From: Ancylobacter sonchi
Lineage (GTDB): Bacteria; Pseudomonadota; Alphaproteobacteria; Rhizobiales; Xanthobacteraceae
DNA: 64,000 nt
Direction: 5' to 3'
Assembly (NCBI RefSeq): GCF_018390695.1
Contig: NZ_JAHBGF010000020.1
Location: 1-64,000, forward strand
Each line of letters starts with the position of its first letter. The first letter of the stretch is position 1. Shown piece after piece: positions 1-64,000 of this stretch. The notes beneath the pieces are model-generated. The model did not search any database, was not told the DNA's origin, and saw nothing but the letters and a program-made list of their open reading frames with translations. The position numbers and the translations under genes are program-made.

Positions 1-230
1 GTGCCGAAGTCGTTCGAGGCCCATCGGACAAAGGCGAAGATGCAGCCGGGAGGGAAAGACAGGATGCGCCGGCGGCGATCCAGAAGCTGCTCATGTGCGT
101 GATGGCCGAAGCGAATCCAGTTCTCGATGCGCTTCTCGATATGGGTCAGCTCGACATGGGTCAGGGCATCGGATGGGGGACTGGATGGGGATGCCGTGCT
201 TGCCGCACGGGGCGCAAACGCTTCGCTCAT
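1..230 (-). CDS. DUF2840 domain protein, 3' end cut off by the window
   Basis: The first 76 residues are visible. After a Ser/Pro-rich start they contain THVELTHIEKRIENWIRFG and later SFPPGCIFAFVRWASNDFG, which match the start of the DUF2840 family. Function is unknown. In related plasmids and ICEs the gene stands between parA and the traF (S26 peptidase) and relaxase genes, so it is probably tied to transfer or maintenance. Its ATG overlaps the stop of the upstream ribbon-helix-helix gene (ATGA at 230-227), so the two are translationally coupled. Confidence 0.7.
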   Translation of the reverse strand, partial: MSEAFAPRAASTASPSSPPSDALTHVELTHIEKRIENWIRFGHHAHEQLLDRRRRILSFPPGCIFAFVRWASNDFG

Positions 231-478
231 GGCAGATCTCCAGATTGGGGAGGGAATTCGCGCGCGAGGAGGGCGCGCAGCATCTCGGCGACGGTGACGC
301 CGCGCCGGAAGGCGGCGACCTTGATCCGCCCGCGCAGTTCGGGCGTCACATCGATGGTGAGGCGCGCGGTGAACGCGGCGCCGGGGCGGTGCTCTGGCGC
401 GACATCTGCCGCCTTGATCCAGTGCTCGGGATCGGCAGGCCTAGAGGCAAAGTCGCGGCGGATCGGGCGTTCGCTCAT
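227..478 (-). CDS. Small ribbon-helix-helix protein, probable ParA partner
   Basis: An 83-residue protein. The C-terminal half (FTARLTIDVTPELRGRIKVA then RRGVTVAEMLRALLAREF) has the strand-helix-helix pattern of ribbon-helix-helix DNA-binding proteins. Its ATG overlaps the stop of parA by four bases, and its stop overlaps the DUF2840 start, so the three are co-translated. Small RHH proteins after a plasmid ParA usually act as the centromere-binding partner and autoregulator; that role is inferred here from position and fold pattern. No enzyme motif is visible. Confidence 0.65.
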   Translation of the reverse strand: MSERPIRRDFASRPADPEHWIKAADVAPEHRPGAAFTARLTIDVTPELRGRIKVAAFRRGVTVAEMLRALLAREFPPQSGDLP

Positions 479-1128
479 GGCGCGCGCCTCCCGAGGTCAA
501 GACCATTGATCTCGGTGCAGAGCGCGGCGATCTCGCGCGTGGCTGGCCCGGCATCGTCTCGCTCGAAGACGAGACGCCCGGACTGCGCCGCCGCCGCAAA
601 GGCGATGCGCTGGCCGATGGTGCTGGTGAGCACCGGCGGATCATGGTCAGCCAGCGTCCGCGCGGTCTCGCGCGCGAGAACCGTGCGCGCGCCGCAGCGG
701 TTGAGGACGAACCGGACCAACAGCGCTGGGCGGTAGATCCGCGCCTCCCGGATCAGCGCCAGCATCTCGGCCGACGCCCAGCCGTCGAATGGCGACGGCT
801 GCACAGGGATCAGCACCAGATCGGCAGCGAGCAGCGCCGATCGCATCAGCCCGGCGACGCGGGGTGGTCCATCGATGACGATGTGATCGGCGTCACGCGC
901 AAGCTCGGGCGCCTCGCGGTGCAGCGTATCGCGGGCAAGCCCGACCACACCGAACAGCCGTGGCAGGCCCTCGTGGCTGCGCTGCTCCGACCAGTCGAGG
1001 CTGGAGCCCTGCGGATCGGCATCGATCAGCGTGATCCGCTGTCCCTGCCGGGCCCATTGCCCGGCGAGATGCAGCGCCAGGGTGGTCTTGCCGACCCCGC
1101 CCTTCTGGTTGAGGAGCGCGACGATCAT
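475..1128 (-). CDS. parA: ParA-family partition ATPase
   Basis: A 217-residue Walker-type ATPase of the short ParA/MinD class. The deviant Walker A, KGGVGKTT, sits at residues 9-16 (NQKGGVGKTTLALHLAG), followed by LIDADPQGSSLDW (Walker A') and HIVIDGPP (Walker B). ParA proteins move or space plasmid DNA on the nucleoid with a DNA-bound partner. There is no N-terminal HTH, as expected for the small (type Ib) ParA proteins that rely on an RHH partner, which is encoded directly downstream with a four-base overlap. The gene lies beside the iterons and repA, forming a compact rep-par unit. Confidence 0.9.
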   Translation of the reverse strand: MIVALLNQKGGVGKTTLALHLAGQWARQGQRITLIDADPQGSSLDWSEQRSHEGLPRLFGVVGLARDTLHREAPELARDADHIVIDGPPRVAGLMRSALLAADLVLIPVQPSPFDGWASAEMLALIREARIYRPALLVRFVLNRCGARTVLARETARTLADHDPPVLTSTIGQRIAFAAAAQSGRLVFERDDAGPATREIAALCTEINGLDLGRRAP

Positions 1129-1192
1129 GGCGCGCTCCGCACGTTCACCGGGGTCGCGCTCGTCGTAGTAGAATGGCGTAGTTCCGTTAGAA

Positions 1193-1209
1193 GGATTCCG
1201 AAGGAATCC
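1193..1209. promoter_or_regulatory. Inverted repeat upstream of parA
   Basis: GGATTCC-GAA-GGAATCC is a 7-bp inverted repeat with a 3-bp centre, 65 bp upstream of the parA start. Flanking GTTAGA words occur on both sides. Position suggests an autoregulatory operator or a centromere-like site for the ParA/RHH pair. This is inference from symmetry and location only. Confidence 0.4.
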
Positions 1210-1269
1210 GGGTTAGAGAAGTTACGGACGCCGGAAGCCTCTGATTCAGAAGACTGAATCGTCGATTTT

Positions 1270-1334
1270 GGTCCCCGATAGCACGAGGATCCGGTCCCTG
1301 ATGGCACGAGGGTGCTGGTCCCCGATAGCACGAG
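1270..1334 (+). repeat. Three iteron-like direct repeats (probable oriV)
   Basis: Three 18-bp copies lie in the same orientation at 1270-1287, 1293-1310 and 1317-1334, at 23- and 24-bp intervals. Copies 1 and 3 are identical (GGTCCCCGATAGCACGAG); copy 2 differs at two positions. They sit between the repA stop (1340) and parA. Evenly spaced repeats about two helical turns apart beside an initiator gene are the hallmark of iteron origins, so RepA probably binds here to start or limit replication. Confidence 0.7.
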
Positions 1335-1339
1335 ATGAT

Positions 1340-2227
1340 TCACAGCTTGTCCCCAGATCGGATGGCCGCGAGACGGCGGCGGGTTGGGAGGGCAAGGCGT
1401 GCAGCGTCGATCTCGACGAAAGAGAGGATGTCAGCACCGTCCGTCTGGCGGCGCATGCCGAGCCGGTAGCCGGGGAGCGCCTGGCGGCCGACGATCGCGC
1501 GCAGGTCATAGGCGAAGTGCTTGAGGGGCGAGAGGCTGCCGGATTTGGCGTGGAGGTGAGCGACGTCGAAGCTCCAGCCGTGGTCCTGGTGCCCGCCATG
1601 CTTGCGCACCAGACGGTAGAGCCAGCGCTCAAGTCCGCCCGTCAGCCCGAAATAGGCCCGGTCGATGGTGAGCACGAGCGCATCGTCGAGCACGGCCCTG
1701 TAGAACCAGTCCGGCAGGATGAGGTCGACGCCGTCGGGCCGGCCGTTGCGGTCGGTGCGCTCCTGCCATTCATTGATCCAGGAGAAGCGGTGCCGGCGTC
1801 CCTCTGCCGGCTGGCGGATGGTGGTCGACACTGTCGTCGACTGGAGACGGTCGAGTGCGGCCTTGAGGCGCTGATAGTCGCGCAGGGAGGTGCCGCGCCC
1901 GACAAAGGTGAGGATCTCATAGGGTGTCGCCGCCATCAGGCGCGAGGTGCGCAGCCCCGCGTCGCGGGCTTCAACGATCTGGCTCGCCGCCCAGATGAGA
2001 ATGTCGGCGTCCCAGATGGTCGCCATGCCGTGGTCGGGCACGGCCTCGACCCGGATGGCGATGCTGCCGGTCCGGAAATCGATCGGCGCGACGCGCGGCG
2101 TCTTGGAGAGGGAGAAGAAGGGATAGGCCATGAGATCCTGCGCATCTCGTGGCGCGAAGTCCCCCGGCAGGGCGCGGAACAGATCGAGCTGTCCGCGCTC
2201 CGAGAGGCTGTGATGCCGCGCCGCCAT
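1340..2227 (-). CDS. repA: RepA-type plasmid replication initiator (RPA family)
   Basis: A 295-residue protein matching the alphaproteobacterial replication initiator A (RPA) family. Recognisable stretches are LMAYPFFSLSKTPRVAPIDF near residue 33, IWDADILIWAASQI, ATPYEILTFVGRGTS, and VDLILPDWFYRAVL in the middle. The family binds iterons and opens the origin; three iteron-like repeats start directly after the stop. The gene follows the HTH gene at 2236-2517 by 8 bp and probably shares its transcript. Such initiators also occur in ICEs, where they support replication of the excised circle; that use is inferred here. Confidence 0.85.
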   Translation of the reverse strand: MAARHHSLSERGQLDLFRALPGDFAPRDAQDLMAYPFFSLSKTPRVAPIDFRTGSIAIRVEAVPDHGMATIWDADILIWAASQIVEARDAGLRTSRLMAATPYEILTFVGRGTSLRDYQRLKAALDRLQSTTVSTTIRQPAEGRRHRFSWINEWQERTDRNGRPDGVDLILPDWFYRAVLDDALVLTIDRAYFGLTGGLERWLYRLVRKHGGHQDHGWSFDVAHLHAKSGSLSPLKHFAYDLRAIVGRQALPGYRLGMRRQTDGADILSFVEIDAARLALPTRRRLAAIRSGDKL

Positions 2228-2235
2228 GGAAGCGT

Positions 2236-2517
2236 TCAGCGCGCGGCGCGGCCAGCGAACGAACCTGCGGCAAGCGCGTGGCGCTTGGCCGGCAGGACGG
2301 AGCCGCGCGGATCGGAGGTCGAGGTGACCGCGCCGCGCTCAGTCCAGGCCTGGAGGTCGTCGATGGAATAGACGACGCGTCCGCCGAGCTTGCGATAGGC
2401 GGGACCGGTGCCATAGGTGCGGTGCTTTTCCAGCGTGCGGGCCGACAGACTGAGAAACTCGGCGGCTTCCTTGGTGCGCAGATAGCGCGGCGGGAGGGTG
2501 GCGAGATCGGGTCGCAT
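2236..2517 (-). CDS. AlpA/excisionase-like helix-turn-helix protein
   Basis: A 93-residue protein starting MRPDLATLPPRYLRTKEAAEFLS. Residues 11-55 form a MerR-like winged helix of the AlpA/Xis class (LRTKEAAEFLSLSARTLEKH then GPAYRKLGGRVVYSIDDLQAW). The start at 2517 was chosen because GGAGG lies 8 bases upstream and family similarity begins there; an in-frame ATG at 2577 would add 20 low-complexity residues. Such proteins act as recombination directionality factors or repA regulators. The 8-bp gap to repA favours a role in replication control, though an excisionase (RdfS-like) role is also possible given the FseA-like activator just upstream. Confidence 0.7.
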   Translation of the reverse strand: MRPDLATLPPRYLRTKEAAEFLSLSARTLEKHRTYGTGPAYRKLGGRVVYSIDDLQAWTERGAVTSTSDPRGSVLPAKRHALAAGSFAGRAAR

Positions 2518-2636
2518 GGAGCGGGCCTCCGTGGGCGTGGCGGGAGCCGCCGGAGTGCGGCGGCGGACGGTGACCACGGTGGCGGAGGAGGATTGTCGGG
2601 AGGGATGGGGAAGATTAGGGGGCTAAAGTCCCCACC

Positions 2637-3417
2637 CTAGCGGGGCGACGTGTGGCGGCGTCGCCGATGAAGGAGCTTGCGGTAATCGCCCTCGATCATG
2701 CGCCGCGCATCCTCCACGAGCGCGATGACGGTGTCGCGCAGGGAGGATGTCTTCCAGGGCGCTGCCGCGACCCGAGCCTTACCGAACAGGCTGGTGGCGA
2801 TCTCACGATAGGTCGCGCCCGCACGGCGACCGTCCCCCGCTTGAAACATGTGGCGCAAGCGACGGCGCTGCTGGAGTGTGATCCTCCGGTCTGGCGGCAC
2901 GGCCGCTCTCTGCATATGGGCCCAGAGCCGTACCAGAGCCTCGATACGATCCGGCAGATGCGCGTCCATCCGGACGAGGGCACAGAGGGATGGATCGAGG
3001 CGATGGCCTTCTGGCAGCATAACGGTGATCGCGTCGCGGCCCGCGCCGACTATCACACAGCTGGATGCATGCAGGTGATGGTCCGTGTCTTGAGATGTAT
3101 TACCAGTGGTCAGGCGGCCACAGGCGGTGTCGCGCTGCGCGACAAGCATGATGAGGCCAGGGTCGGTTTCCAGGTCCCAGACGACAGAAACGGTTCGGGC
3201 ATCACGTGCGGGATCGATCGGGAAATCGTAGACCCCAGCGGGCTTGCATGAGCGCCGCGAGGGTCTCCTTCTCGGGATCGTCGACCACACGGAACCTGGC
3301 GTAGTCCCGTCGATACGCCTCGTTGCGCCGAAGCCATTCCCAGGCGAGCTGTGAGGGTGAGAGAGCATCTACGAAGGCGTAGGCCTCTGATGACTGCCAG
3401 GCGGTTTCCAGGACCAT
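2637..3417 (-). CDS. fseA: FseA-like excision/transfer activator (DUF6499 + DUF2285) joined by an apparent +1 frameshift
   Basis: Two overlapping frames make one recognisable protein. Frame one (3417-3202) encodes a DUF6499 domain (AWQSSEAYAFVDALSPSQLA, EWLRRNEAYRRDYARF) and stops at 3202. The second frame continues the homology as DPARDARTVSVVWDLETDPG and ends with a DUF2285 winged-helix domain. Leaving frame one after CCC (3222-3220) and skipping one base joins RWGLRFP to IDPARD and gives 259 residues, normal for the fused family. In the Mesorhizobium loti ICE, msi172-msi171 are fused by low-frequency +1 programmed frameshifting into FseA, the activator of excision and transfer. A plain frameshift mutation cannot be excluded. 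Confidence 0.7.
3220..3228 (-). promoter_or_regulatory. Candidate +1 ribosomal frameshift site of the fseA-like gene
   Basis: In the first frame the codons read CGA-TTT-CCC followed by GAT. A +1 move at or just after CCC enters the frame that continues the DUF2285 domain. The first frame closes with TGA only 16 bases later. Homology changes frame exactly here, so the site is located to within a few codons, but which codon pair slips is inferred. Confidence 0.5.
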
Positions 3418-3524
3418 CGGGATCCCTTTCGAGCGTGCCGCGATACGCCTGACGATCTCGTCTGAAGGGAGCTTCCGGAAGAAACGCCAGAGACATGGTC
3501 TGATGCCAGGCCGGCATCACCCGA

Positions 3525-3785
3525 TCACTTGTCGGGTCGACGCAGGAGCTCCTGATATCCTTGCGCCGACATCCAGCGCGCCCGCGCCAGATGGGCTGCG
3601 TGGACACGCCTGGCATGTTCCGGCGCGGTGAGCGGGTCCAGGCCGAACAGCAGCGCGACAACTTCCTCCCAGTCGGCGCCCGCCGCTTCGGCATCGAGCA
3701 GCCGCAGATAGAGCACGGCATGCCTGCGATCATAGTCGGTGACGGTCGGCGAATCGGGCGGCGTATCGTGGAAGGCTCGGGTCAT
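3525..3785 (-). CDS. qseM: Small DUF2285 protein, QseM-like antiactivator
   Basis: An 86-residue protein. Its core (ADWEEVVALLFG through HLARARWMSAQGYQELLRR) aligns with the DUF2285 end of the FseA-like protein encoded next door (YREIATSLFG through EDARRMIEGDYRKLLHR), so the two share the winged-helix fold. In the M. loti ICE, the small DUF2285 protein QseM binds TraR and FseA and blocks transfer, and it is transcribed divergently from the XRE regulator QseC. The same divergent layout is present here with the XRE gene at 4111. No TraR or LuxR gene lies in the window. The QseM assignment rests on size, fold and gene order. Confidence 0.65.
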   Translation of the reverse strand: MTRAFHDTPPDSPTVTDYDRRHAVLYLRLLDAEAAGADWEEVVALLFGLDPLTAPEHARRVHAAHLARARWMSAQGYQELLRRPDK

Positions 3786-3958
3786 GGCGAGCGTCGCTCT
3801 TCATCGTGATGAGCGAGAGACTAGGCCGAACAAGTGGTGGGACGGCAGGCCGTGGAGCGGCATCATGTGATGAGGCCACGGCATCGCGGGAGCGTGCCCA
3901 GATGCGTACGCCCGCACGTGATCGGCGGCCGGTTAGACGGGTAGCACTCTGTTCTACT

Positions 3959-4054
3959 CTCAGAACAATCGAAGCCGCCGGCATCGAGTTCATTCCCGAG
4001 AATGGTGGCGGAGCTGGCGTTCGCTTCAGGACGCCATCGCGCAAAGCAGATTAG
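3959..4054 (+). pseudogene. C-terminal remnant of an XRE-type regulator
   Basis: The frame encodes LRTIEAAGIEFIPENGGGAG followed by VRFR and a stop. Ending in a phrase like LEAAGVEFIPENGGGPGVRL is characteristic of a common class of short alphaproteobacterial XRE repressors. The HTH portion that should precede it is missing: upstream codons are Arg/Ala-rich and unlike the family. It lies between the qseM-like and qseC-like genes and may be debris of an earlier regulator. Confidence 0.6.
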
Positions 4055-4110
4055 TCGTTACATATTATAGTTGATAAACTTGGCATGCTGGAATTGCGAT
4101 CGGTCTGCGC

Positions 4111-4329
4111 ATGGATATGCGCAAGCTGGTCGGACGAAATTTCGCCCGCCTGCGGCAGGCCAAGGACCTGACGCAGGAACAGGTTGCCGAGCGCTCGGGG
4201 CTAAGCCAGCAATATCTTAGTGGTCTCGAACGCGGCCGACGCAATCCAACGATCATCACGCTGTATGAGCTGGCACGTGCTCTCGATGTCAGCCATGTCG
4301 AACTCGTTCTTCCGCTAAGTGAGAAGTAG
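4111..4329 (+). CDS. qseC: XRE-family regulator, QseC-like
   Basis: A 72-residue protein that is essentially one helix-turn-helix domain: VGRNFARLRQAKDLTQEQVA, ERSGLSQQYLSGLERGRRNP, TIITLYELARALDV. It is the only rightward regulator in this half of the element and faces the qseM-like gene across 325 bp. In the M. loti ICE, QseC binds the shared promoter region and switches between qseM and its own expression; the same role is likely but inferred. An ATG two codons downstream (4117) is an equally possible start. The intergenic region also holds the XRE remnant at 3959-4054 and an AT-rich patch near 4055-4085 that probably carries the promoters. Confidence 0.7.
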   Translation: MDMRKLVGRNFARLRQAKDLTQEQVAERSGLSQQYLSGLERGRRNPTIITLYELARALDVSHVELVLPLSEK

Positions 4330-4380
4330 GACCGCCCGTCTGACCCTAGCCGGTGAGGCCGGGGTCAGACGGGCGAGGTC

Positions 4381-4707
4381 TTAGTCGCTGCGGCGCCCGT
4401 TGGGGCGGGACCAGATGAGGGAGAAGTTCTCGCCGTCCTCGTCGTCGAAGAGGTTGGCGTAGATGGCGGCGTTGAAGCTCGGGTCGTCGAGCTTGAGGCC
4501 CAGATAGTCGCGGCCCTCGGTGGAGCGCTTGGACCAGGCCGCCCCGATCTCGGCGCGGCCGACCAGGACCCGGTGGCTGGGGGCGTTCTCGCCGGTGGCG
4601 CGGGTGTCGGGGATGATGCGCACGCCCCGGGCCTGCACGCCGAGGGTGACGATGTCGCCGGTGAACTCGTTGGTGCCGGTCTTCTTGAAGGTGCCGATGG
4701 TGGCCAT
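4381..4707 (-). CDS. DUF736 family protein
   Basis: A 108-residue protein beginning MATIGTFKKTGTNEFTGDIV, the signature start of DUF736, with RATGENAPSHRVLVGRAEIG and SFNAAIYANLFDDEDGENFS further on. DUF736 genes are almost universal on rhizobial plasmids and ICEs; the function is unknown. The start at 4707 fits family length, although the frame is open further upstream. A long noncoding leader (4708-5338) precedes it and contains a stretch resembling the DUF2493 gene leader, so expression may be leader-controlled. Confidence 0.85.
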   Translation of the reverse strand: MATIGTFKKTGTNEFTGDIVTLGVQARGVRIIPDTRATGENAPSHRVLVGRAEIGAAWSKRSTEGRDYLGLKLDDPSFNAAIYANLFDDEDGENFSLIWSRPNGRRSD

Positions 4708-5338
4708 GTTCCGTCTCCGTCCTGTCTTCCGAGCCCGCACCATTGCGGCCTCGATGGCGATCGACAGGCCGAAGGCGAGCGACGCCACATCGCCTCGGGG
4801 TCCCCGTCGCGCTGGCGCGATGGGGTGAGGATTGCGACCGCAGCGCAGCGGAGGACGGCACAGGCGCGACTTTGTTGCTGCGCGAGGAATGACGGCGATC
4901 CGGGGCCCCCGCGCAGCGCGCGGGGTGAGCGTCGACAGGGGAAGAAAGTCGGGGCCAGCCGTTGTGGCATAGGCGCTCGAGGCGCAGCCGTCTTCGGCCA
5001 GATCAGGCCATTGAAGAGGCCGCATGGAGCGGGCACGGGCGGATGGACGACGGAGAGGTGTGGCCCTCGCGCCGGTTATAGAGACCGGACCGGCCAGCCT
5101 CGGCGGATGAGGCCCCGAGCCGGGCCAATCTGCCCATTACCCGTCCCGCCAATGTCGTGCATGCTCTGCCACGGGGGGCCTTTCGACTGCGCCACGGCCG
5201 CCGTTCACCGCGCTCGCCAACCCTGCCGTACAGCATGGCGAAACGGACGCTCTAGACTTCCGCTCCCTTCCGGCCCAGCCGGTTGAAGCGGACGCTAAGT
5301 CATTCGCCGTCTGGTGCAGCCGAGCGGACGTCGCGGTG
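4708..5338. other. Long noncoding leader/promoter region before the DUF736 gene
   Basis: No frame on either strand gives a recognisable protein in these 631 bp. The part at 4841-4895 (CAGCGCAGCGGAGGACGGCA and following bases) resembles 8154-8200 upstream of the DUF2493 gene in the same orientation. A GC-rich palindromic patch lies near 4909-4926. It probably carries the promoter and an untranslated leader for DUF736. Confidence 0.4.
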
Positions 5339-5779
5339 TCAGGGAGCAGAGCTGTGCCCGTCAGAAGGGCCGAACGCCTTCCTTTCGGTGATGCGCACGA
5401 AGGCAACAATGCCAACGGCGGCGGCTCCGAGGATCGAAAACACCATCTGCCACGTCTGGGAGGGCATGGTGTGCTTCACGATGCCATGGGTGGCGTGGAA
5501 GCCTGCCGCCACGGCCGGGACGACGAACACGGAGGCGATGAGCAGACGCGCCCAGATCGGACGGACGGTGGCGAGCAGGAACCGGCCCAGACCGAAGGTC
5601 AGGGCTGCGGCAGCAAAGCCGACAAGGATAGCGCCGAGCCATCCGGCACCGGTGCCATAGGCCCAAGTGCCCGCCGTGATGCCCGCAAACAGCGACAACG
5701 CAAACACCGCCAGCGTGAAAAGCGGCCAGCAGAGGAATGCAATCGTCGCCATGCCGAGGAGAATGCCGATGAAGATCAT
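5339..5779 (-). CDS. Conserved four-helix membrane protein of unknown function
   Basis: A 146-residue hydrophobic protein with four likely transmembrane segments: residues 2-20 (IFIGILLGMATIAFLCWPLF), about 22-45, about 48-68 (GWLGAILVGFAAAALTFGLG) and about 79-95, plus a fifth hydrophobic stretch near 112-128. There is no signal-peptide cleavage pattern or enzyme motif. Proteins of this kind recur beside DUF736 genes on alphaproteobacterial plasmids, possibly linked to conjugation or surface exclusion, but I cannot name the family. The last residues (KAFGPSDGHSSAP) are hydrophilic. Confidence 0.6.
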   Translation of the reverse strand: MIFIGILLGMATIAFLCWPLFTLAVFALSLFAGITAGTWAYGTGAGWLGAILVGFAAAALTFGLGRFLLATVRPIWARLLIASVFVVPAVAAGFHATHGIVKHTMPSQTWQMVFSILGAAAVGIVAFVRITERKAFGPSDGHSSAP

Positions 5780-5907
5780 GGTGGCGGCTCCATAAGGTCA
5801 ATGGATGCGCCTCCACCGCCTCAGTCACACCGGCACGATGGGCAGAGTTGGCAGCAGTCTCGGTGTGGAGGCGACCGGCCACCATTCACAGCCGCCTGTT
5901 CGGCTGC

Positions 5908-6075
5908 TCATGATGGGAAGAGGTCGATTTCGCGGACGATGGCGGCTTCGTCGCCGTCATATTCGGCAGCCGGGGCGACGGAGAGCGTGCCGTCGCCGGC
6001 GCGGAAGATGACGACGGTGGCCATCAGGGTGGTGGCGAGGCTGAAGTCGAAGGCGTGAGCGATCTGGGCGGACAT
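5908..6075 (-). CDS. Small conserved hypothetical protein (55 residues)
   Basis: Starting at 6075 the protein reads MSAQIAHAFDFSLATTLMAT, then VVIFRAGDGTLSVAPAAEYD and a short acidic tail. AGGAG lies 8-12 bases before this ATG, which favours it over the in-frame ATG at 6153. Small proteins of this type seem to recur between the DUF736 and maintenance genes of rhizobial elements. No function is known, and it has no transmembrane segment. Confidence 0.55.
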   Translation of the reverse strand: MSAQIAHAFDFSLATTLMATVVIFRAGDGTLSVAPAAEYDGDEAAIVREIDLFPS

Positions 6076-6313
6076 CGACCTGGCTCCTGCGCGAGCGGAG
6101 GTCCATCCCCCGCTGACAGGCGCCCGAAAGGGCCGGCCGTTGGCCGCAATCATCGCGTGAGGCGCAGCCGGAGCGGCGGCACGCGCAGCGTAGTCCGACC
6201 CTTCATGGGTTGATGGCGTCAGGCCATCGCTGGACCCAAGGATCAGCGTCGTGAAGCGGGGGTGGTCGTCCGGTCAGGAGACCGTGATGGCGGGTTGCCG
6301 CGCTGGTAGGTCG

Positions 6314-6736
6314 TCAGCGGTACACGTTCCACGGATTGATGACCGCCACACCGGCGGCGTCGAACGCGCTGGTATCGCGCGTGGCCACAGTGAAGCCCCG
6401 GGAGGCGGCGATCGCAGCGATATAGCCGTCGGGCGTCGGAAAGCCCTTCCCAGCCGCGCGCGCCTTCACGGCGAGGTCGGCATAGCGTTGCGCGGCAGCG
6501 ACATCGAAAGGCGAGACGCGGTCGGCGAACAGCTCCATCACCCCGTCCATGGCATCCGTGAGCCGGTCCTTGCGCTTGCCCGCGGGTAGCGCACCGATGC
6601 CGAACAACAGCTCGGCGATGGTGACGCTGGAGAGATAGAGCGTCTCGGCCGCCTGTTCGTCGAGCCACGCCCGGACGGTGTCATCGGGCGCGGGCTTCAT
6701 CGCCTCCGAGATGACATTGGTGTCGAGAAGGATCAT
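6314..6736 (-). CDS. PIN-domain toxin (VapC/FitB type)
   Basis: A 140-residue PIN-domain ribonuclease. The acidic metal-binding residues are in place: Asp in MILLDTNVISE at the start, Glu in VTIAELLFG, Asp in TPDGYIAAIAA and the Asp of VATRDTSAFD near the end, which closes with VINPW. Such toxins cleave specific RNAs, often tRNA, and are neutralised by the cognate antitoxin, whose gene overlaps the start by four bases (6733-6736). On a mobile element the pair most likely acts in stability. FitB-like is preferred because the antitoxin is FitA-like. Confidence 0.85.
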   Translation of the reverse strand: MILLDTNVISEAMKPAPDDTVRAWLDEQAAETLYLSSVTIAELLFGIGALPAGKRKDRLTDAMDGVMELFADRVSPFDVAAAQRYADLAVKARAAGKGFPTPDGYIAAIAASRGFTVATRDTSAFDAAGVAVINPWNVYR

Positions 6737-6987
6737 TCGAAGCTCATGGGCTCGGCGGGCGTCCGGTCGCGCGCCGGGCTGAGGGCGTCGATGTCCTCAT
6801 TGGTCAGGCCGAGGCGGCGGCTGCGCTCCGCGAGCGCCGTGCCAAGCCGAAGGCGCGTGTCAGGGCGAACGGCGGTCTCTAGGATGTCGCGCATCTCGGC
6901 TTCGGTGCTGCGGCCGTGCTGTGCCGCGCGCACCTTGAGGGCGCGGTGCGTCGCCTCTGAGAGGTTACGGATTGTCACGGCGGGCAT
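6733..6987 (-). CDS. FitA/VapB-type ribbon-helix-helix antitoxin
   Basis: An 84-residue antitoxin starting MPAVTIRNLSEATHRALKVR, a classic FitA-type RHH opening, followed by AAQHGRSTEAEMRDILETAV. GGAGG lies 7 bases before the ATG at 6987, so this start is preferred over one 20 codons upstream. The C-terminal half binds and blocks the PIN toxin; the N-terminal RHH represses the operon promoter. Toxin and antitoxin genes overlap by four bases. The promoter should lie in 6988-7071. Confidence 0.85.
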   Translation of the reverse strand: MPAVTIRNLSEATHRALKVRAAQHGRSTEAEMRDILETAVRPDTRLRLGTALAERSRRLGLTNEDIDALSPARDRTPAEPMSFE

Positions 6988-7071
6988 GGTGGCGCCTCCA
7001 GTAAGGCTGATAGCGTTGATAGCAAAATAGAGGAATTGCCATCGCATTCAAGATGACCGGTTTGGCGGCGC

Positions 7072-7998
7072 TTATGCGCCACCAGTTCCGAACCGATAGA
7101 CCGGGATGCCCATCTTGCGGGCCTTGTCGGCCAGATTGTCCTGAATGCCTGTGCCGGGGAAGATCACGACCCCGATCGGCACCACGTTCAGCATCTGGTC
7201 GTTGCGCTTGAAGGGAGCGGCCTTGGCGTGCTTCGTCCAGTCGGGTTTGAAGGCCACCTGCGGCACCTTGCGGCTGGCGGCCCAGAGGGACGCGATCTTT
7301 TCGGCGCCCTTGGGCGAGCCGCCATGCAGCAGCACCATGTCCGGGTGCTTGGCGTGGATCTGATCGAGCTTGGCCCAGATCTGCCTGTGATCGGCGGTGT
7401 CGCCACCCGAGAAGGCGATCTTTGGCCCGGCGGGCACGAGCACCTCGTTATCGGCGCGCCGCCGGGCGGCGAGGAAATCCCGGCTATCGATCAGCGATGC
7501 GGTGAGGTGGCGATGGTTGGTCCGTGATCCGGCCCGTGGCGTCCAGGGCGAGCCGGTGGCGATACGGTAGCGGTCGGCGGCGGCCTCGCGGAAGGTTTCC
7601 ATGCTGTCGCGCCGGCCGACCAGGTTCATGCCGATGTCGGTCAGGCGCTCGAGCTCCAGTGACTTCACTTCCGAGCCGTCCTGTTCGCGCTGAAGCTGCT
7701 TCTGGGCCTGCTCATTATCGTCAAGCTTCTGTTCGATCCGGTTCACGCCGCGGTGGAACATGTTGACGGTCGACCAGAGGAGATCGGGGAGGTCGGCATC
7801 GAGGCTGGTGTCGGTGACCGTGGCGACGAGGGCGTCGAAGATGTCGGCGATGGCGCCTTCGATGAGGCGGTCTTCCGGTAGCGGGCGCGGATCGCGTTCG
7901 TCTTCGGAAGGACGATGGCCGTGGAGCTGCAATGCCTGGATCAGGTGGTCGGTCGGGGATGAGACGTGGTGCGGCTCGTGGTCGTCATGCGCGCTCAT
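7072..7998 (-). CDS. DUF2493 (YspA/SLOG-like nucleotide-binding) protein
   Basis: A 308-residue protein. The C-terminal part has the DUF2493/SLOG features: IAFSGGDTADHRQIWAKLDQ, the loop MVLLHGGSPKGAEKIASLWA and the late IGVVIFPGTGIQDNLADKAR. SLOG domains bind nucleotide or nucleoside ligands. Residues 1-190 are family-specific, with a coiled stretch near 100-120 (EQKLDDNEQAQKQLQREQDG). The ATG at 7998 has GGAG just upstream; one four codons earlier is also possible. The gene belongs to the conserved DUF2493-Toprim-ParB-DUF932 maintenance block of alphaproteobacterial plasmids; its job there is unknown. Confidence 0.8.
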   Translation of the reverse strand: MSAHDDHEPHHVSSPTDHLIQALQLHGHRPSEDERDPRPLPEDRLIEGAIADIFDALVATVTDTSLDADLPDLLWSTVNMFHRGVNRIEQKLDDNEQAQKQLQREQDGSEVKSLELERLTDIGMNLVGRRDSMETFREAAADRYRIATGSPWTPRAGSRTNHRHLTASLIDSRDFLAARRRADNEVLVPAGPKIAFSGGDTADHRQIWAKLDQIHAKHPDMVLLHGGSPKGAEKIASLWAASRKVPQVAFKPDWTKHAKAAPFKRNDQMLNVVPIGVVIFPGTGIQDNLADKARKMGIPVYRFGTGGA

Positions 7999-8366
7999 GG
8001 GATGCTCCATCGGTTTGGACCGCTTGCCGTGGCGGCCTTCATGGCGACGAAGCCGTCGGGCGGGACGGACCTGCACCCGGAGCGCGGGCAGGGTCCCTGA
8101 AAGTGGGAACCGGTTTCGGGACAAGACCATGCCGGAAAAGCGCACAGGGCCGAAGCGCAGCGGAGGATGGCGACAAGCCGGCGATTTTGCTTCGCGATGG
8201 AAAGCGGCCTGAAGGCCGCGCCGGAAAATCTTCGGCGGCAGCCATTGCCGATCCGGCCCGGCTGACGGCCGATCGCCCTCTCGAAGGCGCAAGGCGCGGT
8301 CCTTTCCGTGGGCTGACGCATCCTTGCGGGTATGGCAGCCACGTCTCGCGGTTCAGCCCGTTCCGG
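7999..8366. other. Noncoding leader between the Toprim and DUF2493 genes
   Basis: These 368 bp contain no convincing gene. The stretch 8154-8200 (AGCGCAGCGGAGGATGGC and following) resembles the DUF736 leader at 4841-4895 in the same orientation, and CGGCCTGAAGGCCG near 8206-8219 is a short inverted repeat. It probably contains a separate promoter or leader for the DUF2493 gene. Confidence 0.4.
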
Positions 8367-9401
8367 CTATCGGGGCAGGCTCATGAAGCGCAAGACGTCT
8401 TCCGGGGCGAGTTGCAACCGAACGCACGCCCGGAGCGCATCCATACCCAGCCGCTGGAGATCCTCGTTAAAGTCCCCGAGGGTGGGCGATAGGCAAATAG
8501 CCTCGATGCCCTCGGCGTTCGCCCGTTCCATCAGCATGTCCCGCGCGGCGTCACCGGCAGGATCGTTGTCGCGGACGATATAAAGCCGCCTCAAGGCAGG
8601 CGGGAACAGGATGGCGGCCAGATGCGCGGCCGAAAGCGCCGGTGCCATCGCCATGTTGGGCAGTACCTGCCGGAGCGACAGCATGGTCTCGATGCCTTCG
8701 CCTGCCGCCATCACGCTGTCGGGCACGCCGATGCGGACGGTAGACCCAAGCAGATCACCCATCGCCTTGCGCGGCGCGTCGACCGGAGCCTTGTCGGAAC
8801 CGTCGGGCGCGAGCCAGGTGCGGTGTATGCCGGTGATCCGGCCGGTGAGATCGGTGACGGCGGCGATCATGGCGGGCCAGGTCTCTGACGGGCCGTCGCC
8901 AGGCTTGTAGTAGCAGCGTGGATGAAAACGCAGGTTTCCGGTTCCGTGCAAAAGCGTAATGCCGCGTCGGCGCAAATACGTCTCTGCAAGGGTCCCGGCG
9001 AGGGGTTGCGACATGGCGAACAGTCGGCGTGCCGCTTCCACGTGCCCTGCTGGAGCTGGTACGACGCGGCGACGTAGTGTTGAGGGCTCCGGTTCGGGAT
9101 GCCGCAAGTTGAGAAAGGTCCGCGCTTCATTGGCAACGTCAGCGAAGTCGGTGAGACCGCGCGATCCGCGGATGACGTCGAGAAGATCTCCATGCTCGCC
9201 GGTGGCGGCATCGGTCCATTTGCCCGCCGGCCCCTTCGCGGATGCCTGGAGCCGGACAAAGAGCGAGCGGCCGGGCGTGTTCCTGATATCGCCGACGAGC
9301 CAGTAGCGGCCCTCCCGGCGCCCATTGGAGAGATAGTGACGGCAAACGGCTTCGGCCCGATCGGCGAGCCGGTGCGACAGATCGTGAGCAATCCCGGACA
9401 T
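8367..9401 (-). CDS. Toprim-domain, primase/helicase-like protein
   Basis: A 344-residue protein of the plasmid Toprim class. The N-terminal two-thirds resemble the DUF7146-type primase-associated region (WTDAATGEHGDLLDVIRGSR, SQPLAGTLAETYLRRRGITL, LRFHPRCYYKP). The Toprim core follows: AAGEGIETMLSLRQVLP (catalytic Glu) and LRRLYIVRDNDPAGDAARDM (DxD). Such proteins may synthesise primers or nick DNA during plasmid replication or conjugative strand transfer. No zinc finger or helicase motif is present. It lies downstream of the ParB-like gene, with a strong terminator between them, so it probably has its own promoter. Confidence 0.8.
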   Translation of the reverse strand: MSGIAHDLSHRLADRAEAVCRHYLSNGRREGRYWLVGDIRNTPGRSLFVRLQASAKGPAGKWTDAATGEHGDLLDVIRGSRGLTDFADVANEARTFLNLRHPEPEPSTLRRRVVPAPAGHVEAARRLFAMSQPLAGTLAETYLRRRGITLLHGTGNLRFHPRCYYKPGDGPSETWPAMIAAVTDLTGRITGIHRTWLAPDGSDKAPVDAPRKAMGDLLGSTVRIGVPDSVMAAGEGIETMLSLRQVLPNMAMAPALSAAHLAAILFPPALRRLYIVRDNDPAGDAARDMLMERANAEGIEAICLSPTLGDFNEDLQRLGMDALRACVRLQLAPEDVLRFMSLPR

Positions 9402-9408
9402 AGCGAGC

Positions 9409-9446
9409 TTTCAAAAACAAAGGCCCGCCGACAGAGCCGGCGGGCC
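9409..9446 (-). terminator. Rho-independent terminator after the ParB-like gene
   Basis: Reading leftward, a 9-bp stem (GGCCCGCCG / CGGCGGGCC at 9446-9438 and 9430-9422) with a 7-nt loop is followed by TTTGTTTTTG. It lies 24 bp past the stop of the ParB-like gene. Confidence 0.85.
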
Positions 9447-9469
9447 GAGGTTCAGGATCGTGTTGAGGG

Positions 9470-11527
9470 TTACTCCGCCGCCACGGCAGGGGGGATGTCC
9501 GTGGTGTCTTCAGTATCCTCAAGACTCTCGTCTTCGCCCATGGCCGTTGTGCCGTCCTGCGCCGCCGTTTCTTCGCCTGCCGCCGGTTCGGCTCCGCGCA
9601 GCGGTTCCGGCAGCCAGCCGGTATCAGCCAGCAACGTTTCGGCCTCGCGGGCCATGTCGCCCTTCTTCAGGTGCGCGATGCGCTCTGCCGCACGCGGCCC
9701 CTTGGCCTCGCTCACCGCCTGCAGAATGCGGGCCTTGGTCACGCGCCCGAGGAAATTGTCTACGGTCGGCCTCCACCCGACGGCCGCCATGTCGAGTTCG
9801 ACGGCGCGGGCGAGTTGATCGGCATGGTGGAGTGAGCGGGGGCGCCGGCTCCAGGCCTCATGAACAGCATTCACCGACAGGCTCACCACATGGGCGAATA
9901 GGCCAGAGCGGCTGTCGCTGTCCCAGTCGTGCAGAGCCTCCCAGAGATTGGCCGAGTCCTTGGGCAGGACCTTCGCCCAGCCTTCATGCCGGGCGTGGAT
10001 CGCCGCGGCCGAGGCGCTGTCATTCAGCCCCGGCCCCTGCGCGCTGAAGGCGATGCACTTCAGGTCGAGTTCGAGGCAGCTATCCGAGCCGTAGCGGTAG
10101 AAGCTCTTCAGCGTCAGGGCATGCAGGGCCGCGAGGAAGGCGACCTCCGGCCGCTCGCCCAGCGCCTGGCGCAGGCCGAGTGTGCGATGCGAGGTCAGTT
10201 CGGTCATGAGCCGGTCCGAGAGCGCCGACAGCCCTTCGTCCTCCTCGGGCTCGGGCGCGTCTGCCATGACGGCCTCGCCGGTACGCATGGCCGCAACCGC
10301 GCAAACGTGCGCCCCGGCGTCTTCCGCCGCGGCTTCGGGCTCCACCGGCAGTTCGTCCTCAGGCCGGACATAACCACGTTCAATGCGAGCCACACCATCA
10401 TGGGCGATGCTGACGAAGGCGCCCGCGCGCGCCACCTCCGCCGGATCGAAGGTGATCGGACGCGCCTCGAAGGCTTCGATCGCCGTCTCGATCTCGCCGA
10501 GCCGCGCGTCGACCTCCTCCGGTAGATCATCCGCCTCGGCGTATTCCGCGGACAGGCGATCATATTCCGCCTGCAGGGCGTCGCGGCTGGCTTCCTCCTC
10601 GGTGGTGAGCGGGATGGTCTCGCCGCGCAGCTGTCGCAGGCCGTAGGTGTGGCCATAGGCGAAGTCAGGGGCCATTTCGACCCATTTCCAGCCCTCCATG
10701 GTGACAGCGTCCGCTTCGGCCTTGAGCTTCTCGGCCACCAGCCGGTCGACCAGCGCGACATCCTGCAGCCAGCCGCCATCATCACCTTGGAAGAGATCCC
10801 GCAGGATGATGCCGCCAGCCTCGACATAGGCCTCGAGGCCTATGAACTGGGCCCGCTTGTCGCAGGCGCGGACAGCACCCTCGGTCAGCATGCGACGGAT
10901 GGCATAGGGCTGCTTGTCATAGGAGGTCTTCAGCCGCTCGAAGACCTGCTCCTGACGCACATGGTCGCCGGAGACGGTGAAGGCCATGAGCTGGTCGAGC
11001 GTCATACCGTCCTCGGCATAGACCTCCAGCAGCACCGGCGAGATCGAGGCGAGCTTGAGGCGCTGCTTCACCACGCCGACGGAGACGAAGAAGGCAGCCG
11101 CGATCTCTTCTTCCGACTGGCCCTTCTCCCGCAGCGCCAGAAAGGCGCGGAACTGGTCGAGCGGGTGCAGCGGCGCGCGCTGGACATTCTCGGCGAGCGA
11201 ATCCTCCTCGGCGATGCCGCCCTCCCGGATGACGCAGGGCACCGGCGCGGTCTTGGCAAGGCGCTTCTGCTTCACCAGCAGTTCCAGCGCCCGGTAGCGC
11301 CGCCCGCCCGCCGGGATCTCGAACATGCCGGTCTCGATACCGGCGTCGTCGACGACAGGCCGGACGCTGAGGCCCTGCAGCAGGCCACGGCGGGCGATGT
11401 CCTCGGCCAGTTCCTCGATCGAGACGCCGGCCTTGATGCGCCGGACGTTCGACTGGCTGAGCAGGAGCTTGTTGAAGGGGATGTCACGCGAGGGGGAGAG
11501 CGTGATCTTCTGAACATTGGTCGCCAT
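9470..11527 (-). CDS. Large ParB/RepB-like nuclease-domain protein
   Basis: A 685-residue protein. Residues about 10-110 are a ParB N-terminal domain: FNKLLLSQSNVRRIKAGVSI, FEIPAGGRRYRALE (the GxRRxxA nucleotide loop) and EEDSLAENVQRAPLHPLDQF. A ParB-type HTH follows (KGQSEEEIAAAFFVSVGVVK). The remaining 450 residues are a long acidic region typical of the plasmid ParB family associated with DUF932, not of chromosomal ParB. The start at 11527 has GGAGG nearby. The family is often called a partition protein, but parA lies 8 kb away with its own RHH partner, so this protein more likely has a DNA-processing or regulatory role. Confidence 0.8.
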   Translation of the reverse strand: MATNVQKITLSPSRDIPFNKLLLSQSNVRRIKAGVSIEELAEDIARRGLLQGLSVRPVVDDAGIETGMFEIPAGGRRYRALELLVKQKRLAKTAPVPCVIREGGIAEEDSLAENVQRAPLHPLDQFRAFLALREKGQSEEEIAAAFFVSVGVVKQRLKLASISPVLLEVYAEDGMTLDQLMAFTVSGDHVRQEQVFERLKTSYDKQPYAIRRMLTEGAVRACDKRAQFIGLEAYVEAGGIILRDLFQGDDGGWLQDVALVDRLVAEKLKAEADAVTMEGWKWVEMAPDFAYGHTYGLRQLRGETIPLTTEEEASRDALQAEYDRLSAEYAEADDLPEEVDARLGEIETAIEAFEARPITFDPAEVARAGAFVSIAHDGVARIERGYVRPEDELPVEPEAAAEDAGAHVCAVAAMRTGEAVMADAPEPEEDEGLSALSDRLMTELTSHRTLGLRQALGERPEVAFLAALHALTLKSFYRYGSDSCLELDLKCIAFSAQGPGLNDSASAAAIHARHEGWAKVLPKDSANLWEALHDWDSDSRSGLFAHVVSLSVNAVHEAWSRRPRSLHHADQLARAVELDMAAVGWRPTVDNFLGRVTKARILQAVSEAKGPRAAERIAHLKKGDMAREAETLLADTGWLPEPLRGAEPAAGEETAAQDGTTAMGEDESLEDTEDTTDIPPAVAAE

Positions 11528-11542
11528 GGAAGGCACCTCCGC

Positions 11543-11611
11543 GACGGGCGGCCAAGAGCCTCTCTCTCGGCCTCCAACCCGTCACGCAGCGCTGCGCCGC
11601 CCTCTCACTCT
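11543..11611 (-). repeat. Structured leader repeat, copy A (before the ParB-like gene)
   Basis: Aligns over about 70 bp with 12911-12978, upstream of the DUF932 gene, in the same orientation. Shared blocks on the plus strand are GACGGGCG, AGCCTCTCTC, CAACCCGTCACG and CCTCTCACTCT. In the transcript, GACGGG and CCCGTC can pair as the ends of a hairpin enclosing a purine-rich loop. The Shine-Dalgarno follows within 20 bases, so the fold could control translation. Confidence 0.6.
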
Positions 11612-11656
11612 GGAGGGCGACGCCGCAGAACCGCAGATCCGCAAAAGCGCAAAGCA

Positions 11657-11696
11657 GGAAAGCCGGAGACAGGGATGTCCGCGTCTCCGGCTTTCC
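11657..11696 (-). terminator. Rho-independent terminator after the DUF932 gene
   Basis: A perfect 14-bp inverted repeat (GGAAAGCCGGAGAC / GTCTCCGGCTTTCC) with a 12-nt loop starts 6 bp beyond the DUF932 stop. Reading leftward it is followed by TGCTTTGCGCTTTTGC, a weak T-rich tail. Confidence 0.75.
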
Positions 11697-11701
11697 GGAA
11701 A

Positions 11702-12895
11702 TCAGGCGGCCCGATCGAGCAGCTTCTTGGCCCGGCCCTCAAGATCGAGCCGGGCATCCTGGTGAGGTTTGTCGCGTGCGACGGCAGTGATGCCCTGCAC
11801 GAAGTCGAAGATGCTCTCGGGCTTGCGCCCTTCCTCGGCCAGAACCGTATCGATGATTTTGGCGGTCTCCACCTTGGAGAAGCCCCGGTTGCGCAGGAAG
11901 TCGCTGCGGTCCTCGTCGGTGCGCGCGACGATCTTCTCCCGAGCTGCCTTGATGCCGTTGACGAAGGGCCTCGGCGAGGAATTGGCGAAGCGGGTCAGGG
12001 CCGGCGCTGCCTCATGGGCGAAGCGCGAGGCCGCGTACTTGGAGTGGCGGATGGTGATTTCCTGGAAATCCTCGACGCCCCAGAGATTGCGGTTCTGGCA
12101 CACGGCACGCAGATAGAAACTCGCGATGCCGAGCGTCTTCGCACCAACCTCCGAGTTCCAGCAATAGAAGCCCCGGAAATAGAGGTCCGGCGAGCCGTCG
12201 GGCAGTCGCCCGGCCTCGATCGGGTTCAGATCGTCGACCAGGAAGAGGAAGACGTCGCGGTCGGAGGCGTAGAGCGTCGTCGTGTCCTTGGTGATGTCGA
12301 CACGCGGATTATAGACGCCCGTCGACCAGTCGAGCATCCCCGGCACCTTCAAGTGCGTGTCGCCGGTGCCGTTGCCGGCGATGCGCTGCACGGCCTCGAC
12401 CAGTTCGTGATCGTAGATCCGGCCATAGTCCGGGCCGGTCACGGCGCGCAACTCGACGCGGCCATTGGCGGTCTCATAGGTCTTGATCTGCTCGGCGCGG
12501 TGCGCGGTCAGGCCATATTGCAGATTAATGCCGGCCAGCGCGGCGGGAAGCTGGCGCAGATAGGCGGCCGGTGCCCCGACCTGGGTCGCGAGCTGGCCGA
12601 AGCACCAATGGTTCGGCTCGACGGGTGCATCCGCCCCGGGCAGCACCAACGCCAGCCGCTCGGCATTGGAGCGGCTCGCCTCCACATGGATGCGGGACGT
12701 CTCCACCAGGCGCGACCGGCTGTGATCGGCCCGCCCCCGCACCATCGCGGCCAGTTCGCCGAGCGACAGGAACCGCTCGTCATCCGGCCGGGAGAACCAC
12801 TCCGACGACACGCGACCGACCCGCTCGCCGCGCGTGGCATCTACCTTGTAGCCGCCGCTGACATCACGACCGGCATCCAGAACCTGCATGTTCAT
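11702..12895 (-). CDS. DUF932 family protein
   Basis: A 397-residue protein of the DUF932 family. Characteristic segments are RADHSRSRLVETSRIHVEAS, APAAYLRQLPAALAGINLQY, RAVTGPDYGRIYDHELVEAV and DRDVFLFLVDDLNPIEAGRL, ending with helices around AREKIVARTDEDRSDFLRNR. Function is unknown; the family is linked to plasmids and phages and may modify or protect DNA. The start at 12895 was chosen because AAGGTGA lies 8 bases ahead, matching the layout of the ParB-like gene; an in-frame ATG at 12910 lies inside the leader hairpin. It is the first gene of the maintenance block and has its own terminator. Confidence 0.8.
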   Translation of the reverse strand: MNMQVLDAGRDVSGGYKVDATRGERVGRVSSEWFSRPDDERFLSLGELAAMVRGRADHSRSRLVETSRIHVEASRSNAERLALVLPGADAPVEPNHWCFGQLATQVGAPAAYLRQLPAALAGINLQYGLTAHRAEQIKTYETANGRVELRAVTGPDYGRIYDHELVEAVQRIAGNGTGDTHLKVPGMLDWSTGVYNPRVDITKDTTTLYASDRDVFLFLVDDLNPIEAGRLPDGSPDLYFRGFYCWNSEVGAKTLGIASFYLRAVCQNRNLWGVEDFQEITIRHSKYAASRFAHEAAPALTRFANSSPRPFVNGIKAAREKIVARTDEDRSDFLRNRGFSKVETAKIIDTVLAEEGRKPESIFDFVQGITAVARDKPHQDARLDLEGRAKKLLDRAA

Positions 12896-12910
12896 GGGGA
12901 TCACCTTCAT

Positions 12911-12978
12911 GACGGGCGCCGGAAGCCTCTCTCCCAGCCCTCAACCCGTCACGGGAATCCCATCCGGCCTCTCACTCT
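12911..12978 (-). repeat. Structured leader repeat, copy B (before the DUF932 gene)
   Basis: Second copy of the leader described at 11543-11611. It has the same blocks (GACGGGCG, AGCCTCTCTC, CAACCCGTCACG, CCTCTCACTCT) and the same GACGGG/CCCGTC pairing potential, with different loop bases. Conservation of the pairing arms across the two copies supports an RNA-level function. Confidence 0.6.
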
Positions 12979-13109
12979 CTGCACTGGACAAACCGACTGC
13001 CACCCGCCGCCGCGGCGAGAACACGGCCCCGAAGATCGAGCGACAGCGCTTTCACTATGCCTGCCGGCGTCCAACTTCGGCAGAAGGCTTGAATCAGCTC
13101 GGCCCCCAT

Positions 13110-13262
13110 TTGAAAAGCCCGCCAGATTCAAGCGATCGGCCAATGCTCTAAACGCTTCGATGAAGGCGTTTTCGGTGGGCTTGCCGGGCCGAGAAAAACC
13201 AGCGTCTCTCACGTGGTATAGGCTGATAGATCGAGGTAACGGGAGATGACTCCGGGCTCCAG
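13110..13262 (-). mobile_element. Remnant of an IS3-family transposase (OrfB)
   Basis: Reading leftward, codons give VISRYLDLSAYTT and, after a frame slip, GFSRPGKPTENAFIEAF. These correspond to the DDE-domain phrase GPEFISRDLDLWAY...DFSRPGKPTDNAFIEAF of IS3-group transposases. Only about 45 codons survive, with a frameshift and no inverted repeats seen. It lies just left of the IetAS pair and hints at how that cargo was gained or rearranged. Confidence 0.65.
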
Positions 13263-13387
13263 TTGACCCGGCTCGTTCGTGGATAGCTCACCTTGGCACA
13301 GCTCCATTCGCTCAAGCCCTCTGTCAAGGGCTTCCCCAAGATGTTAACTTTTGAGGCCTAGTGATTTTCTGTTCGGACGTGACGCCT

Positions 13388-14458
13388 ATGGCTCGAAGCG
13401 ATCTCCTTCTGTCGATTGTCCGCGCCGGCGCGACCGGCGATCGAGCCGCTTTGCGTTCTTCCGTAGAGGCTGCCGTTGCGGAAGAACGAAGCAAGAATCA
13501 CCACACGCTTGCAGATCGCCTTCAGCGTGCATTGAATGCCGTTGCCGTCACGCCGCCGGCCGCTTCGGCTCCAATCGCTCAAGCGGGCAAGGATACGATC
13601 CTCGAAACGGAGCCGCGGCAACGGCTGGAAGACCTGATTCTTCCTCTGCCGGTAACCCAGCAGACCAGACAACTGATTGAAGAGCAGCATAGAGCGGACC
13701 TGCTCAGAGCCCATGGGATGCAACCCCGTCATCGGATCCTGCTGTCCGGTCCGCCTGGCAACGGCAAAACGTCGGTTGCCGAGGGAATAGCCGAGGCGCT
13801 CGCAGTCCAGTTCTTCACCGTCCGCTATGATGCCTTGGTTGGCTCCTTCCTCGGCGAGACCAACACGCGATTGGCGCGTCTCTTCGACTATGCCCGAACC
13901 GTGCCATGCGTGCTGTTCTTCGATGAATTCGATTCAATCGGAAAAGAGCGTGGCGACAGCCATGAGACCGGCGAGATCAAGCGCGTCGTCTCGTTCCTCC
14001 TGATGCAGATCGATAAACTGCCGAGCTACGTCGTGACCGTCGCTGCGACGAACCATGCCGAGTTGCTCGATCGCGCCGTGTGGCGGCGGTTTCAGCTACG
14101 TCTTGGACTGCCGCATCCGACGCGGGAAGCGCTTGCAGCCTTCCTGGATCGTCAGTTCGACACGTGGCCGGAGCCGGCCGGCATCGAGCCGAAAACCTTA
14201 GCAGGGAAGCTCGGCAGCATTAGCTTTGCTGAAGCACTCGAATTCTGCCAGACCGTGCGGCGCCAGCATATTCTCTCTCTGGCCAATAGGGCACTGAAAG
14301 ATATCTTGCGCGAGCAAGTTGAGCTTTGGGCAACGAGAGTCGCGCCAGAAAGTACAGATGCCACACGACCCGGAAAAACCTCTTCTTCGGCTGAACGATC
14401 CAAGGGACGTGGCTCGACGAGCGCCGGGCCGCGGCGGGGAACAAGCAAGACGGATTGA
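13388..14458 (+). CDS. ietA: IetA-like AAA+ ATPase
   Basis: A 356-residue AAA+ ATPase. Walker A GPPGNGKT is at residues 121-128, Walker B VLFFDEFD at 175-182, sensor-1 ATN at 220-222 and an arginine-finger motif DRAVWRRF at 228-235. The first 60 residues (DLLLSIVRAGATGDRAALRS) are the helical N-terminus typical of IetA. ATPase-subtilase pairs named IetA/IetS were described on an Agrobacterium Ti plasmid as a stability toxin-antitoxin system (IetS toxin, IetA antitoxin), and ietAS was recovered in anti-phage screens. The ATG at 13388 is preferred to an upstream GTG (13361). The downstream protease gene begins inside this gene. Confidence 0.8.
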   Translation: MARSDLLLSIVRAGATGDRAALRSSVEAAVAEERSKNHHTLADRLQRALNAVAVTPPAASAPIAQAGKDTILETEPRQRLEDLILPLPVTQQTRQLIEEQHRADLLRAHGMQPRHRILLSGPPGNGKTSVAEGIAEALAVQFFTVRYDALVGSFLGETNTRLARLFDYARTVPCVLFFDEFDSIGKERGDSHETGEIKRVVSFLLMQIDKLPSYVVTVAATNHAELLDRAVWRRFQLRLGLPHPTREALAAFLDRQFDTWPEPAGIEPKTLAGKLGSISFAEALEFCQTVRRQHILSLANRALKDILREQVELWATRVAPESTDATRPGKTSSSAERSKGRGSTSAGPRRGTSKTD

Positions 14459-16889
14459 CCGCAATGCCCAGGTCCAGGCGCATGGCCCGGTTTTTCGCCA
14501 GCTCAGCAATGTATTGAATCGGCAGGACGCCGCGCTGCAATTGCGTGCGGATGCCAATTCCCTTGCTCCCGAACGCCTTCTGGTCTTCGAGGTCACCGGC
14601 TCGATCCAGAATTTCGCCAATGCCGTGGCGCGGATCGCAGGCCTGGAGTTCGCAGGCGAAGAAGCATTGGAAGCGGACGAGCTGGACAAGAATCCGGAAT
14701 TCTATCTGCTTGTGCCGCAGCTTGGCGCCCTGCGCGAAATCGTGTCGCTTTGGGAAGGCTGGGGACGGAACGGGACCGTACCCCGCAACTATACGCCTTG
14801 GCGCGATCTGTTTCAGCAACTGCGGGCGGTCCGTCCCTGGGGACCTGCTGACCGCGTTTCGCCCCGCAATCGCGACTATTTTCGAGCCATTGTTGATGGC
14901 GCCCCCGACAACGAGCTATTCAGGATTGAAATCGAGCTGGTATTTCGGGGCAGCGAGGCGGCATCGCGATCGGCGGAGGAGGAGATCGCTGCCAGGATCG
15001 CGGTGACCGGCGGGCAGATCATTCACCGCTCTCGCCGAGCGGAGTTCGCTTACCATGCGATCCTGGCTGAAGTGTCCGCGGCCGAGATCCGCCGAATCGC
15101 CGAACTCGACCTGCATTCATTGGCCGGTGCCGATCCAATCGCGTCGATCGTCCCCCAGAGCGTAGGAACGCCGATCGAGGCGGCTGATCGACTCGGCTTG
15201 GACGCGGCTCGTCCCTTGCCGACAAATCCCGAGCCGATCGCTGCCGTCTTCGATGCTGTGCCGGTGCAGGCTCACCCATTGCTCCGTGATCGGCTTACGA
15301 TAGACGATCCCGACGATCTCGAGACTCGAGCGGTGGGAGCTCGCGTTCACGGCACGGCAATGGCCTCGCTTGTGCTGCACGGTGATCTGAACGAACAACC
15401 ATCACCCGTAAGCCGACGCGTCTACTTCCGACCTGTCATGTATGCGCCGGCATTTGGAGATGAGCTCTTCGACAGCGACAAGCTGGTGATCGACGTTATC
15501 GTCGAAGCGGTGATGCGCATGCGTGCCGAGGGTGGCAGCCAAGTGATTGTCGTCAACATCTCGCTGGGCGACAGAACCAAACCCTTTGCAGGAAAGATAT
15601 CGACCTGGGGCCGCGCGCTGGATTATTTGGCGTTCGCCTATGGCATTCTTTTTCTGGTCAGTGCAGGAAATACTGGAGACGGCGTGACGCTCGCGGATTA
15701 CGCAGATTCTGCGGCATTCCAAGCGGCGAACCCTGCAGATAAAGCCAGTGCGGTTCTTCGGGGCCTGGGTGCTCTGAAGGCCGATCGTCGCCTCCTTGCT
15801 CCTGCCGACAGCGTCAACGCATTGACGATCGGTGCCTGGCATCGCGATGCCGCGCAAGAGGCGTTTCGAGGTGCCTCGCCGTTTCCGCCCTATGCCGACC
15901 GAGAGATGCCGAATCTTTCGTCCCGATTGGGCCTCGGATTGCGGCGGAGTACAAAACCGGAAGCGCTGTTCGCCGGCGGCCGCCAACCTGCGCGCCTCGA
16001 TCCCGTGGCCGCACCGCCCGTGCTGCTCTCGCATCCAAACCCCAGCAGATATTGGGGACTGAAGGTTGCCGCGCCTCCCGAGAACGGCGCGATGGGATTG
16101 CACTTCACCATCGGGACCAGCGCAGCGACCGCACTTGCAACACATACTGCCCATCGCATCTTTGACGCGCTTGAGAATGCTTATCCTCAGTTGATTGGGC
16201 CGATGTCGCTGGCTCAGCGAGCGGCACTGCTCAAGGCACTCCTCGTCCATTGTGCCTCCTGGCGGGATGCCGAAGCGTTCATCCGACCCACCATCGATCC
16301 AGCAGCTACGTTGCACCATGAGCATTGGCGACGAGAGGTTTGCCGTCATCTGGGATACGGCTTTGTCGATCCGGAAGATGCGATTGCTTGTGCTGCGGAT
16401 CGAGCCACCATGTGGGCGACCGGCACGCTGCCGATAGAAGGATCGCTGGCTTTCGATATTCCGATCCCCCCAGCCCTCGGCGCCAGCGCAAGCATTCGGG
16501 AGGTGCGGGCAACGCTAGCATGGTTCACCCCAATCCGGCCTGGGCACCTTGCCTACCGTGCCGTCAAACTGAAGATCGACTCGCTTCAGCCCGACAGTCT
16601 GGAGATCGCAGGCGTTGGGACCTCCACGAGCCAACCGTCCAACAGCCAATCTGAGAGCGGAACGATAGTCCATCGTAGATGGCGTGATGCACGCATCGGC
16701 GTGATCGCCAATGGCACTTCGATCCCGCTTCAGGTTCAGCGAGAAAAAGATCAAGGAACTCCAATCGACGAGGCGATTCCGTTCGGTCTTGCGGTCACGA
16801 TCGAAATGCCCGGAGCGGCGCAGATCTACGAGCAGGTTCGTGCGAACATTCAAGTCCAGCCGCGCACTTTCGTGCGGGTGCAGGGCTGA
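14358..16889 (+). CDS. ietS: IetS-like subtilisin-family (S8) serine protease
   Basis: An 843-residue cytoplasmic subtilase without signal peptide. The catalytic triad is visible: Asp299 in AAVFDAVP, His331 in ARVHGTAMASL and Ser588 in TIGTSAATALATH, with the oxyanion Asn438 in LVSAGNTGD. Residues 1-290 precede the protease domain and probably sense a trigger or bind the partner. The start at 14358 lies 101 bp inside ietA, in another frame, so expression is strongly coupled. In the Ti-plasmid pair IetS is the toxin restrained by the ATPase; in defence assays both genes are needed. The substrate is unknown. Asp299 is followed by Ala-Val rather than the usual Ser/Thr-Gly. Confidence 0.8.
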   Translation: MPHDPEKPLLRLNDPRDVARRAPGRGGEQARRIDRNAQVQAHGPVFRQLSNVLNRQDAALQLRADANSLAPERLLVFEVTGSIQNFANAVARIAGLEFAGEEALEADELDKNPEFYLLVPQLGALREIVSLWEGWGRNGTVPRNYTPWRDLFQQLRAVRPWGPADRVSPRNRDYFRAIVDGAPDNELFRIEIELVFRGSEAASRSAEEEIAARIAVTGGQIIHRSRRAEFAYHAILAEVSAAEIRRIAELDLHSLAGADPIASIVPQSVGTPIEAADRLGLDAARPLPTNPEPIAAVFDAVPVQAHPLLRDRLTIDDPDDLETRAVGARVHGTAMASLVLHGDLNEQPSPVSRRVYFRPVMYAPAFGDELFDSDKLVIDVIVEAVMRMRAEGGSQVIVVNISLGDRTKPFAGKISTWGRALDYLAFAYGILFLVSAGNTGDGVTLADYADSAAFQAANPADKASAVLRGLGALKADRRLLAPADSVNALTIGAWHRDAAQEAFRGASPFPPYADREMPNLSSRLGLGLRRSTKPEALFAGGRQPARLDPVAAPPVLLSHPNPSRYWGLKVAAPPENGAMGLHFTIGTSAATALATHTAHRIFDALENAYPQLIGPMSLAQRAALLKALLVHCASWRDAEAFIRPTIDPAATLHHEHWRREVCRHLGYGFVDPEDAIACAADRATMWATGTLPIEGSLAFDIPIPPALGASASIREVRATLAWFTPIRPGHLAYRAVKLKIDSLQPDSLEIAGVGTSTSQPSNSQSESGTIVHRRWRDARIGVIANGTSIPLQVQREKDQGTPIDEAIPFGLAVTIEMPGAAQIYEQVRANIQVQPRTFVRVQG

Positions 16890-17077
16890 GTCCTCATATT
16901 TGCATTGCCTTCCATAATACGGCTGCAGACGATCACTGCAATCTGGACGCGGGGACCCATGAAGATCCCCCTGGGGCCGTATGAACGCTGGTCGCTTGCC
17001 TTCGTATCGGAGCAGATCACCTGCAGCCCTACGGCTACACATCGTTACCGTCGTGGAACGCCACACTTGGGCATGCC

Positions 17078-18388
17078 TCATTCCGATGGCGGAGATATCG
17101 CCGCCGGCCGATGCCCCGACCGGGCTTCTCGGACAGCCCGGTCGGGATCATCCAAGATCGCGTCAATCTCGTCGGCAACCCTGTCGGCTGCGAGCCTGAG
17201 CGCTTCGTCTATATGGATATAGCGCTGCGTCACGCCCCGAGCTGCATGGCCCAGTAGCGCGGCAATGGTCAGTTCGGAAAAGCCCAGGTCGGCCGCGACG
17301 CTGGCAAATGTGTGCCTCAATGTATGCGGGGTTACGTCGTCCAGCTTCGCGCTGGCACACAGCCGATCGAGCACCCGAACGACGCCGATAAAGTGGCCCT
17401 CGCCCCAATCCGCCGGGAAGAAGTACGGTGATGCTGTGTTGGGCTGCCCCAATAAAAGGTCCATAGCTGCGCGGCCTATGACCCGTGTCTGGGCTCCGCT
17501 TTTGGTATCTGGAAAACGGACCGAGCCTTCATCCGTGTTGAGCCAAAGCCGCTTCACCCCAAGGCCCTCCATTCGCCGAAAACCCGTGAGGAGCAGGAAG
17601 CGGATGGCAGCCAGCCCCGTCGGATGCTCTCCAGCCTCTGCAGCGAAACGTATGGCCCTCCCAAGACGAGCGATTTCGCTGCGGCTGAGGCGGCGTTCCC
17701 GCGCCTTTCCGGCAAGCCTACGAACGCCACGCGCGGGATTGGCGTCGATCTTTCCAAGGCGGACGGCGTGTTCAAAGATGGCATGCAGCGTCGACATGGT
17801 GCGCGCGGCCACCCCTTCCCCGCCGGTGGTCGCTCCGCCTCGACTGCCCGCGCGAGGTTTGGATGTTCTGCCGACGGCAATATCTGCCTGCGCCCCTTCG
17901 ATATCCCCGAGCTTCAGCGTGGCAATCAGTCGTCGGCCGAGCAATGGCTTGATGTGAACCTCGATCCGGCTCTTATCCATGGCCAGGGTCGATGCCTTGA
18001 TGGGGCGACGGCTGCGGCCGAGTATGCGGCCGGCCTCGGCCTCGGCCAGATACCAGTCGCATACCTCGGCAACCGTGATGCCCTTCAGCTTGCTGTCCGG
18101 GCTATCCAGCGGATCGAGACCCTTGGAGACGGCCACCAGCTTTTCATGGGCGATCCGGCGCGCCTCCTCGACCGTCATCAGCCCGTACCGTCCAATCACG
18201 GCGCGACGAGGCCGTCCTTCGGGCGAGCGATACTGGATCACAAAGCTCTTCAGCCCCGAGGGCATGACCTGAACGCCGAAGCCTCGAAGCTCCCGATCCC
18301 AGGCAAAACTCTCCCGAACCTTGACCCCAACCTTCGAAGGTTTCGGAACTTCCAGCGCGTCGATAAAACGCTTCGTCAGCTTTTCCAT
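17078..18388 (-). CDS. int: Tyrosine recombinase (P4/DUF4102-type integrase)
   Basis: A 436-residue phage/ICE integrase with an N-terminal DUF4102-type arm-binding domain (RFIDALEVPKPSKVGVKVRE, VIQYRSPEGRPRRAVIGRYG), a core-binding domain (about 105-215) and a C-terminal catalytic domain. Catalytic motifs are the Arg of FLLLTGFRRMEGLGV, HTLRHTFASVAADLG (H-x-x-R), the His of LGHAARGV and the nucleophile Tyr in TQRYIHIDE. It is the rightmost gene of the element, 204 bp from a tRNA-Gly fragment, as expected for an enzyme recombining at a tRNA 3' end. It should mediate integration, and excision with a directionality factor, possibly the HTH protein at 2236. Confidence 0.9.
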   Translation of the reverse strand: MEKLTKRFIDALEVPKPSKVGVKVRESFAWDRELRGFGVQVMPSGLKSFVIQYRSPEGRPRRAVIGRYGLMTVEEARRIAHEKLVAVSKGLDPLDSPDSKLKGITVAEVCDWYLAEAEAGRILGRSRRPIKASTLAMDKSRIEVHIKPLLGRRLIATLKLGDIEGAQADIAVGRTSKPRAGSRGGATTGGEGVAARTMSTLHAIFEHAVRLGKIDANPARGVRRLAGKARERRLSRSEIARLGRAIRFAAEAGEHPTGLAAIRFLLLTGFRRMEGLGVKRLWLNTDEGSVRFPDTKSGAQTRVIGRAAMDLLLGQPNTASPYFFPADWGEGHFIGVVRVLDRLCASAKLDDVTPHTLRHTFASVAADLGFSELTIAALLGHAARGVTQRYIHIDEALRLAADRVADEIDAILDDPDRAVREARSGHRPAAISPPSE

Positions 18389-18591
18389 AGTGAGTTCAAA
18401 GCCCTATCGAAAATCTGCTTAGATTTTGCGAGGCTAGCCGGATTCTAATCAAATTCCAAGCTCTCAGAAGCGCAAAATAGCGTATGAAGCGTGGCCTTTA
18501 GCGCGCACCACTCAAAAAATAATCATTTATTTATAGAAGATTATCGCACTTTAGCAAACTAGGGGATATTGCAGCGAACGGCTCTCGGGCA

Positions 18592-18638
18592 CCTTGCCAA
18601 GGTTGGGGTCGTGGGTTCGAATCCCATCGCCCGCTCCA
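18592..18638 (+). other. 3' fragment of tRNA-Gly(GCC): element attachment site
   Basis: These 47 bases run from the anticodon loop (CCTTGCCAAGG, GCC anticodon) through variable loop, T-arm (GTGGGTTCGAATCCCAT) and acceptor end CGCCCGCTCCA, with CCA encoded. The 5' half of the tRNA is absent: the bases to the left do not fold as acceptor or D-arm. A truncated tRNA 3' end next to an integrase is the classic direct repeat left by integration. An intact tRNA-Gly(GCC) is predicted at the far end of the element. Confidence 0.85.
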
Positions 18639-19294
18639 ATTTATCCTTTATTAGGCAAGGCCTGATGGCTGTGAATGCCTAGTTTGACGTGGATACATTC
18701 ACGTCTGATTTTAGCAATATCTCCAGTCTGCAAGCTAGAGGAACCGACTGCTGGGTTCTCGGAGCGACGGAGAGGTATTATTTTCCTATTGTCTCTGCCC
18801 CGGCCTTCGCCACGCTTCGATAAAGCCGTCTGCACAGCGAAATCCGCAGAGCATTGGCTGTTAAGGTTCGAAGTGCGGGTTTGAGTTCGATCATCAACGC
18901 TCACGAACCTGCCCAGTAAAGGCACGAGCACGCGTAGAACCGGCGCCAGCGGGCGGTTTGATCGGACATCCAATCCGGCATGGCGTCAATCTCGACGACA
19001 TCAACGCACGCATTCTAAGCGATTGATGCCGCGATCGTTGGGATCCCAGGTTCTGAGTTCGACAGAAGCCTCGACCAACCGGCAGTCGCGTATCTGACAA
19101 TCACAGAAGCCTCCCCTGCCGCCGATGGCCGGGGATTCAGTCACCATGCTCGGCTTGCCCCGCTGCAGGATGTTCAGGCAGAGAGCGGGCACAGCAGAGC
19201 GGTCGTGACCCGCCTCCAAGCGATTGCTGCAATCGCCGCGACGGCTGCGCAAACGGCTTGCGGGCGCGGTGCTGCCCGGCGCCAACGGTCGGTC
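18639..19294. other. Gene-free stretch at the element-chromosome junction
   Basis: Between the tRNA fragment and the TetR gene (656 bp) I find no frame with recognisable protein similarity, no RNA gene and no clear repeat. Codon choice in the short frames looks random. It may be eroded chromosomal coding sequence. Confidence 0.4.
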
Positions 19295-19870
19295 CTACGG
19301 AATGAGGCCCGTTTTACGATAAGCCCGGATTGTTCGATCATAGATGGAGATGTCCTGGCATCCGCGCGCGACCAGCTGAGCTCCCTCTATGGCAGCAAAG
19401 ATCGCCATAGCCTGGTCTTTTAGGTCCTGCCCGTCCGCGGCGGGCGTTGCCCGCGACAACACTTTCGTGAGCCATCCGACGTTCATCTCGGCGAATTTCT
19501 CGACCTCGGTCCTGACCTCATTGGGCAGGTCATCGAGTTCCGCGCTCATGATCCCGCACAGGCACATACGATTGTCGTTGGCCAAGGCCGAGCGGAAGAT
19601 CTCCGCGTATCTGTCCAGGCACCAGGTCGCGTCGGGGGATGTAGCCAGCAACTCGGTAAGAGTGGCTGATCCTTCGTCTGTGTATCGGCGCGCTAAAGCT
19701 GCGCAAAGGTCGCCTTTGGTCGGGAAATGATAGTGCACGCTGGCACTCTTGATCCCGACCTCCTTCGCGAGCTCACGAAAGCTGAGCGCATTATAGCCAT
19801 GCGCCTGCACCGTCGCTTTTGCGGCGGTCATAACTGCCTCGCGCATATCCGTCTTGGTTTTTGCCATCAT
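19295..19870 (-). CDS. TetR-family repressor of the adjacent glutathione transferase
   Basis: A 191-residue TetR-type regulator. The HTH occupies residues about 8-50 (DMREAVMTAAKATVQAHGYN, ALSFRELAKEVGIKSASVHY, HFPTKGDLCAALA); the rest is the helical ligand-binding domain, with Cys residues in NRMCLCGIM that could sense electrophiles. Two adjacent start codons (19870, 19867) are possible. It is divergent from the glutathione transferase gene across 99 bp containing two GATAG-type inverted repeats, the usual layout for a repressor controlling itself and the neighbour. It probably derepresses the transferase on exposure to a reactive compound (NemR/AcrR-like logic, inferred). Confidence 0.85.
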   Translation of the reverse strand: MMAKTKTDMREAVMTAAKATVQAHGYNALSFRELAKEVGIKSASVHYHFPTKGDLCAALARRYTDEGSATLTELLATSPDATWCLDRYAEIFRSALANDNRMCLCGIMSAELDDLPNEVRTEVEKFAEMNVGWLTKVLSRATPAADGQDLKDQAMAIFAAIEGAQLVARGCQDISIYDRTIRAYRKTGLIP

Positions 19871-19877
19871 CGACCTG

Positions 19878-19896
19878 CCTATCACTCGATAGATAG
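19878..19896. promoter_or_regulatory. TetR operator site 1
   Basis: CCTATCACTCGATAGATAG contains CTATC-ACTC-GATAG, an inverted repeat 8 bp upstream of the TetR start. Its reverse complement shares CTATCTATCGA with site 2 at 19940. Confidence 0.6.
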
Positions 19897-19939
19897 CCGT
19901 TGACGCCAACAAAGGGAAGGGATAGACAGCACCCGCAGT

Positions 19940-19954
19940 CTATCTATCGATAGG
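19940..19954. promoter_or_regulatory. TetR operator site 2
   Basis: CTATCTATCGATAGG contains the perfect palindrome CTATCGATAG, 16 bp before the glutathione transferase start. Together with site 1 it flanks the divergent promoters, so one TetR dimer pair could silence both genes. Confidence 0.6.
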
Positions 19955-19969
19955 CAGATGAGGACTCTC

Positions 19970-20656
19970 ATGAAGATCTTCGATCGTCCCGGCTTTCCCA
20001 ATCCCGCCCGCATCCGCATCGTGCTTGCCGAGAAGGAACTCGAAAAGCAGGTCGAATTCGTCTCCGTCGACCTCATCGCGGCCGAGCACAAGCAACCCGA
20101 CTTTCTTCAGAAGAACCCCTCGGGCGTGCTGCCGGTTCTTCAGCTCGAGGACGGCACCTACATCAGCGAGGCCACGGCCATCACCGAATATCTGGACAAT
20201 CTCGACGGTGATCCGCGTCTCACCGGTAAGACGCCGAAGGAAAAAGCCGTCATCCACATGATGCAGAAGCGGGCCGAATCCGAGCTGCTCGATGCGGTCG
20301 GCAACTACTTCCATTATGCGACACCTGGCCTCGGTGCTGAGTTGCAGGTGTTCAAGAGCCCGGAGTGGGCTGGTCGTCAGGACTGGGGCAACCGTCAGCG
20401 CGACAAGGCGTTAGCAGGCGTGAAATACTTCGACACGGTATTGCGGGACTGTCCGTTTGTCGCCGGCGACGCGTTCTCCATGGCCGACATCACCGTATTT
20501 GCCGGACTGATGTTTGCCGATGCTGCCGGCATTGCCATTCCTGAAGACTATTCGGCGCTGAAGGCGTGGCGAGCAAAGGTCTCCGAGCTACCGAGCGTCA
20601 AGAACCGCAGCGGCCAGATGTTCGTCGCCGAGGATCTGCATCGCCTCGGCTTCTGA
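19970..20656 (+). CDS. Glutathione S-transferase
   Basis: A 228-residue cytosolic glutathione transferase. The N-terminal thioredoxin-like domain has RPGFPNPARIRIVLAEKELE and the cis-Pro/glutathione-binding signature NPSGVLPVLQLEDGTYISEA; the C-terminal helical domain follows from about residue 90 (DAFSMADITVFAGLMFADAA, the N-capping box). It conjugates glutathione to electrophiles or acts as a peroxidase. The start at 19970 has GAGG 6 bases upstream; the ATG at 19958 overlaps that ribosome-binding site. It is divergent from and probably controlled by the TetR gene. Confidence 0.9.
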   Translation: MKIFDRPGFPNPARIRIVLAEKELEKQVEFVSVDLIAAEHKQPDFLQKNPSGVLPVLQLEDGTYISEATAITEYLDNLDGDPRLTGKTPKEKAVIHMMQKRAESELLDAVGNYFHYATPGLGAELQVFKSPEWAGRQDWGNRQRDKALAGVKYFDTVLRDCPFVAGDAFSMADITVFAGLMFADAAGIAIPEDYSALKAWRAKVSELPSVKNRSGQMFVAEDLHRLGF

Positions 20657-20740
20657 TCCGCCGCGACAGCGGTTCGAACGCAGCCGCTCTCACTCCATTC
20701 ACATGCAGCCCACGCGGCTCATTTCTCGCGGAGTTCCCTC

Positions 20741-21712
20741 ATGTCTACGATCTCAACATCCGACAGCGCTTCCCGGCGCAACCTGCTGAAAGGGGCTGCC
20801 ATCGCCGGCGTCGGGCTGGCGGCTGCGGCGGCCGGCGCGGGCTCGGTCGATGCAAAGTCAGGCGTGTCGGCCCATGCCGGCAAGATGACCGGCGATCGCC
20901 TCGTCACCAAAGATGGCACCAGCCTCTACTTCAAGGACTGGGGCACCGGGCCAGCCGTGGTGTTCAGCCATGGCTATCCGCTCTCGTCCGACGCCTGGGA
21001 GGACCAGATGTTCTTCCTGCTGCGAAACGGCTATCGCGTCATCGCCCATGACCGTCGGGGTTTTGGGCGGTCGAGCCAGCCGTCCGGCGGCTACGACTAT
21101 GACACCTTCGCCGACGACCTGGCGCAATTGGTCGAGGCGCTGGATCTGCGTGAGGCAGCCTTCGTGGGCCATTCGATGGGCGGTGGCGAGGTCGCCCGCT
21201 ACATCGCGCGCTACGGCCAGGGCCGCGTCTCCAAGGTCGCCTTCGTCTCCTCCGTGACACCCTTCCTGCTCAAGACCGCGACCAACCCGACCGGCGCGCC
21301 GAAGGAGCTGTTCGATACCTTCCGCGCCGCCGTGCAAGCCAACCGGTCGCAGTGGAATCTCGACGTCACCATGCCTTATTACAGCTTTAACCGCCCGGGG
21401 GCGCAGGTCTCGGAAGGTCTGCGGGAGAGCTACTGGCGGCAGGGGCAGGCAACCGGTCTTCTTGCCGCCTATCATGCACTCGGCGCCTTTTCGGAAACCG
21501 ATTTCCGCGATGACCTGAAGAAGATCACCGTGCCCGCGCTGGTGGTCCACGGCAGCGACGATCAGATCGTTCCGCTCGAGATCTCCGCGCGATTGACCGC
21601 CGGCCTGGTTCCGCATGCCAAGCTCATCGTCTACGATGGCGGCTCCCATGGATTGCTGCACGTCGACAAAGACCGTTTGAATGCCGACCTGCTGGCTTTC
21701 CTTCGCGACTGA
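20741..21712 (+). CDS. Tat-exported alpha/beta hydrolase (chloroperoxidase/esterase-like)
   Basis: A 323-residue hydrolase. The N-terminus carries a twin-arginine signal (SRRNLLKGAAIAGVGLAAAA), so the folded enzyme is exported. The alpha/beta-hydrolase core shows the oxyanion region VVFSHGYPLSSDAW, nucleophile elbow GHSMGG (Ser), the acid residue in VVHGSDDQIVP and the catalytic His in YDGGSHGLLH. Similarity is closest to the cofactor-free haloperoxidase/arylesterase group, which hydrolyses esters and has perhydrolase activity. The gene is 84 bp downstream of the glutathione transferase and may share its TetR control. The natural substrate is not evident. Confidence 0.9.
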   Translation: MSTISTSDSASRRNLLKGAAIAGVGLAAAAAGAGSVDAKSGVSAHAGKMTGDRLVTKDGTSLYFKDWGTGPAVVFSHGYPLSSDAWEDQMFFLLRNGYRVIAHDRRGFGRSSQPSGGYDYDTFADDLAQLVEALDLREAAFVGHSMGGGEVARYIARYGQGRVSKVAFVSSVTPFLLKTATNPTGAPKELFDTFRAAVQANRSQWNLDVTMPYYSFNRPGAQVSEGLRESYWRQGQATGLLAAYHALGAFSETDFRDDLKKITVPALVVHGSDDQIVPLEISARLTAGLVPHAKLIVYDGGSHGLLHVDKDRLNADLLAFLRD

Positions 21713-21741
21713 CGTTTGCCTGGCCGGCGCCGTATCGCCAA

Positions 21742-22917
21742 TCACGCGGCGATGCGTATCATCTCGCGGTCGAGCGTGCCGAGCACCTTGCAGCCGGTTT
21801 CGGTGACGACGATGGTCTCGCTCACGCCCACTGTGAACCGGCCATAGACGCGCAAGGCCGGCGGCAGATGGAACGCCATGCCGGGCTCCAGCAGCGTCTT
21901 CACGCCGGCATTGAGGCTGAGGATGCCGCCTTCGCCCCAATCCGGCGCGAAGGAAATGCCGACGCTGTAGCCGAGCCGCTTGCGGAAATTGTCGGTGTAG
22001 CCGGCCGCGTCGATCACCTTCTGGCAGGCGATGTGCGGCACCTCGCACGGCACGCCCGGCCGGATGGCCTCGAGGGAGACGGCGAGCGCCTCCTGGCAGA
22101 CCTTCGCCATCTCCAGCGCCTCGGCCGGCGGCGTGCCGATCCACGCCGTGCGCATCAGCGCCGCGTGGTAGCGGTCATGGCAGGCGGCCATTTCGAGGAA
22201 GGCGGCGTCGCCGTCCTGCAACCGCCGCCGCCGCCACGTGCCGTGCGGCACACCGCTGCGCGGGCCGGAGGAGACCAGCGGCTCCATGCCCATATATTCC
22301 GAGCCGGCGGCGATCGCCGCGCCCATCATGGCGGCGACGAGGTCGTTCTCGGTATTGCCGGGCCTCACGGCGGCGAGGCCGGCCTTGATCCCCGCATCGA
22401 CATAGGCCGCCGAGCGCACCAGCTTCTCGACCTCCAGCGACGACTTCACCATGCGCAGCCTCTCCACCACGCCCGCGGCGTCATGGACGGTGCCGAGTGC
22501 GGTGAGCAGCGCCTCGTAGGTGGCGATCGGCAGAAACCAGCCGCGCTTATCGATGGCGACGCGCTTGCCCTTCAGGCCCTTCGTCTCGATGAGCCGGACC
22601 AGGAAAGCAACCGGATCGTCGGTGTCCTGGTAGATGGCGGCGTCGGTGATGAAGGTGTTGGCGACGAAGTTGAAATATTCGAGCTGGCGCACCACGAAGA
22701 CCGGGTCGCCCTCGACCGGCAGCACCAGCGCCTGGAAGGTGTAGTAGCCCGGCGTCTGCTGGCCGGTGAGGTAGAAGATGTTCTCCGGCCCAGTGACGAT
22801 CATCACATCGATGCCGGCCGACGCCAACCCGGCGCGGGCACGGGCGACGCGCGCGTCATATTCGGCCTTGGGGAAGGCGGATTCCTGTCCCTGCACCACG
22901 TTCATCGGAACGGTCAT
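21742..22917 (-). CDS. M24-family hydrolase, DoeA/creatinase-like (first of three)
   Basis: A 391-residue pita-bread protein with an N-terminal creatinase domain (about 15-155) and M24 domain (about 165-385). The metal-site region reads FLEMAACHDRYHAALMRTAW (residues 240-259): Glu242 and Ala252/253 replace the two metal-binding Asp of prolidases. The phrase RLGYSVGISFAPDWGE matches ectoine hydrolase (DoeA) more than peptidases. Creatinase and DoeA hydrolyse C-N bonds of amidine/guanidino compounds without metal, so a similar reaction is likely; the substrate is unknown. It is the last gene of the 21,742-30,708 operon, one base from the upstream enolase-type gene. Confidence 0.8.
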   Translation of the reverse strand: MTVPMNVVQGQESAFPKAEYDARVARARAGLASAGIDVMIVTGPENIFYLTGQQTPGYYTFQALVLPVEGDPVFVVRQLEYFNFVANTFITDAAIYQDTDDPVAFLVRLIETKGLKGKRVAIDKRGWFLPIATYEALLTALGTVHDAAGVVERLRMVKSSLEVEKLVRSAAYVDAGIKAGLAAVRPGNTENDLVAAMMGAAIAAGSEYMGMEPLVSSGPRSGVPHGTWRRRRLQDGDAAFLEMAACHDRYHAALMRTAWIGTPPAEALEMAKVCQEALAVSLEAIRPGVPCEVPHIACQKVIDAAGYTDNFRKRLGYSVGISFAPDWGEGGILSLNAGVKTLLEPGMAFHLPPALRVYGRFTVGVSETIVVTETGCKVLGTLDREMIRIAA

Positions 22918-22918
22918 G

Positions 22919-24016
22919 TCACGAAAACTCCCTGATGAGATGCGCGCGTGACGCATCGAAACGAAGGCCGAGACCCGGCGCGGACGGAGCGGCGACGCGG
23001 CCCTCGGCATAGGCGAGCCCGGCGGCCGGATCGTCGACCAGCCCATCGGCGCCATAGAGCTCGGCAAAGCGTGGGCGCGCCGCGACGGTGGCGTGCAGCG
23101 CGGCGGCGGTGGCGAGGCCGCCCTCGTTCATCTGGCCGATCATGAACGGCACCTTGGCCGTGTGGAGCCGGCGGGCGGCCGCCAGCGTCGGCGCGATGCC
23201 GCCGAGCTTGACCAGCTTGAGATGCGCCATGAGGCCGTTGTTGGCCTGGACGATGCGCTCGACGTCGTCGAGCCCCTTCACGCTCTCGTCGAGCATGATC
23301 GGCACCGGCGTCGCGCGGGCGAGGCGGTCGAGCGCCTGCCAGTCGCCTGGCGCCATCGGCTGCTCGACATAGGCGAGGCCGTGGCGTGCGAGTGCCTCCA
23401 GATTGGCGAGGGCGGCCGCCTCGCCCCAGGCACCATTGGCATCGGCTGCGAGCTTGACCGTATCGCCGAAACGCGCGCGCAGCCGGCCGATGCGGCGCAG
23501 ATCGTCGGCGAAGTCGCCAGCGCCGATGCGGACCTTGAGGTCGCGGAACCCGCGCGCGACATAGGCCTCCGCCTGTTCGACGAAGGTGTCGTCGGCGGAG
23601 ACGAACAGCGTCTGGTTGGTGGCGTGCGCAATCTGCGCCTCCGCCGGTGCGCCGAGGAAGACGGCGAGTGGCAGGTCGACCTGTTTCGCCGCGAGATCGT
23701 GCAGCGCGCTGTCGATCAGCGTGCGCACCGGCGCGCTGGCCTGCGCGACGGGTGCGGGCGTCGCCGCGAGCAGGGCCGCCGCGCCGGCGCGGAAGTCGAG
23801 GCGACCGACCACCTCGACGGCCTCCGCCAGCACGGTCTCGGCCGGCAGGCCATTGAGATAGGCGATGTTGAGCCGCACCTCGCCGACCGCGACCAATCCG
23901 TCCCGCTCCAGTCGCAGATAGAGTGCGTCGAGCCCGGCGACCCGGCCGGACGCCGCCGTGTGCAGCACAAGGCCGCCGCCATAGGTGAGCGTGGCGCGAT
24001 GAAGCGAGACGCGCAT
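22919..24016 (-). CDS. Enolase-superfamily racemase/epimerase (MLE/dipeptide-epimerase-like)
   Basis: A 365-residue protein with the capping domain (1-125) and (beta/alpha)7-barrel. Catalytic residues visible: Lys in RDLKVRIG (KxK position), metal ligands Asp in LAADANGAW, Glu in YVEQPM and Asp in IMLDESVKG, and a second Lys in MAHLKLVKLGG. This is the muconate-lactonising subgroup arrangement, used by L-Ala-D/L-Glu epimerases, N-succinylamino-acid racemases and o-succinylbenzoate synthases. Lying between an M20 deacylase and an M24 hydrolase in a transporter operon, it most likely inverts the alpha-carbon of an acylated amino acid or dipeptide-like intermediate. Which substrate cannot be told from sequence. 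Confidence 0.85.
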   Translation of the reverse strand: MRVSLHRATLTYGGGLVLHTAASGRVAGLDALYLRLERDGLVAVGEVRLNIAYLNGLPAETVLAEAVEVVGRLDFRAGAAALLAATPAPVAQASAPVRTLIDSALHDLAAKQVDLPLAVFLGAPAEAQIAHATNQTLFVSADDTFVEQAEAYVARGFRDLKVRIGAGDFADDLRRIGRLRARFGDTVKLAADANGAWGEAAALANLEALARHGLAYVEQPMAPGDWQALDRLARATPVPIMLDESVKGLDDVERIVQANNGLMAHLKLVKLGGIAPTLAAARRLHTAKVPFMIGQMNEGGLATAAALHATVAARPRFAELYGADGLVDDPAAGLAYAEGRVAAPSAPGLGLRFDASRAHLIREFS

Positions 24017-24018
24017 GG

Positions 24019-25197
24019 TCAGGCCGTCAGCATGGATCTGGCGATGTCGCGATAGATCAGGCTCGCGGTCACGAACTCGTCCACCGGCACGAACTCGTCC
24101 GGCTTGTGCGCCATCGACAGCGAGCCAGGCCCAACCACCACGCCCTGCGCTCCGGTGGAGCGGAAATGCACGAGATCACAGGCGCCTTGGAAGCCGAACG
24201 GGCCGGGTTTGCCGATGCCATGCGTGCGACAGGCGGCGAGGCTCGCCTGGACGATGGGCTGGTCAGGCGCCGTCTCGGTGGCGCCGCCGGTGGTCGGCTT
24301 CCATTCGACGATCTCGGCGCGCAGGCCGAAGCGTTCATGGGCACGCGCGAGCAGCGCGGCGATGTCGGCCTTCACCGCCTCCTCGTCCTCGCCCGGCACC
24401 AGCCGCCGGTCCAGCAGCAGCTCGCAGGCGCCGGGCAGCACATTGTCGGCGTGGCCGCCCTGAATGCGGGTGACGGTAAGGCTGGCGCCGCCGACGAGCG
24501 CATGCATGCGGTGGCGAACATCGGTCTCGTGGGTCTCGGCGATCAGCGCCAGCAACTCGCCGGCGCGATAGATCGCGTTCTCGCCCAGATGCGGCGAGCC
24601 GGAATGGGCGGGCACGCCGAGCACCCGCACCAGCGGGCGCAAGCTGCCCTTATGGGCGGAATAGACCGTGTTGGAGGTCGGCTCGCCGACGACGGCGACA
24701 TCGATCTTCGGCCTGCGCGAGGCATAGAGCTTCGCCCCCTCGCTGGCGATCTCCTCATCGGCGACGAACACCGCCAGCAGCGTGCCGGACCATGAGCTCC
24801 GATCGGCGGCGAGCATGCGGACCGCCTCCAGCATGGCGGCGAGCGGCCCCTTGCAGTCGCAGGCGCCGCGTCCATAGAGTCGACCATCGGCCTCGCGCAG
24901 CATGAACGGATCGGAACTCCAGCCGTCGCCGGCCGGCACCACGTCCATATGGGTGTTGAAGGCGAAGACCGGGCCGGGACCGTTGACCAGCTTGGCTTCG
25001 ACATTGACGCGGCCGGGCTTGTACTCGTCGAGCGCGATCTCGAAGCTGAACGGGGCGAGCCGATCACGAATGTACCAGGCGGCATCGATCTCGCGGCCGG
25101 GCGGATTCTCCGTGCGCAGCGCGACCAGTTCGGCGAGCTCGCTCTTCATGCGGGCGATATCCGGCGCGGCGGCAGAAAGGGGCATGGCGTGGCTCAT
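24019..25197 (-). CDS. M20-family metallohydrolase (ArgE/DapE type)
   Basis: A 392-residue zinc amidohydrolase. Metal and catalytic motifs are present: FNTHMDVVPAGDGW (His ligand, Asp), GRGACDCKGPLAAMLEA (bridging Asp), FVADEEIASEG (catalytic Glu and Glu ligand), VVGEPTS, and the late His in LSMAHKPDEFV. The lid domain is about residues 185-300. The family removes acyl groups from amino acids (acetylornithine, succinyl-diaminopimelate and relatives). It is the middle gene of the ABC-M24-M20-epimerase operon, 27 bp after an M24 gene, so it probably deacylates the imported compound or the product of the M24 step. Confidence 0.85.
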   Translation of the reverse strand: MSHAMPLSAAAPDIARMKSELAELVALRTENPPGREIDAAWYIRDRLAPFSFEIALDEYKPGRVNVEAKLVNGPGPVFAFNTHMDVVPAGDGWSSDPFMLREADGRLYGRGACDCKGPLAAMLEAVRMLAADRSSWSGTLLAVFVADEEIASEGAKLYASRRPKIDVAVVGEPTSNTVYSAHKGSLRPLVRVLGVPAHSGSPHLGENAIYRAGELLALIAETHETDVRHRMHALVGGASLTVTRIQGGHADNVLPGACELLLDRRLVPGEDEEAVKADIAALLARAHERFGLRAEIVEWKPTTGGATETAPDQPIVQASLAACRTHGIGKPGPFGFQGACDLVHFRSTGAQGVVVGPGSLSMAHKPDEFVPVDEFVTASLIYRDIARSMLTA

Positions 25198-25224
25198 GGG
25201 AGTGGCATGGACTGAAGGGAGGGC

Positions 25225-26382
25225 TCAGGTGGCGGTGGGGTCGAGCGAGATCGGCATGCGGCCGAGCCGCTCGCAGCCATCGGCGGTGACGAGGAAGGTC
25301 TCGCCGGGCGCGACGTTGCGCTCGCCCTCGGTAACGACCATGTGCAGGAAGATCACCATGCCCTCCTCGATCACCGCCGGGTTGTCGCGATAGACCATCG
25401 GCCAGTCCATCCAGTTCGGCGAGAAGGTGGTGCCGAGGCCGTAGCCGCAGGCATTCAGCCGGTTGGCCATGCCGTCGAAGCCCGCCGATCGCAGCGCGCC
25501 GGTATAGGCGGCGAAGATGTCCCCGAAGGTTGCGCCGGGCCGGATCGTCTCCTGGCACGCCTGAAGCGCGGCGAGGCCGATGTCGTGCAACTGCGCGAGG
25601 CCGGCGTCGGGCGCGCCTACGCGATAGGTGCGCATCAGCGCCGAATGATAGTGCCGGAACACGCCGGCGAACTCGATGGCGATGGTGTCGTCCGCCTCCA
25701 GCCGGCGGCGTCCCGACACATAGCGCCCGAGACCCTGTCCGGGCCCGGAGCCGATGATGAACTCGTTGCCGGAATAGTCGCCGTCGGCGGCGAGGATCGT
25801 GCCCTGGAGTGCGGCGAGAATGTCGCCCTCCCAGGCATGTGGCCGGATCAGCGGCACGGCGGCGGCGAGCGCGGTATCGGCGAGCTCTGCCGCCTTGCGC
25901 ACATAGGCGATCTCGGCCGGACGTTTCGCGGCGCGCTGGCGCGTCACCAGATCGGAGGCGTCGACCAGCTCGCAGAAGCCGTCCATGGCGGCGGACAGCC
26001 GATGGCCATTGGCGGCGGTGAGGCCATAGGCGTCCCATTCGACGCCGAACTTCTCGCCGCGCAGGCCGTGCCCGGCGAGGATGTCGCGCAGCTCCTCCGC
26101 CGGGCGGGCATGGGGGCCGTCGACCCACATGCGCACGTCCTGAAGCATCGAGGTGTAGGCGGCGGCCCGCACATCGGGCGCGCGGGTGAGCAAAGTGAGT
26201 GTGCCGTCCGCGCCGAGATAGAGGCACTGGAAGAACACGTAGCCGAACGTGTCGTAGCCGGTGAGGTAGTACATGCTTTCCTGCCGGAACATCAGCAGCC
26301 CGGCGAGGCCGCGTTCCTTCAGGCCCCGGCAGGTGATGGCGCGGCGCTCGGCGAGTTCCTCGGGCGAAAAATGCAGTGGCAT
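25225..26382 (-). CDS. M24-family hydrolase, creatinase/ectoine-hydrolase-like (second of three)
   Basis: A 385-residue paralogue of its neighbours. The N-terminal creatinase domain is followed from about residue 150 by the M24 fold. At the metal site it reads IAIEFAGVFRHYHSALMRTY, so both prolidase aspartates are missing (Glu and Ala), and the usual His loop is replaced by GYGLGTTFSPNWMDWP. A standard metal-dependent Xaa-Pro dipeptidase is therefore unlikely; metal-independent hydrolysis as in creatinase is the better model. It lies 10 bp from the third M24 gene. Three divergent copies in one operon suggest successive steps on related intermediates or a hetero-oligomer. Confidence 0.8.
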   Translation of the reverse strand: MPLHFSPEELAERRAITCRGLKERGLAGLLMFRQESMYYLTGYDTFGYVFFQCLYLGADGTLTLLTRAPDVRAAAYTSMLQDVRMWVDGPHARPAEELRDILAGHGLRGEKFGVEWDAYGLTAANGHRLSAAMDGFCELVDASDLVTRQRAAKRPAEIAYVRKAAELADTALAAAVPLIRPHAWEGDILAALQGTILAADGDYSGNEFIIGSGPGQGLGRYVSGRRRLEADDTIAIEFAGVFRHYHSALMRTYRVGAPDAGLAQLHDIGLAALQACQETIRPGATFGDIFAAYTGALRSAGFDGMANRLNACGYGLGTTFSPNWMDWPMVYRDNPAVIEEGMVIFLHMVVTEGERNVAPGETFLVTADGCERLGRMPISLDPTAT

Positions 26383-26392
26383 GGCGCTCTCC

Positions 26393-27568
26393 TCAGGCGA
26401 ACAGCGGTTCGAACGGCAGGCGACTGAGCTGCTCGCAGCCTGTCTCGGTGACGATGACGGTGTGCCCCATGCCGACGGCGCGGCGCGAGTCGACCGCGCC
26501 GAGCATGGCGTGCGGGAACAGCACCATGCCGGGCTGCATCACCAGGGGATTGCCGGAATAGATCATCGGCGGCACGTCCATCCAGGTCGGGGCGAAGGTG
26601 GCGCCCAGCGAGTAGCCGCAGGCGCCATAGCGGTCGGCGCCGAAGCCGGAGGCGTCGAGCACGCGGCGGTGCTCGGCATCGATGTCGCTCAAGGGCGCAC
26701 CGGCGCGGATCGCGCCGATCATCGCCTCCATGGTGGCGCGCACCACCTTGAACATGGTGGCGTGCTCCTCGGAGAGGTGGCCGAGGATGACGGTGCGCTC
26801 GATGCAGGCCATGTAGCGGCGATGGCTGGCGCCGAATTCGACCAATACTTGGTCGTTCTCTTCCAGTGGATGGGCGCCGAGCACGCCGCGCCCATAGACC
26901 GCGCGCGGGCCGCTATTGACGATGGGCTGTTCGCTCGGCAGGTCGCCGCCATGGGCGAGCGTGGTGGCCAGGATGGCGCCGGCCATGTCGCCGGAGAGCT
27001 TGCCGGGACGGGCGGCCGCCCGCGCGGCCTCCATGGCGAGATCGGCGAGGCGGCCGGCCTCGCGGACATGCACGAGCTCGGCGGGCGACTTCACCAGGCG
27101 CTGGTCGCGCACCAGGTCGGAGGCGTCGACAAGCGTGGCAAAGCCAGTGAACTCGGTCTCCACGGACCGCCAATTGGCGGCGGTGAGCCCATAGGTGGCG
27201 AATTCGACGCCGAGACGCGCGCCCGCCAGGCCCTTCTCGGCGGCGATGGCGCGCAGTTCGGCGGCGGGATTGGCGTCCTCGGCATTGTACCAAATCCGCA
27301 CGTCCTCGATGGTCGAGGTGTCGCGCGCCTGGGCGAGGTCGGGCCGGCGGGTCAGCAGCGTGATCGGCCCGTCGACCGGCAGCACCGCGCACTGGAAGAA
27401 CACATAGCCCGAGGTGTCGTAGCCGGTGAGGTAGAACAGGCTTTCCTGCGCGAACAGCAGCAGGCCGTCCAGCCCGCGCTCGCGCATCCGAGCGCGGGTG
27501 CGCTCAAGGCGGGCCTCATATTCCGCCAGCGGAAAGGTGGCGAGCGGCGGGGCAACGGCAGTGGACAT
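26393..27568 (-). CDS. M24-family hydrolase, creatinase/ectoine-hydrolase-like (third of three)
   Basis: A 391-residue M24 protein, first enzyme gene after the transporter. The N-terminal domain contains LFYLTGYDTSGYVFFQCAVL, nearly shared with the second copy. The metal-site region is QVLVEFGASHRRYMACIERT, where Cys-Ile stands in place of the second ligand region; the substrate loop is GYSLGATFAPTWMDVP. Like the other two it cannot bind the normal dinuclear metal centre. The 74-bp gap to the ABC ATPase gene contains no obvious terminator, so it is probably cotranscribed from the promoter near 30,709-30,860. Confidence 0.8.
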   Translation of the reverse strand: MSTAVAPPLATFPLAEYEARLERTRARMRERGLDGLLLFAQESLFYLTGYDTSGYVFFQCAVLPVDGPITLLTRRPDLAQARDTSTIEDVRIWYNAEDANPAAELRAIAAEKGLAGARLGVEFATYGLTAANWRSVETEFTGFATLVDASDLVRDQRLVKSPAELVHVREAGRLADLAMEAARAAARPGKLSGDMAGAILATTLAHGGDLPSEQPIVNSGPRAVYGRGVLGAHPLEENDQVLVEFGASHRRYMACIERTVILGHLSEEHATMFKVVRATMEAMIGAIRAGAPLSDIDAEHRRVLDASGFGADRYGACGYSLGATFAPTWMDVPPMIYSGNPLVMQPGMVLFPHAMLGAVDSRRAVGMGHTVIVTETGCEQLSRLPFEPLFA

Positions 27569-27642
27569 GGCAAGGCACCGTGAACGTCGTGAGGGGAAGT
27601 GTCGGGGAGAGTCTTGGCGGGAGGTCTCGGCAACGGCGGGCG

Positions 27643-28413
27643 TCAGGTCAGCCGGACCGCGCGCAGGAAGGACTGCGTGCGGGCGTGGACGGGGTCGTCG
27701 ATCACCTGCTCGGGAGGTCCCTGCTCGACGATGGCGCCCTTCTCGAAGAAGCAGACGCGATCCGCGAGCGCGCGGGCCACCCCCATCTGATGGGTGACGA
27801 TCAGCATGGTGAGGTCGCGCTCCACCGACAAAGCGCGCATCACGTCCAGCACTTCGCCGACGAGCTCGGGATCGAGGGCCGACGTCACTTCGTCGAACAG
27901 CATTACCTTGGGCTCCATCGCCATGGCGCGGGCGATGGCGACGCGCTGCTGCTGGCCGCCGGAAAGCCGCGCGGGATAGCTCGACAGCTTGTCGCCGAGC
28001 CCGACCTTGCGCAGCAGCATCTCGGCCAGCGCCTCGGCCTCGGCCTTCGGCTTGCCGAGCACATGGCGGGGAGCGTTCGCGACGTTCTGCAACGCCGTCA
28101 TGTGCGGGAACAGGTTGAAGTGCTGGAACACCATGCCGACCTTGGCCCGCATATGGTGCAGATGCGCCTGTGTGACCGGCTCGACATCGGCGCCGTCGCG
28201 CACATACCAGAGCGCCTCGCCGTCGATCATCACCATGCCGGCATCGATGCGCTCCAGCGTCATCAGCATGCGCAGCAGCGTGGACTTGCCCGAACCCGAC
28301 GGGCCGATCAGCACCACCTTCTCGCCGCGCGCCGCCTCGAAGTCGAACGCGTCGAGCACCACCGTGGCGCCGAAGCGCTTGGTGACGTTCTCGAATCGGA
28401 CCATGGGCATCAT
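27643..28413 (-). CDS. ABC importer ATP-binding subunit (polar amino acid/ectoine type, EhuA-like)
   Basis: A 256-residue ATPase of the polar amino acid uptake class. Walker A GPSGSGKST, Q-loop VFQHFNLFPHMT, signature LSGGQQQR and Walker [15 protein letters not shown] are intact. The ATG overlaps the upstream permease stop (ATGA, 28413-28410). It energises the two permeases and the binding protein encoded upstream. Close relatives serve ectoine/hydroxyectoine, arginine or opine importers; the EhuB-like binding protein points to small zwitterions. Confidence 0.9.
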   Translation of the reverse strand: MMPMVRFENVTKRFGATVVLDAFDFEAARGEKVVLIGPSGSGKSTLLRMLMTLERIDAGMVMIDGEALWYVRDGADVEPVTQAHLHHMRAKVGMVFQHFNLFPHMTALQNVANAPRHVLGKPKAEAEALAEMLLRKVGLGDKLSSYPARLSGGQQQRVAIARAMAMEPKVMLFDEVTSALDPELVGEVLDVMRALSVERDLTMLIVTHQMGVARALADRVCFFEKGAIVEQGPPEQVIDDPVHARTQSFLRAVRLT

Positions 28414-29075
28414 GCGCGCGTCTCCTCCGGCCGCAGCCGCCGGTCGATGAAATTGATGAGCGGCGCGGCGGCCAGGCTCAGGACGAGATAGATCAGCGCC
28501 GCCGCCGTCACCGGCTCGGTGTACTGGAAGCGCTCGGAGCCGATCTCGTTGGCGACGAACATCAGCTCGGTCACCGTCACTGCCGCGAGGATCGGGGTGT
28601 CCTTCAGCATCGAGATCGCGATGTTGCCGAGCGAGGGCACGATCGGCGGCAGCGCCTGCGGCAGCACGATGTGGCGATAGGCGGCGAGCCGCGAATAGTT
28701 CAGGCTCACCGCGGCCTCCCACTGGCCGCGCGGCACCGATTCCAGCCCCGCCCGGTAGGCCTCGGCGGCATAGGCGCCGTAGTGCAGGCCGAGCGCGGTG
28801 ACGCCGGTCAGGAAGGGCGACAGCGTGATGCCGAAGCCGGGAAGCACGAAGAACAGGAAATAGACCTGCACCAGCAGCGGGGTGGCGCGCAGGAACTCCA
28901 TGGCGAAGCGCGAGAGGAACCGCAGCCAGCGCTGGCGGGCCCGCATCCCCGACACCATCACCAGCCCGACGATCAGCGAGATGGCGAAGCCGGCGAGCGT
29001 CGCCTCAATGGTGACCACGGTCGCCCGCAGCAGCTGGGGCAGGATTTCCCACAGCAGGTCGAAGGAGAACTCCAT
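28410..29075 (-). CDS. ABC importer permease (EhuD-like)
   Basis: A 221-residue inner-membrane permease of the HisMQ type with about five transmembrane helices. The coupling (EAA) loop reads AAVSLNYSRLAAYRHIVLPQ and contacts the ATPase. FLRATPLLVQVYFLFFVLPG is the family's conserved segment after the second helix. It pairs with the permease directly upstream (4-bp gap) to form a heterodimeric channel. Confidence 0.9.
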   Translation of the reverse strand: MEFSFDLLWEILPQLLRATVVTIEATLAGFAISLIVGLVMVSGMRARQRWLRFLSRFAMEFLRATPLLVQVYFLFFVLPGFGITLSPFLTGVTALGLHYGAYAAEAYRAGLESVPRGQWEAAVSLNYSRLAAYRHIVLPQALPPIVPSLGNIAISMLKDTPILAAVTVTELMFVANEIGSERFQYTEPVTAAALIYLVLSLAAAPLINFIDRRLRPEETRA

Positions 29076-29079
29076 CGGT

Positions 29080-29739
29080 TCACCCCGCCGTGTGGTCGAC
29101 GCCGCGCGACAGCGCGCGCTCGATGCGCTGCGCGCCGCCGCTGATGAACAGGGCGATGACGAAATAGACGACGAGCACCGTGCTCAGCACCGCCGTGGTG
29201 TTGAGGTGCACCAGGATGATGTTCTTGGCCTGGAAGGTGAGGTCCGGCAGGGTGATGAGCGACACCAGCGAGGAGGCCTTCAGGATCTCGATGAACAGGC
29301 TGCCGAAAAGCGGCGCCATGACGCGCGCCGCCTGCGGCAGCACGATGAGGCGGAAGCTCTGCGCGGGCGAGTAGTTGAGCGCGATGGCGGCCTCGCGCTG
29401 GCCGCGCGGCACCGAGCGTAGCGCGCCGCGCACGATTTCCGAGCCATAGGCGCCGTTGCACAGGCCGATGGCGAGCACGCCGCAGGCGAGGGCGGGAAGC
29501 TCGATGCCGAAGGAGGGCAGCACGAAGAACAGCCAGAACAGCTGCGCCAGCAGCGAGGTGCCGCGGAACAGCTCGACATAGATGATCGCCGGCACGCGCA
29601 GGATCCTGTGGCGCGATTCACGCGCCAGGCCCGACGCGAACGACATCAGCACCGCGACCACCGCCGCGAGGACGGTGACGATCAGCGTGATGCGTACGCC
29701 TCCGAGCAGCAGCTGGCGGTATTCCCAAACGATTTGCAT
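29080..29739 (-). CDS. ABC importer permease (EhuC-like)
   Basis: A 219-residue HisMQ-type permease, partner of the preceding one. Conserved features are ELFRGTSLLAQLFWLFFVLP, NGAYGSEIVRGALRSVPRGQ and the coupling loop EAAIALNYSPAQSFRLIVLP. About five transmembrane helices are predicted, the first at residues 12-35. The start at 29739 follows a 99-bp spacer from the binding-protein gene. Together the four genes form a complete importer feeding the M24/M20/epimerase enzymes encoded downstream. Confidence 0.9.
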   Translation of the reverse strand: MQIVWEYRQLLLGGVRITLIVTVLAAVVAVLMSFASGLARESRHRILRVPAIIYVELFRGTSLLAQLFWLFFVLPSFGIELPALACGVLAIGLCNGAYGSEIVRGALRSVPRGQREAAIALNYSPAQSFRLIVLPQAARVMAPLFGSLFIEILKASSLVSLITLPDLTFQAKNIILVHLNTTAVLSTVLVVYFVIALFISGGAQRIERALSRGVDHTAG

Positions 29740-29838
29740 GCCTTCTCCAGATCGGAGACGGAGCGGATGCAGGCGGCCCCTGCATCCGCGACCATGGGGT
29801 CTCCCGGCGGGGCGAGGCCCGCCGGCAGGCTCGAAGCA

Positions 29839-30708
29839 TCAGCCCTTGCACAGCTCGGCAGTGGTGAGGCCGACCGGGATATCCGCCTTCGAGAAGCCGA
29901 AGGGCTCGATCATCTTGAGATATTCCGGCGAGTTGAGGATCGCGAGCATCGTCTCGTTGAACGCCTTCAGGAACTCGGCGTCGTCGGTGCGCACCGCATA
30001 GCTGCCCACGCCCAGCGCCGGCTTGCCATTGACGACCGGCTGGGTGAAGGGATCGGCGCGCTCGATCGCCGGGTCGTTGGCGGCCTTGAGCAGTTCCTGC
30101 AGCGAGAGCGAGGGATAGAGGAAGGCGTCGATGCGCCCGGCCTTCACCGCGGCAATCAGGGCGGGGCCATCGGGAAGCGCCACCGCCTGCTCCTTCGGCA
30201 TGCCGGAGGCATAGGCATGCTCGATGAGCGCGCCGGCGCCGGTGGTGTAGCCGAGCTTCAGCGCCGGGTTCTTGGCGAAATCGGCCAGCGAGGACAGCTT
30301 CTTCGGGTTGCCTGCGGGCACGGCGATGGCATCGCCCACGGCGAAGATCGGCTCGGCGAAGGCGACTTGCTTGCAGCGATCCGGGCGGATGTAGAGGCCG
30401 GCCGCGATGATGTCGAAGCGCTTGGCCTTCAGGCCGGGGATCAGCGAGCCGAACGGGGTCAGCACGCCGTCGAACTCCTTCACGCCCATCTTTTCCAGCG
30501 TGGCGCGCAGCAGCACGATATCCGACCCGACCAGCTCGCCATTGGCATTGGCGGAGCTGAAGGGGGCCTCGTTGGCGAAGCCGACGCGGATGATGTCGCC
30601 GGACTTGATCTTGTCCATGAGGGACTGTGCCGCGGCAACGCCGGACATCAGGCTGAGTGCGAGGCCGGCGATCGCCGCCTTGCCGAGGAAGCTCTTGAAC
30701 GTCGTCAT
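29839..30708 (-). CDS. Periplasmic substrate-binding protein, EhuB-like
   Basis: A 289-residue solute-binding protein with a cleavable signal (FLGKAAIAGLALSLMSGVAA, cut after AAAQ likely). The mature part begins IIRVGFANEAPFSSANANGE and contains TPFGSLIPGLKAKRFDIIAA and YIRPDRCKQVAFAEPIFAVG, strongly resembling ectoine/hydroxyectoine-binding EhuB. The start at 30708 has GGAGA 7 bases ahead. Ligand specificity cannot be fixed from sequence: ectoine-like zwitterions are plausible, but no ectoine degradation set (doeB, doeC, doeD) lies here. It is the first gene of the leftward operon and sets the input molecule of the island. Confidence 0.85.
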   Translation of the reverse strand: MTTFKSFLGKAAIAGLALSLMSGVAAAQSLMDKIKSGDIIRVGFANEAPFSSANANGELVGSDIVLLRATLEKMGVKEFDGVLTPFGSLIPGLKAKRFDIIAAGLYIRPDRCKQVAFAEPIFAVGDAIAVPAGNPKKLSSLADFAKNPALKLGYTTGAGALIEHAYASGMPKEQAVALPDGPALIAAVKAGRIDAFLYPSLSLQELLKAANDPAIERADPFTQPVVNGKPALGVGSYAVRTDDAEFLKAFNETMLAILNSPEYLKMIEPFGFSKADIPVGLTTAELCKG

Positions 30709-30830
30709 TTCGTCTCCGGTTCCACTCTGGTCGCCCCGATGAGGTGCGTTTGTTCTGATGCGATTTCGTTCGCGCCTCGCCGCCTGCGCACGTCGTAGGG
30801 GATGACGTTGCGCGAGGGCCGGGCACCCCG

Positions 30831-30860
30831 TGGACAGTGCAAATGCCAGGCCAATACAAT
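30831..30860 (+). promoter_or_regulatory. Sigma-70-like promoter for the 31,037-34,590 genes
   Basis: TGGACA (30831-30836) and TACAAT (30855-30860) are separated by 18 bp, pointing right toward the glutaminase-like gene about 175 bp away. The operator at 30860-30874 overlaps the -10 end, a position suited to repression. Confidence 0.5.
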
Positions 30861-30874
30861 TGGTATACCGATGG
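30860..30874. promoter_or_regulatory. GntR-type operator, copy 1 (TTGGTATACCGATGG)
   Basis: GGTATACC is an 8-bp palindrome of the kind bound by FadR-subfamily GntR regulators. Fourteen of 15 bases match, in inverted orientation, the site at 37332-37348 before the DUF1989 gene. It lies in the 328-bp divergent region between the binding-protein and glutaminase-like genes. Two GntR genes are in the island (41469 and 43897), either of which could bind. Confidence 0.6.
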
Positions 30875-31036
30875 AAAGCCAACGGCACGCGAAATGCATG
30901 CCGGAAAGCCAGCGCTCCCCGCGCCCACGCGCCGGCCTTGTCGGCCGCGTTGTCACCAGGGTCGTCCGCACGGGTTGCCGCCGTTGCGGGCATGATGATG
31001 AACAACTGCGCAGCGCATCTGCGCATGGAGAACAGA

Positions 31037-32248
31037 ATGACGGTCGTCCTCGTGGTTCATGACACGCCGCTGCCCGCGCTCGACGGTATGATCGCCGGCG
31101 AGATCGCCGCGGAACGCGGCGCGCGCTTCACCACGCTGGTCACGGGGGGCGCGGGCCATGCCCGTTTCGACTGCCATATCCACGTCCTGGTCCATGGCGA
31201 AATGGCCCCCAACGGTGCCCTGTGGGCCGAGCGCGCCAGCGGCCGCACCGTCGCCGCGCCGGTGGATCGCGGGGCGGTGGCGCGACTGACGGACGACTGC
31301 GTCGTCGTGCCGATCAACCCCCACCTTCCGGTGCAGGCGGAGGCACGGACGCGTCTTCTCGCCACCGCCGCGCAGGCCGGACGCCCGGTTGAGACCTATC
31401 GCGTCACCGAGGCCGACGGGATTCTGGAAGTGCGGGAAGAGGGCAGCGACGTCGTGCTCTCGCTCTGGCGGCGCGATGGCTATGGCCGCCCCTTCCTTGT
31501 CGGGACGGAGCCCGCCGAGGCCGCCGGCAAGCCGCTCGACATCGTGTTCGTCGCCGACGAGGCCTGCATGCGCGAGGTCTACCCGGCCAATCTCGCGGCA
31601 CTGGGCGATGCCGCCGAGGCGCTCGGCCTGCGCCTCGCGGTGCGCTTCGTCGACCCCCGCCAGTTCCCCGAGCCGGCGTGGGAGCGGGAACTGGCGCAGG
31701 CCGACGGCCTCGTGCTGCCGGGCGGTTCCGACATGGAGCAGGTGCGCGGCCAGACCGAGGCGGCGCGGGTGGCGATCCGCCGGAACCTGCCGACGCTCGG
31801 CCTGTGCCTGGGCATGCAGACCATGGCGACCGCGGTGGCGCAGGAAATCTGCGGCTTCAACGATGCCAATCTCGCCGAGGCCGACCCATCGGCGCAGACC
31901 AAGACCTTTGTGCGCCTGCATGACGAGCACGGCCGTCCGCAGCACCGGCTGGGCCTGCTGCCGTGCCGCCTTGTGCCCGGCAGCCAGCTCGCCGGCCTCG
32001 CCGGCGGCGCCGCCACCATGGAGGTGCACTACAATCACCGTTTCGTGCTGGAGAGCGAATTGCAGAAGCGGCTTTCCGAATCCGGGCTTACCGTTTCCGG
32101 TTGGCAGGACGGGCGGGATCTCGCCGACGCGATCGAGGTGCCGACGCTGCGCTTCTTCATCGGCATGCAGGGACATCCCGAGCTGTCCAGCCGGCGCGGC
32201 CGGCCTCATCCACTGTTCGCCGGCTTCCTGTCGGCCGCCGGCGCGTGA
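31037..32248 (+). CDS. CTP-synthase-like glutaminase (class I amidotransferase) with an unknown N-terminal domain
   Basis: A 403-residue protein. Residues about 165-400 resemble the glutamine amidotransferase domain of CTP synthase: ADGLVLPGGSDMEQVRGQTE, nucleophile Cys257 in PTLGLCLGMQTMA, MEVHYNHRF (like the ERHRHRY region) and the His380/Glu382 pair in MQGHPELSSR. The synthetase domain is absent. Instead, residues 1-160 form an alpha/beta domain I cannot assign, beginning MTVVLVVHDTPLPALDG. GGAG 6 bases ahead supports the start at 31037. In this context it probably hydrolyses the side-chain amide or gamma-glutamyl bond of a pathway intermediate; possibly it moves ammonia to a partner. Confidence 0.7.
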   Translation: MTVVLVVHDTPLPALDGMIAGEIAAERGARFTTLVTGGAGHARFDCHIHVLVHGEMAPNGALWAERASGRTVAAPVDRGAVARLTDDCVVVPINPHLPVQAEARTRLLATAAQAGRPVETYRVTEADGILEVREEGSDVVLSLWRRDGYGRPFLVGTEPAEAAGKPLDIVFVADEACMREVYPANLAALGDAAEALGLRLAVRFVDPRQFPEPAWERELAQADGLVLPGGSDMEQVRGQTEAARVAIRRNLPTLGLCLGMQTMATAVAQEICGFNDANLAEADPSAQTKTFVRLHDEHGRPQHRLGLLPCRLVPGSQLAGLAGGAATMEVHYNHRFVLESELQKRLSESGLTVSGWQDGRDLADAIEVPTLRFFIGMQGHPELSSRRGRPHPLFAGFLSAAGA

Positions 32249-32280
32249 CGCGGCGCTTCCCCCGATCCTGACCAAGCCTT

Positions 32281-32334
32281 GCGTTGAAAGCTGGCCTCGC
32301 GTTGACAGCTGGCTGTGCGTTGAAAGTTTCCTGC
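32281..32334 (+). repeat. Three tandem 18-bp repeats before the dehydrogenase gene
   Basis: GCGTTGAAAGCTGGCCTC, GCGTTGACAGCTGGCTGT and GCGTTGAAAGTTTCCTGC follow one another without gaps and end one base before the next start codon (32336). The first 10-14 bases of each unit are best conserved. They replace the usual ribosome-binding region, where no Shine-Dalgarno is visible, so they could affect translation or bind a protein. Confidence 0.6.
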
Positions 32335-32335
32335 C

Positions 32336-33325
32336 ATGTTTCGTTGCCTGATCGTGCAGCCCATTCATCCCGCCGGCGTCGACCTGCTGGCGGGTGCCGG
32401 CATCGAGCCGGTGCACGCGCCCGCCTATGACGCGGCCTCCATCTTTGCGGCCATGCAGGGCATGGATGCGGTGATAACCCGCGATGCCGGCCTTGCCGCG
32501 CCGGCGATGTCGGCAGCGCCCCACCTGCGGGTGATCGGCGTGCACGGCATCGGCACCGACCCGGTGGACATCGAGGAGGCGACGCGGCGCGGCGTCTGCG
32601 TGGTCAATACGCCGGGCACCAATGTCCGCGCGGTGGCGGAGCAGGCGCTGGCGCTCACGCTCGCGCTGGCCAAATCGGTGCCGGCCGCCGACGCGGCGGC
32701 GCGGCGTGGCGATTTCGGCTTCAAATACCGTGCGCCGTTGCGCGAGCTCGCCGGCGCCACCTTCGGCGTGGTGGGCTTCGGCAATATCGGTCGCGCCACC
32801 GCCGAACTGGCGGGGGCTTTCGGCATGCGGGTGGTCGGCGTCTCCCGCAGCCAGCCGGACGACGTGTTCGTCACCGCCGGCGTGACCCGTCTCGCCTCGC
32901 TCGATGAGTTGCTCGCCGTCAGCGACGTGGTCTCGCTGCACCTGCCGAGCTCGCCGGCGACGCGCGGCGTCATCGGTGCGCGCGAACTGGGCCGGATGAA
33001 GCCCGGTGCCTTGCTCATCAATACCTCGCGCGGCGCGCTGATCGACGAGGACGCGCTGGCCGCGGCGCTCGCCGAGCGGCGTATCGGCGGAGCGGGCCTT
33101 GACGTGTTCGTCCGCGAGCCGCTGCCAACGGGCTCGCCGCTGGCGGGGCTCGACAATGTCGTGCTCAGCCCGCACATCGCCGGCTCGGCGGTGGAAGCGC
33201 TGGAGCGCACCGCCCGGCTCGTGACTCAGCAGGTGATCGACGTGCTGGCCGGCCGCCGGCCACCACATCTCGTCAATCCGCAAAGCTGGCCCAGCCCCAC
33301 CCAGGCCGGGGAGGTGCGGCTATGA
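32336..33325 (+). CDS. D-isomer 2-hydroxyacid dehydrogenase
   Basis: A 329-residue NAD(P)-dependent dehydrogenase of the phosphoglycerate dehydrogenase class, without the ACT domain. The Rossmann loop is ATFGVVGFGNIGRATAEL; catalytic Arg is in LLINTSRGALIDED, Glu in DVFVREPLP and His in VLSPHIAGSAVEA. It interconverts a 2-keto acid and D-2-hydroxyacid. Its stop overlaps the start of the M20 gene (33322), so the two are coupled. A role in reducing or oxidising a keto or hydroxy acid freed from the imported compound fits. No Shine-Dalgarno is visible before ATG 32336. Confidence 0.85.
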   Translation: MFRCLIVQPIHPAGVDLLAGAGIEPVHAPAYDAASIFAAMQGMDAVITRDAGLAAPAMSAAPHLRVIGVHGIGTDPVDIEEATRRGVCVVNTPGTNVRAVAEQALALTLALAKSVPAADAAARRGDFGFKYRAPLRELAGATFGVVGFGNIGRATAELAGAFGMRVVGVSRSQPDDVFVTAGVTRLASLDELLAVSDVVSLHLPSSPATRGVIGARELGRMKPGALLINTSRGALIDEDALAAALAERRIGGAGLDVFVREPLPTGSPLAGLDNVVLSPHIAGSAVEALERTARLVTQQVIDVLAGRRPPHLVNPQSWPSPTQAGEVRL

Positions 33326-34590
33326 CGGACGGCATCGCCATCGACCGCGCCTTCGCCGAGCGGCTGTTCGACGAGCTTGCCGTCCACACCACCGATGCGC
33401 CGGGTGTCACCCGCGCCGCTTTCGGCGAGGGCGAGCAGTTCGCCCACGAGGTGATGAAGCGCGAGGCGGCCATGCTGGGCCTTGCCCAGCGCGTCGACCC
33501 GGCCGGCAATCTCTACCTCACCTATGAGGGGCGCGATCCCGCACTGCCCGGCTGGGTCGTCGGCTCGCATCTCGATTCCGTACCTCATGGCGGGAACTTC
33601 GACGGCGCGGCCGGCGTGATCGCCGGCCTGGCGGCGGTGCGTGCGCTGAGCGAGGCCGGCATCCATCCGCGCCGCTCGATCACGGTGATGGCGATCCGAG
33701 CCGAGGAGAGCAACTGGTTCCCGCTGTCCTATCTCGGCAGCCGCGCCGCGCTCGGGTTGCTACCGCAGGAAAGCCTTGCGACGCCGCGCTCCGATACCGG
33801 CCTGTCGCTGCGCGAACACATGGCCCGGCTGGGTCTCGATCCCACGCGCGTCGGCTCGGGCCAGGTGCATCTCGATCCGGCTGGCCTCCACGGCTTCATC
33901 GAACTGCATATCGAACAGGGACCCGTGCTGGAGGCCGAGCAGGTGCCGATTGGCCTCGTCACCGGCATTTCCGGCAGCTTCCGCTACCGCAAGGCCAGGG
34001 TTCTTGGGGAATGGGGCCATTCCGGCGCGGTGCCGCGCGCGCACCGGCGCGACGCGGTCTTCGCGCTCGCCCGGCTGATCACCGCGCTCGATGCCTGCTG
34101 GGCGGCGCTGCTGGCGGAGGGCGAGACCGCGACGATCACCGTCGGCGAGATCGGCACCGATCCCGCCCTGCACGGCTTCAGCAAGGTGCCCGGCGAAGTG
34201 GCGTTCTGCCTCGATGTGCGCAGCCTCTCGCCCGCCTGCCTCGCGCGCATCCATGACGAACTCATGCGCCTCGTCGCGCGGATCGAGGCGGAGACCGGCG
34301 TGCGCTTCGCGCTGGGCGAGCGCACCGGCTCGACGCCGGCCCGGCTCGACGCCGCGTTGCGGGCGCAGCTCGCCGGCGTGGCGAAGGCGCGGGAGGCCGG
34401 TTTCGTCGAGATGGCGAGCGGGGCGGGGCACGACACGGCGGTGTTCGCCAATGCCGGCGTGCGCTCGGCACTGGTGTTCGTGCGCAACCAGAACGGCAGC
34501 CACAATCCAGATGAGGCGATGCGCCTGGAGGATTTCGTCGCCGCCACCGACGTCATCGCGCATCTGCTGGCGCGCGACGACAACGAATGA
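33322..34590 (+). CDS. M20-family Zn amidohydrolase (N-carbamoyl-L-amino-acid hydrolase/allantoate amidohydrolase type)
   Basis: A 422-residue carbamoylase-type enzyme. Motifs: GSHLDSVPHGGNFDGAAGVI (His and bridging Asp), RAEESNWFPLSYLGSRA (Glu ligand), ELHIEQGPVLEAE (His and Glu of the family) and the end motif NQNGSHNPDEAMRLEDF (His). The family hydrolyses N-carbamoyl or ureido bonds, releasing ammonia and CO2, as in hydantoin and allantoate breakdown. The dimerisation domain is about residues 215-335. It overlaps the dehydrogenase gene and is convergent with pxpA, 6 bp away. A ureido intermediate fits the DUF1989/ureohydrolase genes further on. Confidence 0.85.
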   Translation: MTDGIAIDRAFAERLFDELAVHTTDAPGVTRAAFGEGEQFAHEVMKREAAMLGLAQRVDPAGNLYLTYEGRDPALPGWVVGSHLDSVPHGGNFDGAAGVIAGLAAVRALSEAGIHPRRSITVMAIRAEESNWFPLSYLGSRAALGLLPQESLATPRSDTGLSLREHMARLGLDPTRVGSGQVHLDPAGLHGFIELHIEQGPVLEAEQVPIGLVTGISGSFRYRKARVLGEWGHSGAVPRAHRRDAVFALARLITALDACWAALLAEGETATITVGEIGTDPALHGFSKVPGEVAFCLDVRSLSPACLARIHDELMRLVARIEAETGVRFALGERTGSTPARLDAALRAQLAGVAKAREAGFVEMASGAGHDTAVFANAGVRSALVFVRNQNGSHNPDEAMRLEDFVAATDVIAHLLARDDNE

Positions 34591-34596
34591 GTGGCG

Positions 34597-35370
34597 TCAG
34601 CCGAGCCATTCGCCGAGCGGGCGGATGGCGATGTCCGCTGCGCTCAGCCGGCCCCTGATCCGGCGCGCCATTTCCACCGCGCCATGCGTGTCGCCATGCA
34701 CGCACACGGTATCGGCGCGCACCTTCAGCCGGCCGCCGCTGGCGGTGACGATCTCGCCATCCTCCACCATGCGCAGCACGCGCTCGGCGGCCTCGTCGGC
34801 GTCGTGGATCACCGCGCCGGGCAGCTTGCGCGAGACGAGGTTGCCATTGTCGGCATAGGCGCGGTCGGCATAGATCTCGCGGGCGATCCGCAGGCCGGCG
34901 GCCTCGCCCGCGCGCTCTGTCTCCAGACCCGGCATGACGATGAAGATGAGGTCGCGGTCGACCGCGCGAATGGCGCGCGCGACAGCGTCGGCGAGGGCGG
35001 CATCCTCATTGGCGAGATTGCCGAGCGAGCCGTGGGTCTTCACGTGCTGGAGCTTCTGTCCGGCGGCGTGCGCCAGCGCCTGCAACGCACCGATCTGGTA
35101 GATGAGATGCTTCTCCATGTCCTGCGGCCGCTCGCCCATGATCGGCCGGCGGCCGAAGCCCCACAGGTCGAGGAAGCTCGGATGCGCGCCGACGCCGACA
35201 TCATTGGCTTTCGCCGCCTCTAGCGTCTTCGCCATGACCAGCGGGTCGCCGGCATGGAAGCCGCAGGCGATGTTGGCGGAGGTGACGATTTCCAGCATCG
35301 CGTCGTCGTCGCCCAGCGTATAGACGCCGAAGCCCTCGCCCATGTCGCTGTTGAGGTCGATGGTGGTCAT
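34597..35370 (-). CDS. pxpA: 5-oxoprolinase subunit A (LamB/YcsF family)
   Basis: A 257-residue LamB/YcsF protein opening with TTIDLNSDMGEGFG. Further motifs are SANIACGFHAGDPLVMAKTL and GVGAHPSFLDLWGFGRRPI. PxpA, with PxpB and PxpC, opens 5-oxo-L-proline to L-glutamate with ATP. Its start overlaps the stop of pxpC by four bases. In many genomes the pxp genes stand alone for pyroglutamate clean-up; here they lie inside a nitrogen-compound island, so 5-oxoproline may be a real intermediate of the pathway. Confidence 0.92.
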   Translation of the reverse strand: MTTIDLNSDMGEGFGVYTLGDDDAMLEIVTSANIACGFHAGDPLVMAKTLEAAKANDVGVGAHPSFLDLWGFGRRPIMGERPQDMEKHLIYQIGALQALAHAAGQKLQHVKTHGSLGNLANEDAALADAVARAIRAVDRDLIFIVMPGLETERAGEAAGLRIAREIYADRAYADNGNLVSRKLPGAVIHDADEAAERVLRMVEDGEIVTASGGRLKVRADTVCVHGDTHGAVEMARRIRGRLSAADIAIRPLGEWLG

Positions 35371-36419
35371 GCCGTCACCGTTTCGCTGAAGGGATCTTGC
35401 GTGGCGCAGGCCACGCCGCTGATGAGGTTGAGGCCGAGCAGGCGCTCGCTGGACAGCGCAGCCGCCCCGAACACGACGGGTTCCAGTGCATCGATCAACC
35501 CCTTGAGGTTGGCCGCCGCGGCGCGGGCGGCCTCGGCGGCCTCGGCGGCGCTCACCCGTTCGAAGGTGATCTGATCGCCGGGCCGGAGCTGTGCCAGATG
35601 GGCGAGATCGGGGCCGATCACGGTCGCGATCTTGGGATAGCCGCCGGTGGTTTGCCGGTCGGCGAGTAGGATGATCGGCCGGCCATGGCCGGGGACCTGG
35701 ATGCTGCCATTCGCGATGCCATCCGAGACGATGTTGAAGCCGGCGGCGTGCTCGACCTCCGCGCCGTCGAGCTGGCAGCCCATGCGGTCGGTGCGGCTGG
35801 AGAGCCGGTAGGTCGACGACAGGAAGGTGTCGATGCCGGCCGCCGTGAAGGCGTCGTCCTGCGGCCCCAGCACGACGCGCAGCCGGTGCTCGATGCCCGG
35901 GAGCCGGCGGCGGTCGAGCCGTAGCAGCGGGCCTTTGGCCGCGCCCTTCAACGGCAGCACGGCGCCGGCCGGCAAGGGGCCGCCGTCCAGCCCTCCAATG
36001 CGCGAGCGGGTATGGGTCGAGAGGCTGCCGAGCACCGGGGCGATGTCGAACCCGCCGGCCACGGCAAGATAGCCGCGCATGCCCCTGGCCGCTCGCCCGA
36101 CCGCGACCTTGTCGCCCCGCGTCAGATCATGGGCCTGAAACGGCTCGGCCGGCCGGCCATTGATGGTGAGCGCCATCTCCGCCCCGGCGAGGGCGACACG
36201 GCAGTGCTCGGCGGCAACGGTGAACCCGATGCCGGCCATGGTCATCTCGATCACCCCGATGTCTGGAGGGTTGCCGGTAATCGCATTGGCAAGCCGCATG
36301 GCGGGAATGTCCATCGCGCCGGAATTCGAGATGCCGAACCGCTGATATCCGAAGCGGCCGGCATCCTGGAGCGTGGAGAACAGGCCGCCTTCTGTGATGG
36401 CGAGATGATCGCCGCTCAT
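35367..36419 (-). CDS. pxpC: 5-oxoprolinase subunit C (biotin-dependent carboxyltransferase/KipA family)
   Basis: A 350-residue protein of the urea-amidolyase/KipA family: LFSTLQDAGRFGYQRFGISN near the start, SGAMDIPAMRLANAITGNPP, YRLSSRTDRMGCQLDGAEVE and the end segment DRQTTGGYPKIATVIGPDLA. PxpC is one of the two catalytic halves that complete the ATP-dependent 5-oxoproline ring opening. It overlaps pxpB upstream and pxpA downstream by four bases each, so the three are translated as one unit. Confidence 0.92.
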   Translation of the reverse strand: MSGDHLAITEGGLFSTLQDAGRFGYQRFGISNSGAMDIPAMRLANAITGNPPDIGVIEMTMAGIGFTVAAEHCRVALAGAEMALTINGRPAEPFQAHDLTRGDKVAVGRAARGMRGYLAVAGGFDIAPVLGSLSTHTRSRIGGLDGGPLPAGAVLPLKGAAKGPLLRLDRRRLPGIEHRLRVVLGPQDDAFTAAGIDTFLSSTYRLSSRTDRMGCQLDGAEVEHAAGFNIVSDGIANGSIQVPGHGRPIILLADRQTTGGYPKIATVIGPDLAHLAQLRPGDQITFERVSAAEAAEAARAAAANLKGLIDALEPVVFGAAALSSERLLGLNLISGVACATQDPFSETVTA

Positions 36420-37168
36420 GCCGATGCTCCCTGCGCGGCGACGGCCTCGGCAACCAGCGCGCCCGCCTCGGCTGCCGCCAGCATGTCGCGATAGTCGTCC
36501 CCGGCGACGGGATAGAAGCGCAACGTGTCGCCCGGCGCGAACAGGAACGGCTTTTCGCGGCCGGGATCATAGGAGCGGACCGGTGTCTGGCCCAGGAGAT
36601 GCCAGCCGCTCGGCACCTCGATCGGCGGCGAGACCGCGGCCTGGCGACCACCGATGGACACGCTGCGCGGCGGCGTCTTCGGGCGCGGATCGGTGCGGCG
36701 GCTGGTATGGATGCGCTCCGGAAGGCCCCCGAGATAGGCGAAGCCCGGTGCGAAGCCGATCATGTAGACGCGGTACAGCGCGCCGCTGTGCAGCGCGATC
36801 AGTTCCTCGGTCGCCAGCCCGTGCAGCCTCGCCACCGCGTCGAGGTCGACGCCATGTTCGCCGCCATAGAGCACGGGGATGCGCCACAGCGTGCCGCCTT
36901 CCGTTTCCGGCGCGCCACGAGTCTGGAGCGCCAGCAACTGCGAGGCGAGGGCGTCGCGCGCGATCCGCAACGGATCGAACAGCACCAGCAGCGAGCGATA
37001 GGTCGGGACGGTTTCGCGCACGCCGTCGATGGGGTGCACGCCGAGGGCGCGGTCGAGGGCGATCACCTGCCGATTCACGGCCTCGTCGACGTCGCTGCCG
37101 AATTCGACGACGAGGCCGCCTTCGCCGGCGTCGAGCACACGTGGGGGGATTGCGGACGTTTGATTCAT
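36416..37168 (-). CDS. pxpB: 5-oxoprolinase subunit B (KipI family)
   Basis: A 250-residue KipI/PxpB protein. Typical phrases are VNRQVIALDRALGVHPIDGV, ETVPTYRSLLVLFDPLRIAR, MIGFAPGFAYLGGLPERIHT and GGRQAAVSPPIEVPSGWHLL. It is the first gene of the pxpBCA unit, with its promoter in 37169-37260 next to an 18-bp palindrome. The product works with PxpC and PxpA in 5-oxoprolinase. The KipI name comes from Bacillus, where the homologue inhibits a sporulation kinase; that role does not apply here. Confidence 0.92.
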   Translation of the reverse strand: MNQTSAIPPRVLDAGEGGLVVEFGSDVDEAVNRQVIALDRALGVHPIDGVRETVPTYRSLLVLFDPLRIARDALASQLLALQTRGAPETEGGTLWRIPVLYGGEHGVDLDAVARLHGLATEELIALHSGALYRVYMIGFAPGFAYLGGLPERIHTSRRTDPRPKTPPRSVSIGGRQAAVSPPIEVPSGWHLLGQTPVRSYDPGREKPFLFAPGDTLRFYPVAGDDYRDMLAAAEAGALVAEAVAAQGASA

Positions 37169-37218
37169 GGCATGCGGCCGATCAGGGTAGACGGAGGATA
37201 TCAGAAATATCTTTTATT

Positions 37219-37236
37219 ATCAGATATTTATCTGAT
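37219..37236. promoter_or_regulatory. Perfect 18-bp palindrome upstream of pxpB
   Basis: ATCAGATATTTATCTGAT is fully symmetric around a TT centre. A partial copy, ATCAGAAATATC, lies 8 bp to its left near 37200. It sits 51 bp from the pxpB start in an AT-rich patch unlike the GC-rich surroundings, so it is probably an operator over the pxp promoter. Its sequence differs from the GGTATACC sites, so a different regulator is expected. Confidence 0.55.
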
Positions 37237-37331
37237 CTTCTCTTTTCAGGTTGCGGGCATGATCGGCCAGGAGCGTCGATCCTCAAAGACCAAATCGCAG
37301 GCATGTCATGCTCAAAAAATCCACTTGAATT

Positions 37332-37348
37332 CCGTCGGTATACCAAAG
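37332..37348. promoter_or_regulatory. GntR-type operator, copy 2
   Basis: CCGTCGGTATACCAAAG; its reverse complement contains TTGGTATACCGACGG, matching the 30860-30874 site except for one base. It lies 82 bp before the DUF1989 start, within the likely promoter of the 37,430-43,864 operon. Confidence 0.6.
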
Positions 37349-37429
37349 AAGTTCCAAGTGTGAACCTTTTCGTGACGCTACGGGACAACCGCCTGCCGCG
37401 GTTGCAACGTGTCCCCACAGGCGAGTGCC

Positions 37430-38056
37430 ATGACCTTCGACAAAGCCGGCCGCATGGTTCTTCCCGCCGCCCATGGCAAGGCGGTCCGCCTGAAGGCCGG
37501 CTGGAGCGTGCGGGTGACCAACCCCTACGGGACGCAGGCGCTGGACTTCTGGGCATTCAACGCCACCGACCACGCCGAATTCCTGTCGATGGACAATGTG
37601 CGGTCGTTCAACAGCGTGGCCTATGTGAACAAGGGCACCGCGCTGGTCACGACGGAGCGGCGGCCGATCGTCTGCATCACCGAGGATTCCTCGGCCGGCA
37701 ATCACGACACTCTGCTGTGCGCCTGCAATCCCGCGATCTACCGTGAGCTGGGCGTGAAGGGCTATCACCGCTCTTGCTCGGACAACATGCACGAGGCGCT
37801 GGGCGAGATCGGTGTCGCCTTCCCCGTCACCCCCGCCCCGCTGAACCTGTTCATGAGCGTGCATGTGCGCCCGGACGGATCACTGGAGCGCCTGCTGCCG
37901 CGCTCCGCACCCGGCGCGTCGATCACGCTGCGGGCGGAACTCGACGCGGTGCTGGCCTTCTCGAACTGTCCGCAGGACGTGACGACCATCAATGGTCCCG
38001 ACCGCACGCCGAGGGATTGCCTGCTCGACATCCTTCCGCCGGAAGGCGCGGCCTGA
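37430..38056 (+). CDS. DUF1989 (urea-carboxylase-associated) protein
   Basis: A 208-residue DUF1989 protein. Conserved parts: [20 protein letters not shown], the Cys-containing [13 protein letters not shown] and [12 protein letters not shown], and a late [15 protein letters not shown]1989 proteins occur next to urea or guanidine carboxylases, and the CgdA/CgdB members are subunits of carboxyguanidine deiminase. The Cys and His residues probably form a metal or catalytic site. It heads an operon with an ABC importer and an arginase-family enzyme but no carboxylase, so it likely deiminates or binds an amidino intermediate. The ABC ATPase start overlaps its stop (TGATG). Confidence 0.8.
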
Positions 38057-38877
38057 TGGCGGCCATCGCCGATAACGCGGCCGCGCCGCTCCTGCGCATC
38101 CGCGACCTGCGCAAGAGCTTCGGCAGCCACGAGGTGCTGAAGGGGATCTCGCTCGAGGTCCGCGCCGGCGAGGTGGTGTCGATCATCGGCGCCAGCGGCT
38201 CGGGAAAGAGCACCTTCCTGCGCTGCATCAATGTGATGGAGATGCCGAACGAGGGCTTCTTCGACTTCGAGGATTTCGCCTTCGACTTCCGCGCGGGCGC
38301 CCGCAACCAGCCGACCCCTGCGCAGCTCCGCGCGCTCCGGGCCCGCATCGGCATGGTGTTCCAGAGCTATAATCTGTGGCCGCACATGACGGTGCTCGAG
38401 AACGTCATCGAGGCGCCGATGCGGGTGAAGCGGCTTGCCCGCGCCGAGGCGGTGGCTATCGCCGAATCCCTGCTGGAGCGCATCGGCCTCGCCGACAAGC
38501 GCGGCGCCTACCCCAGCCGGCTATCCGGCGGCCAGCAGCAGCGGGTAGCCATCGCCCGCGCGCTCGCCATGAAGCCGCGCCTGATGCTGTTCGACGAAGT
38601 CACCTCGGCGCTCGACCCGGAACTGGTCGGCGAGGTGCTGGCCCTCATGGCCTCGCTGGCGCAGGAGGGCATGACCATGCTGCTCGTCACCCACGAAATC
38701 GGCTTCGCCCGCGAGGTGTCGACCCGCACCGTGTTCTTCGACCAGGGCCGCATCGCCGAGGACGGCTTGCCGCGCGACGTGCTGTATCGGCCGCAGAGCG
38801 AACGGCTGCAGCAATTCCTCCGGCGCGTGCTGCACGAGCATGTTGCGACCAGTGCCGCGAGGGAGGCGCATCCATGA
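38056..38877 (+). CDS. ABC importer ATP-binding subunit (second importer)
   Basis: A 273-residue polar-amino-acid-type ATPase. Walker [11 protein letters not shown]-loop [12 protein letters not shown], signature LSGGQQQR and Walker [15 protein letters not shown] are present. Residues 68-90 hold a short insertion rich in acidic and aromatic residues ([17 protein letters not shown]) seen in the histidine/lysine importer group. Starts at 38056 overlapping the DUF1989 stop and overlaps the permease start by four bases. Confidence 0.9.
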
Positions 38878-39536
38878 CCTTCAGCGAATGGCTCGACTTC
38901 TTCCTGCCCTACGTGCCGGGCTTCCTGCACGCCTCCTGGCTGGTGCTGGTGATCACCCTCCTGGTGATCGTCGTAAGCTGGGTGGCCGGGCTCGTCGTGG
39001 CGCTGGGCAAGGCCTCGCAGATCGGCGTCATCCGGCAGGCCAGCGCCTTCTACATCTGGTTCGTGCGTGGGACGCCGGCGCTCATCCAGATCTTCATCGT
39101 CTATTTCGGCCTGCCGCAGCTCGGGCTTGGGCTGTCGCCCTTCGTCGCCGGCGTGCTGGCGCTCGGCATCAATGGCGGGGCCTATGTGGCGGAGATCATC
39201 CGCTCGGGGCTGTCCGCGATCCCCAGGGGACAGGTGGAGTCCTCGCTGGCGCTCGGCATGAGCCGCTCGGAGACGCTGCGCCGCATCGTGCTGCCGCAGG
39301 TGGTGCGCATCATCCTGCCGGCGATCACCAATGAGGCGATCTCGACGCTGAAGAACACGTCGCTGCTCTCCACCATCACCGTGGTCGAGCTGACGCTCTA
39401 CGCGCAGACCATCATCGCCACCACCTTCCGCCCCTTCGAGTTCTATGCCGCCACGGCGGTCCTCTACCTGATCATGACCACGCTGCTCTCGCAGATCGCG
39501 GCCATGCTGGAGCGTCACAATGCCCGTTACCTCTGA
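38874..39536 (+). CDS. ABC importer permease (second importer)
   Basis: A 220-residue HisMQ-type permease with about five helices. Conserved segments are [40 protein letters not shown] and the coupling loop [20 protein letters not shown]. Only one permease gene is present, so the channel is probably a homodimer, as in several amino acid importers. The binding protein for this system is encoded at 40577, after the ureohydrolase gene. Confidence 0.9.
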
Positions 39537-39563
39537 CATCGCCGCGAAGGGGGCGCGCATCCG

Positions 39564-40517
39564 ATGAGCGTGCTGCCGATCGACTCGCTGGAGACGCCGC
39601 GCTTCTGCGGCGTGCCCACCTTCATGCGCCTGCCGCAGGCGACGACGCTCGACGGGCTCGACGCCGCCATCATCGGCATCCCCTCGGATTCCGGCGCGCC
39701 GTTCCGTACCGGCGCGCGCTTCGCGCCGAACGCGGTGCGGGCGATCTCGATCATGCTGCGGCCGATCAATCCCTATCGCGGCGGCATCAACGTGTTCGAG
39801 CGGCTGCGGGTCGCCGATGTCGGCGACGCCGCCGTGGTGCCCGGCTATCTGGAAGAGACGCTTGCCCGCATCGAAGCGTCGGTGGCGACGCTGGTGAAGG
39901 CGGGCGTCACCCCGTTCGGCATCGGCGGAGACCATTCCGTGACGCTGGCGGAGCTGCGCGCGGTCGCGGCGACCCACGGCCCGGTCGCACTGATCCAGTT
40001 CGATTCCCACTCCGACACCTGGGACAAGTACTTCGCCGGGAAACGATACAGCGCCGGCACGCCGTTCCGCCGCGGCGTCGAGGAGAACATCATCGATCCC
40101 GCGCACTCGATCCAGGTCGGCCTGCGCGGATCGCTCTTCTCGCCGACCGATGTCAGCCAGTCGGTCGAGCTCGGCTATGAGGTGGTGACCACCGACGAGA
40201 TGTTCGCCATGGGCATGCCGGCGCTGGCCGAGCGCATCGCGGCCCGCGCCGCCGGCCGCCCGGCCTTCCTGACCTTCGATCTCGACTTCGTCGATCCCGC
40301 CGCGGCGCCGGGAGTGGAGACGCCGGAGGCGGGCGGGCCGAATGCGCGCGAGACGCTGGACCTCCTGCGCCGGCTCAAGGGCATCAACCTGGTGGGGGCC
40401 GACGTGGTGGAGCTCAGCCCGAACTATGACGGGCCGGGCCAGATCTCCGCCCTGCTCGCTGCAACCGTCATGGCCGAGCTGCTGGCGCTCCATGCCGAGA
40501 GCCGGCCGGCGTCCTAG
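39564..40517 (+). CDS. Arginase/agmatinase-family ureohydrolase
   Basis: A 317-residue Mn-dependent ureohydrolase. All six metal ligands are visible: His in GIGGDHSVTLAE, Asp-x-His-x-Asp in LIQFDSHSDTWD, and the two Asp of LTFDLDFVDPAAAPG. The sequence follows agmatinase/guanidinobutyrase relatives in length and in the segment DVVELSPNYDGPGQISALLA. It removes urea from a guanidino compound; recently recognised members hydrolyse guanidine itself. It is encoded between an ABC permease and its binding protein, so the imported ligand is probably a guanidino compound. The precise substrate (agmatine, guanidino acid or guanidine) cannot be decided here. Confidence 0.85.
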   Translation: MSVLPIDSLETPRFCGVPTFMRLPQATTLDGLDAAIIGIPSDSGAPFRTGARFAPNAVRAISIMLRPINPYRGGINVFERLRVADVGDAAVVPGYLEETLARIEASVATLVKAGVTPFGIGGDHSVTLAELRAVAATHGPVALIQFDSHSDTWDKYFAGKRYSAGTPFRRGVEENIIDPAHSIQVGLRGSLFSPTDVSQSVELGYEVVTTDEMFAMGMPALAERIAARAAGRPAFLTFDLDFVDPAAAPGVETPEAGGPNARETLDLLRRLKGINLVGADVVELSPNYDGPGQISALLAATVMAELLALHAESRPAS

Positions 40518-40576
40518 GAAAACAAGCAGTGCCGTCGCCTTCCGACAACGATCAAGGCAACCCACAGGGGACCACG

Positions 40577-41365
40577 ATGCGCTTCTCTCTGCTTTCCTTG
40601 CTTGCCGCCGCCGCGCTCGGCGCGCTGGTGACGCACCCCGCCAGCGCCCAGCAGCTGGAGTTGATCCAGCCCGGCAAGATCCTCATCGCCACCGAAGGCA
40701 CCTATCCGCCCTTCAGCATGCGTGCCCCGGACGGCACGCTCGACGGGCTGGAAATCCGCGTCGGCAAGGAGATCGCCAAGCGGCTGAACCTCGAATACAC
40801 GCCGGTGATCATCAAGTGGGAATCGCTGCTGGTCGGCCTTGAGGCCGGGCAGTATGACTTCGCCTCCGACGCCATGGACATCACTGCCGAGCGGCAGAAG
40901 CAGGTGACCTTCGCCGATGGCTGGCTGGAGTCCGGCGGCCGTGTGGTCGTCAAAAAGGGCTCGGACATCAAGAAGTCCGCCGAGATCAAGGGGCGTACCG
41001 TGGGCGTGCTGGTCGCCTCGACCTGGCAGAAGCTGGCCGAGGAGCGCGGTGCCACGGTGAAGACCTACAAGGCCGAATCCGACGCGCTGCAGGACCTCGT
41101 GAATGGCAATATCGACGGCGTCATCACCGACTCCATCGCCGCCGCCTACGCTATCCAGGCCTCCAAGCTGCCGTTGGAGATGACCGAGGACTATGTCAGC
41201 CATGTCCAGAAGGGCTTCCCGTTCAAGAAGGGCAAGCCCAACCTCGTCAAGGCGGTGAACAAGGCGCTGGCGGACATGATCGCCGACGGCACCTATGCCA
41301 AGCTGACCACGCCCATCGTCGGCTATTCGCCGGCGCCGAAGGACCCGATCCGTACGCAGTTCTGA
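40577..41365 (+). CDS. Periplasmic amino-acid-type substrate-binding protein (second importer)
   Basis: A 262-residue solute-binding protein with signal peptide FSLLSLLAAAALGALVTHPA, cleaved near SAQQ. The mature region shows ILIATEGTYPPFSMRAPDGT, LDGLEIRVGKEIAKRLNLEY and YDFASDAMDITAERQKQVTF, the pattern of the SBP_bac_3 family that binds amino acids and derivatives. The start at 40577 has AGGGGA upstream. The ATPase and permease at 38056-39536 complete the importer. A GC-rich hairpin (41389-41417) follows before gntR. Confidence 0.9.
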   Translation: MRFSLLSLLAAAALGALVTHPASAQQLELIQPGKILIATEGTYPPFSMRAPDGTLDGLEIRVGKEIAKRLNLEYTPVIIKWESLLVGLEAGQYDFASDAMDITAERQKQVTFADGWLESGGRVVVKKGSDIKKSAEIKGRTVGVLVASTWQKLAEERGATVKTYKAESDALQDLVNGNIDGVITDSIAAAYAIQASKLPLEMTEDYVSHVQKGFPFKKGKPNLVKAVNKALADMIADGTYAKLTTPIVGYSPAPKDPIRTQF

Positions 41366-41388
41366 CCGGGCCGGATCCACGTCCCTCC

Positions 41389-41417
41389 GGACACGCCGGC
41401 GGACCGCCGGCGTGTCC
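41389..41417 (+). other. Intercistronic hairpin between binding-protein and GntR genes
   Basis: A 14-bp perfect inverted repeat (GGACACGCCGGCGG / CCGCCGGCGTGTCC) around a single A. No T-run follows, so it is probably not a full terminator. It may protect the upstream mRNA or cut downstream expression, giving more binding protein than regulator. Confidence 0.5.
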
Positions 41418-41468
41418 TCGCGCTTCGCATGCCCCGCCGGCGCGCCCGCCACGACGACGAGAGTAGAT

Positions 41469-42143
41469 ATGAAGGACACGGAAGAGCCCGCGATCGACAT
41501 TCTCGATCCCGCGCCCAAGGCGCTGAGCCAGATGGCCTATGACCGGCTGCTCGACCAGCTCATCAAGCGCGAGATCCCGGTCGGTTCCGTGTTGCAGGAG
41601 CGCCGGCTGGCGGAATCGCTCGATATCTCGCGCACGCCGGTACGCGAGGCGCTGAACCGGCTGGAGAGCGAGGGCTTCGTGACCCGCAAGCCCGGCCGCG
41701 TGCTGGTGGTCAAGGAATTCTCGACCCGCGAGCTGATCGAGACGCTGCATGTGCGCCAGATCATGGAGAGCGAGGCGATCTCGCTCGCCACGCCGCGCAT
41801 CCCCGAGGAGGAGCTCGGCGCGGTGGAAGCGGAAATCCGCGTGCTTCTCGCGACCCCCAGCCCCAGCGCGGAGGCCGACTGGCAGGTCGACAGCCGCCTG
41901 CACCGGATGATCGCGGCCCATAGCGGCAACGCCGTGCTCGCCGGGATGATCGAAAGCCTGCGGGTGAAGACCTACACGTTCAATCTCGACCGGGTGCCCG
42001 AGCGTTTCGAGATCGGCCACCAGGAACATCTTGCCATGATCGATGCCGTGCGCCGGCGCGACCGCGAGGCCGCGCGCGAGGCGATTCAGCAGCACATCGA
42101 GAATGTGAAGAAAAGCATCATCCTGAAACTCAGCAGTATTTGA
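41469..42143 (+). CDS. GntR-family regulator (FadR subgroup)
   Basis: A 224-residue regulator. The winged HTH occupies residues 18-85 (LIKREIPVGSVLQERRLAES, LDISRTPVREALNRLESEGF) and the FCD ligand domain follows from about 95 (HVRQIMESEAISLATPRIPE, with metal-binding His in DSRLHRMIAAHSGN, FEIGHQEHLAMIDA and IQQHIEN). It lies inside the operon between the importer and DapA-like genes (8 bp to the latter). FadR-type regulators prefer TNGTNNNACNA-like palindromes, so it may bind TTGGTATACC at 30860 and 37332, with the imported acid as effector. Confidence 0.88.
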   Translation: MKDTEEPAIDILDPAPKALSQMAYDRLLDQLIKREIPVGSVLQERRLAESLDISRTPVREALNRLESEGFVTRKPGRVLVVKEFSTRELIETLHVRQIMESEAISLATPRIPEEELGAVEAEIRVLLATPSPSAEADWQVDSRLHRMIAAHSGNAVLAGMIESLRVKTYTFNLDRVPERFEIGHQEHLAMIDAVRRRDREAAREAIQQHIENVKKSIILKLSSI

Positions 42144-42151
42144 GGACGCAA

Positions 42152-43084
42152 ATGTCAGCTCAGAAAATCAGCGAGACGACGCGCGGTGTCTACATCATCT
42201 CGCCGACCCCCTTCACCGAGGACGGCAAGCTCGATCTCGCCAGCACCGACACCCTGCTCGACTTCTACGACCAGAAGCGGGTGACCGGCATCACCATCCT
42301 CGGCGTGCTCGGCGAGGCGGGAAAACTGACGCCGGAGGAATCCGCCCAGTTCCTCGACCATGTGATGAAGCGCGTCGACGGCACCAAGCCGATCGTGGTG
42401 GGCGCGACCAATCCCGGCACCGATAATCTGGTGCGCTTCGCCAACCGTGCGATGGAGAAGGGCGCCGCCGGCCTGATGATCGCCCCGCTGTCGGGGTTGA
42501 AGACCGACGACCAGATCTATGCCTATTGGGAGAGCGTGCTCACCCGTCTCGGGCCGGACATCCCGGTCTGCTACCAGGATTATCCGCAGACCACGCAGGT
42601 CGTGACCTCGGTGGCCGTGCTCAACCGCCTGATCGACGACTTCCCGAACTTCGTCATGCTCAAGCACGAGGAGGGCTCGGGCCTGTCCAAGATCACCAAG
42701 CTGCGCGAGCGCTCGGACGCCGGCAAGGGCCGGCGCGTCAGCATCCTCGTCGGCAATGGGGGGCTCTATCTGCCGCAGGAGCTGCGTCGCGGTGTCGACG
42801 GCGCCATGACGGGCTTCGCCTATCCCGAAATGCTGGTCGAGGTGTGCGAGAAATTCGCCGCCGGCGATGCCGAAGGCGCGGAGGACGTGTTCGACATCTA
42901 CCTGCCGATCCTGCGCCACGAGCAGCAGCTCGGCTTCGGGCTGGCGGTGCGCAAGGAGATCCTGCGCCGGCGCGGAGCCATCGCCTGTGCCGCCACCCGC
43001 CATCCCGGCCCGAAGATGACGGCGCGCGACTATCAGGAACTCGACGAGCTGATGGCCCGTCTCGACCGCAAGCTGGGTCGCTGA
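42152..43084 (+). CDS. Dihydrodipicolinate-synthase/N-acetylneuraminate-lyase-family enzyme
   Basis: A 310-residue class I aldolase or dehydratase with a single TIM barrel. The Schiff-base Lys171 is in NFVMLKHEEGSG, and Tyr144 lies in CYQDYPQTTQ, the usual proton-relay position. Near residue 52 the family's Gly-Glu loop reads VLGEAGKLTPEE. True DapA is normally encoded elsewhere; this catabolic paralogue probably splits or dehydrates a keto acid produced from the imported compound. GAGG 6 bases ahead supports the start at 42152. The SDR gene follows three bases after the stop. Confidence 0.88.
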   Translation: MSAQKISETTRGVYIISPTPFTEDGKLDLASTDTLLDFYDQKRVTGITILGVLGEAGKLTPEESAQFLDHVMKRVDGTKPIVVGATNPGTDNLVRFANRAMEKGAAGLMIAPLSGLKTDDQIYAYWESVLTRLGPDIPVCYQDYPQTTQVVTSVAVLNRLIDDFPNFVMLKHEEGSGLSKITKLRERSDAGKGRRVSILVGNGGLYLPQELRRGVDGAMTGFAYPEMLVEVCEKFAAGDAEGAEDVFDIYLPILRHEQQLGFGLAVRKEILRRRGAIACAATRHPGPKMTARDYQELDELMARLDRKLGR

Positions 43085-43087
43085 ACC

Positions 43088-43864
43088 ATGGATCTGGGAC
43101 TGAGGGGCCGCACCGCACTGGTGCTGGGCTCCAGCCGGGGACTGGGCGAGGCCATCGCCCGGACGCTGGCGGCGGAGGGTGCGCGCGTCATCGTCTGCGG
43201 GCGTGACGCGGGGCGCGTCGCCGGCGTGGCGGGCGACATTCGCGCGGCCGGAGGCGACGCCGGCGAACTGGTGCTGGACCTCGCCGACGGGGCGGGTCTG
43301 GCCGCCGCACTCGATACGCTGACCGTGCCGGTCGACATCCTCGTCAACAATAGCGGCGGCCCGCCGCCCGGCCCGGTCGCGCAGGCGAGCGCCGAGCAGT
43401 GGAGTCGCAGCTTCGAGGCCATGGTCGGCTCGCTCGTCGCCGTCACCACGCGGCTGCTGCCCGGCATGCGCGAGCGGGGTTTCGGGCGGGTGATCAACCT
43501 CGTCTCGTCCGGCGTCGCACAGCCGATCCCCAATCTCGGCCTGTCGAACGCGTTGCGCGCCTCGATCGTCGGCTGGGCGAAGACGCTGGCGACGGAAGTC
43601 GCCAGGGACGGCGTCACGGTGAACTGCGTGCTGCCCGGCCGCATCCACACCACGCGGGTCGACGAACTCGACGCCGCAGCGGCAAAGCGCTCCGGCTCGA
43701 CGCCGGCGGCGATCGCCGAAGCGTCCCGCGCGACCATCCCGATGGGCCGCTATGGCGACCCGCAGGAGTTCGCCGACATGGTGGCGTTCCTGGCGAGCGC
43801 GCGGGCGAGCTATGTGACCGGCGCGCAGATCCGGGTCGATGGCGGTCTGATCAGGGGCGTGTGA
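43088..43864 (+). CDS. Atypical short-chain dehydrogenase lacking the YxxxK catalytic pair
   Basis: A 258-residue SDR with the NAD(P) loop GSSRGLGEA (residues 14-22) and the NNSGG stretch at 87-91. Ser140/141 occur in INLVSSGVAQP, but the expected YxxxK reads SNALR (153-157), so the usual proton-transfer Tyr and Lys are absent. The C-terminus (TGAQIRVDGGLIRGV) is normal. A named group of such SDRs occurs beside DapA-like aldolases. It may bind cofactor and use other residues, or act non-catalytically. It is the last gene of the rightward operon. Confidence 0.85.
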   Translation: MDLGLRGRTALVLGSSRGLGEAIARTLAAEGARVIVCGRDAGRVAGVAGDIRAAGGDAGELVLDLADGAGLAAALDTLTVPVDILVNNSGGPPPGPVAQASAEQWSRSFEAMVGSLVAVTTRLLPGMRERGFGRVINLVSSGVAQPIPNLGLSNALRASIVGWAKTLATEVARDGVTVNCVLPGRIHTTRVDELDAAAAKRSGSTPAAIAEASRATIPMGRYGDPQEFADMVAFLASARASYVTGAQIRVDGGLIRGV

Positions 43865-43873
43865 CGCCCAGTG

Positions 43874-43898
43874 GACGGCGCGCCGCGTGCGCGCCGTC
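43874..43898. terminator. GC-rich hairpin between convergent SDR and GntR genes
   Basis: GACGGCGCGC / GCGCGCCGTC (10-bp stem, 5-nt loop) lies between the two convergent genes and overlaps the first bases of the GntR stop. It lacks a T-run, so it would act as a weak bidirectional terminator or mRNA end stabiliser. Confidence 0.45.
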
Positions 43899-44571
43899 AG
43901 ATCGTCGACAGATGCCGGATGATCGAGGCCTTCACATTGTCGATGTGACGGGTCATCGCCGCCGCCGCGCCATTGCCGTCGCCCGCCTCGATGGCGCGGA
44001 TGATGTCGATATGCTCGTGATAGACCGCTGCCGCGCGGTCCGGCATCCGGCCCAGATCGAAGATGCGGGTGCGCCGGCGCAGGTCGCGGATCATGCTCGC
44101 CATCAGCGGATTGCCGGAGGCGCCGGCGATCTCGTCATGCATCGCGGCGTCGAGCGCCGCGCTGCCGTCCGGGTCGGCGGCCTTGCGCCCGCTGGCGGTG
44201 GCCTCCTCCAGTTCTTCCAGTCGCTCGCGCAATCCGGCCAGCCGGGAAAGCTCGATCCGCCCCACGCAGAGCCTCGCCGCCTCGGGTTCCAGCAGGCGGC
44301 GAATATTGAGGATCTGCATGTATTCCGGCACGGTCATCTGCCGGACTTCGAGATAGCGCGCGCCGCGCCGCTTCAGGAGACCTTCGCTCTCCAGCATCAG
44401 CAATGCGTCGCGCAGCGGCGTACGCGAGACGTCCAGCGCATCGGCGAGGCGGCGCTCGGTCAGCACTTCGCCGCCGCGTAGCCGACCCGAGAAGATCATG
44501 TCCTCCAGGCGCCTGTGAACCTCGTGAGCGAGACGCCGAGGCGCGGCTTCTTCCAGGACCGGCTTATCCAT
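43897..44571 (-). CDS. FadR-type GntR regulator at the island's edge
   Basis: A 224-residue regulator. The winged HTH is at residues 12-80 (MIFSGRLRGGEVLTERRLAD, ALDVSRTPLRDALLMLESEG) and the FCD sensor domain follows, with metal/ligand His in AAMHDEIAGASGNPL, VYHEHIDII and MTRHIDNVKAS. It shares the ending ...HIDNVKASIIRHLSTI with the other GntR (...HIENVKKSIILKLSSI), so the two are paralogues and may read related effectors or the same operator. It is transcribed alone, convergent with the SDR gene. Confidence 0.88.
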   Translation of the reverse strand: MDKPVLEEAAPRRLAHEVHRRLEDMIFSGRLRGGEVLTERRLADALDVSRTPLRDALLMLESEGLLKRRGARYLEVRQMTVPEYMQILNIRRLLEPEAARLCVGRIELSRLAGLRERLEELEEATASGRKAADPDGSAALDAAMHDEIAGASGNPLMASMIRDLRRRTRIFDLGRMPDRAAAVYHEHIDIIRAIEAGDGNGAAAAMTRHIDNVKASIIRHLSTI

Positions 44572-44930
44572 TCCACCTGCTCGGGAGCGTCGAAAGGCTC
44601 AGAGGCCTGATCGCACTTTGCGTTGAGATGCCAAACCTGTCTATCGGCCAAGCCGTGTCGAGGCAATGCGCGCATGAATGCCACTCGGCTCCGAACGGGC
44701 CTCAAACGCACCTTGCCGGAATGAACTATGGACCTGACCGTTAGGTGATCGACGCGCCTCTTCGAAAGTGCGCGGCGCGTGCATTATCCTTGCCGCGGAG
44801 ATCGTCAGGACCGGATTATGAGCACGAAACGGCGTACAGATTATGCGACCTATACCGCCCCGCACCACGGAGAGTGAGGCCTTTTCGGATTAGCGCGGCG
44901 GACATGCTTCGAAGGGCGTCAGCGGATTAG
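44572..44930. other. Intergenic region upstream of the GntR gene
   Basis: No gene is supported here. It must carry the leftward GntR promoter; no GGTATACC site is present. The right part (about 44,760-44,930) is irregular sequence next to the IS5 remnant. Confidence 0.35.
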
Positions 44931-44934
44931 TTTC

Positions 44935-45090
44935 GAAGCTGTATTCAGAGAAGCCGCTCCAGGACGGATCCACATTCGGCGCAGCCAAAGCATGATGGCA
45001 GTGAGGTGCATGAAGGCCATGTCGTGGATGGCTCGACGGTCGTAGCGCGTGGCGAGGCGGCGGAAGTGAACCGCCCCGAGGTCGTCGGAG
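44935..45090 (-). mobile_element. C-terminal fragment of an IS5-family transposase
   Basis: Reading leftward the codons give AVHFRRLATRYDRRAIHDMA then FMHLTAIMLWLRR, the conserved end of IS5-type transposases (RR-ATRYD...LAA-IWL). Only about 50 codons remain, with no N-terminal DDE region and no recognisable terminal repeat. Confidence 0.65.
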
Positions 45091-45105
45091 GCCAATTGGT
45101 TTTGG

Positions 45106-45580
45106 TCAAGCTGCCATGGTGGGCTCATCCCGCATGGCACAGTAACGCTCCTCAGCCTCGGCCGGCGGGATGTTTCCGATCGGCTCCAGCAGCCGGCGAT
45201 TATTGAACCAGTTGACCCAGGTCAGCGTCCCGGCCTCCACGGCCTCAAAGGATCACCACGGCCCGCGCCGATGGATGAGTTCTGTAGAGGCCGTTAATCG
45301 TCTCGGCGAGAGCGTCGTCATAAGAGCCGCCGACGCTACCGATCGAGGGCGCGATGCCGGCCTCGGGAGGCGCTCGGTGCCTCGAATGCTGACGTATTGA
45401 GAACCCCTGTCGGAATGATGCACGAGGCCGCTACGGTGGGCGGGCCGTCGCTCATGCAGCGCCGGCTCCAGCGCGTCGAGCACGAAGCCGGCATGTGCGG
45501 TCCGCGAGACGGGCCAGCCGACGATCTGCCGAGCATAGACCGCTAAAGCCAGTGGCCTTTTGCCTTTGTGGCATTCGCCG
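45106..45580 (-). mobile_element. Degraded IS3-family transposase (OrfB) fragment
   Basis: Reading leftward: LAVYARQIVGWPVSRTAHAG, then GLVHHSDRGSQYVSIR, then after frame breaks VIHRRG-PW and WVNWFNNRRLLEPIGNIPPA with AEAEERYCAMRDE and a stop at 45106. This is the second half of an IS3-group OrfB with frameshifts and deletions, so it is inactive. The N-terminal half (before about 45,580) is missing. The IS5 scrap lies against its downstream end. Confidence 0.75.
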
Positions 45581-45843
45581 ACGCGGGGACATAACGGCCT
45601 GCGCACGGGCCGTCGCAGCGGGCATCGGAGTCGTCTTCGGCCCGGACGTCTTGCCGAGGGCATCGTGCCGCGCGCCGGCACCCGGAAATCGGGCTCGCAG
45701 CGGGCACCACGACCTATCCTTGCTGTCGCGGGCGATCCAAGCCTCCCTCTTTTCAGCGGCGTCCGCAGGCCTCACTGTGAACTCGGAAGAATTCGGCAGG
45801 CTTGCGCGGCGATAGCGTTAGATGAGGACCCATCCGGGAAGGA
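45581..45843. other. Intergenic region before the DUF4239 gene
   Basis: Nothing recognisable is encoded here. It joins the IS3 remnant to the promoter of the membrane-protein gene at 45844. GGGAAGG just ahead of that start is a fair ribosome-binding site. Confidence 0.35.
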
Positions 45844-46677
45844 ATGTTCATGGCCCTCGCCATCGCCCTTGCGGAGCGCAGTATCGTTCTCTTCGGCTTG
45901 CTGCTGTTTCTCGTGCAACTGGCCAGCTACGAGATCGGCTACCGCGTCGGCCGTCATCATCGGCCGGGCGCGGTCGCTGCCCAGCCGGAGGGCGTGGGGG
46001 TAGTGGTTGGCGGGATGCTCGGCTTGCTGGCCTTCGTGTTGGCGCTGACCTTGTCCTTCGCCAATGCACGGTACACCGAGCGGCAGGCGGGAGGGCTCGC
46101 CGAAGCCAACGCCATCGGCACCGCGTGGCTGAGAGCGAAGGCGATCGGCGATTCCCGAGCGGAGACGATCGCGCGCCTGCTTGAAGACTATACGCAAGTG
46201 CGGGCGGATTTCGTTCGTGTCCGGCGGGATGATCCGGCGCTGGATCGTCTCAATCAGCGGACCAATGCCCTCCAGTCTGAGATCTGGGGGCATGTGGCGG
46301 CGATGGTGCGCGAGCGGCCGGATCCGGTGGCCGCGGCCTTGATGACCTCGCTCAACGAGATGTTCGACGCCGGCGCCGCCGAGCGCTTCGCCTTCTATCT
46401 GCGGCTGCCGCTGCAGATCTTCTGGCTGCTCATCGTGCTGACGTTGGTGAGCATGGGGTGCCTCGGCTATCAGTTCGGCTTGCGAGGAAGGCCGCTGCGC
46501 ATCCTGGTCGCGCTGCTGACGCTTATGTGGACGGCGGTCATCGTCATCATTCTCGACCTCGCCTCCGCTCGCCTCGGCTATTTGCGTACCGGCACCGCCG
46601 CTTATGAATGGACATTGCAGGGTTTCGCCGGCTCGGCGCCGCCGGCACTGCCGCCCGATGTGCCGCCGAAGCCGTAA
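45844..46677 (+). CDS. DUF4239 (bestrophin-like) membrane protein
   Basis: A 277-residue membrane protein with four hydrophobic helices: residues about 3-28, about 50-76 (VGVVVGGMLGLLAFVLALTL), about 185-208 (LRLPLQIFWLLIVLTLVSMG) and about 220-240. The helical soluble part between helices 2 and 3 (ARYTERQAGGLAEANAIGTA and on) has the bestrophin-like DUF4239 pattern. The family is predicted to form channels or transporters; no substrate is known. ATGs at 45844 and 45850 are both possible. The Pro-rich tail (APPALPPDVPPKP) is unusual but common at the end of such proteins. Confidence 0.7.
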   Translation: MFMALAIALAERSIVLFGLLLFLVQLASYEIGYRVGRHHRPGAVAAQPEGVGVVVGGMLGLLAFVLALTLSFANARYTERQAGGLAEANAIGTAWLRAKAIGDSRAETIARLLEDYTQVRADFVRVRRDDPALDRLNQRTNALQSEIWGHVAAMVRERPDPVAAALMTSLNEMFDAGAAERFAFYLRLPLQIFWLLIVLTLVSMGCLGYQFGLRGRPLRILVALLTLMWTAVIVIILDLASARLGYLRTGTAAYEWTLQGFAGSAPPALPPDVPPKP

Positions 46678-46894
46678 GGGCGTCGAAGCGGCCGCGGAAC
46701 GGTGCCGACGCTTCGCACGCTTCTGCGGTTCCGGTCGTCGTCGGCGTCGCCCTGCGTCGCAATCTGGTAATCGAGTTGTGGTGTTCGCTCGTTAAAAGAC
46801 AAATCCCTGCCGATCCTTAAGGGATCGACAGGAGGTTTTCGGCTCGAATGGGCGAGCGAAGACGTTCAATCGACATGGGACCAGGGAGAGCAGC

Positions 46895-47875
46895 ATGCAG
46901 CTCGGTGTCGTCGGCCTCGGCCGGATGGGAGGCAATATCGCGCGGCGCCTCGCCCGCGCTGGCCATTCCTGCGTGCTGTGGGACCGCAATCTCGCGGCGG
47001 TCGGCCAACTGGCCGACGAGGGCATGACGGCTGCCGCCGATCTCGCCGACCTGATCGCCAAGCTCGACGCGCCGCGCGCGGTGTGGGTGATGCTGCCGGC
47101 CGGCGCGCCGACAGAGGACACAGTGAGCGCGCTCGCCGCGCTGATGTCGCCCGGCGACATCGTCATCGACGGTGGCAACACCTTCTACAAGGACGACATC
47201 TGTCGCGCCGAGACGCTGGAGCCGAAGGGCATCCATTATGTCGACGTCGGCACGTCGGGCGGCGTCTGGGGCCTCGAGCGCGGCTATTGCATGATGGTCG
47301 GCGGCGCCAAGGCGGCGGTGGACCATATCGACCCGATCCTCGCCGCCCTCGCCCCCGGCAAGGGCAGCATCCCGGAGACGCCCGGCCGCGAGGGCCGCGA
47401 TCCGCGCGCCGAGCAGGGCTACATCCATGCCGGGCCGGCCGGCTCGGGCCACTTCGTCAAAATGATCCATAACGGCATCGAATACGGCCTGATGCAGGCC
47501 TATGCCGAGGGCTTCGAGATCCTGAAGAACAAGAGCTCGGCCGCGCTGCCGGAGAACGAGCGCTACACGCTCGACCTGCCCGACATCGCCGAGGTGTGGC
47601 GGCGCGGCAGCGTGGTGTCCTCCTGGCTGCTCGACCTCACCGCGATCTCGCTCGCCCAGGACGAGCACCTCGCCGAATTCCCCGGCGAGGTGGCCGATTC
47701 CGGCGAGGGGCGCTGGACCGTGATGGCGGCGGTGGAGGAGGCGGTGTCGGCCGAGGTACTGACCGCTGCGCTCTATACCCGCTTCCGCTCGCGCCAGGAC
47801 CACACCTTCGGCGAGAAGATGCTATCGGCGATGCGCTTCCAGTTCGGCGGCCACACCGAATTCAAGGCGAAGTAA
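46895..47875 (+). CDS. gnd: 6-phosphogluconate dehydrogenase, decarboxylating (short form)
   Basis: A 326-residue enzyme with the Rossmann loop [14 protein letters not shown] (residues 6-19), substrate segment [20 protein letters not shown], and the catalytic Lys/Asn motif [20 protein letters not shown]. This is the short, NAD-preferring GndA type rather than the 470-residue NADP form. It converts 6-phosphogluconate to ribulose 5-phosphate and CO2. The zwf gene follows after 23 bp, so the two oxidative pentose-phosphate enzymes are co-expressed; a 6-phosphogluconolactonase gene is not in the cluster. Promoter expected in the 217-bp gap before it. Confidence 0.93.
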
Positions 47876-47898
47876 CGTTTCAGGACAGGTAATCGATC

Positions 47899-49443
47899 AT
47901 GGCCGGCGAGACCGTCGTTCTCGGGCAGAAGGTGCTGGCGCCGGATACGGCACCCGCGCCAGCCTCCACCTTCTTCATCTTCGGCGCCTCCGGCGACCTT
48001 ACCAAGCGGCTGCTGCTGCCCTCGCTGTACAACCTCGCCAATGAAGGGGTGCTGCCGGAGGATTTCGCCATCATCGGCGTCGACCACATCGAGCAAAGTG
48101 AGGAGGACTATCGCGCCTACCTCACCGAGGCGACCAAGGGGCTGCCTGGCTCCTGCGATGTCGGTGGCAATACCTGGAACTGGCTGATCAGCCGCATCGG
48201 CTACATCGCCGGCGACTTCGAGGACCCCGCCACCTATGGCCGCATCCGCGAGCGGCTCGACGGGCGGGCCGGGCAGACCGGCAATGCGGTGTTCTACCTT
48301 GCGGTAGCCCCGCGCTTCTTCGCCGCCATCTCCGAACAGCTCGGCGGCGCCGGGCTGCTCAAGGAGGAGGACGGAGCCTTCCGCCACATCGTGGTGGAGA
48401 AGCCCTTCGGCTCCGACCAGCCCTCGGCGCGCGCACTCAACAAGCGCCTGCTGGCGGTAGCCGACGAGCGGCAGATTTACCGGATCGACCATTTCCTCGG
48501 CAAGGAAACCGTGCAGAACATGATGGCGCTGCGCTTCGGCAACGGCATCTTCGAGCCGATCTGGAGCAAGGAATATATCGACCACGTGCAGATCACCGCC
48601 GCCGAGACGGTGACGGTGGAACAGCGCGGGCGCTTCTACGACGCCACCGGTGCGCTGCGCGACATGGTGCCGAACCACATGTTCCAGCTGCTCGCCATGA
48701 CGGCGATGGAGCCGCCGAACTCCTTCGACGCCGATGCGGTGCGCACCGAGAAGACCAAGGTGATCGAGGCGATCCGCCACATGAAGCCAAGCGACGCCAT
48801 CGGCGCGGCGGTGCGCGGGCAGTACCGCGCCGGCATCATCAACGGCCAGCCGGTGAAGGATTATCGCGCCGAGCACGACGTCGCGCCCGACAGCCGCACC
48901 GAGACCTATGTGGCGCTGAAATGCTTCGTCGATTCCTGGCGCTGGAACGGGGTGCCCTTCTATGTGCGCACCGGCAAGGCGCTCTCCGTGCGGCGCACCG
49001 AGATCGCCATCCAGTTCAAGCGTGCGCCCGGCGTGCTGTTCCGCCACCTGCCCACGGCGCTGAAGCCGAACCTTATGGTGATCCATGTGCAGCCGGACGA
49101 AGGCGTCTCGCTGCGCTTCGCCGCCAAGGTGCCCGGCCGCAAGGTGAAGCTGTCGGAAGTCGAGATGGACTTCAAATATGCCGACTACTTCAAGGCGGCG
49201 CCGTCCACCGGCTACGAGACGCTGATCTATGACTGCCTGTGCGGCGACCCGACGCTGTTCCAGCGCGCCGACACCATCGAGGCGGGCTGGGAGGCGGTGG
49301 AGCCGATCATCGACGCCGTCGCCGGCGGCGACGACGACGTGCAATTCTATTCTGCCGGCTCCAGCGGCCCGGCCATGGCCGATGTCATGCTGGCGCAGGA
49401 CGGTTTCCAGTGGCTCTCTCTCGATCAGATGCGGACGCGATGA
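47899..49443 (+). CDS. zwf: Glucose-6-phosphate 1-dehydrogenase
   Basis: A 514-residue enzyme. The nucleotide-binding loop FGASGDLTKRLLLPSLY is at residues about 32-48, and the substrate/catalytic signature RIDHFLGKETVQNMMALRFG near 195 has the catalytic His and Lys. A further conserved block is EPPNSFDADAVRTEKTKVIE. It oxidises glucose 6-phosphate to 6-phosphogluconolactone. The next gene starts in its stop codon (ATGA at 49440-49443), coupling a HAD-family hydrolase to it. Length is normal for the family. Confidence 0.95.
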   Translation: MAGETVVLGQKVLAPDTAPAPASTFFIFGASGDLTKRLLLPSLYNLANEGVLPEDFAIIGVDHIEQSEEDYRAYLTEATKGLPGSCDVGGNTWNWLISRIGYIAGDFEDPATYGRIRERLDGRAGQTGNAVFYLAVAPRFFAAISEQLGGAGLLKEEDGAFRHIVVEKPFGSDQPSARALNKRLLAVADERQIYRIDHFLGKETVQNMMALRFGNGIFEPIWSKEYIDHVQITAAETVTVEQRGRFYDATGALRDMVPNHMFQLLAMTAMEPPNSFDADAVRTEKTKVIEAIRHMKPSDAIGAAVRGQYRAGIINGQPVKDYRAEHDVAPDSRTETYVALKCFVDSWRWNGVPFYVRTGKALSVRRTEIAIQFKRAPGVLFRHLPTALKPNLMVIHVQPDEGVSLRFAAKVPGRKVKLSEVEMDFKYADYFKAAPSTGYETLIYDCLCGDPTLFQRADTIEAGWEAVEPIIDAVAGGDDDVQFYSAGSSGPAMADVMLAQDGFQWLSLDQMRTR

Positions 49444-50270
49444 ACAGTTCCCCTACCCCCTCCGGCCGCATCTCGCTGATGGTGTCCGACGTCGACGGCA
49501 CGCTGGTCGACAAGCAAAAGGCGGTGACGCCCCGCACCGCCGCCGCGGTGCGGCGGCTGCGCGAGGCCGGCGTGCATTTCTGCGCCGTCTCGGCGAGGCC
49601 GCCGCGCGGCATGAAGATCCTGGTCGAGGCGCTCGGCCTCGACCTGTTCGGCGGCTTCAATGGCGGCGAGATCCTGCGCGGCGACTTCTCGGTGGTCGAG
49701 CAGCATTTCATTGCCCGCGAGGCGGCGCAGACCGGCATCGAGGTGATGCGTCAGCGCGGCGCCGGCATCTGGGTGTTTGCCGACAATGAGTGGTTCCTCA
49801 CCGATCCCGACAACCAGTATGTCGCCGGCGAGATCCGCACGGTGGCCTTCCAGCCGACGGTGGTGAGCGCCTTCGGCGACCATGTCGCGCGGGCCGGCAA
49901 GATCGTCGGCGCCTCCAGCGACTTCGCCATGCTGGAGGCCTGCGAGGCCGAGCTCCAGCCCTTGCTGGGCAGCGGCGCGACGGTGAAGCGCTCGCAGCCG
50001 AAATATCTCGACCTCACCCCGCCCGGCACCGACAAGGGCCATGCCGTGCGCGCCTTCGCGGCGCATTACGGGGTGCCGCTCGACGAGGTGGCTGTCATCG
50101 GCGACATGCACAACGACCTGCCGATGTTCGCTAATGCCGGCCTGCGCTTTGCCATGGGCAACGCCGCCGACGAGGTGAAGGCGCAGGCGGATGTCGTCAC
50201 CACCGCCAATGACGCGGACGGCGTGGCCCACGCCATCGAGCATTTCGTGCTGCCGCGCGCGGGACGCTGA
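49440..50270 (+). CDS. Cof-type HAD hydrolase (sugar/nucleotide phosphatase)
   Basis: A 276-residue HAD-superfamily phosphatase. Motif I is SDVDGTLVDKQ (nucleophile Asp16), motif II Ser/Thr in FCAVSARPPRGM, motif III Lys in PGTDKGHAVRA and motif IV VIGDMHNDLPMFANAG. The cap domain is about residues 85-190 (C2 type). Cof-like enzymes dephosphorylate sugar phosphates and related metabolites. Translational coupling to zwf suggests it acts on a pentose-phosphate intermediate or damage product; no lactonase gene is present, but HAD enzymes do not open lactones, so it does not simply replace pgl. Confidence 0.85.
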   Translation: MNSSPTPSGRISLMVSDVDGTLVDKQKAVTPRTAAAVRRLREAGVHFCAVSARPPRGMKILVEALGLDLFGGFNGGEILRGDFSVVEQHFIAREAAQTGIEVMRQRGAGIWVFADNEWFLTDPDNQYVAGEIRTVAFQPTVVSAFGDHVARAGKIVGASSDFAMLEACEAELQPLLGSGATVKRSQPKYLDLTPPGTDKGHAVRAFAAHYGVPLDEVAVIGDMHNDLPMFANAGLRFAMGNAADEVKAQADVVTTANDADGVAHAIEHFVLPRAGR

Positions 50271-50361
50271 AGAGCGCGGTTGACCGCGGGTCGTGTGGCG
50301 GGGAAATGGGGATCGGTTTGTTTTTGCCCGGCGCTGCCGGGTGCAAGGAGTGGAGTGGAAT

Positions 50362-50664
50362 ATGATCGTCGAAGTGGCCGAGCTCACCATCAAGCCGGGC
50401 GATGAGGCAGCCTTCGAGGCCGGCGTGGCGGAGGCAGCGCCGCTGTTCCTCCGCTCCAAGGGCTGTCACGGCCTGACGCTGCAAAAGGTGGTGGAGACCC
50501 CCAACGTCTACCGGCTGCGGGTCAATTGGGAGACGCTGGAGAACCACATGGTGGATTTCCGCGGCTCGGAGGAATTCCAGACGTGGCGCAAGATCGTCGG
50601 CGGCTTCTTCGCCGCGCCGCCGGCGGTGACGCATGAGGCCGAGGCCGCGCGCTACGGTGTCTGA
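50362..50664 (+). CDS. Antibiotic-biosynthesis-monooxygenase-domain protein (ABM)
   Basis: A 100-residue protein of the dimeric alpha-beta barrel (ABM) fold: MIVEVAELTIKPGDEAAFEA, LFLRSKGCHGLTLQKVVETP, NVYRLRVNWETLENHMVDFR. The family includes small monooxygenases and quinol or haem-degrading relatives. The start at 50362 has AAGGAG upstream and fits family length. It is downstream of the HAD gene and followed by a terminator; the small size and lack of cofactor motifs leave its substrate open. Confidence 0.8.
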   Translation: MIVEVAELTIKPGDEAAFEAGVAEAAPLFLRSKGCHGLTLQKVVETPNVYRLRVNWETLENHMVDFRGSEEFQTWRKIVGGFFAAPPAVTHEAEAARYGV

Positions 50665-50672
50665 CGTCGTTG

Positions 50673-50704
50673 CGCCCGGTCGCCTCGCGGCGGCCGGGCG
50701 TTTT
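50673..50704 (+). terminator. Rho-independent terminator after the ABM gene
   Basis: A GC stem with CGCCCGG (50673-50679) pairing to CCGGGCG (50694-50700), inner extension CGCC/GGCG, and TTTT at 50701-50704. It ends the gnd-zwf-HAD-ABM region and faces the convergent TonB receptor gene. Confidence 0.8.
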
Positions 50705-50709
50705 GCCGC

Positions 50710-52953
50710 CTACCAGTGATAGGCCAGCGTTGCCAGCACGCTGCGGCCGGCGCCGACGAAGCACTGATAGGCCGAGGCGCAGGCCGACACGTAATATTTG
50801 TCGGCAAGGTTCTGCGCGGTGAGCGAGAAGCGCCAGCCGTCGCCGGCGCCCGGCGTGCCGCCGAAATCGTAATGCAGCGCGGCGTCGAACAGCACCCGGT
50901 CCGGCACCACCATAGCGGCGGTGTTGGTCTGGTCGCCATAGGTCTCGCCGATATAGCGCGCACCGCCGCCGAGCGTCAGGCCGGCCAGTTTCCCGGTGCT
51001 CCAGGTGTAGTCGACCCAGGCCGAGGCGGCATTGCGCGGCACGCCCACCGGCGTCTTGCCCTGCACGCCGGCGACGTTGCTCTGCGTCACCTCGGCGTCG
51101 GTATAGGCATAGGCCAGCGTCAGGTTGACGCCGGGCAGCACCTCCGCCTTGCCGGAGAACTCGAAGCCGCGCGATTCCACCTCGCCGGTCTGGGTCTGGC
51201 AGGTGGCGCTGCTGCACAGGGTGAGCGCGGTGTTGGTGCTGGTGTGCTGGGTGTCGGTGGTCAGCACATTCTGCTGGGTGAGTTCGTAATAGGAGGCGGT
51301 GAACAGCCCGTTGAAGGTGGTGGGCTGGTACTTCACGCCGGCCTCGAACTGCCGCGCCGTGGTCGGCTCGAACGGCACGCCGCCATATCCCGTGCCCATC
51401 ACCGGGTCGAAGGAGGTGGCGTAGCTGACATAGGGCGCGATGCCGTTGTCGAACTGGTAGAGCAGGCCGCCGCGATAGGTGAAGGCGGTGTCGTCGCTGG
51501 AATAGCTGACCTTGCTGCCGCTCGACAGCGTCGTGGTCGTGGTGTCGCCGGTCAGGTAGTCCTCGCGGATGCCGAGCAGCGCGTGCCAGTTGCCATAGCT
51601 GATCTGGTCCTGCGCATAGCCGCCAAGCTGGGTGCGGTCGGCCGACTGGTTGGTGGTCAGCTTGGGCGAGGCGATGTTGCTCCACACCGGCGACAGGTAG
51701 TTCACATAGACCGTGCTGCCGGTGCCGTAGGTGGCATCGGCGTCGTAGCGCTGCAGGTCGACGCCGAACAGCATCGTGTGGTCCAGCGGGCCGGTGGCGA
51801 ATGTCGCCTGCGCCTGGTTGTCGAGGGTCAGGCCCTCCAGCGATTCGATGTAGCGCGACGGCGAGAGGCCCATGCACAGATAGGCCTGCCCCCCGCAATT
51901 GGCCGCCGATGCCCAGACGCTTGACGTCGCCACTGCGGAGAGCGCCTTGAAGTCGGTGTCGAGCCACATGTAGCGGAAGTTCTGCCGCAGGGTCCACACG
52001 GTGTCGACATCGTGCTCGATGCGGTAGCCGAGGCTGGTCTGGGTGCGGTCGAAGCCGGAATAGGGGCTCTCATTGGGCGAGAAATTGCGCGGGATCTGCC
52101 CGTTCGGGTTGGTCTGCAGGGTGCCGAGTGCCGGTAGCCAGGTGGAGTAGTAGCTCTCCGGGTCGCGCTCATAGGTTGCCTGCAGCTCGACGCGGGTGTT
52201 CTCCGTCGGCTTGAACGACACCATAGGCGCCACCAGGATGCGCTCGCCTTCCGAGCCGTCGACCTCGCTGTCGGTGAGCCGCCCGAGCGCGATGAGGCGG
52301 TAGAGCGCCGAGCCGTCCGGCAGCAGCTTGCCGTTCAGGTCGACGCCGAGCTCGGACTCGCCATAGCTGCCGATGCCGGCGATGATCTCGTTCCTCGCAT
52401 TCGCATCCGGCCATTTGCTGACGAGGTCGATGCTGCCGCCCGGATTGGTCTGGCCATAGACCGTCGACATCGGCCCGCGCACGATGTCGATGCTCTGCAG
52501 CAGGTAGGGATCGATGCTCGGAACGGCGTAGTTGAGCCCCTTGAACAGCCGCAGGCCGTCCCAGAACTGCACGTAGTTGGCATTGCCGCCGAAGCCGCCG
52601 AAGCCGCGCATGATGATGCTGTCATAGCGATTGCCGGGGCGGGCGTCGGAGATCACCCCGGCCTCGTAGCGCAGCGCTTCCTGCACGGTCTGCGAGCCTT
52701 GCACTTCGATCTGCTTGTCGGTGACGACGGAGATGGAGATCGGCGTCGTCTCGATCGGGGCATCGGTCTTGGTGGCGGCAGTGGTGCGGCGCGCCACATA
52801 GCCTTCCGTCTTCTGCTGGTCGCCGGTGACCTCGATGGTGTCCAGCGTCACCGACGTTTCGCCGCTCGATTGAGCGAGAATCGGCGAGGCCAGCGGCAGC
52901 AGGGTCAGCGTCAGGGCAAGCCCCGACGCCCGACGCAGGAGACGTGCTCGCAT
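50710..52953 (-). CDS. TonB-dependent siderophore receptor
   Basis: A 747-residue outer-membrane receptor with a signal peptide (RRASGLALTLTLLPLASPIL, cleaved near AQSSGE). A plug domain follows: ISVVTDKQIEVQGSQTVQEA, IIMRGFGGFGGN and DIVRGPMSTVYGQTNPGGSI. The 22-strand barrel ends with the aromatic terminus LATLAYHW. Short TonB-box-like residues TLDTIEV occur near 37-43. The plug and length fit the ferrichrome/hydroxamate siderophore class. The gene is alone, with no ABC transporter beside it; the AT-rich upstream region probably carries iron-responsive control. Confidence 0.9.
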   Translation of the reverse strand: MRARLLRRASGLALTLTLLPLASPILAQSSGETSVTLDTIEVTGDQQKTEGYVARRTTAATKTDAPIETTPISISVVTDKQIEVQGSQTVQEALRYEAGVISDARPGNRYDSIIMRGFGGFGGNANYVQFWDGLRLFKGLNYAVPSIDPYLLQSIDIVRGPMSTVYGQTNPGGSIDLVSKWPDANARNEIIAGIGSYGESELGVDLNGKLLPDGSALYRLIALGRLTDSEVDGSEGERILVAPMVSFKPTENTRVELQATYERDPESYYSTWLPALGTLQTNPNGQIPRNFSPNESPYSGFDRTQTSLGYRIEHDVDTVWTLRQNFRYMWLDTDFKALSAVATSSVWASAANCGGQAYLCMGLSPSRYIESLEGLTLDNQAQATFATGPLDHTMLFGVDLQRYDADATYGTGSTVYVNYLSPVWSNIASPKLTTNQSADRTQLGGYAQDQISYGNWHALLGIREDYLTGDTTTTTLSSGSKVSYSSDDTAFTYRGGLLYQFDNGIAPYVSYATSFDPVMGTGYGGVPFEPTTARQFEAGVKYQPTTFNGLFTASYYELTQQNVLTTDTQHTSTNTALTLCSSATCQTQTGEVESRGFEFSGKAEVLPGVNLTLAYAYTDAEVTQSNVAGVQGKTPVGVPRNAASAWVDYTWSTGKLAGLTLGGGARYIGETYGDQTNTAAMVVPDRVLFDAALHYDFGGTPGAGDGWRFSLTAQNLADKYYVSACASAYQCFVGAGRSVLATLAYHW

Positions 52954-53401
52954 TCGTAGATGTCCTTTAATTTACGTAACGTAAGATTAGACTTGCGTAG
53001 AATAAGATTTGAAATCGCGATTGATCATGATTTCGTGAGATGACGAATAATATTCGATCTTCAGATCTGTCAATGAAGGTTGAGTATATTGGAATTTTTA
53101 CAATTTCATGCTCTTGAAAATGGAAACGCCCGCCATATGGCGGGCGGCTCTGTTTTTTTCTAGGCTATGAAATATTTTGGATGGTCGAGGTGACGAGCGG
53201 TCCGCGGCCAGCCGGCGGCTCCGGCTATCGCCGGTATCGGCGGTGATGCCGCTTACCCGGGTAATGCGGAGGATGGAGTGCCTCGCTGGAATCACCCGGC
53301 GTCGACGAGGGCGCTCGCCGCCTGTCGGTCGCGCTGCCGCGCGTGAAAATCGTCGCGGCGACCTTAGCGGCGCTGTCCGGTCCGGTGGCCGGTGAAGCCG
53401 A
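52954..53401. promoter_or_regulatory. AT-rich promoter region of the TonB receptor gene, and a gene-free gap
   Basis: The 448 bp contain no supported gene. The part next to the receptor start is distinctly AT-rich (ATTTACGTAACGTAAGATTA and on) and includes the palindrome CGAATA-A-TATTCG at 53044-53056, a candidate iron-regulator site. The known Irr and RirA consensus elements are not clearly matched. A strong hairpin follows at 53127-53146. Confidence 0.45.
53127..53159. terminator. Hairpin with T-rich flank between TonB receptor and sdaA
   Basis: CGCCCGCC-ATAT-GGCGGGCG forms an 8-bp stem. On the leftward strand the stem is followed by TTTCCATTTTC, which would end the sdaA transcript 240 bp after its stop. 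On the rightward strand seven T follow six bases after the stem, so it may work in both directions. Confidence 0.55.
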
Positions 53402-54793
53402 TCAGCACTCCACGACGTTGACGGCGAGGCCGCCCAGGCTGGTTTCCTTGTATTTCTCGTTCATGTCGAGGCCGGTCTGCCGCATGGTGGCGATGGCGGC
53501 GTCGAGCGGCACGAAATGCGAGCCGTCGCCCTTCAGCGCCAGCGAGGCGGCGGTGACCGCCTTCACCGCGCCGAGCGCGTTGCGCTCGATGCAGGGGATC
53601 TGTACCAGCCCGCCAATGGGGTCGCAGGTCATGCCGAGATGGTGCTCGAGGGCGATTTCGGCGGCGTTCTCCACCTGCTCGGGCGTGCCGCCCATCACCG
53701 CGCACAGCCCGGCGGCGGCCATGGCGGCGGCGGAGCCGACCTCGCCCTGGCAGCCGACCTCGGCGCCGGAGATCGAGGCATTGGTCTTGATGATCGAGCC
53801 GATGGCGGCGGCGGTGAGCAGGAAGTCGCGGACATGTCCGCGCGTGCTCTCGACATGGAAATGCAGCCAGTAGCGCAGCACGGCGGGGATCACCCCGGCG
53901 GCGCCGTTGGTCGGCGCGGTGACGACGCGCCCGCCGCCGGCATTCTCCTCGTTGACCGCCATGGCGTAGACCGAGAGCCAGTCATTGGCCATCAGCGGAT
54001 TGGCGTGGTTGCGCCGCGCCTCCTCCTCCATCCGCTCGCGCAATCCGGCGGCGCGGCGGCGGACCTTGAGGCCGCCGGGCATGATGCCGCCCTGCGACAA
54101 TCCGCGGTCGATGCAGTTGCTCATCGCCGACCAGATGCCGTCGAGCCGCTCGTCGAGCGTGTGGCGGGCGAGCGTGACTTCCTCGTTGCGGCGCTGCATC
54201 GCCGCGATCGACAGTCCATCCGCCTTGGCCATGGCGAGCAGCTGCGCGGCGCTGCGGAACGGGTAGGGCAGGGCCGGGCCGTCGGAGGCGGGCGCGCCGG
54301 CCTTGGTCTCGGCGAGCTCCGAATCGGACAGCACGAAGCCGCCGCCGATGGAGTAATAGGTGCGGGTCAGCAGCCTGCGCCCATCCTCGGCAAAGCCGTG
54401 GAAGCGCATACCGTTGGCGTGGCCGGGCAGCGGCGTCTTCTTGTCGAGCACCAGGTCGGTGGCGGGATCGAAGCGATAGGCACGCCCGGCCGGCACGACG
54501 TGCTTGCTCTGCGCCACCCGCGCGACGATGGCACCGATGTCGTCCGGGGCGACGGAGGCCGGCGCATGGCCGTCGAGGCCGAGGATGATGGCGCGGTCCG
54601 AGCCGTGGCCGATGCCGGTATGGGCGAGCGAGCCATGCAGGCTCGCCGCGAGGGCGGTCACCCGTCCGCCGGGCGCTGAGAGCTCGCGCGCGGCGATGTC
54701 GTCGAGGAAGCGGGCAGCGGCCACCATCGGCCCGACCGTGTGCGAGCTCGACGGGCCGATACCGATCTTGAAGATGTCGCAGACCGAGATCAC
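53402..54793 (-). CDS. sdaA: L-serine ammonia-lyase (serine dehydratase)
   Basis: A 463-residue single-chain iron-sulfur serine dehydratase. The N-terminal region has [20 protein letters not shown]; the C-terminal catalytic part contains the three cluster-binding Cys in [21 protein letters not shown] and VQIPCIERN. It deaminates L-serine to pyruvate. The start is a GTG at 54793 (or 54796), reading [11 protein letters not shown] where most homologues have MISVFDLFKIG, with AGGAG upstream. It is monocistronic and followed by a hairpin terminator. Confidence 0.93.
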
Positions 54794-55020
54794 CACCGAC
54801 GCTCCTGATTGCGCACTCCGGGACGAAGGGATTCGCCACCGTCCCGCTGCCAGATTAGCGGCAAGCGGCGTCACGGCCATCGGCAAATGCGGCGTGCGGC
54901 TTGAAAGCCGGCGACAAGGCGTCGGAGGGCGGCTGGCGCCCCCTATGCACGTTGCTCCTGCCGGCCGCGCAGTCTCCTTGCGGCCCGAACTCGGCCGTTG
55001 CCACGTCCGATTCCGACAAA

Positions 55021-55048
55021 GCCGAAGCCGGAAACATCCGGCTTCGGC
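55021..55048 (-). terminator. Rho-independent terminator after lon
   Basis: A 12-bp perfect stem (GCCGAAGCCGGA / TCCGGCTTCGGC) with a 4-nt loop, 20 bp beyond the lon stop; leftward it is followed by TTTGTCGG. Confidence 0.75.
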
Positions 55049-55067
55049 GGAGAGGGTCTTCCGACCC

Positions 55068-57491
<2,424 letters not shown>

Positions 57492-57505
57492 GAACAGGTC
57501 CCCCC

Positions 57506-57919
57506 TCAGGCCAGCTTGCGCAGCGCGACGACGAGGCAGCCATTGACCATGCGGGGTCGGGCAACCTCATAGCGGCCGGGCGGCAGCGAGATTTGCCGCT
57601 CGAAGCGGCCTTGCGGCAATTCGAGGCGATGGATGGTGGCGGTGCGCAGCTCCGGCGGCAGCAGGCGGTCGCCGGAAAGCACCAGCGTGCCGTTGCTGAT
57701 CGTCACCTGGATGCGGTCGGGATCGACGCCCGGCAACGCCGCGAAGACGATGAGCTCGTGATCGGTTTCGATGAGGTCGACGGGCGGCTCCCAGTGAACC
57801 GCCCGGTTGCGCTGTGGCGCCGGGGCCGGCTGGAACATCTGGCCCCGCAGGCGCTCGGCCCGCGACACCATCGCAAGTGCCTCGGACCACATCCACAGTC
57901 GCGGATCGGAATTTCGCAT
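57506..57919 (-). CDS. Small heat-shock protein (Hsp20/alpha-crystallin)
   Basis: A 137-residue small heat-shock protein. The alpha-crystallin domain spans about residues 40-128: PVDLIETDHELIVFAALPGV, IQVTISNGTLVLSGDR, and the edge strand LPPGRYEVARPRMVNGCLVV. It binds unfolding proteins without ATP. The usual C-terminal IxI motif is missing, and the protein ends at VVALRKLA. The start at 57919 fits family length. It is the first gene of the Hsp20-lon pair, so it may deliver clients to Lon. Confidence 0.88.
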   Translation of the reverse strand: MRNSDPRLWMWSEALAMVSRAERLRGQMFQPAPAPQRNRAVHWEPPVDLIETDHELIVFAALPGVDPDRIQVTISNGTLVLSGDRLLPPELRTATIHRLELPQGRFERQISLPPGRYEVARPRMVNGCLVVALRKLA

Positions 57920-58103
57920 AAATGCCTCCACGCGGCTCCCTGGGGAACCGTCCCACGCGCATATGGGAAGGCGTGCCACGTCTGCCAACAGCGGCTTCAT
58001 GGGCCGCGCGGCGGACGCAGGGCAAACATGCAAGCCGCGCATTCCAGGCACCGCATTCCTCGCCGCGCATCCCGGCGGGAAGGCGGCCTCCGGCGCCGGG
58101 GCG

Positions 58104-59489
58104 TCAGTGGCCGGTCAGGCGGTCGGCGAAGGCGGCGAGGCGGGAGGTGCGCGGCAGCCCTGCCGCCTCGCGCTGATCGGCGAGGCGGTACAGCTGGTAC
58201 ATGGAGTGGACGCCGAGCCAGCGCAGCGGCTCGGGCTCCCATTGCCGCACCTGCCGGTTCACCCAGGGCAGGCGGGTGAGCTCAGTGTCGCGGCCGAGCA
58301 GCAGGTCGCGCAGGGTGCGGCCGGACAGGTTCGAGCTGGAGACGCCGAGGCCGACATAGCCGCCGGCCCAGCCGATGCCGCTCTGCCGGTCGAAGCCGCA
58401 GCTGGTGCACCAGTCGCGCGGCACGCCGAGCACGCCGCACCAGGCGTGGTCGAGGCGCAGCCCCCTTGTCTGCGGCAGCAGGGTGACGAGGATCTCGTGC
58501 AGCTTGTCGATGGTCGCCTGCTGGGTTTGCCCACGCGTGTCGGTGCGGGAACCGAAGCGGTAGGGCACGCCGCGCCCGCCCATGGCGATGCGGCCCTCGC
58601 GGGTGCGCTGGGCGTAGCAATAGGCATGGGCGCCGTCGCCGAGCACTTCGTAGCCGTCCCAGCCGATCTGCTTCCACAGAGCGTCCGGCAGCGGCTCGGT
58701 GACCACGATGGCGCTGTTGAGCGGCAGCCACAGCCGCTGCTGGCCGGGCAGGCCGGCGGTGAAGCCCTCGGTGGCGCGGACGATTTTTTCCGCCCGCACG
58801 GTGCCGCGGTCGGTGGTGACCCTGCCCTTCTCGATCGAGCGCACCGTGGTCTGCTCGTAGATCGGCACGCCGAGCCGCACCACCGCCGCCGCCAACCCCT
58901 GCACCAGCTTGGCCGGCTGGACGCGGGCGACGTCGCGCAGCACGAAGGCGCCCTGCGCGTTGTGGATGGCGATGCGCGCCCGGGCCTCGCCGGCGTTCAG
59001 GAGAGCCATCCGCTCCTCCGGCACCTCCCAGCGCCGGGCCTCCTGGTAGTCCGCCTGCGCGCGCTGCCATTGCGCCGGGTTGGTGGCGACGTTGAGATTG
59101 TCGACGCGGCGGATGTCGGCGTCGATGCCCTCTTTCGCCGCCACGGCGATGACCTCGTCGACGGTGCCGAGCATCGCCCGCTGCATGTCGATCACCGCGC
59201 CGCGCGAGGAGTGCTGCGCGTATCTCTCGCGCGACCAGCCGAAGCCGCCCGACAGCCAGCCGCCATTGCGGCCCGAGGCGCCGAAGCCGGCGAATTCCTT
59301 TTCGACGAGGACGATGCGCAGCGAGGGCTCGGCCTGCTTCAGGTAATAGGCCGTCCACAGCCCGGTGTAGCCGGCGCCGACGATGCAGACATCGGCCTCG
59401 ATATCGCCGGGCAGCGATGGGCGATATCCCGGCAGGCCGCCAATATCGGCATACCAGAACGAGACATTGCCATTGACGCTGACATCCAT
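58104..59489 (-). CDS. FAD-dependent amine oxidoreductase (PuuB/DAO family)
   Basis: A 461-residue flavoprotein of the D-amino-acid-oxidase fold. The FAD loop is VCIVGAGYTGLWTAYYLKQA (about residues 34-53), with VLVEKEFAGFGASGRNGGWL and the typical late GWAGGYVGLGVSSSNLSGRT. It resembles gamma-glutamylputrescine oxidase (PuuB) and other oxidases of secondary amines. The start at 59489 gives the family's N-terminus (GNVSFWYADIGGLPGYRPSL). No puu genes lie alongside, so the substrate is open. It is leftward and divergent from the export operon starting at 59940. Confidence 0.85.
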   Translation of the reverse strand: MDVSVNGNVSFWYADIGGLPGYRPSLPGDIEADVCIVGAGYTGLWTAYYLKQAEPSLRIVLVEKEFAGFGASGRNGGWLSGGFGWSRERYAQHSSRGAVIDMQRAMLGTVDEVIAVAAKEGIDADIRRVDNLNVATNPAQWQRAQADYQEARRWEVPEERMALLNAGEARARIAIHNAQGAFVLRDVARVQPAKLVQGLAAAVVRLGVPIYEQTTVRSIEKGRVTTDRGTVRAEKIVRATEGFTAGLPGQQRLWLPLNSAIVVTEPLPDALWKQIGWDGYEVLGDGAHAYCYAQRTREGRIAMGGRGVPYRFGSRTDTRGQTQQATIDKLHEILVTLLPQTRGLRLDHAWCGVLGVPRDWCTSCGFDRQSGIGWAGGYVGLGVSSSNLSGRTLRDLLLGRDTELTRLPWVNRQVRQWEPEPLRWLGVHSMYQLYRLADQREAAGLPRTSRLAAFADRLTGH

Positions 59490-59939
59490 GCGAGGCTCCT
59501 GCGGGGCTGATCCGGCCGCCTGCAATGTAGAAGGGCCGGCGGCCGAGAAGTCGAGCCTTCGGAGCGGGATTCGACAGCAGAGTTTCGGCGGCGCGGGCCG
59601 TGAGGAGCGCCGTCCGCCGCTCCTGCATGGGGCACGGGGAGAGGGGGCGGTGTCGGGATCGATCCCTCGTCGAATCGGCACGGTAGGAACAGCATCGGTC
59701 AGGTCGCGCTTTGAGCTAGGCCAACGACTTGAAAAACCGCGTGGATATGCTGGCCATGCGTCGCGCCCCGGAACGGCGGTCGCCGTACGGCGCAGGACTG
59801 GTAGGCATTGGTCGGTATCGACAGGGAGTCGTTCTGACGGTCTTATGGCCGGGTGGATCAGGGTACCCGCGTTCGGTCCCGGGATCCGGGCACCTTTCGT
59901 CTGCGGCGGCCTTTGGCCGGCGGCGTGCTGGATTGGAAG
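59490..59939. promoter_or_regulatory. Divergent promoter region of the oxidoreductase and HlyD genes
   Basis: No gene is supported in these 450 bp. It must contain both promoters. I see no clear palindrome or terminator; GGAAG just before 59940 is a plausible ribosome-binding site for the HlyD gene. Confidence 0.35.
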
Positions 59940-61010
59940 ATGATGAAAGCGCGGAAAAGCTGGATCCTGGTCGTCATCGCCGCCCTGGCGATTGGGGCCG
60001 CCTATTATGGCTGGCGGTTCTACGCCGGCAGTGGACTGCCCGCCGGCATCGCCAGCGGCAATGGCCGCATCGAGGCGACCGAGATCGACGTGTCGACCAA
60101 GGCGGCCGGCCGCATCAAGGAAATCCTCGTCGACGAGGGGGATTTCGTTACCGCCGGCCAGGTCCTGGCCCGCATGGACACCGTCCAGCTGCAGGCGCAG
60201 CGCCGTCAGGCGGAGGCCCAGCTGAAGCGCGCCGTGATCGGCGTCGATACCGCCAAGAGCCTGGTGGAACAGCGGGAGGCCGAGCACACCGCCGCCGCCG
60301 CCGTCATCACCCAGCGCGAGGCTGAGCTCGACGCGGCGGAGAAGCGGCTGGCGCGTTCCTCGCAGCTGGTGCTGACCAATTCGGTGTCGCAGCAGACGCT
60401 CGACGACGACCGCGCCAGCGAGCAGAGCGCCAAGGCGGCCGTCGCGGCGGCCAAGGCCCAGCTCGCCGCCGCCGAGGCGGCGATCAGCTCGGCGAAGGCC
60501 GCGGTCGTCGATGCCGAGGCGGCGGTCGATGCGGCCCGCGCGGCGATCGAGAGCATCGAGGCCGATATCGACGACGCCACGCTGACATCGCCGCGCAATG
60601 GCCGCGTGCAGTACCGCGTCGCCCAGCCGGGCGAGGTGCTGTCGGCCGGCGGGCGGGTGCTGAACCTCGTCGATCTCGAAGATGTCTACATGACCTTCTT
60701 CCTGCCGACGGCGCAGGCCGGACGGGTGGCGATCGGCACGGAGGTGCGGCTGGTGCTGGACGCGGTGCCGCAATATGTGATTCCCGCCAAGGCCACTTTC
60801 GTCGCCGATGTCGCCCAGTTCACGCCGAAGACCGTCGAGACCGAGGAGGAGCGTCAGAAGCTGATGTTCCGCGTCAAGGCGAAGATCCCGCAGGAACTGC
60901 TGCGCAAATACGTCCAGTACGTGAAGACCGGGCTGCCGGGCATGGCCTATGTCCGCGTCGACCCCAACGTCGCCTGGCCGGCCAGCCTGACCGGGAATCG
61001 CGTGCAATGA
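59940..61010 (+). CDS. HlyD-family periplasmic adaptor (membrane fusion protein)
   Basis: A 356-residue adaptor. A transmembrane anchor occupies residues about 6-24 ([18 protein letters not shown]), followed by the lipoyl/barrel half-motif [20 protein letters not shown], an Ala/Glu-rich coiled-coil hairpin (about 90-215), the second half [20 protein letters not shown] and a beta-barrel domain. It bridges the inner-membrane transporter encoded next with an outer-membrane channel. The coupled start of the ABC gene (ATGA at 61007-61010) shows one operon. Two ATGs (59940, 59943) are possible. Confidence 0.9.
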
Positions 61011-63838
61011 CCCCGTCCGCCGTGCCGTCGGAGCAGCATCCGGCGCCGCCGGTGGTACGCCTCGCGCATGTCGGCCTCTCCTATGGTGCGACGCGCGCCC
61101 TCGACGACGTGACGCTCGACATTCCCGCCGGCAGGATGATCGGCCTGATCGGGCCGGACGGAGTCGGCAAGTCGAGCCTGCTGTCGCTGATCGCCGGCGC
61201 CCATGTGGTGCAGGGTGGGCGCGTCGAGGTGCTGGGCGGCGATATCGCCGACCAGGAGCACCGGCGCCTGACCTGCCCGCGCATCGCCTACATGCCGCAG
61301 GGGCTCGGCAAGAACCTCTACCCGACCCTGTCGGTATTCGAGAATGTCGACTTCTTCGGCCGCCTGTTCGGCCAGGACCAGGAAGAGCGGGAGCGACGGA
61401 TCGCCGAGCTGCTCAAGGCGACCGGGCTCGATCCGTTCCCGGACCGTCCGGCGGGCAAGCTCTCCGGCGGCATGAAACAGAAGGTCGGCCTGTGCTGCGC
61501 GCTGATCCACGATCCCGACCTGCTGATCCTCGATGAGCCGACCACCGGCGTCGATCCGTTGTCGCGCCGGCAGTTCTGGGAGCTGATCGACACCATAAGG
61601 CGCGACCGCCCGGGCATGAGCGTGATGGTGGCCACCGCCTATATGGAGGAGGCCCAGGGCTTCGACTGGCTGGTTGCCATGGATGGCGGGCGCGTGCTGG
61701 CGACCGGCACGCCGGACGAGCTCATGCAGCGGACCGGCACGCCCAATCTCGATGCCGCCTTCATCGCCCTGCTGCCGGAAGCCAAGCGCCGCGGCCACAA
61801 GGACGTGGTGATCCCGCCGCGCGCCGATGGCGCCGACGCGGACATCGCCATCGAGGCCGAGCATCTCACCATGCGTTTCGGCGACTTCGTCGCCGTCGAT
61901 AATGTCTCGTTCCGCATTCCGCGCGGGGAGATCTTCGGCTTCCTCGGCTCGAATGGCTGCGGCAAGACCACGACGATGAAGATGCTGACCGGTCTGCTGC
62001 CGGCCAGCGAGGGCATTGCGCGGCTGTTCGGCCGCGAGGTCGACCCGAACGACATCGAGGTGCGCCGGCGCGTCGGCTATATGAGCCAGGCCTTCTCGCT
62101 CTATACCGAGCTGACCGTCCGGCAGAATCTCGATTTGCATGCACGGCTGTTCCGGTTGCCGCCGGACACCATTCCGCCACGCATCGCCGAGATGGCGGAG
62201 CGGTTCGGCCTCGACAACATCATGGATGATCTGCCGGATTCGCTGCCGCTCGGCATCCGGCAGCGCCTGTCGCTCGCCGTGGCGATGATCCACGCGCCGG
62301 ACATACTGATCCTCGACGAGCCGACCTCGGGCGTCGACCCGGTGGCGCGCGATGCCTTCTGGCAGATCCTGTCCGACCTGTCGCGCAAGGACAGCGTCAC
62401 CATCTTCGTCTCCACCCACTTCATGAACGAGGCCGAGCTCTGCGACCGGATCTCGCTCATGCATGCGGGGCGGGTGCTGGTGAGCGACACGCCGGCCGCC
62501 ATCGTCGAGAAGCGCGGGGCGCGGTCGCTGGAGGAGGCGTTCATCGCCTATCTCGAGGAGGCGATCAGCGAGCGGGCGGCCGCCGCGCCGGCCGCCACAT
62601 CTGCGACTTCCGCCCCTGCGGTCGCCCCGGCCTCGGCGGCCGCCGTTCCACCCGTCGCGCTGCCGGCGGCCCCGCCCGCCGCCGTCGAAGCGCATGCCGC
62701 GCCGCGCCGCTTCGATGCGCGCCGCATGTTCGCCTATACCAAGCGCGAGGCGCTCGAACTGCGCCGCGATCCGATCCGCGCCACGCTGGCCCTGCTCGGC
62801 ACGGTCATCCTGATGTTCGTCGTCGGCTACGGCATCAACATGGATGTCGACAACCTGTCCTTCGCGGTGCTCGATCGCGACGACACGACCCTGAGCCAGG
62901 ACTATGTGCAGCAGATCGCCGGCTCGCGCTATTTCATCGAGAAGGCGCCGATCGTCGACTATGCCGACATGGACCGGCGCATGCGCGACGGTGAACTCGC
63001 CCTCGCCATCGAGATCCCGCCGGGTTTCGGCCGCGACGTCGCGCGCGGCAACAAGACGGTGGAGGTCGGCGCCTGGATCGACGGGGCGATGCCTTCCCGC
63101 GCGGAGACCGTGCGCGGCTATGTCCAGGGCATGCATTCGGCCTGGCTGACGCAGAAGGCGCGCGAGCTCTACGGCAATACCGCCACGGTCGGCAATTTCC
63201 AGATCGCCCTGCGCTACCGCTACAATCCCGGCGTCGAGAGCCTCGTGGCCATCGTGCCGGCCATGCTGCCGCTGCTGCTGATGATGATCCCGGCCATGCT
63301 CGCCGTGCTCAGCGTGGTGCGGGAGAAGGAACTCGGCTCGATCACCAATTTCTACGTGACCCCGGTCACCCGCTTCGAGTTCCTGGTCGGAAAGCAGCTG
63401 CCCTATGTCGGCCTCGCCATGCTGAACTTCGCGATGCTGGTGGCGTTCGCGGTGTTCATCTTCCGGGTGCCGTTCACCGGCAGCCTGCTCACCCTCAGCC
63501 TGGCGGCAGTGCTCTATGTCTTCGCCGCCACCGCGCTGGGGCTGCTGCTGTCGAGCTTCATGAACAGCCAGATCGCCGCGATCTTCGGCACGGCGCTGCT
63601 GACCCTCATTCCCGCCGTGAACTATTCCGGCATGATCGATCCGGTCTCCTCGCTCCAGGGCGCCGGCGCCTTTGTCGGCCAGATCTATCCGGCGACCTAT
63701 TTCATGACCATCGCCCGCGGCACCTTCTCGAAGGGGCTGGGCTTCGCCGACCTCGCGGGATCGTTCTTCCCCCTGCTGATCGCGGGCCCGATCCTGCTCG
63801 GCCTCGGCATTGCGCTTCTCAAGAAGCAGGCGAGCTGA
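61007..63838 (+). CDS. RbbA/YhiH-like ABC transporter: two ATPase domains fused to a permease
   Basis: A 943-residue fusion. The first ATPase (about 10-240) has Walker [12 protein letters not shown], signature LSGGMKQK and Walker [14 protein letters not shown]. The second (about 280-510) has Walker [11 protein letters not shown] and Walker [15 protein letters not shown]; its signature is degenerate (LPLGIRQR instead of LSGGQ). An Ala/Pro-rich linker (about 525-565) joins an ABC-2 permease of about six helices. It matches the RbbA/YhiH drug-export family, encoded with HlyD and a second permease. It probably exports a drug or toxic metabolite using the HlyD adaptor. Confidence 0.9.
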
Positions 63839-63840
63839 CG

Positions 63841-64000
63841 ATGCGCGCAGCCAACATCTTCCAGCTGGGCCTCAAGGAGCTGCGCGGGCTGGCGCGCGAC
63901 CCGATGCTGCTGGTGCTGATCGTCTATTCCTTCACGGTTTCGATCTACACCGCCTCCAGCGCCACGCCCGAGACGCTGAACCGGGCGGCGATCGCCATCG
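63841..64000 (+). CDS. ABC-2 permease (YhhJ-like), cut by the window end
   Basis: Only the first 53 codons are visible: MRAANIFQLGLKELRGLARD followed by a hydrophobic helix (PMLLVLIVYSFTVSIYTASS). This matches the N-terminus of ABC-2 permeases that partner RbbA-like fusions (YhhJ). It starts two bases after the stop of the fusion gene, so it belongs to the same operon. The rest lies beyond the window. Confidence 0.8.
   Translation, partial: MRAANIFQLGLKELRGLARDPMLLVLIVYSFTVSIYTASSATPETLNRAAIAI

Follow-up and report, generated by a model that had tools for sequence, protein, structure and literature searches.

Gene content and layout

Twenty-four genes at positions 21742-44571 of the window (the whole stretch of 64,000 nucleotides that was analysed) form the island proper (Table 1). 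The genes were called by codon bias, and all 24 were scanned against NCBIfam and most of them also against Pfam; every enzyme family named in an earlier note on this DNA was found in these scans. The earlier note had started the island at 19295, where a TetR-type regulator (19295-19912) lies, with genes for a GST and an alpha/beta hydrolase after it. As the GST and the hydrolase do not stand beside the core genes in any of the six congeners read, these first 2.4 kb are set aside and the remainder of the span is kept. The gene gaps fit a nine-gene unit from ehuB to M24a, a GATase-2HADH-M20carb unit, a pxpB-C-A unit, an eight-gene unit from DUF1989 to the SDR gene, and GntR2 alone. The best explanation of the island is a composite of three gene modules, as seen in relatives: a core (M24a, the enolase-superfamily enzyme, the M20 deacylase and GATase), module 2 (the Ehu-type importer and two M24 paralogues) and module 3 (block 3: pxpABC, DUF1989, the arginase-like enzyme, importer 2, M20carb and GntR, with the DapA/SDR and 2HADH genes).

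Table 1. Genes and predicted sites of the island, with positions in the window; bit scores are given as score/cut-off.
Feature	Position	Strand	Basis
M24a, ectoine-hydrolase-like metal-free M24 hydrolase (core)	21742..22917	-	DoeA_2 305 bits, DoeA 205 bits, both below cut-offs
Enolase-superfamily enzyme, MLE subgroup (core)	22919..24016	-	Family scans, residue conservation
M20 ArgE/DapE-type deacylase (core)	24019..25197	-	TIGR01910 227.7/217.6
M24b, DoeA-like paralogue, PNWMD motif	25225..26382	-	Family scan
M24c, DoeA-like paralogue, PTWMD motif	26393..27568	-	Family scan, alignment to DoeA only
EhuA-type ABC ATPase	27643..28413	-	TIGR03005 365.5/345.4
EhuD-type permease	28410..29075	-	TIGR03003 258.9/205.2
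EhuC-type permease	29080..29739	-	TIGR03004 235.3/196.95
EhuB-type binding protein	29839..30708	-	TIGR02995 248.5/190.9
Predicted sigma-70-like promoter before GATase operon, TGGACA-18-TACAAT	30831..30860	+	Consensus match only
Putative operator GGTATACC, ehuB/GATase divergent promoter	30862..30869		Word search
GATase, CTP-synthase paralogue, class I amidotransferase	30992..32248	+	Shortened N-terminal part, Cys-His-Glu conserved
D-2-hydroxyacid dehydrogenase family protein (2HADH)	32336..33325	+	Family scans
M20 hydantoinase/carbamoylase-family hydrolase (M20carb)	33322..34590	+	NF009527 518.3/461
PxpA-like 5-oxoprolinase subunit	34597..35370	-	NF003814 371.9/226
PxpC-like subunit, below PxpC equivalog cut-off	35367..36419	-	TIGR00724 294.2/230.2; NF045499 245.7/500
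PxpB-like subunit	36416..37138	-	TIGR00370 168.9/145.6
Putative operator GGTATACC, pxpB/DUF1989 divergent promoter	37337..37344		Word search
DUF1989 protein, relative of urea-amidolyase-associated proteins	37430..38056	+	Family scans
ABC importer 2, ATPase	38056..38877	+	Family scan
ABC importer 2, permease	38874..39536	+	Family scan
Arginase/agmatinase-family enzyme	39564..40517	+	TIGR01230 172.2/174.3
ABC importer 2, binding protein	40577..41365	+	Family scan, pocket comparison
GntR1, FadR-type (FCD) regulator	41469..42143	+	GntR HTH and FCD both over cut-off
DapA-like class I aldolase/lyase	42152..43084	+	Family scans
SDR-family protein	43088..43864	+	Family scans
GntR2, FadR-type (FCD) regulator	43897..44571	-	GntR HTH and FCD both over cut-off

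Catalytic and binding-site residues

The best solved relative of M24a is an ectoine hydrolase, and E242, H225 and H251 of M24a, the counterparts of E255, H238 and H264 of DoeA, are near-invariant among 48 orthologues, together with a PDWGE motif. All five metal ligands of prolidase, as read by eye, are replaced in M24a (D>E, D>A, H>Y, E>P and E>S). This comparison covered M24a, M24c having been aligned to DoeA and M24b to no solved chain, and the earlier description of the three M24 proteins as lacking the metal aspartates holds for M24a (D>E and D>A). In the M20 deacylase, H83, D85, D114, E148, E149, E172 and H364, which we take to be the metal-site residues expected for M20, are near-invariant among 46 orthologues, and the enolase-superfamily enzyme carries K161-x-R163 in place of K-x-K and retains K267. 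The GATase shares the glutaminase Cys-His-Glu with CTP synthase (PyrG), C272, H395 and E397 being near-invariant in 47 homologues and, in a further comparison, invariant in 36; however, its N-terminal part of about 165 residues is more than 100 residues shorter, no P-loop (GxxxxGK) is seen in its sequence and it lies in a catabolic operon. It stays below the PyrG cut-offs (139.3/308 and 130.5/462.75 bits), and the genome contains another, PyrG-like match besides it.

The binding proteins of both importers are amino-acid-type SBP_bac_3 proteins with different types of pocket: that of importer 2 retains the Asp and Arg typical of free-amino-acid pockets, whereas the EhuB-type protein presents aromatic F50, F86 and Y106 with R111, at positions where EhuB itself has F, Y and F with Arg. 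As in the PxpABC 5-oxoprolinase, the three pxp subunits are adjacent and PxpA and PxpB exceed their cut-offs, but PxpC passes TIGR00724 while falling far under its equivalog cut-off, and the genes sit among M20carb, DUF1989, arginase-like and GntR genes. The arginase-family enzyme has intact metal motifs (GGDH, DSHSD and DLDFVDP) and lies under the agmatinase cut-offs, that of TIGR01230 (Table 1) and that of NF002564 (263.5 against 302 bits). In guanidine degradation, the DUF1989 proteins CgdAB occur with urea-carboxylase-type genes. The island shares with guanidine degradation, agmatinase and guanidino-acid hydrolases a DUF1989 gene adjacent to an arginase-family enzyme, but its single DUF1989 protein scores 91 bits against a cut-off of 285, and the profile matches listed for the 24 island genes include no urea or guanidine carboxylase and no allophanate hydrolase. 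The SDR identified previously belongs to that family but lacks the YxxxK motif; it is 62-65% identical to the SDR that adjoins the core in five distant loci. GntR1 and GntR2, each 224 aa long, share 40% identity; both are of the GntR-FCD type and lack an aminotransferase domain.

A putative operator shared by both divergent promoters

The word GGTATACC has two occurrences in the window (0.08 expected), one in each of the divergent promoters. Over all fetched regions, 21 of its 26 sites lie at most 350 bp upstream of genes of island-type families, compared with only 6 of 425 sites for 11 control palindromes; one control palindrome, GTCATGAC, nevertheless gave 5 of 55, a point against the best explanation. 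It is present in six of the seven block 3 loci outside the genus, and it matches the FadR-subfamily operator consensus, TKGT/ACMA, as given in PMC4494728. Because it stands in both divergent promoters and is placed as expected before equivalent genes elsewhere, the blocks look to be under common control via a predicted FadR-type operator, and the placement of the word argues against their being expressed independently.

Distribution and linkage in other genomes

The counts of loci and co-occurrences are raw, with kinship among genomes ignored. Of 42 loci with a full-length GATase, mostly in Alphaproteobacteria and Enterobacterales, 38-40 contain the core genes (M24a in 40; the enolase-superfamily enzyme, M20 deacylase and GntR3 in 39 each; the ABC3 binding protein in 38), against none of 38 loci of other GATases. 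The core is also carried by plasmids, namely pAt of A. fabrum and a megaplasmid of Pantoea dispersa. In relatives the core comes with its own non-Ehu importer (ABC3) and its own GntR (GntR3), and a transaminase adjoins it, accompanied by an aldolase in some cases and by a GhrA/VOC pair in others. In this genome the Ehu-type importer and the two M24 paralogues replace that importer and GntR; a search of it found neither DapA2 nor GntR3 nor an orthologue of ABC3, and its best aminotransferase relative is 54% identical, so that its route cannot be the same as in the relatives.

When stretches around M24a relatives were fetched from 26 other genomes, the M20 deacylase was present in all 14 stretches whose M24a relative is 58-87% identical; where that identity is 50-54% (n = 11), M20carb and 2HADH were present in all 11 and pxp genes in 10. 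GATase was nearby in only five of the 14 close-relative loci, ABC3 in eight and the enolase-superfamily gene in nine, a patchiness that counts against the best explanation. Among 396 other genomes sampled from the order, 7 have block 3, and loci anchored on the arginase-family gene contain pxpABC, DUF1989, importer 2, GntR1 and M20carb in seven of seven; an M24a relative is found in five of the seven genomes with block 3 versus 21 of the 389 others.

Comparison of gene order, which had been suggested earlier as a check, gave a divided result: the blocks recur together, rearranged, in other genera, but core and block 3 are also found apart. In two congeners with single-contig genomes, the 40 kb fetched around the core contain no block 3, most of the core loci in distant genomes lack it within 10 kb, and several genomes carry block 3 without a linked core. 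The idea of a single compound for the whole set is thus not supported in that form; with core and block 3 separable and the two pockets different, one class of compounds under a single regulon is the better fit.

Alternative explanations

The same separation, together with the differing pockets, would be expected if separate catabolic operons, two or three in number and directed at unrelated nitrogen compounds such as an ectoine-like solute and 5-oxoproline or a guanidino or ureido amino acid, had accreted side by side with a similar type of regulator and no shared pathway. Such an accretion is possible rather than probable. It is favoured by the core loci elsewhere, which have GntR3 and other common words upstream of ABC3, and by several related clusters in which the exact GGTATACC is missing: block 3 of G081, the eight loci of the genus g80 with M24a-M20carb-2HADH-pxp, a Methylocapsa locus that has module 2, and, where the core stands without block 3, its promoters. 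This limits the shared control to part of the gene set. It is opposed by the occurrence of one operator sequence in both divergent promoters and before equivalent genes in other genera, by the clustering of M24a relatives with M20carb-2HADH-pxp in all eight M24a loci found in g80, by other arrangements of M24a relatives with block 3-type genes in four further genomes, and by co-occurrence on separate contigs in G081 and G122.

A divergent ectoine/5-hydroxyectoine utilization cluster, with another deacylase and transaminase in place of EutE and Atf, would account for the four Ehu subunits over the ectoine-transport cut-offs, the DoeA active-site residues of M24a and the EhuB-like aromatic pocket; an adjoining deacylase, a transaminase (in relatives) and a GntR-type regulator are likewise shared with the ectoine cluster (ehuABCD/eutABCDE, doeABCD). 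However, M24a, M24b and M24c reach only 205.0, 119.9 and 147.2 bits against the EutD/DoeA cut-off of 613 and 305.1, 140.0 and 211.6 bits against the DoeA_2 cut-off of 575. The deacylase is of the M20 ArgE/DapE type and not EutE/DoeB, the regulators are FadR-type and not the MocR/GabR-type EnuR, and EutE/DoeB, DoeC/D, EutABC and EnuR are all missing among the matches listed for the 24 genes (the best 25 for at least four proteins). An over-cut-off EutD occurs in 9 of 30 genomes of the genus, none of them among the seven with the core, which elsewhere is served by a non-Ehu importer. The island also adds Pxp, the arginase-like enzyme and DUF1989 to the enolase-superfamily enzyme and the CTP-synthase-derived amidase, and for the last two ectoine would offer no use. 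This explanation is thus improbable, and the earlier view that the set is not the known ectoine pathway stands. Finally, peptide scavenging, in which the M24 and M20 proteins would be common Xaa-Pro hydrolases and dipeptidases that supply 5-oxoprolinase and the metabolism of glutamate, agrees with the public annotation of M24a ('Xaa-Pro peptidase family protein') and with glutamate as the Pxp product, but is very hard to reconcile with the lost metal ligands of M24a, its kinship to ectoine hydrolase and the amino-acid-type binding proteins.

Proposed pathway

A three-module co-regulated catabolic island, consisting of the core, module 2 and module 3, is a proposal whose chances we put as even. 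On the best reading, its substrates would be cyclic nitrogen compounds resembling ectoine, degraded along the lines of ectoine catabolism but by other enzymes, and some two dozen genes of this soil bacterium appear to be switched on jointly, importing and degrading ring-shaped, nitrogen-rich amino-acid derivatives. From gene content, linkage and conserved residues we infer the substrate class, the reactions and their order as follows. The imported compound would have a carboxylate and no free alpha-ammonium group, and metal-free M24a would open a C-N ring bond in it, that of a cyclic amidine or lactam. The enolase-superfamily enzyme would act at the alpha-carbon of the product, most likely by epimerization, the M20 deacylase would take off an N-acyl group, and a transaminase would yield a 2-oxo acid, of which an aldolase or reductase would then dispose; the CTP-synthase-derived amidase would hydrolyse a side-chain amide. 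Module 2 would stand in for the usual importer and GntR of the core. Module 3, with its lactam-opening Pxp, carbamoylase-like M20, arginase-like enzyme, DUF1989, importer 2, DapA/SDR and 2-hydroxyacid dehydrogenase, may handle related lactam, ureido or guanidino amino acids. GntR1 and/or GntR2 would repress both divergent promoters via GGTATACC.

The core gene set, recurrent in many plant and soil bacteria, is apparently undescribed so far. Tentatively, and with more doubt than confidence, it may represent an undescribed pathway, widespread among Alphaproteobacteria and Enterobacterales of plants and soil, whose natural substrate would be a cyclic amidine or lactam amino acid other than ectoine, possibly a substituted glutamine in its ring form. 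Once the ring is open, the amidase would receive an amide or Pxp a lactam, the DapA-like aldolase would split the resulting 4-substituted 2-oxo acid into pyruvate and glyoxylate, and the amidase itself would be a CTP synthase put to catabolic use. If so, genes annotated 'Xaa-Pro peptidase', 'CTP synthase' and 'mandelate racemase' would make up a nutrient pathway that recurs in bacteria of the rhizosphere and phyllosphere, among them the well studied A. fabrum C58 with its pAt plasmid, and would point to a natural compound as its substrate and to the reuse of CTP synthase in catabolism. The putative operator offers a handle, as the substrate class would follow from its inducer.

Gene content of the island

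The comparison across genomes supports the view that islands of this kind represent one predicted regulon acting on one class of compounds, rather than on a single compound. The idea of an uncharacterized pathway, put forward in the earlier note, is strengthened, with a compound class in place of one compound. The gene content described from the sequence was borne out by codon-bias gene calling and profile scans, which found 24 genes in the island, located on contig C13 of the 5.8-Mb genome. The intergenic gaps fit a nine-gene unit from ehuB to M24a, an ectoine hydrolase (DoeA)-like protein of the metal-free M24 type, and a divergent unit of GATase (a predicted CTP-synthase-derived amidase), a 2-hydroxyacid dehydrogenase (2HADH) and the carbamoylase-like M20carb; they also fit a pxpB-C-A unit with a divergent unit from DUF1989 to the SDR gene, to which GntR2 is convergent. 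The span named in the earlier note began further left with a TetR gene and its neighbours; when the GST and hydrolase were used as queries, neither was seen beside the core genes in six congeners.

Features of the window and of the comparison loci
Feature	Location	Remark
ParB-like protein	window 9470-11527	left of island
AAA ATPase beside subtilase-like protein	window 13361-16889	left of island
Phage-type integrase	window 17078-18388	left of island
TetR	window 19295-19912	followed by GST and alpha/beta hydrolase
Island	window 21742-44571
First GGTATACC site	window 30862	divergent promoter
Two overlapping AT-rich inverted repeats	window 37205-37236	pxpB-DUF1989 promoter
Second GGTATACC site	window 37337	divergent promoter
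Perfect 12-bp inverted repeat, 1-base spacer	window 41391-41415	between importer 2 binding protein and GntR1
SDR	window 43088-43864	YxxxK motif missing
GGTATACC site outside the window (L236)	G000:C2:217408	near another GntR-type gene
SDR of core locus L039	19237-20025	YxxxK motif missing, by eye
Core operon of A. fabrum C58 (L113)	NC_003064.2 465274-475853	pAt plasmid

A core module and its companions

GATase homologues of at least 65% identity occur in seven of the 30 genomes of the genus, including that of the window, and in the six others M24a, the enolase-superfamily enzyme and the M20 deacylase lie close by together with another amino-acid importer. In the loci checked by Pfam and later searches, this importer, ABC3, is accompanied by a double-HTH GntR protein (GntR3) and by another DapA-like gene, DapA2. 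Scanning 84,980 species genomes with the GATase alignment gave 246 relatives, the best 80 of which were retained, and 42 of these (L033-L073 and L077, including L033-L035 of congeners G025, G020 and G029) were judged by their matched residues to be full-length or close to it. With kinship ignored, these 42 loci carry M24a in 40 cases, the enolase in 39, the M20 deacylase in 39, the ABC3 binding protein in 38 and GntR3 in 39; they also carry an aminotransferase (28), DapA2 (27), a GhrA-like reductase (10), a VOC protein (10) and a D-amino-acid transaminase (7). None of the other 38 loci among the best 80 has any of these genes. Without the three congener loci M24a is present at 38 of 39, and its apparent absence from L033 reflects a cut-off flank, the gene being present on the same contig. 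As downstream solutions to one core, DapA2 and the GhrA/VOC pair exclude each other: 27 loci have the former, ten the latter, none both and five neither.

The hosts of the core include Rhizobium, Phyllobacterium, Bosea, Methylocapsa and other Alphaproteobacteria, Rahnella, Rouxiella, Serratia and other Enterobacterales, and two metagenome bins that are not named more precisely. The pAt operon of A. fabrum C58 includes the VOC protein, the GhrA-like reductase and the D-amino-acid transaminase, and its GATase is annotated as 'CTP synthase'; a Pantoea dispersa megaplasmid carries the same core operon with the GATase gene inverted, and a plasmid search (E 1e-60) placed M24a relatives on 50 plasmid records. 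No paper describing this gene cluster was found in the open-licence PMC literature, which does not prove its absence from the wider literature. On the basis of its full-length alignment, GATase is predicted to derive from CTP synthase. A fold search with its N-terminal part alone (model pLDDT 90) yielded no more than weak matches of the P-loop/Rossmann type, the best at E 2.7e-03, and CTP synthase was not among the 50 matches listed.

When M24a served as the anchor, a relative at E <= 1e-90 was found in 27 of the 397 sampled genomes of the order, including that of the window, and the 26 other loci were read in surrounding stretches of 4 to 43 kb. At the 14 loci with 58-87% identity, one of which sits on a 4.4-kb contig, the M20 deacylase is present in 14, the enolase in nine, ABC3 in eight and GATase in five. 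At the 11 loci with 50-54% identity, eight of which belong to one genus (g80), M20carb and 2HADH are present in all 11 and pxp genes in ten; the remaining locus (44% identity) has an importer, an enolase relative and an M20 relative. These counts make M24-M20 the firmest pair and GATase optional, and the loci of 50-54% identity show M24a-like enzymes also alongside genes of module 3, the block containing pxpABC.

Module 3 was followed through its arginase-like gene, orthologues of which (72-84% identity) occur in seven of the 396 other sampled genomes of the order. All seven loci have pxpA, pxpB, pxpC, DUF1989, importer 2, GntR1 and M20carb, with 2HADH in six, DapA in four and SDR in three. 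An M24a relative is found in five of the seven genomes with module 3 versus 21 of the 389 others (Fisher p 1.6e-5, kinship ignored), or in four of the seven when the hit of 44% identity is left out (p 3.8e-4, kinship ignored); in G081, G122 and G127 it lies on a different contig from module 3. Among the congeners, module 3 adjoins the core in G025, G011 and G029 and is absent within the 40 kb read around the core in the single-contig genomes G014 and G018, while its absence from G020 is uninformative, the contig stopping about 5 kb past GATase.

Module 2, consisting of EhuABCD, M24b and M24c, adjoins the core in the window, G025 and Methylocapsa sp. S129 (L036). G025 additionally retains ABC3 and GntR3; L036 has GntR3 and lacks the ABC3 binding protein. 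In the genome of the window the closest relative of the ABC3 binding protein is 34% identical and that of the aminotransferase 54% identical, and searches for GntR3 and DapA2, run without a parallel positive control, were empty. Module 2 accordingly seems to have displaced the core importer and regulator.

A putative shared operator

The window holds two copies of the putative FadR-type GntR operator GGTATACC, against 0.08 expected, with both sites in the two divergent promoters; the 5.8-Mb genome has nine in all. In all regions read (L033-L035 being left out of the count), 21 of 26 sites, including the two discovery sites and six congener sites, fall in the 350 bp preceding island-type genes, a zone making up 4.2% of the sequence; for 11 control palindromes the same zone holds six of 425, five of them from GTCATGAC (5/55). 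Outside the genus 13 of 18 sites are upstream of such genes: between pxpB and DUF1989 (four loci), between GntR2 and M24c (four loci), in the 2HADH/DUF1989, 2HADH/abc2S (importer 2 binding protein), pxpA/DAAT (D-amino-acid transaminase) and pxpA/2HADH intergenic regions, and upstream of pxpA. The congener sites occupy the pxpB/DUF1989 intergenic region and the region upstream of GATase. Six of the seven module 3 loci outside the genus have the operator, G081 being the one without.

The exact word is absent from the eight g80 loci and from L036, G224 and G261, as well as from the promoters of those core loci that lack module 3; upstream of ABC3 the core loci have other words in common, among them AGAGCAAT and ATTGTATT. 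Both observations count against a single regulon.

GntR1 and GntR2 are FCD proteins. The flanks of GGTATACC are mostly T or C at the left and A or G at the right, and through these bases it fits the FadR-subfamily consensus TKGT/ACMA with a 2-nt spacer, as given in PMC4494728. A promoter-like TGGACA-18-TACAAT stops one base before the first site, which is thus placed as a repressor site would be; the surroundings of the second site hold no promoter-like match. AATACAAT, a GntR3-like word adjoining the first operator, might have been left behind by a lost regulator; this reading was rejected, because the word contains the -10 box of the promoter-like match and such a word is contained in 12 of 100 window shuffles. 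The AT-rich repeats of the pxpB-DUF1989 promoter, in a GC-rich genome, are possibly the site of a second regulator. The GntR-type gene near L236, one of the seven sites outside the window, is 25-27% identical to GntR1/2.

Comparison with ectoine degradation

All four EhuABCD proteins score above the ectoine-transport cut-offs, which is what a plain-ectoine reading would expect. Glu255 of DoeA, presumably the catalytic residue, and the pocket residues of EhuB and amino-acid binders, which we take to be ligand-contacting, were compared as alignment positions. Among the tested traits that define the ectoine pathway, the island shares the importer alone, and the plain-ectoine reading has a low probability. 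The ectoine literature covered was PMC5924519, PMC13188858 and PMC8739950. A dipeptidase reading is likewise improbable.

Minor observations

The perfect inverted repeat upstream of GntR1 is a possible attenuator or terminator, which would set GntR1-DapA-SDR apart from the upstream genes. The missing YxxxK motif suggests that the SDRs of these clusters may not be ordinary dehydrogenases. Left of the island, GC falls to 57% around 18-20 kb of the window, and the genes from the ParB-like protein to the integrase would form a mobile element that may include a defence pair.
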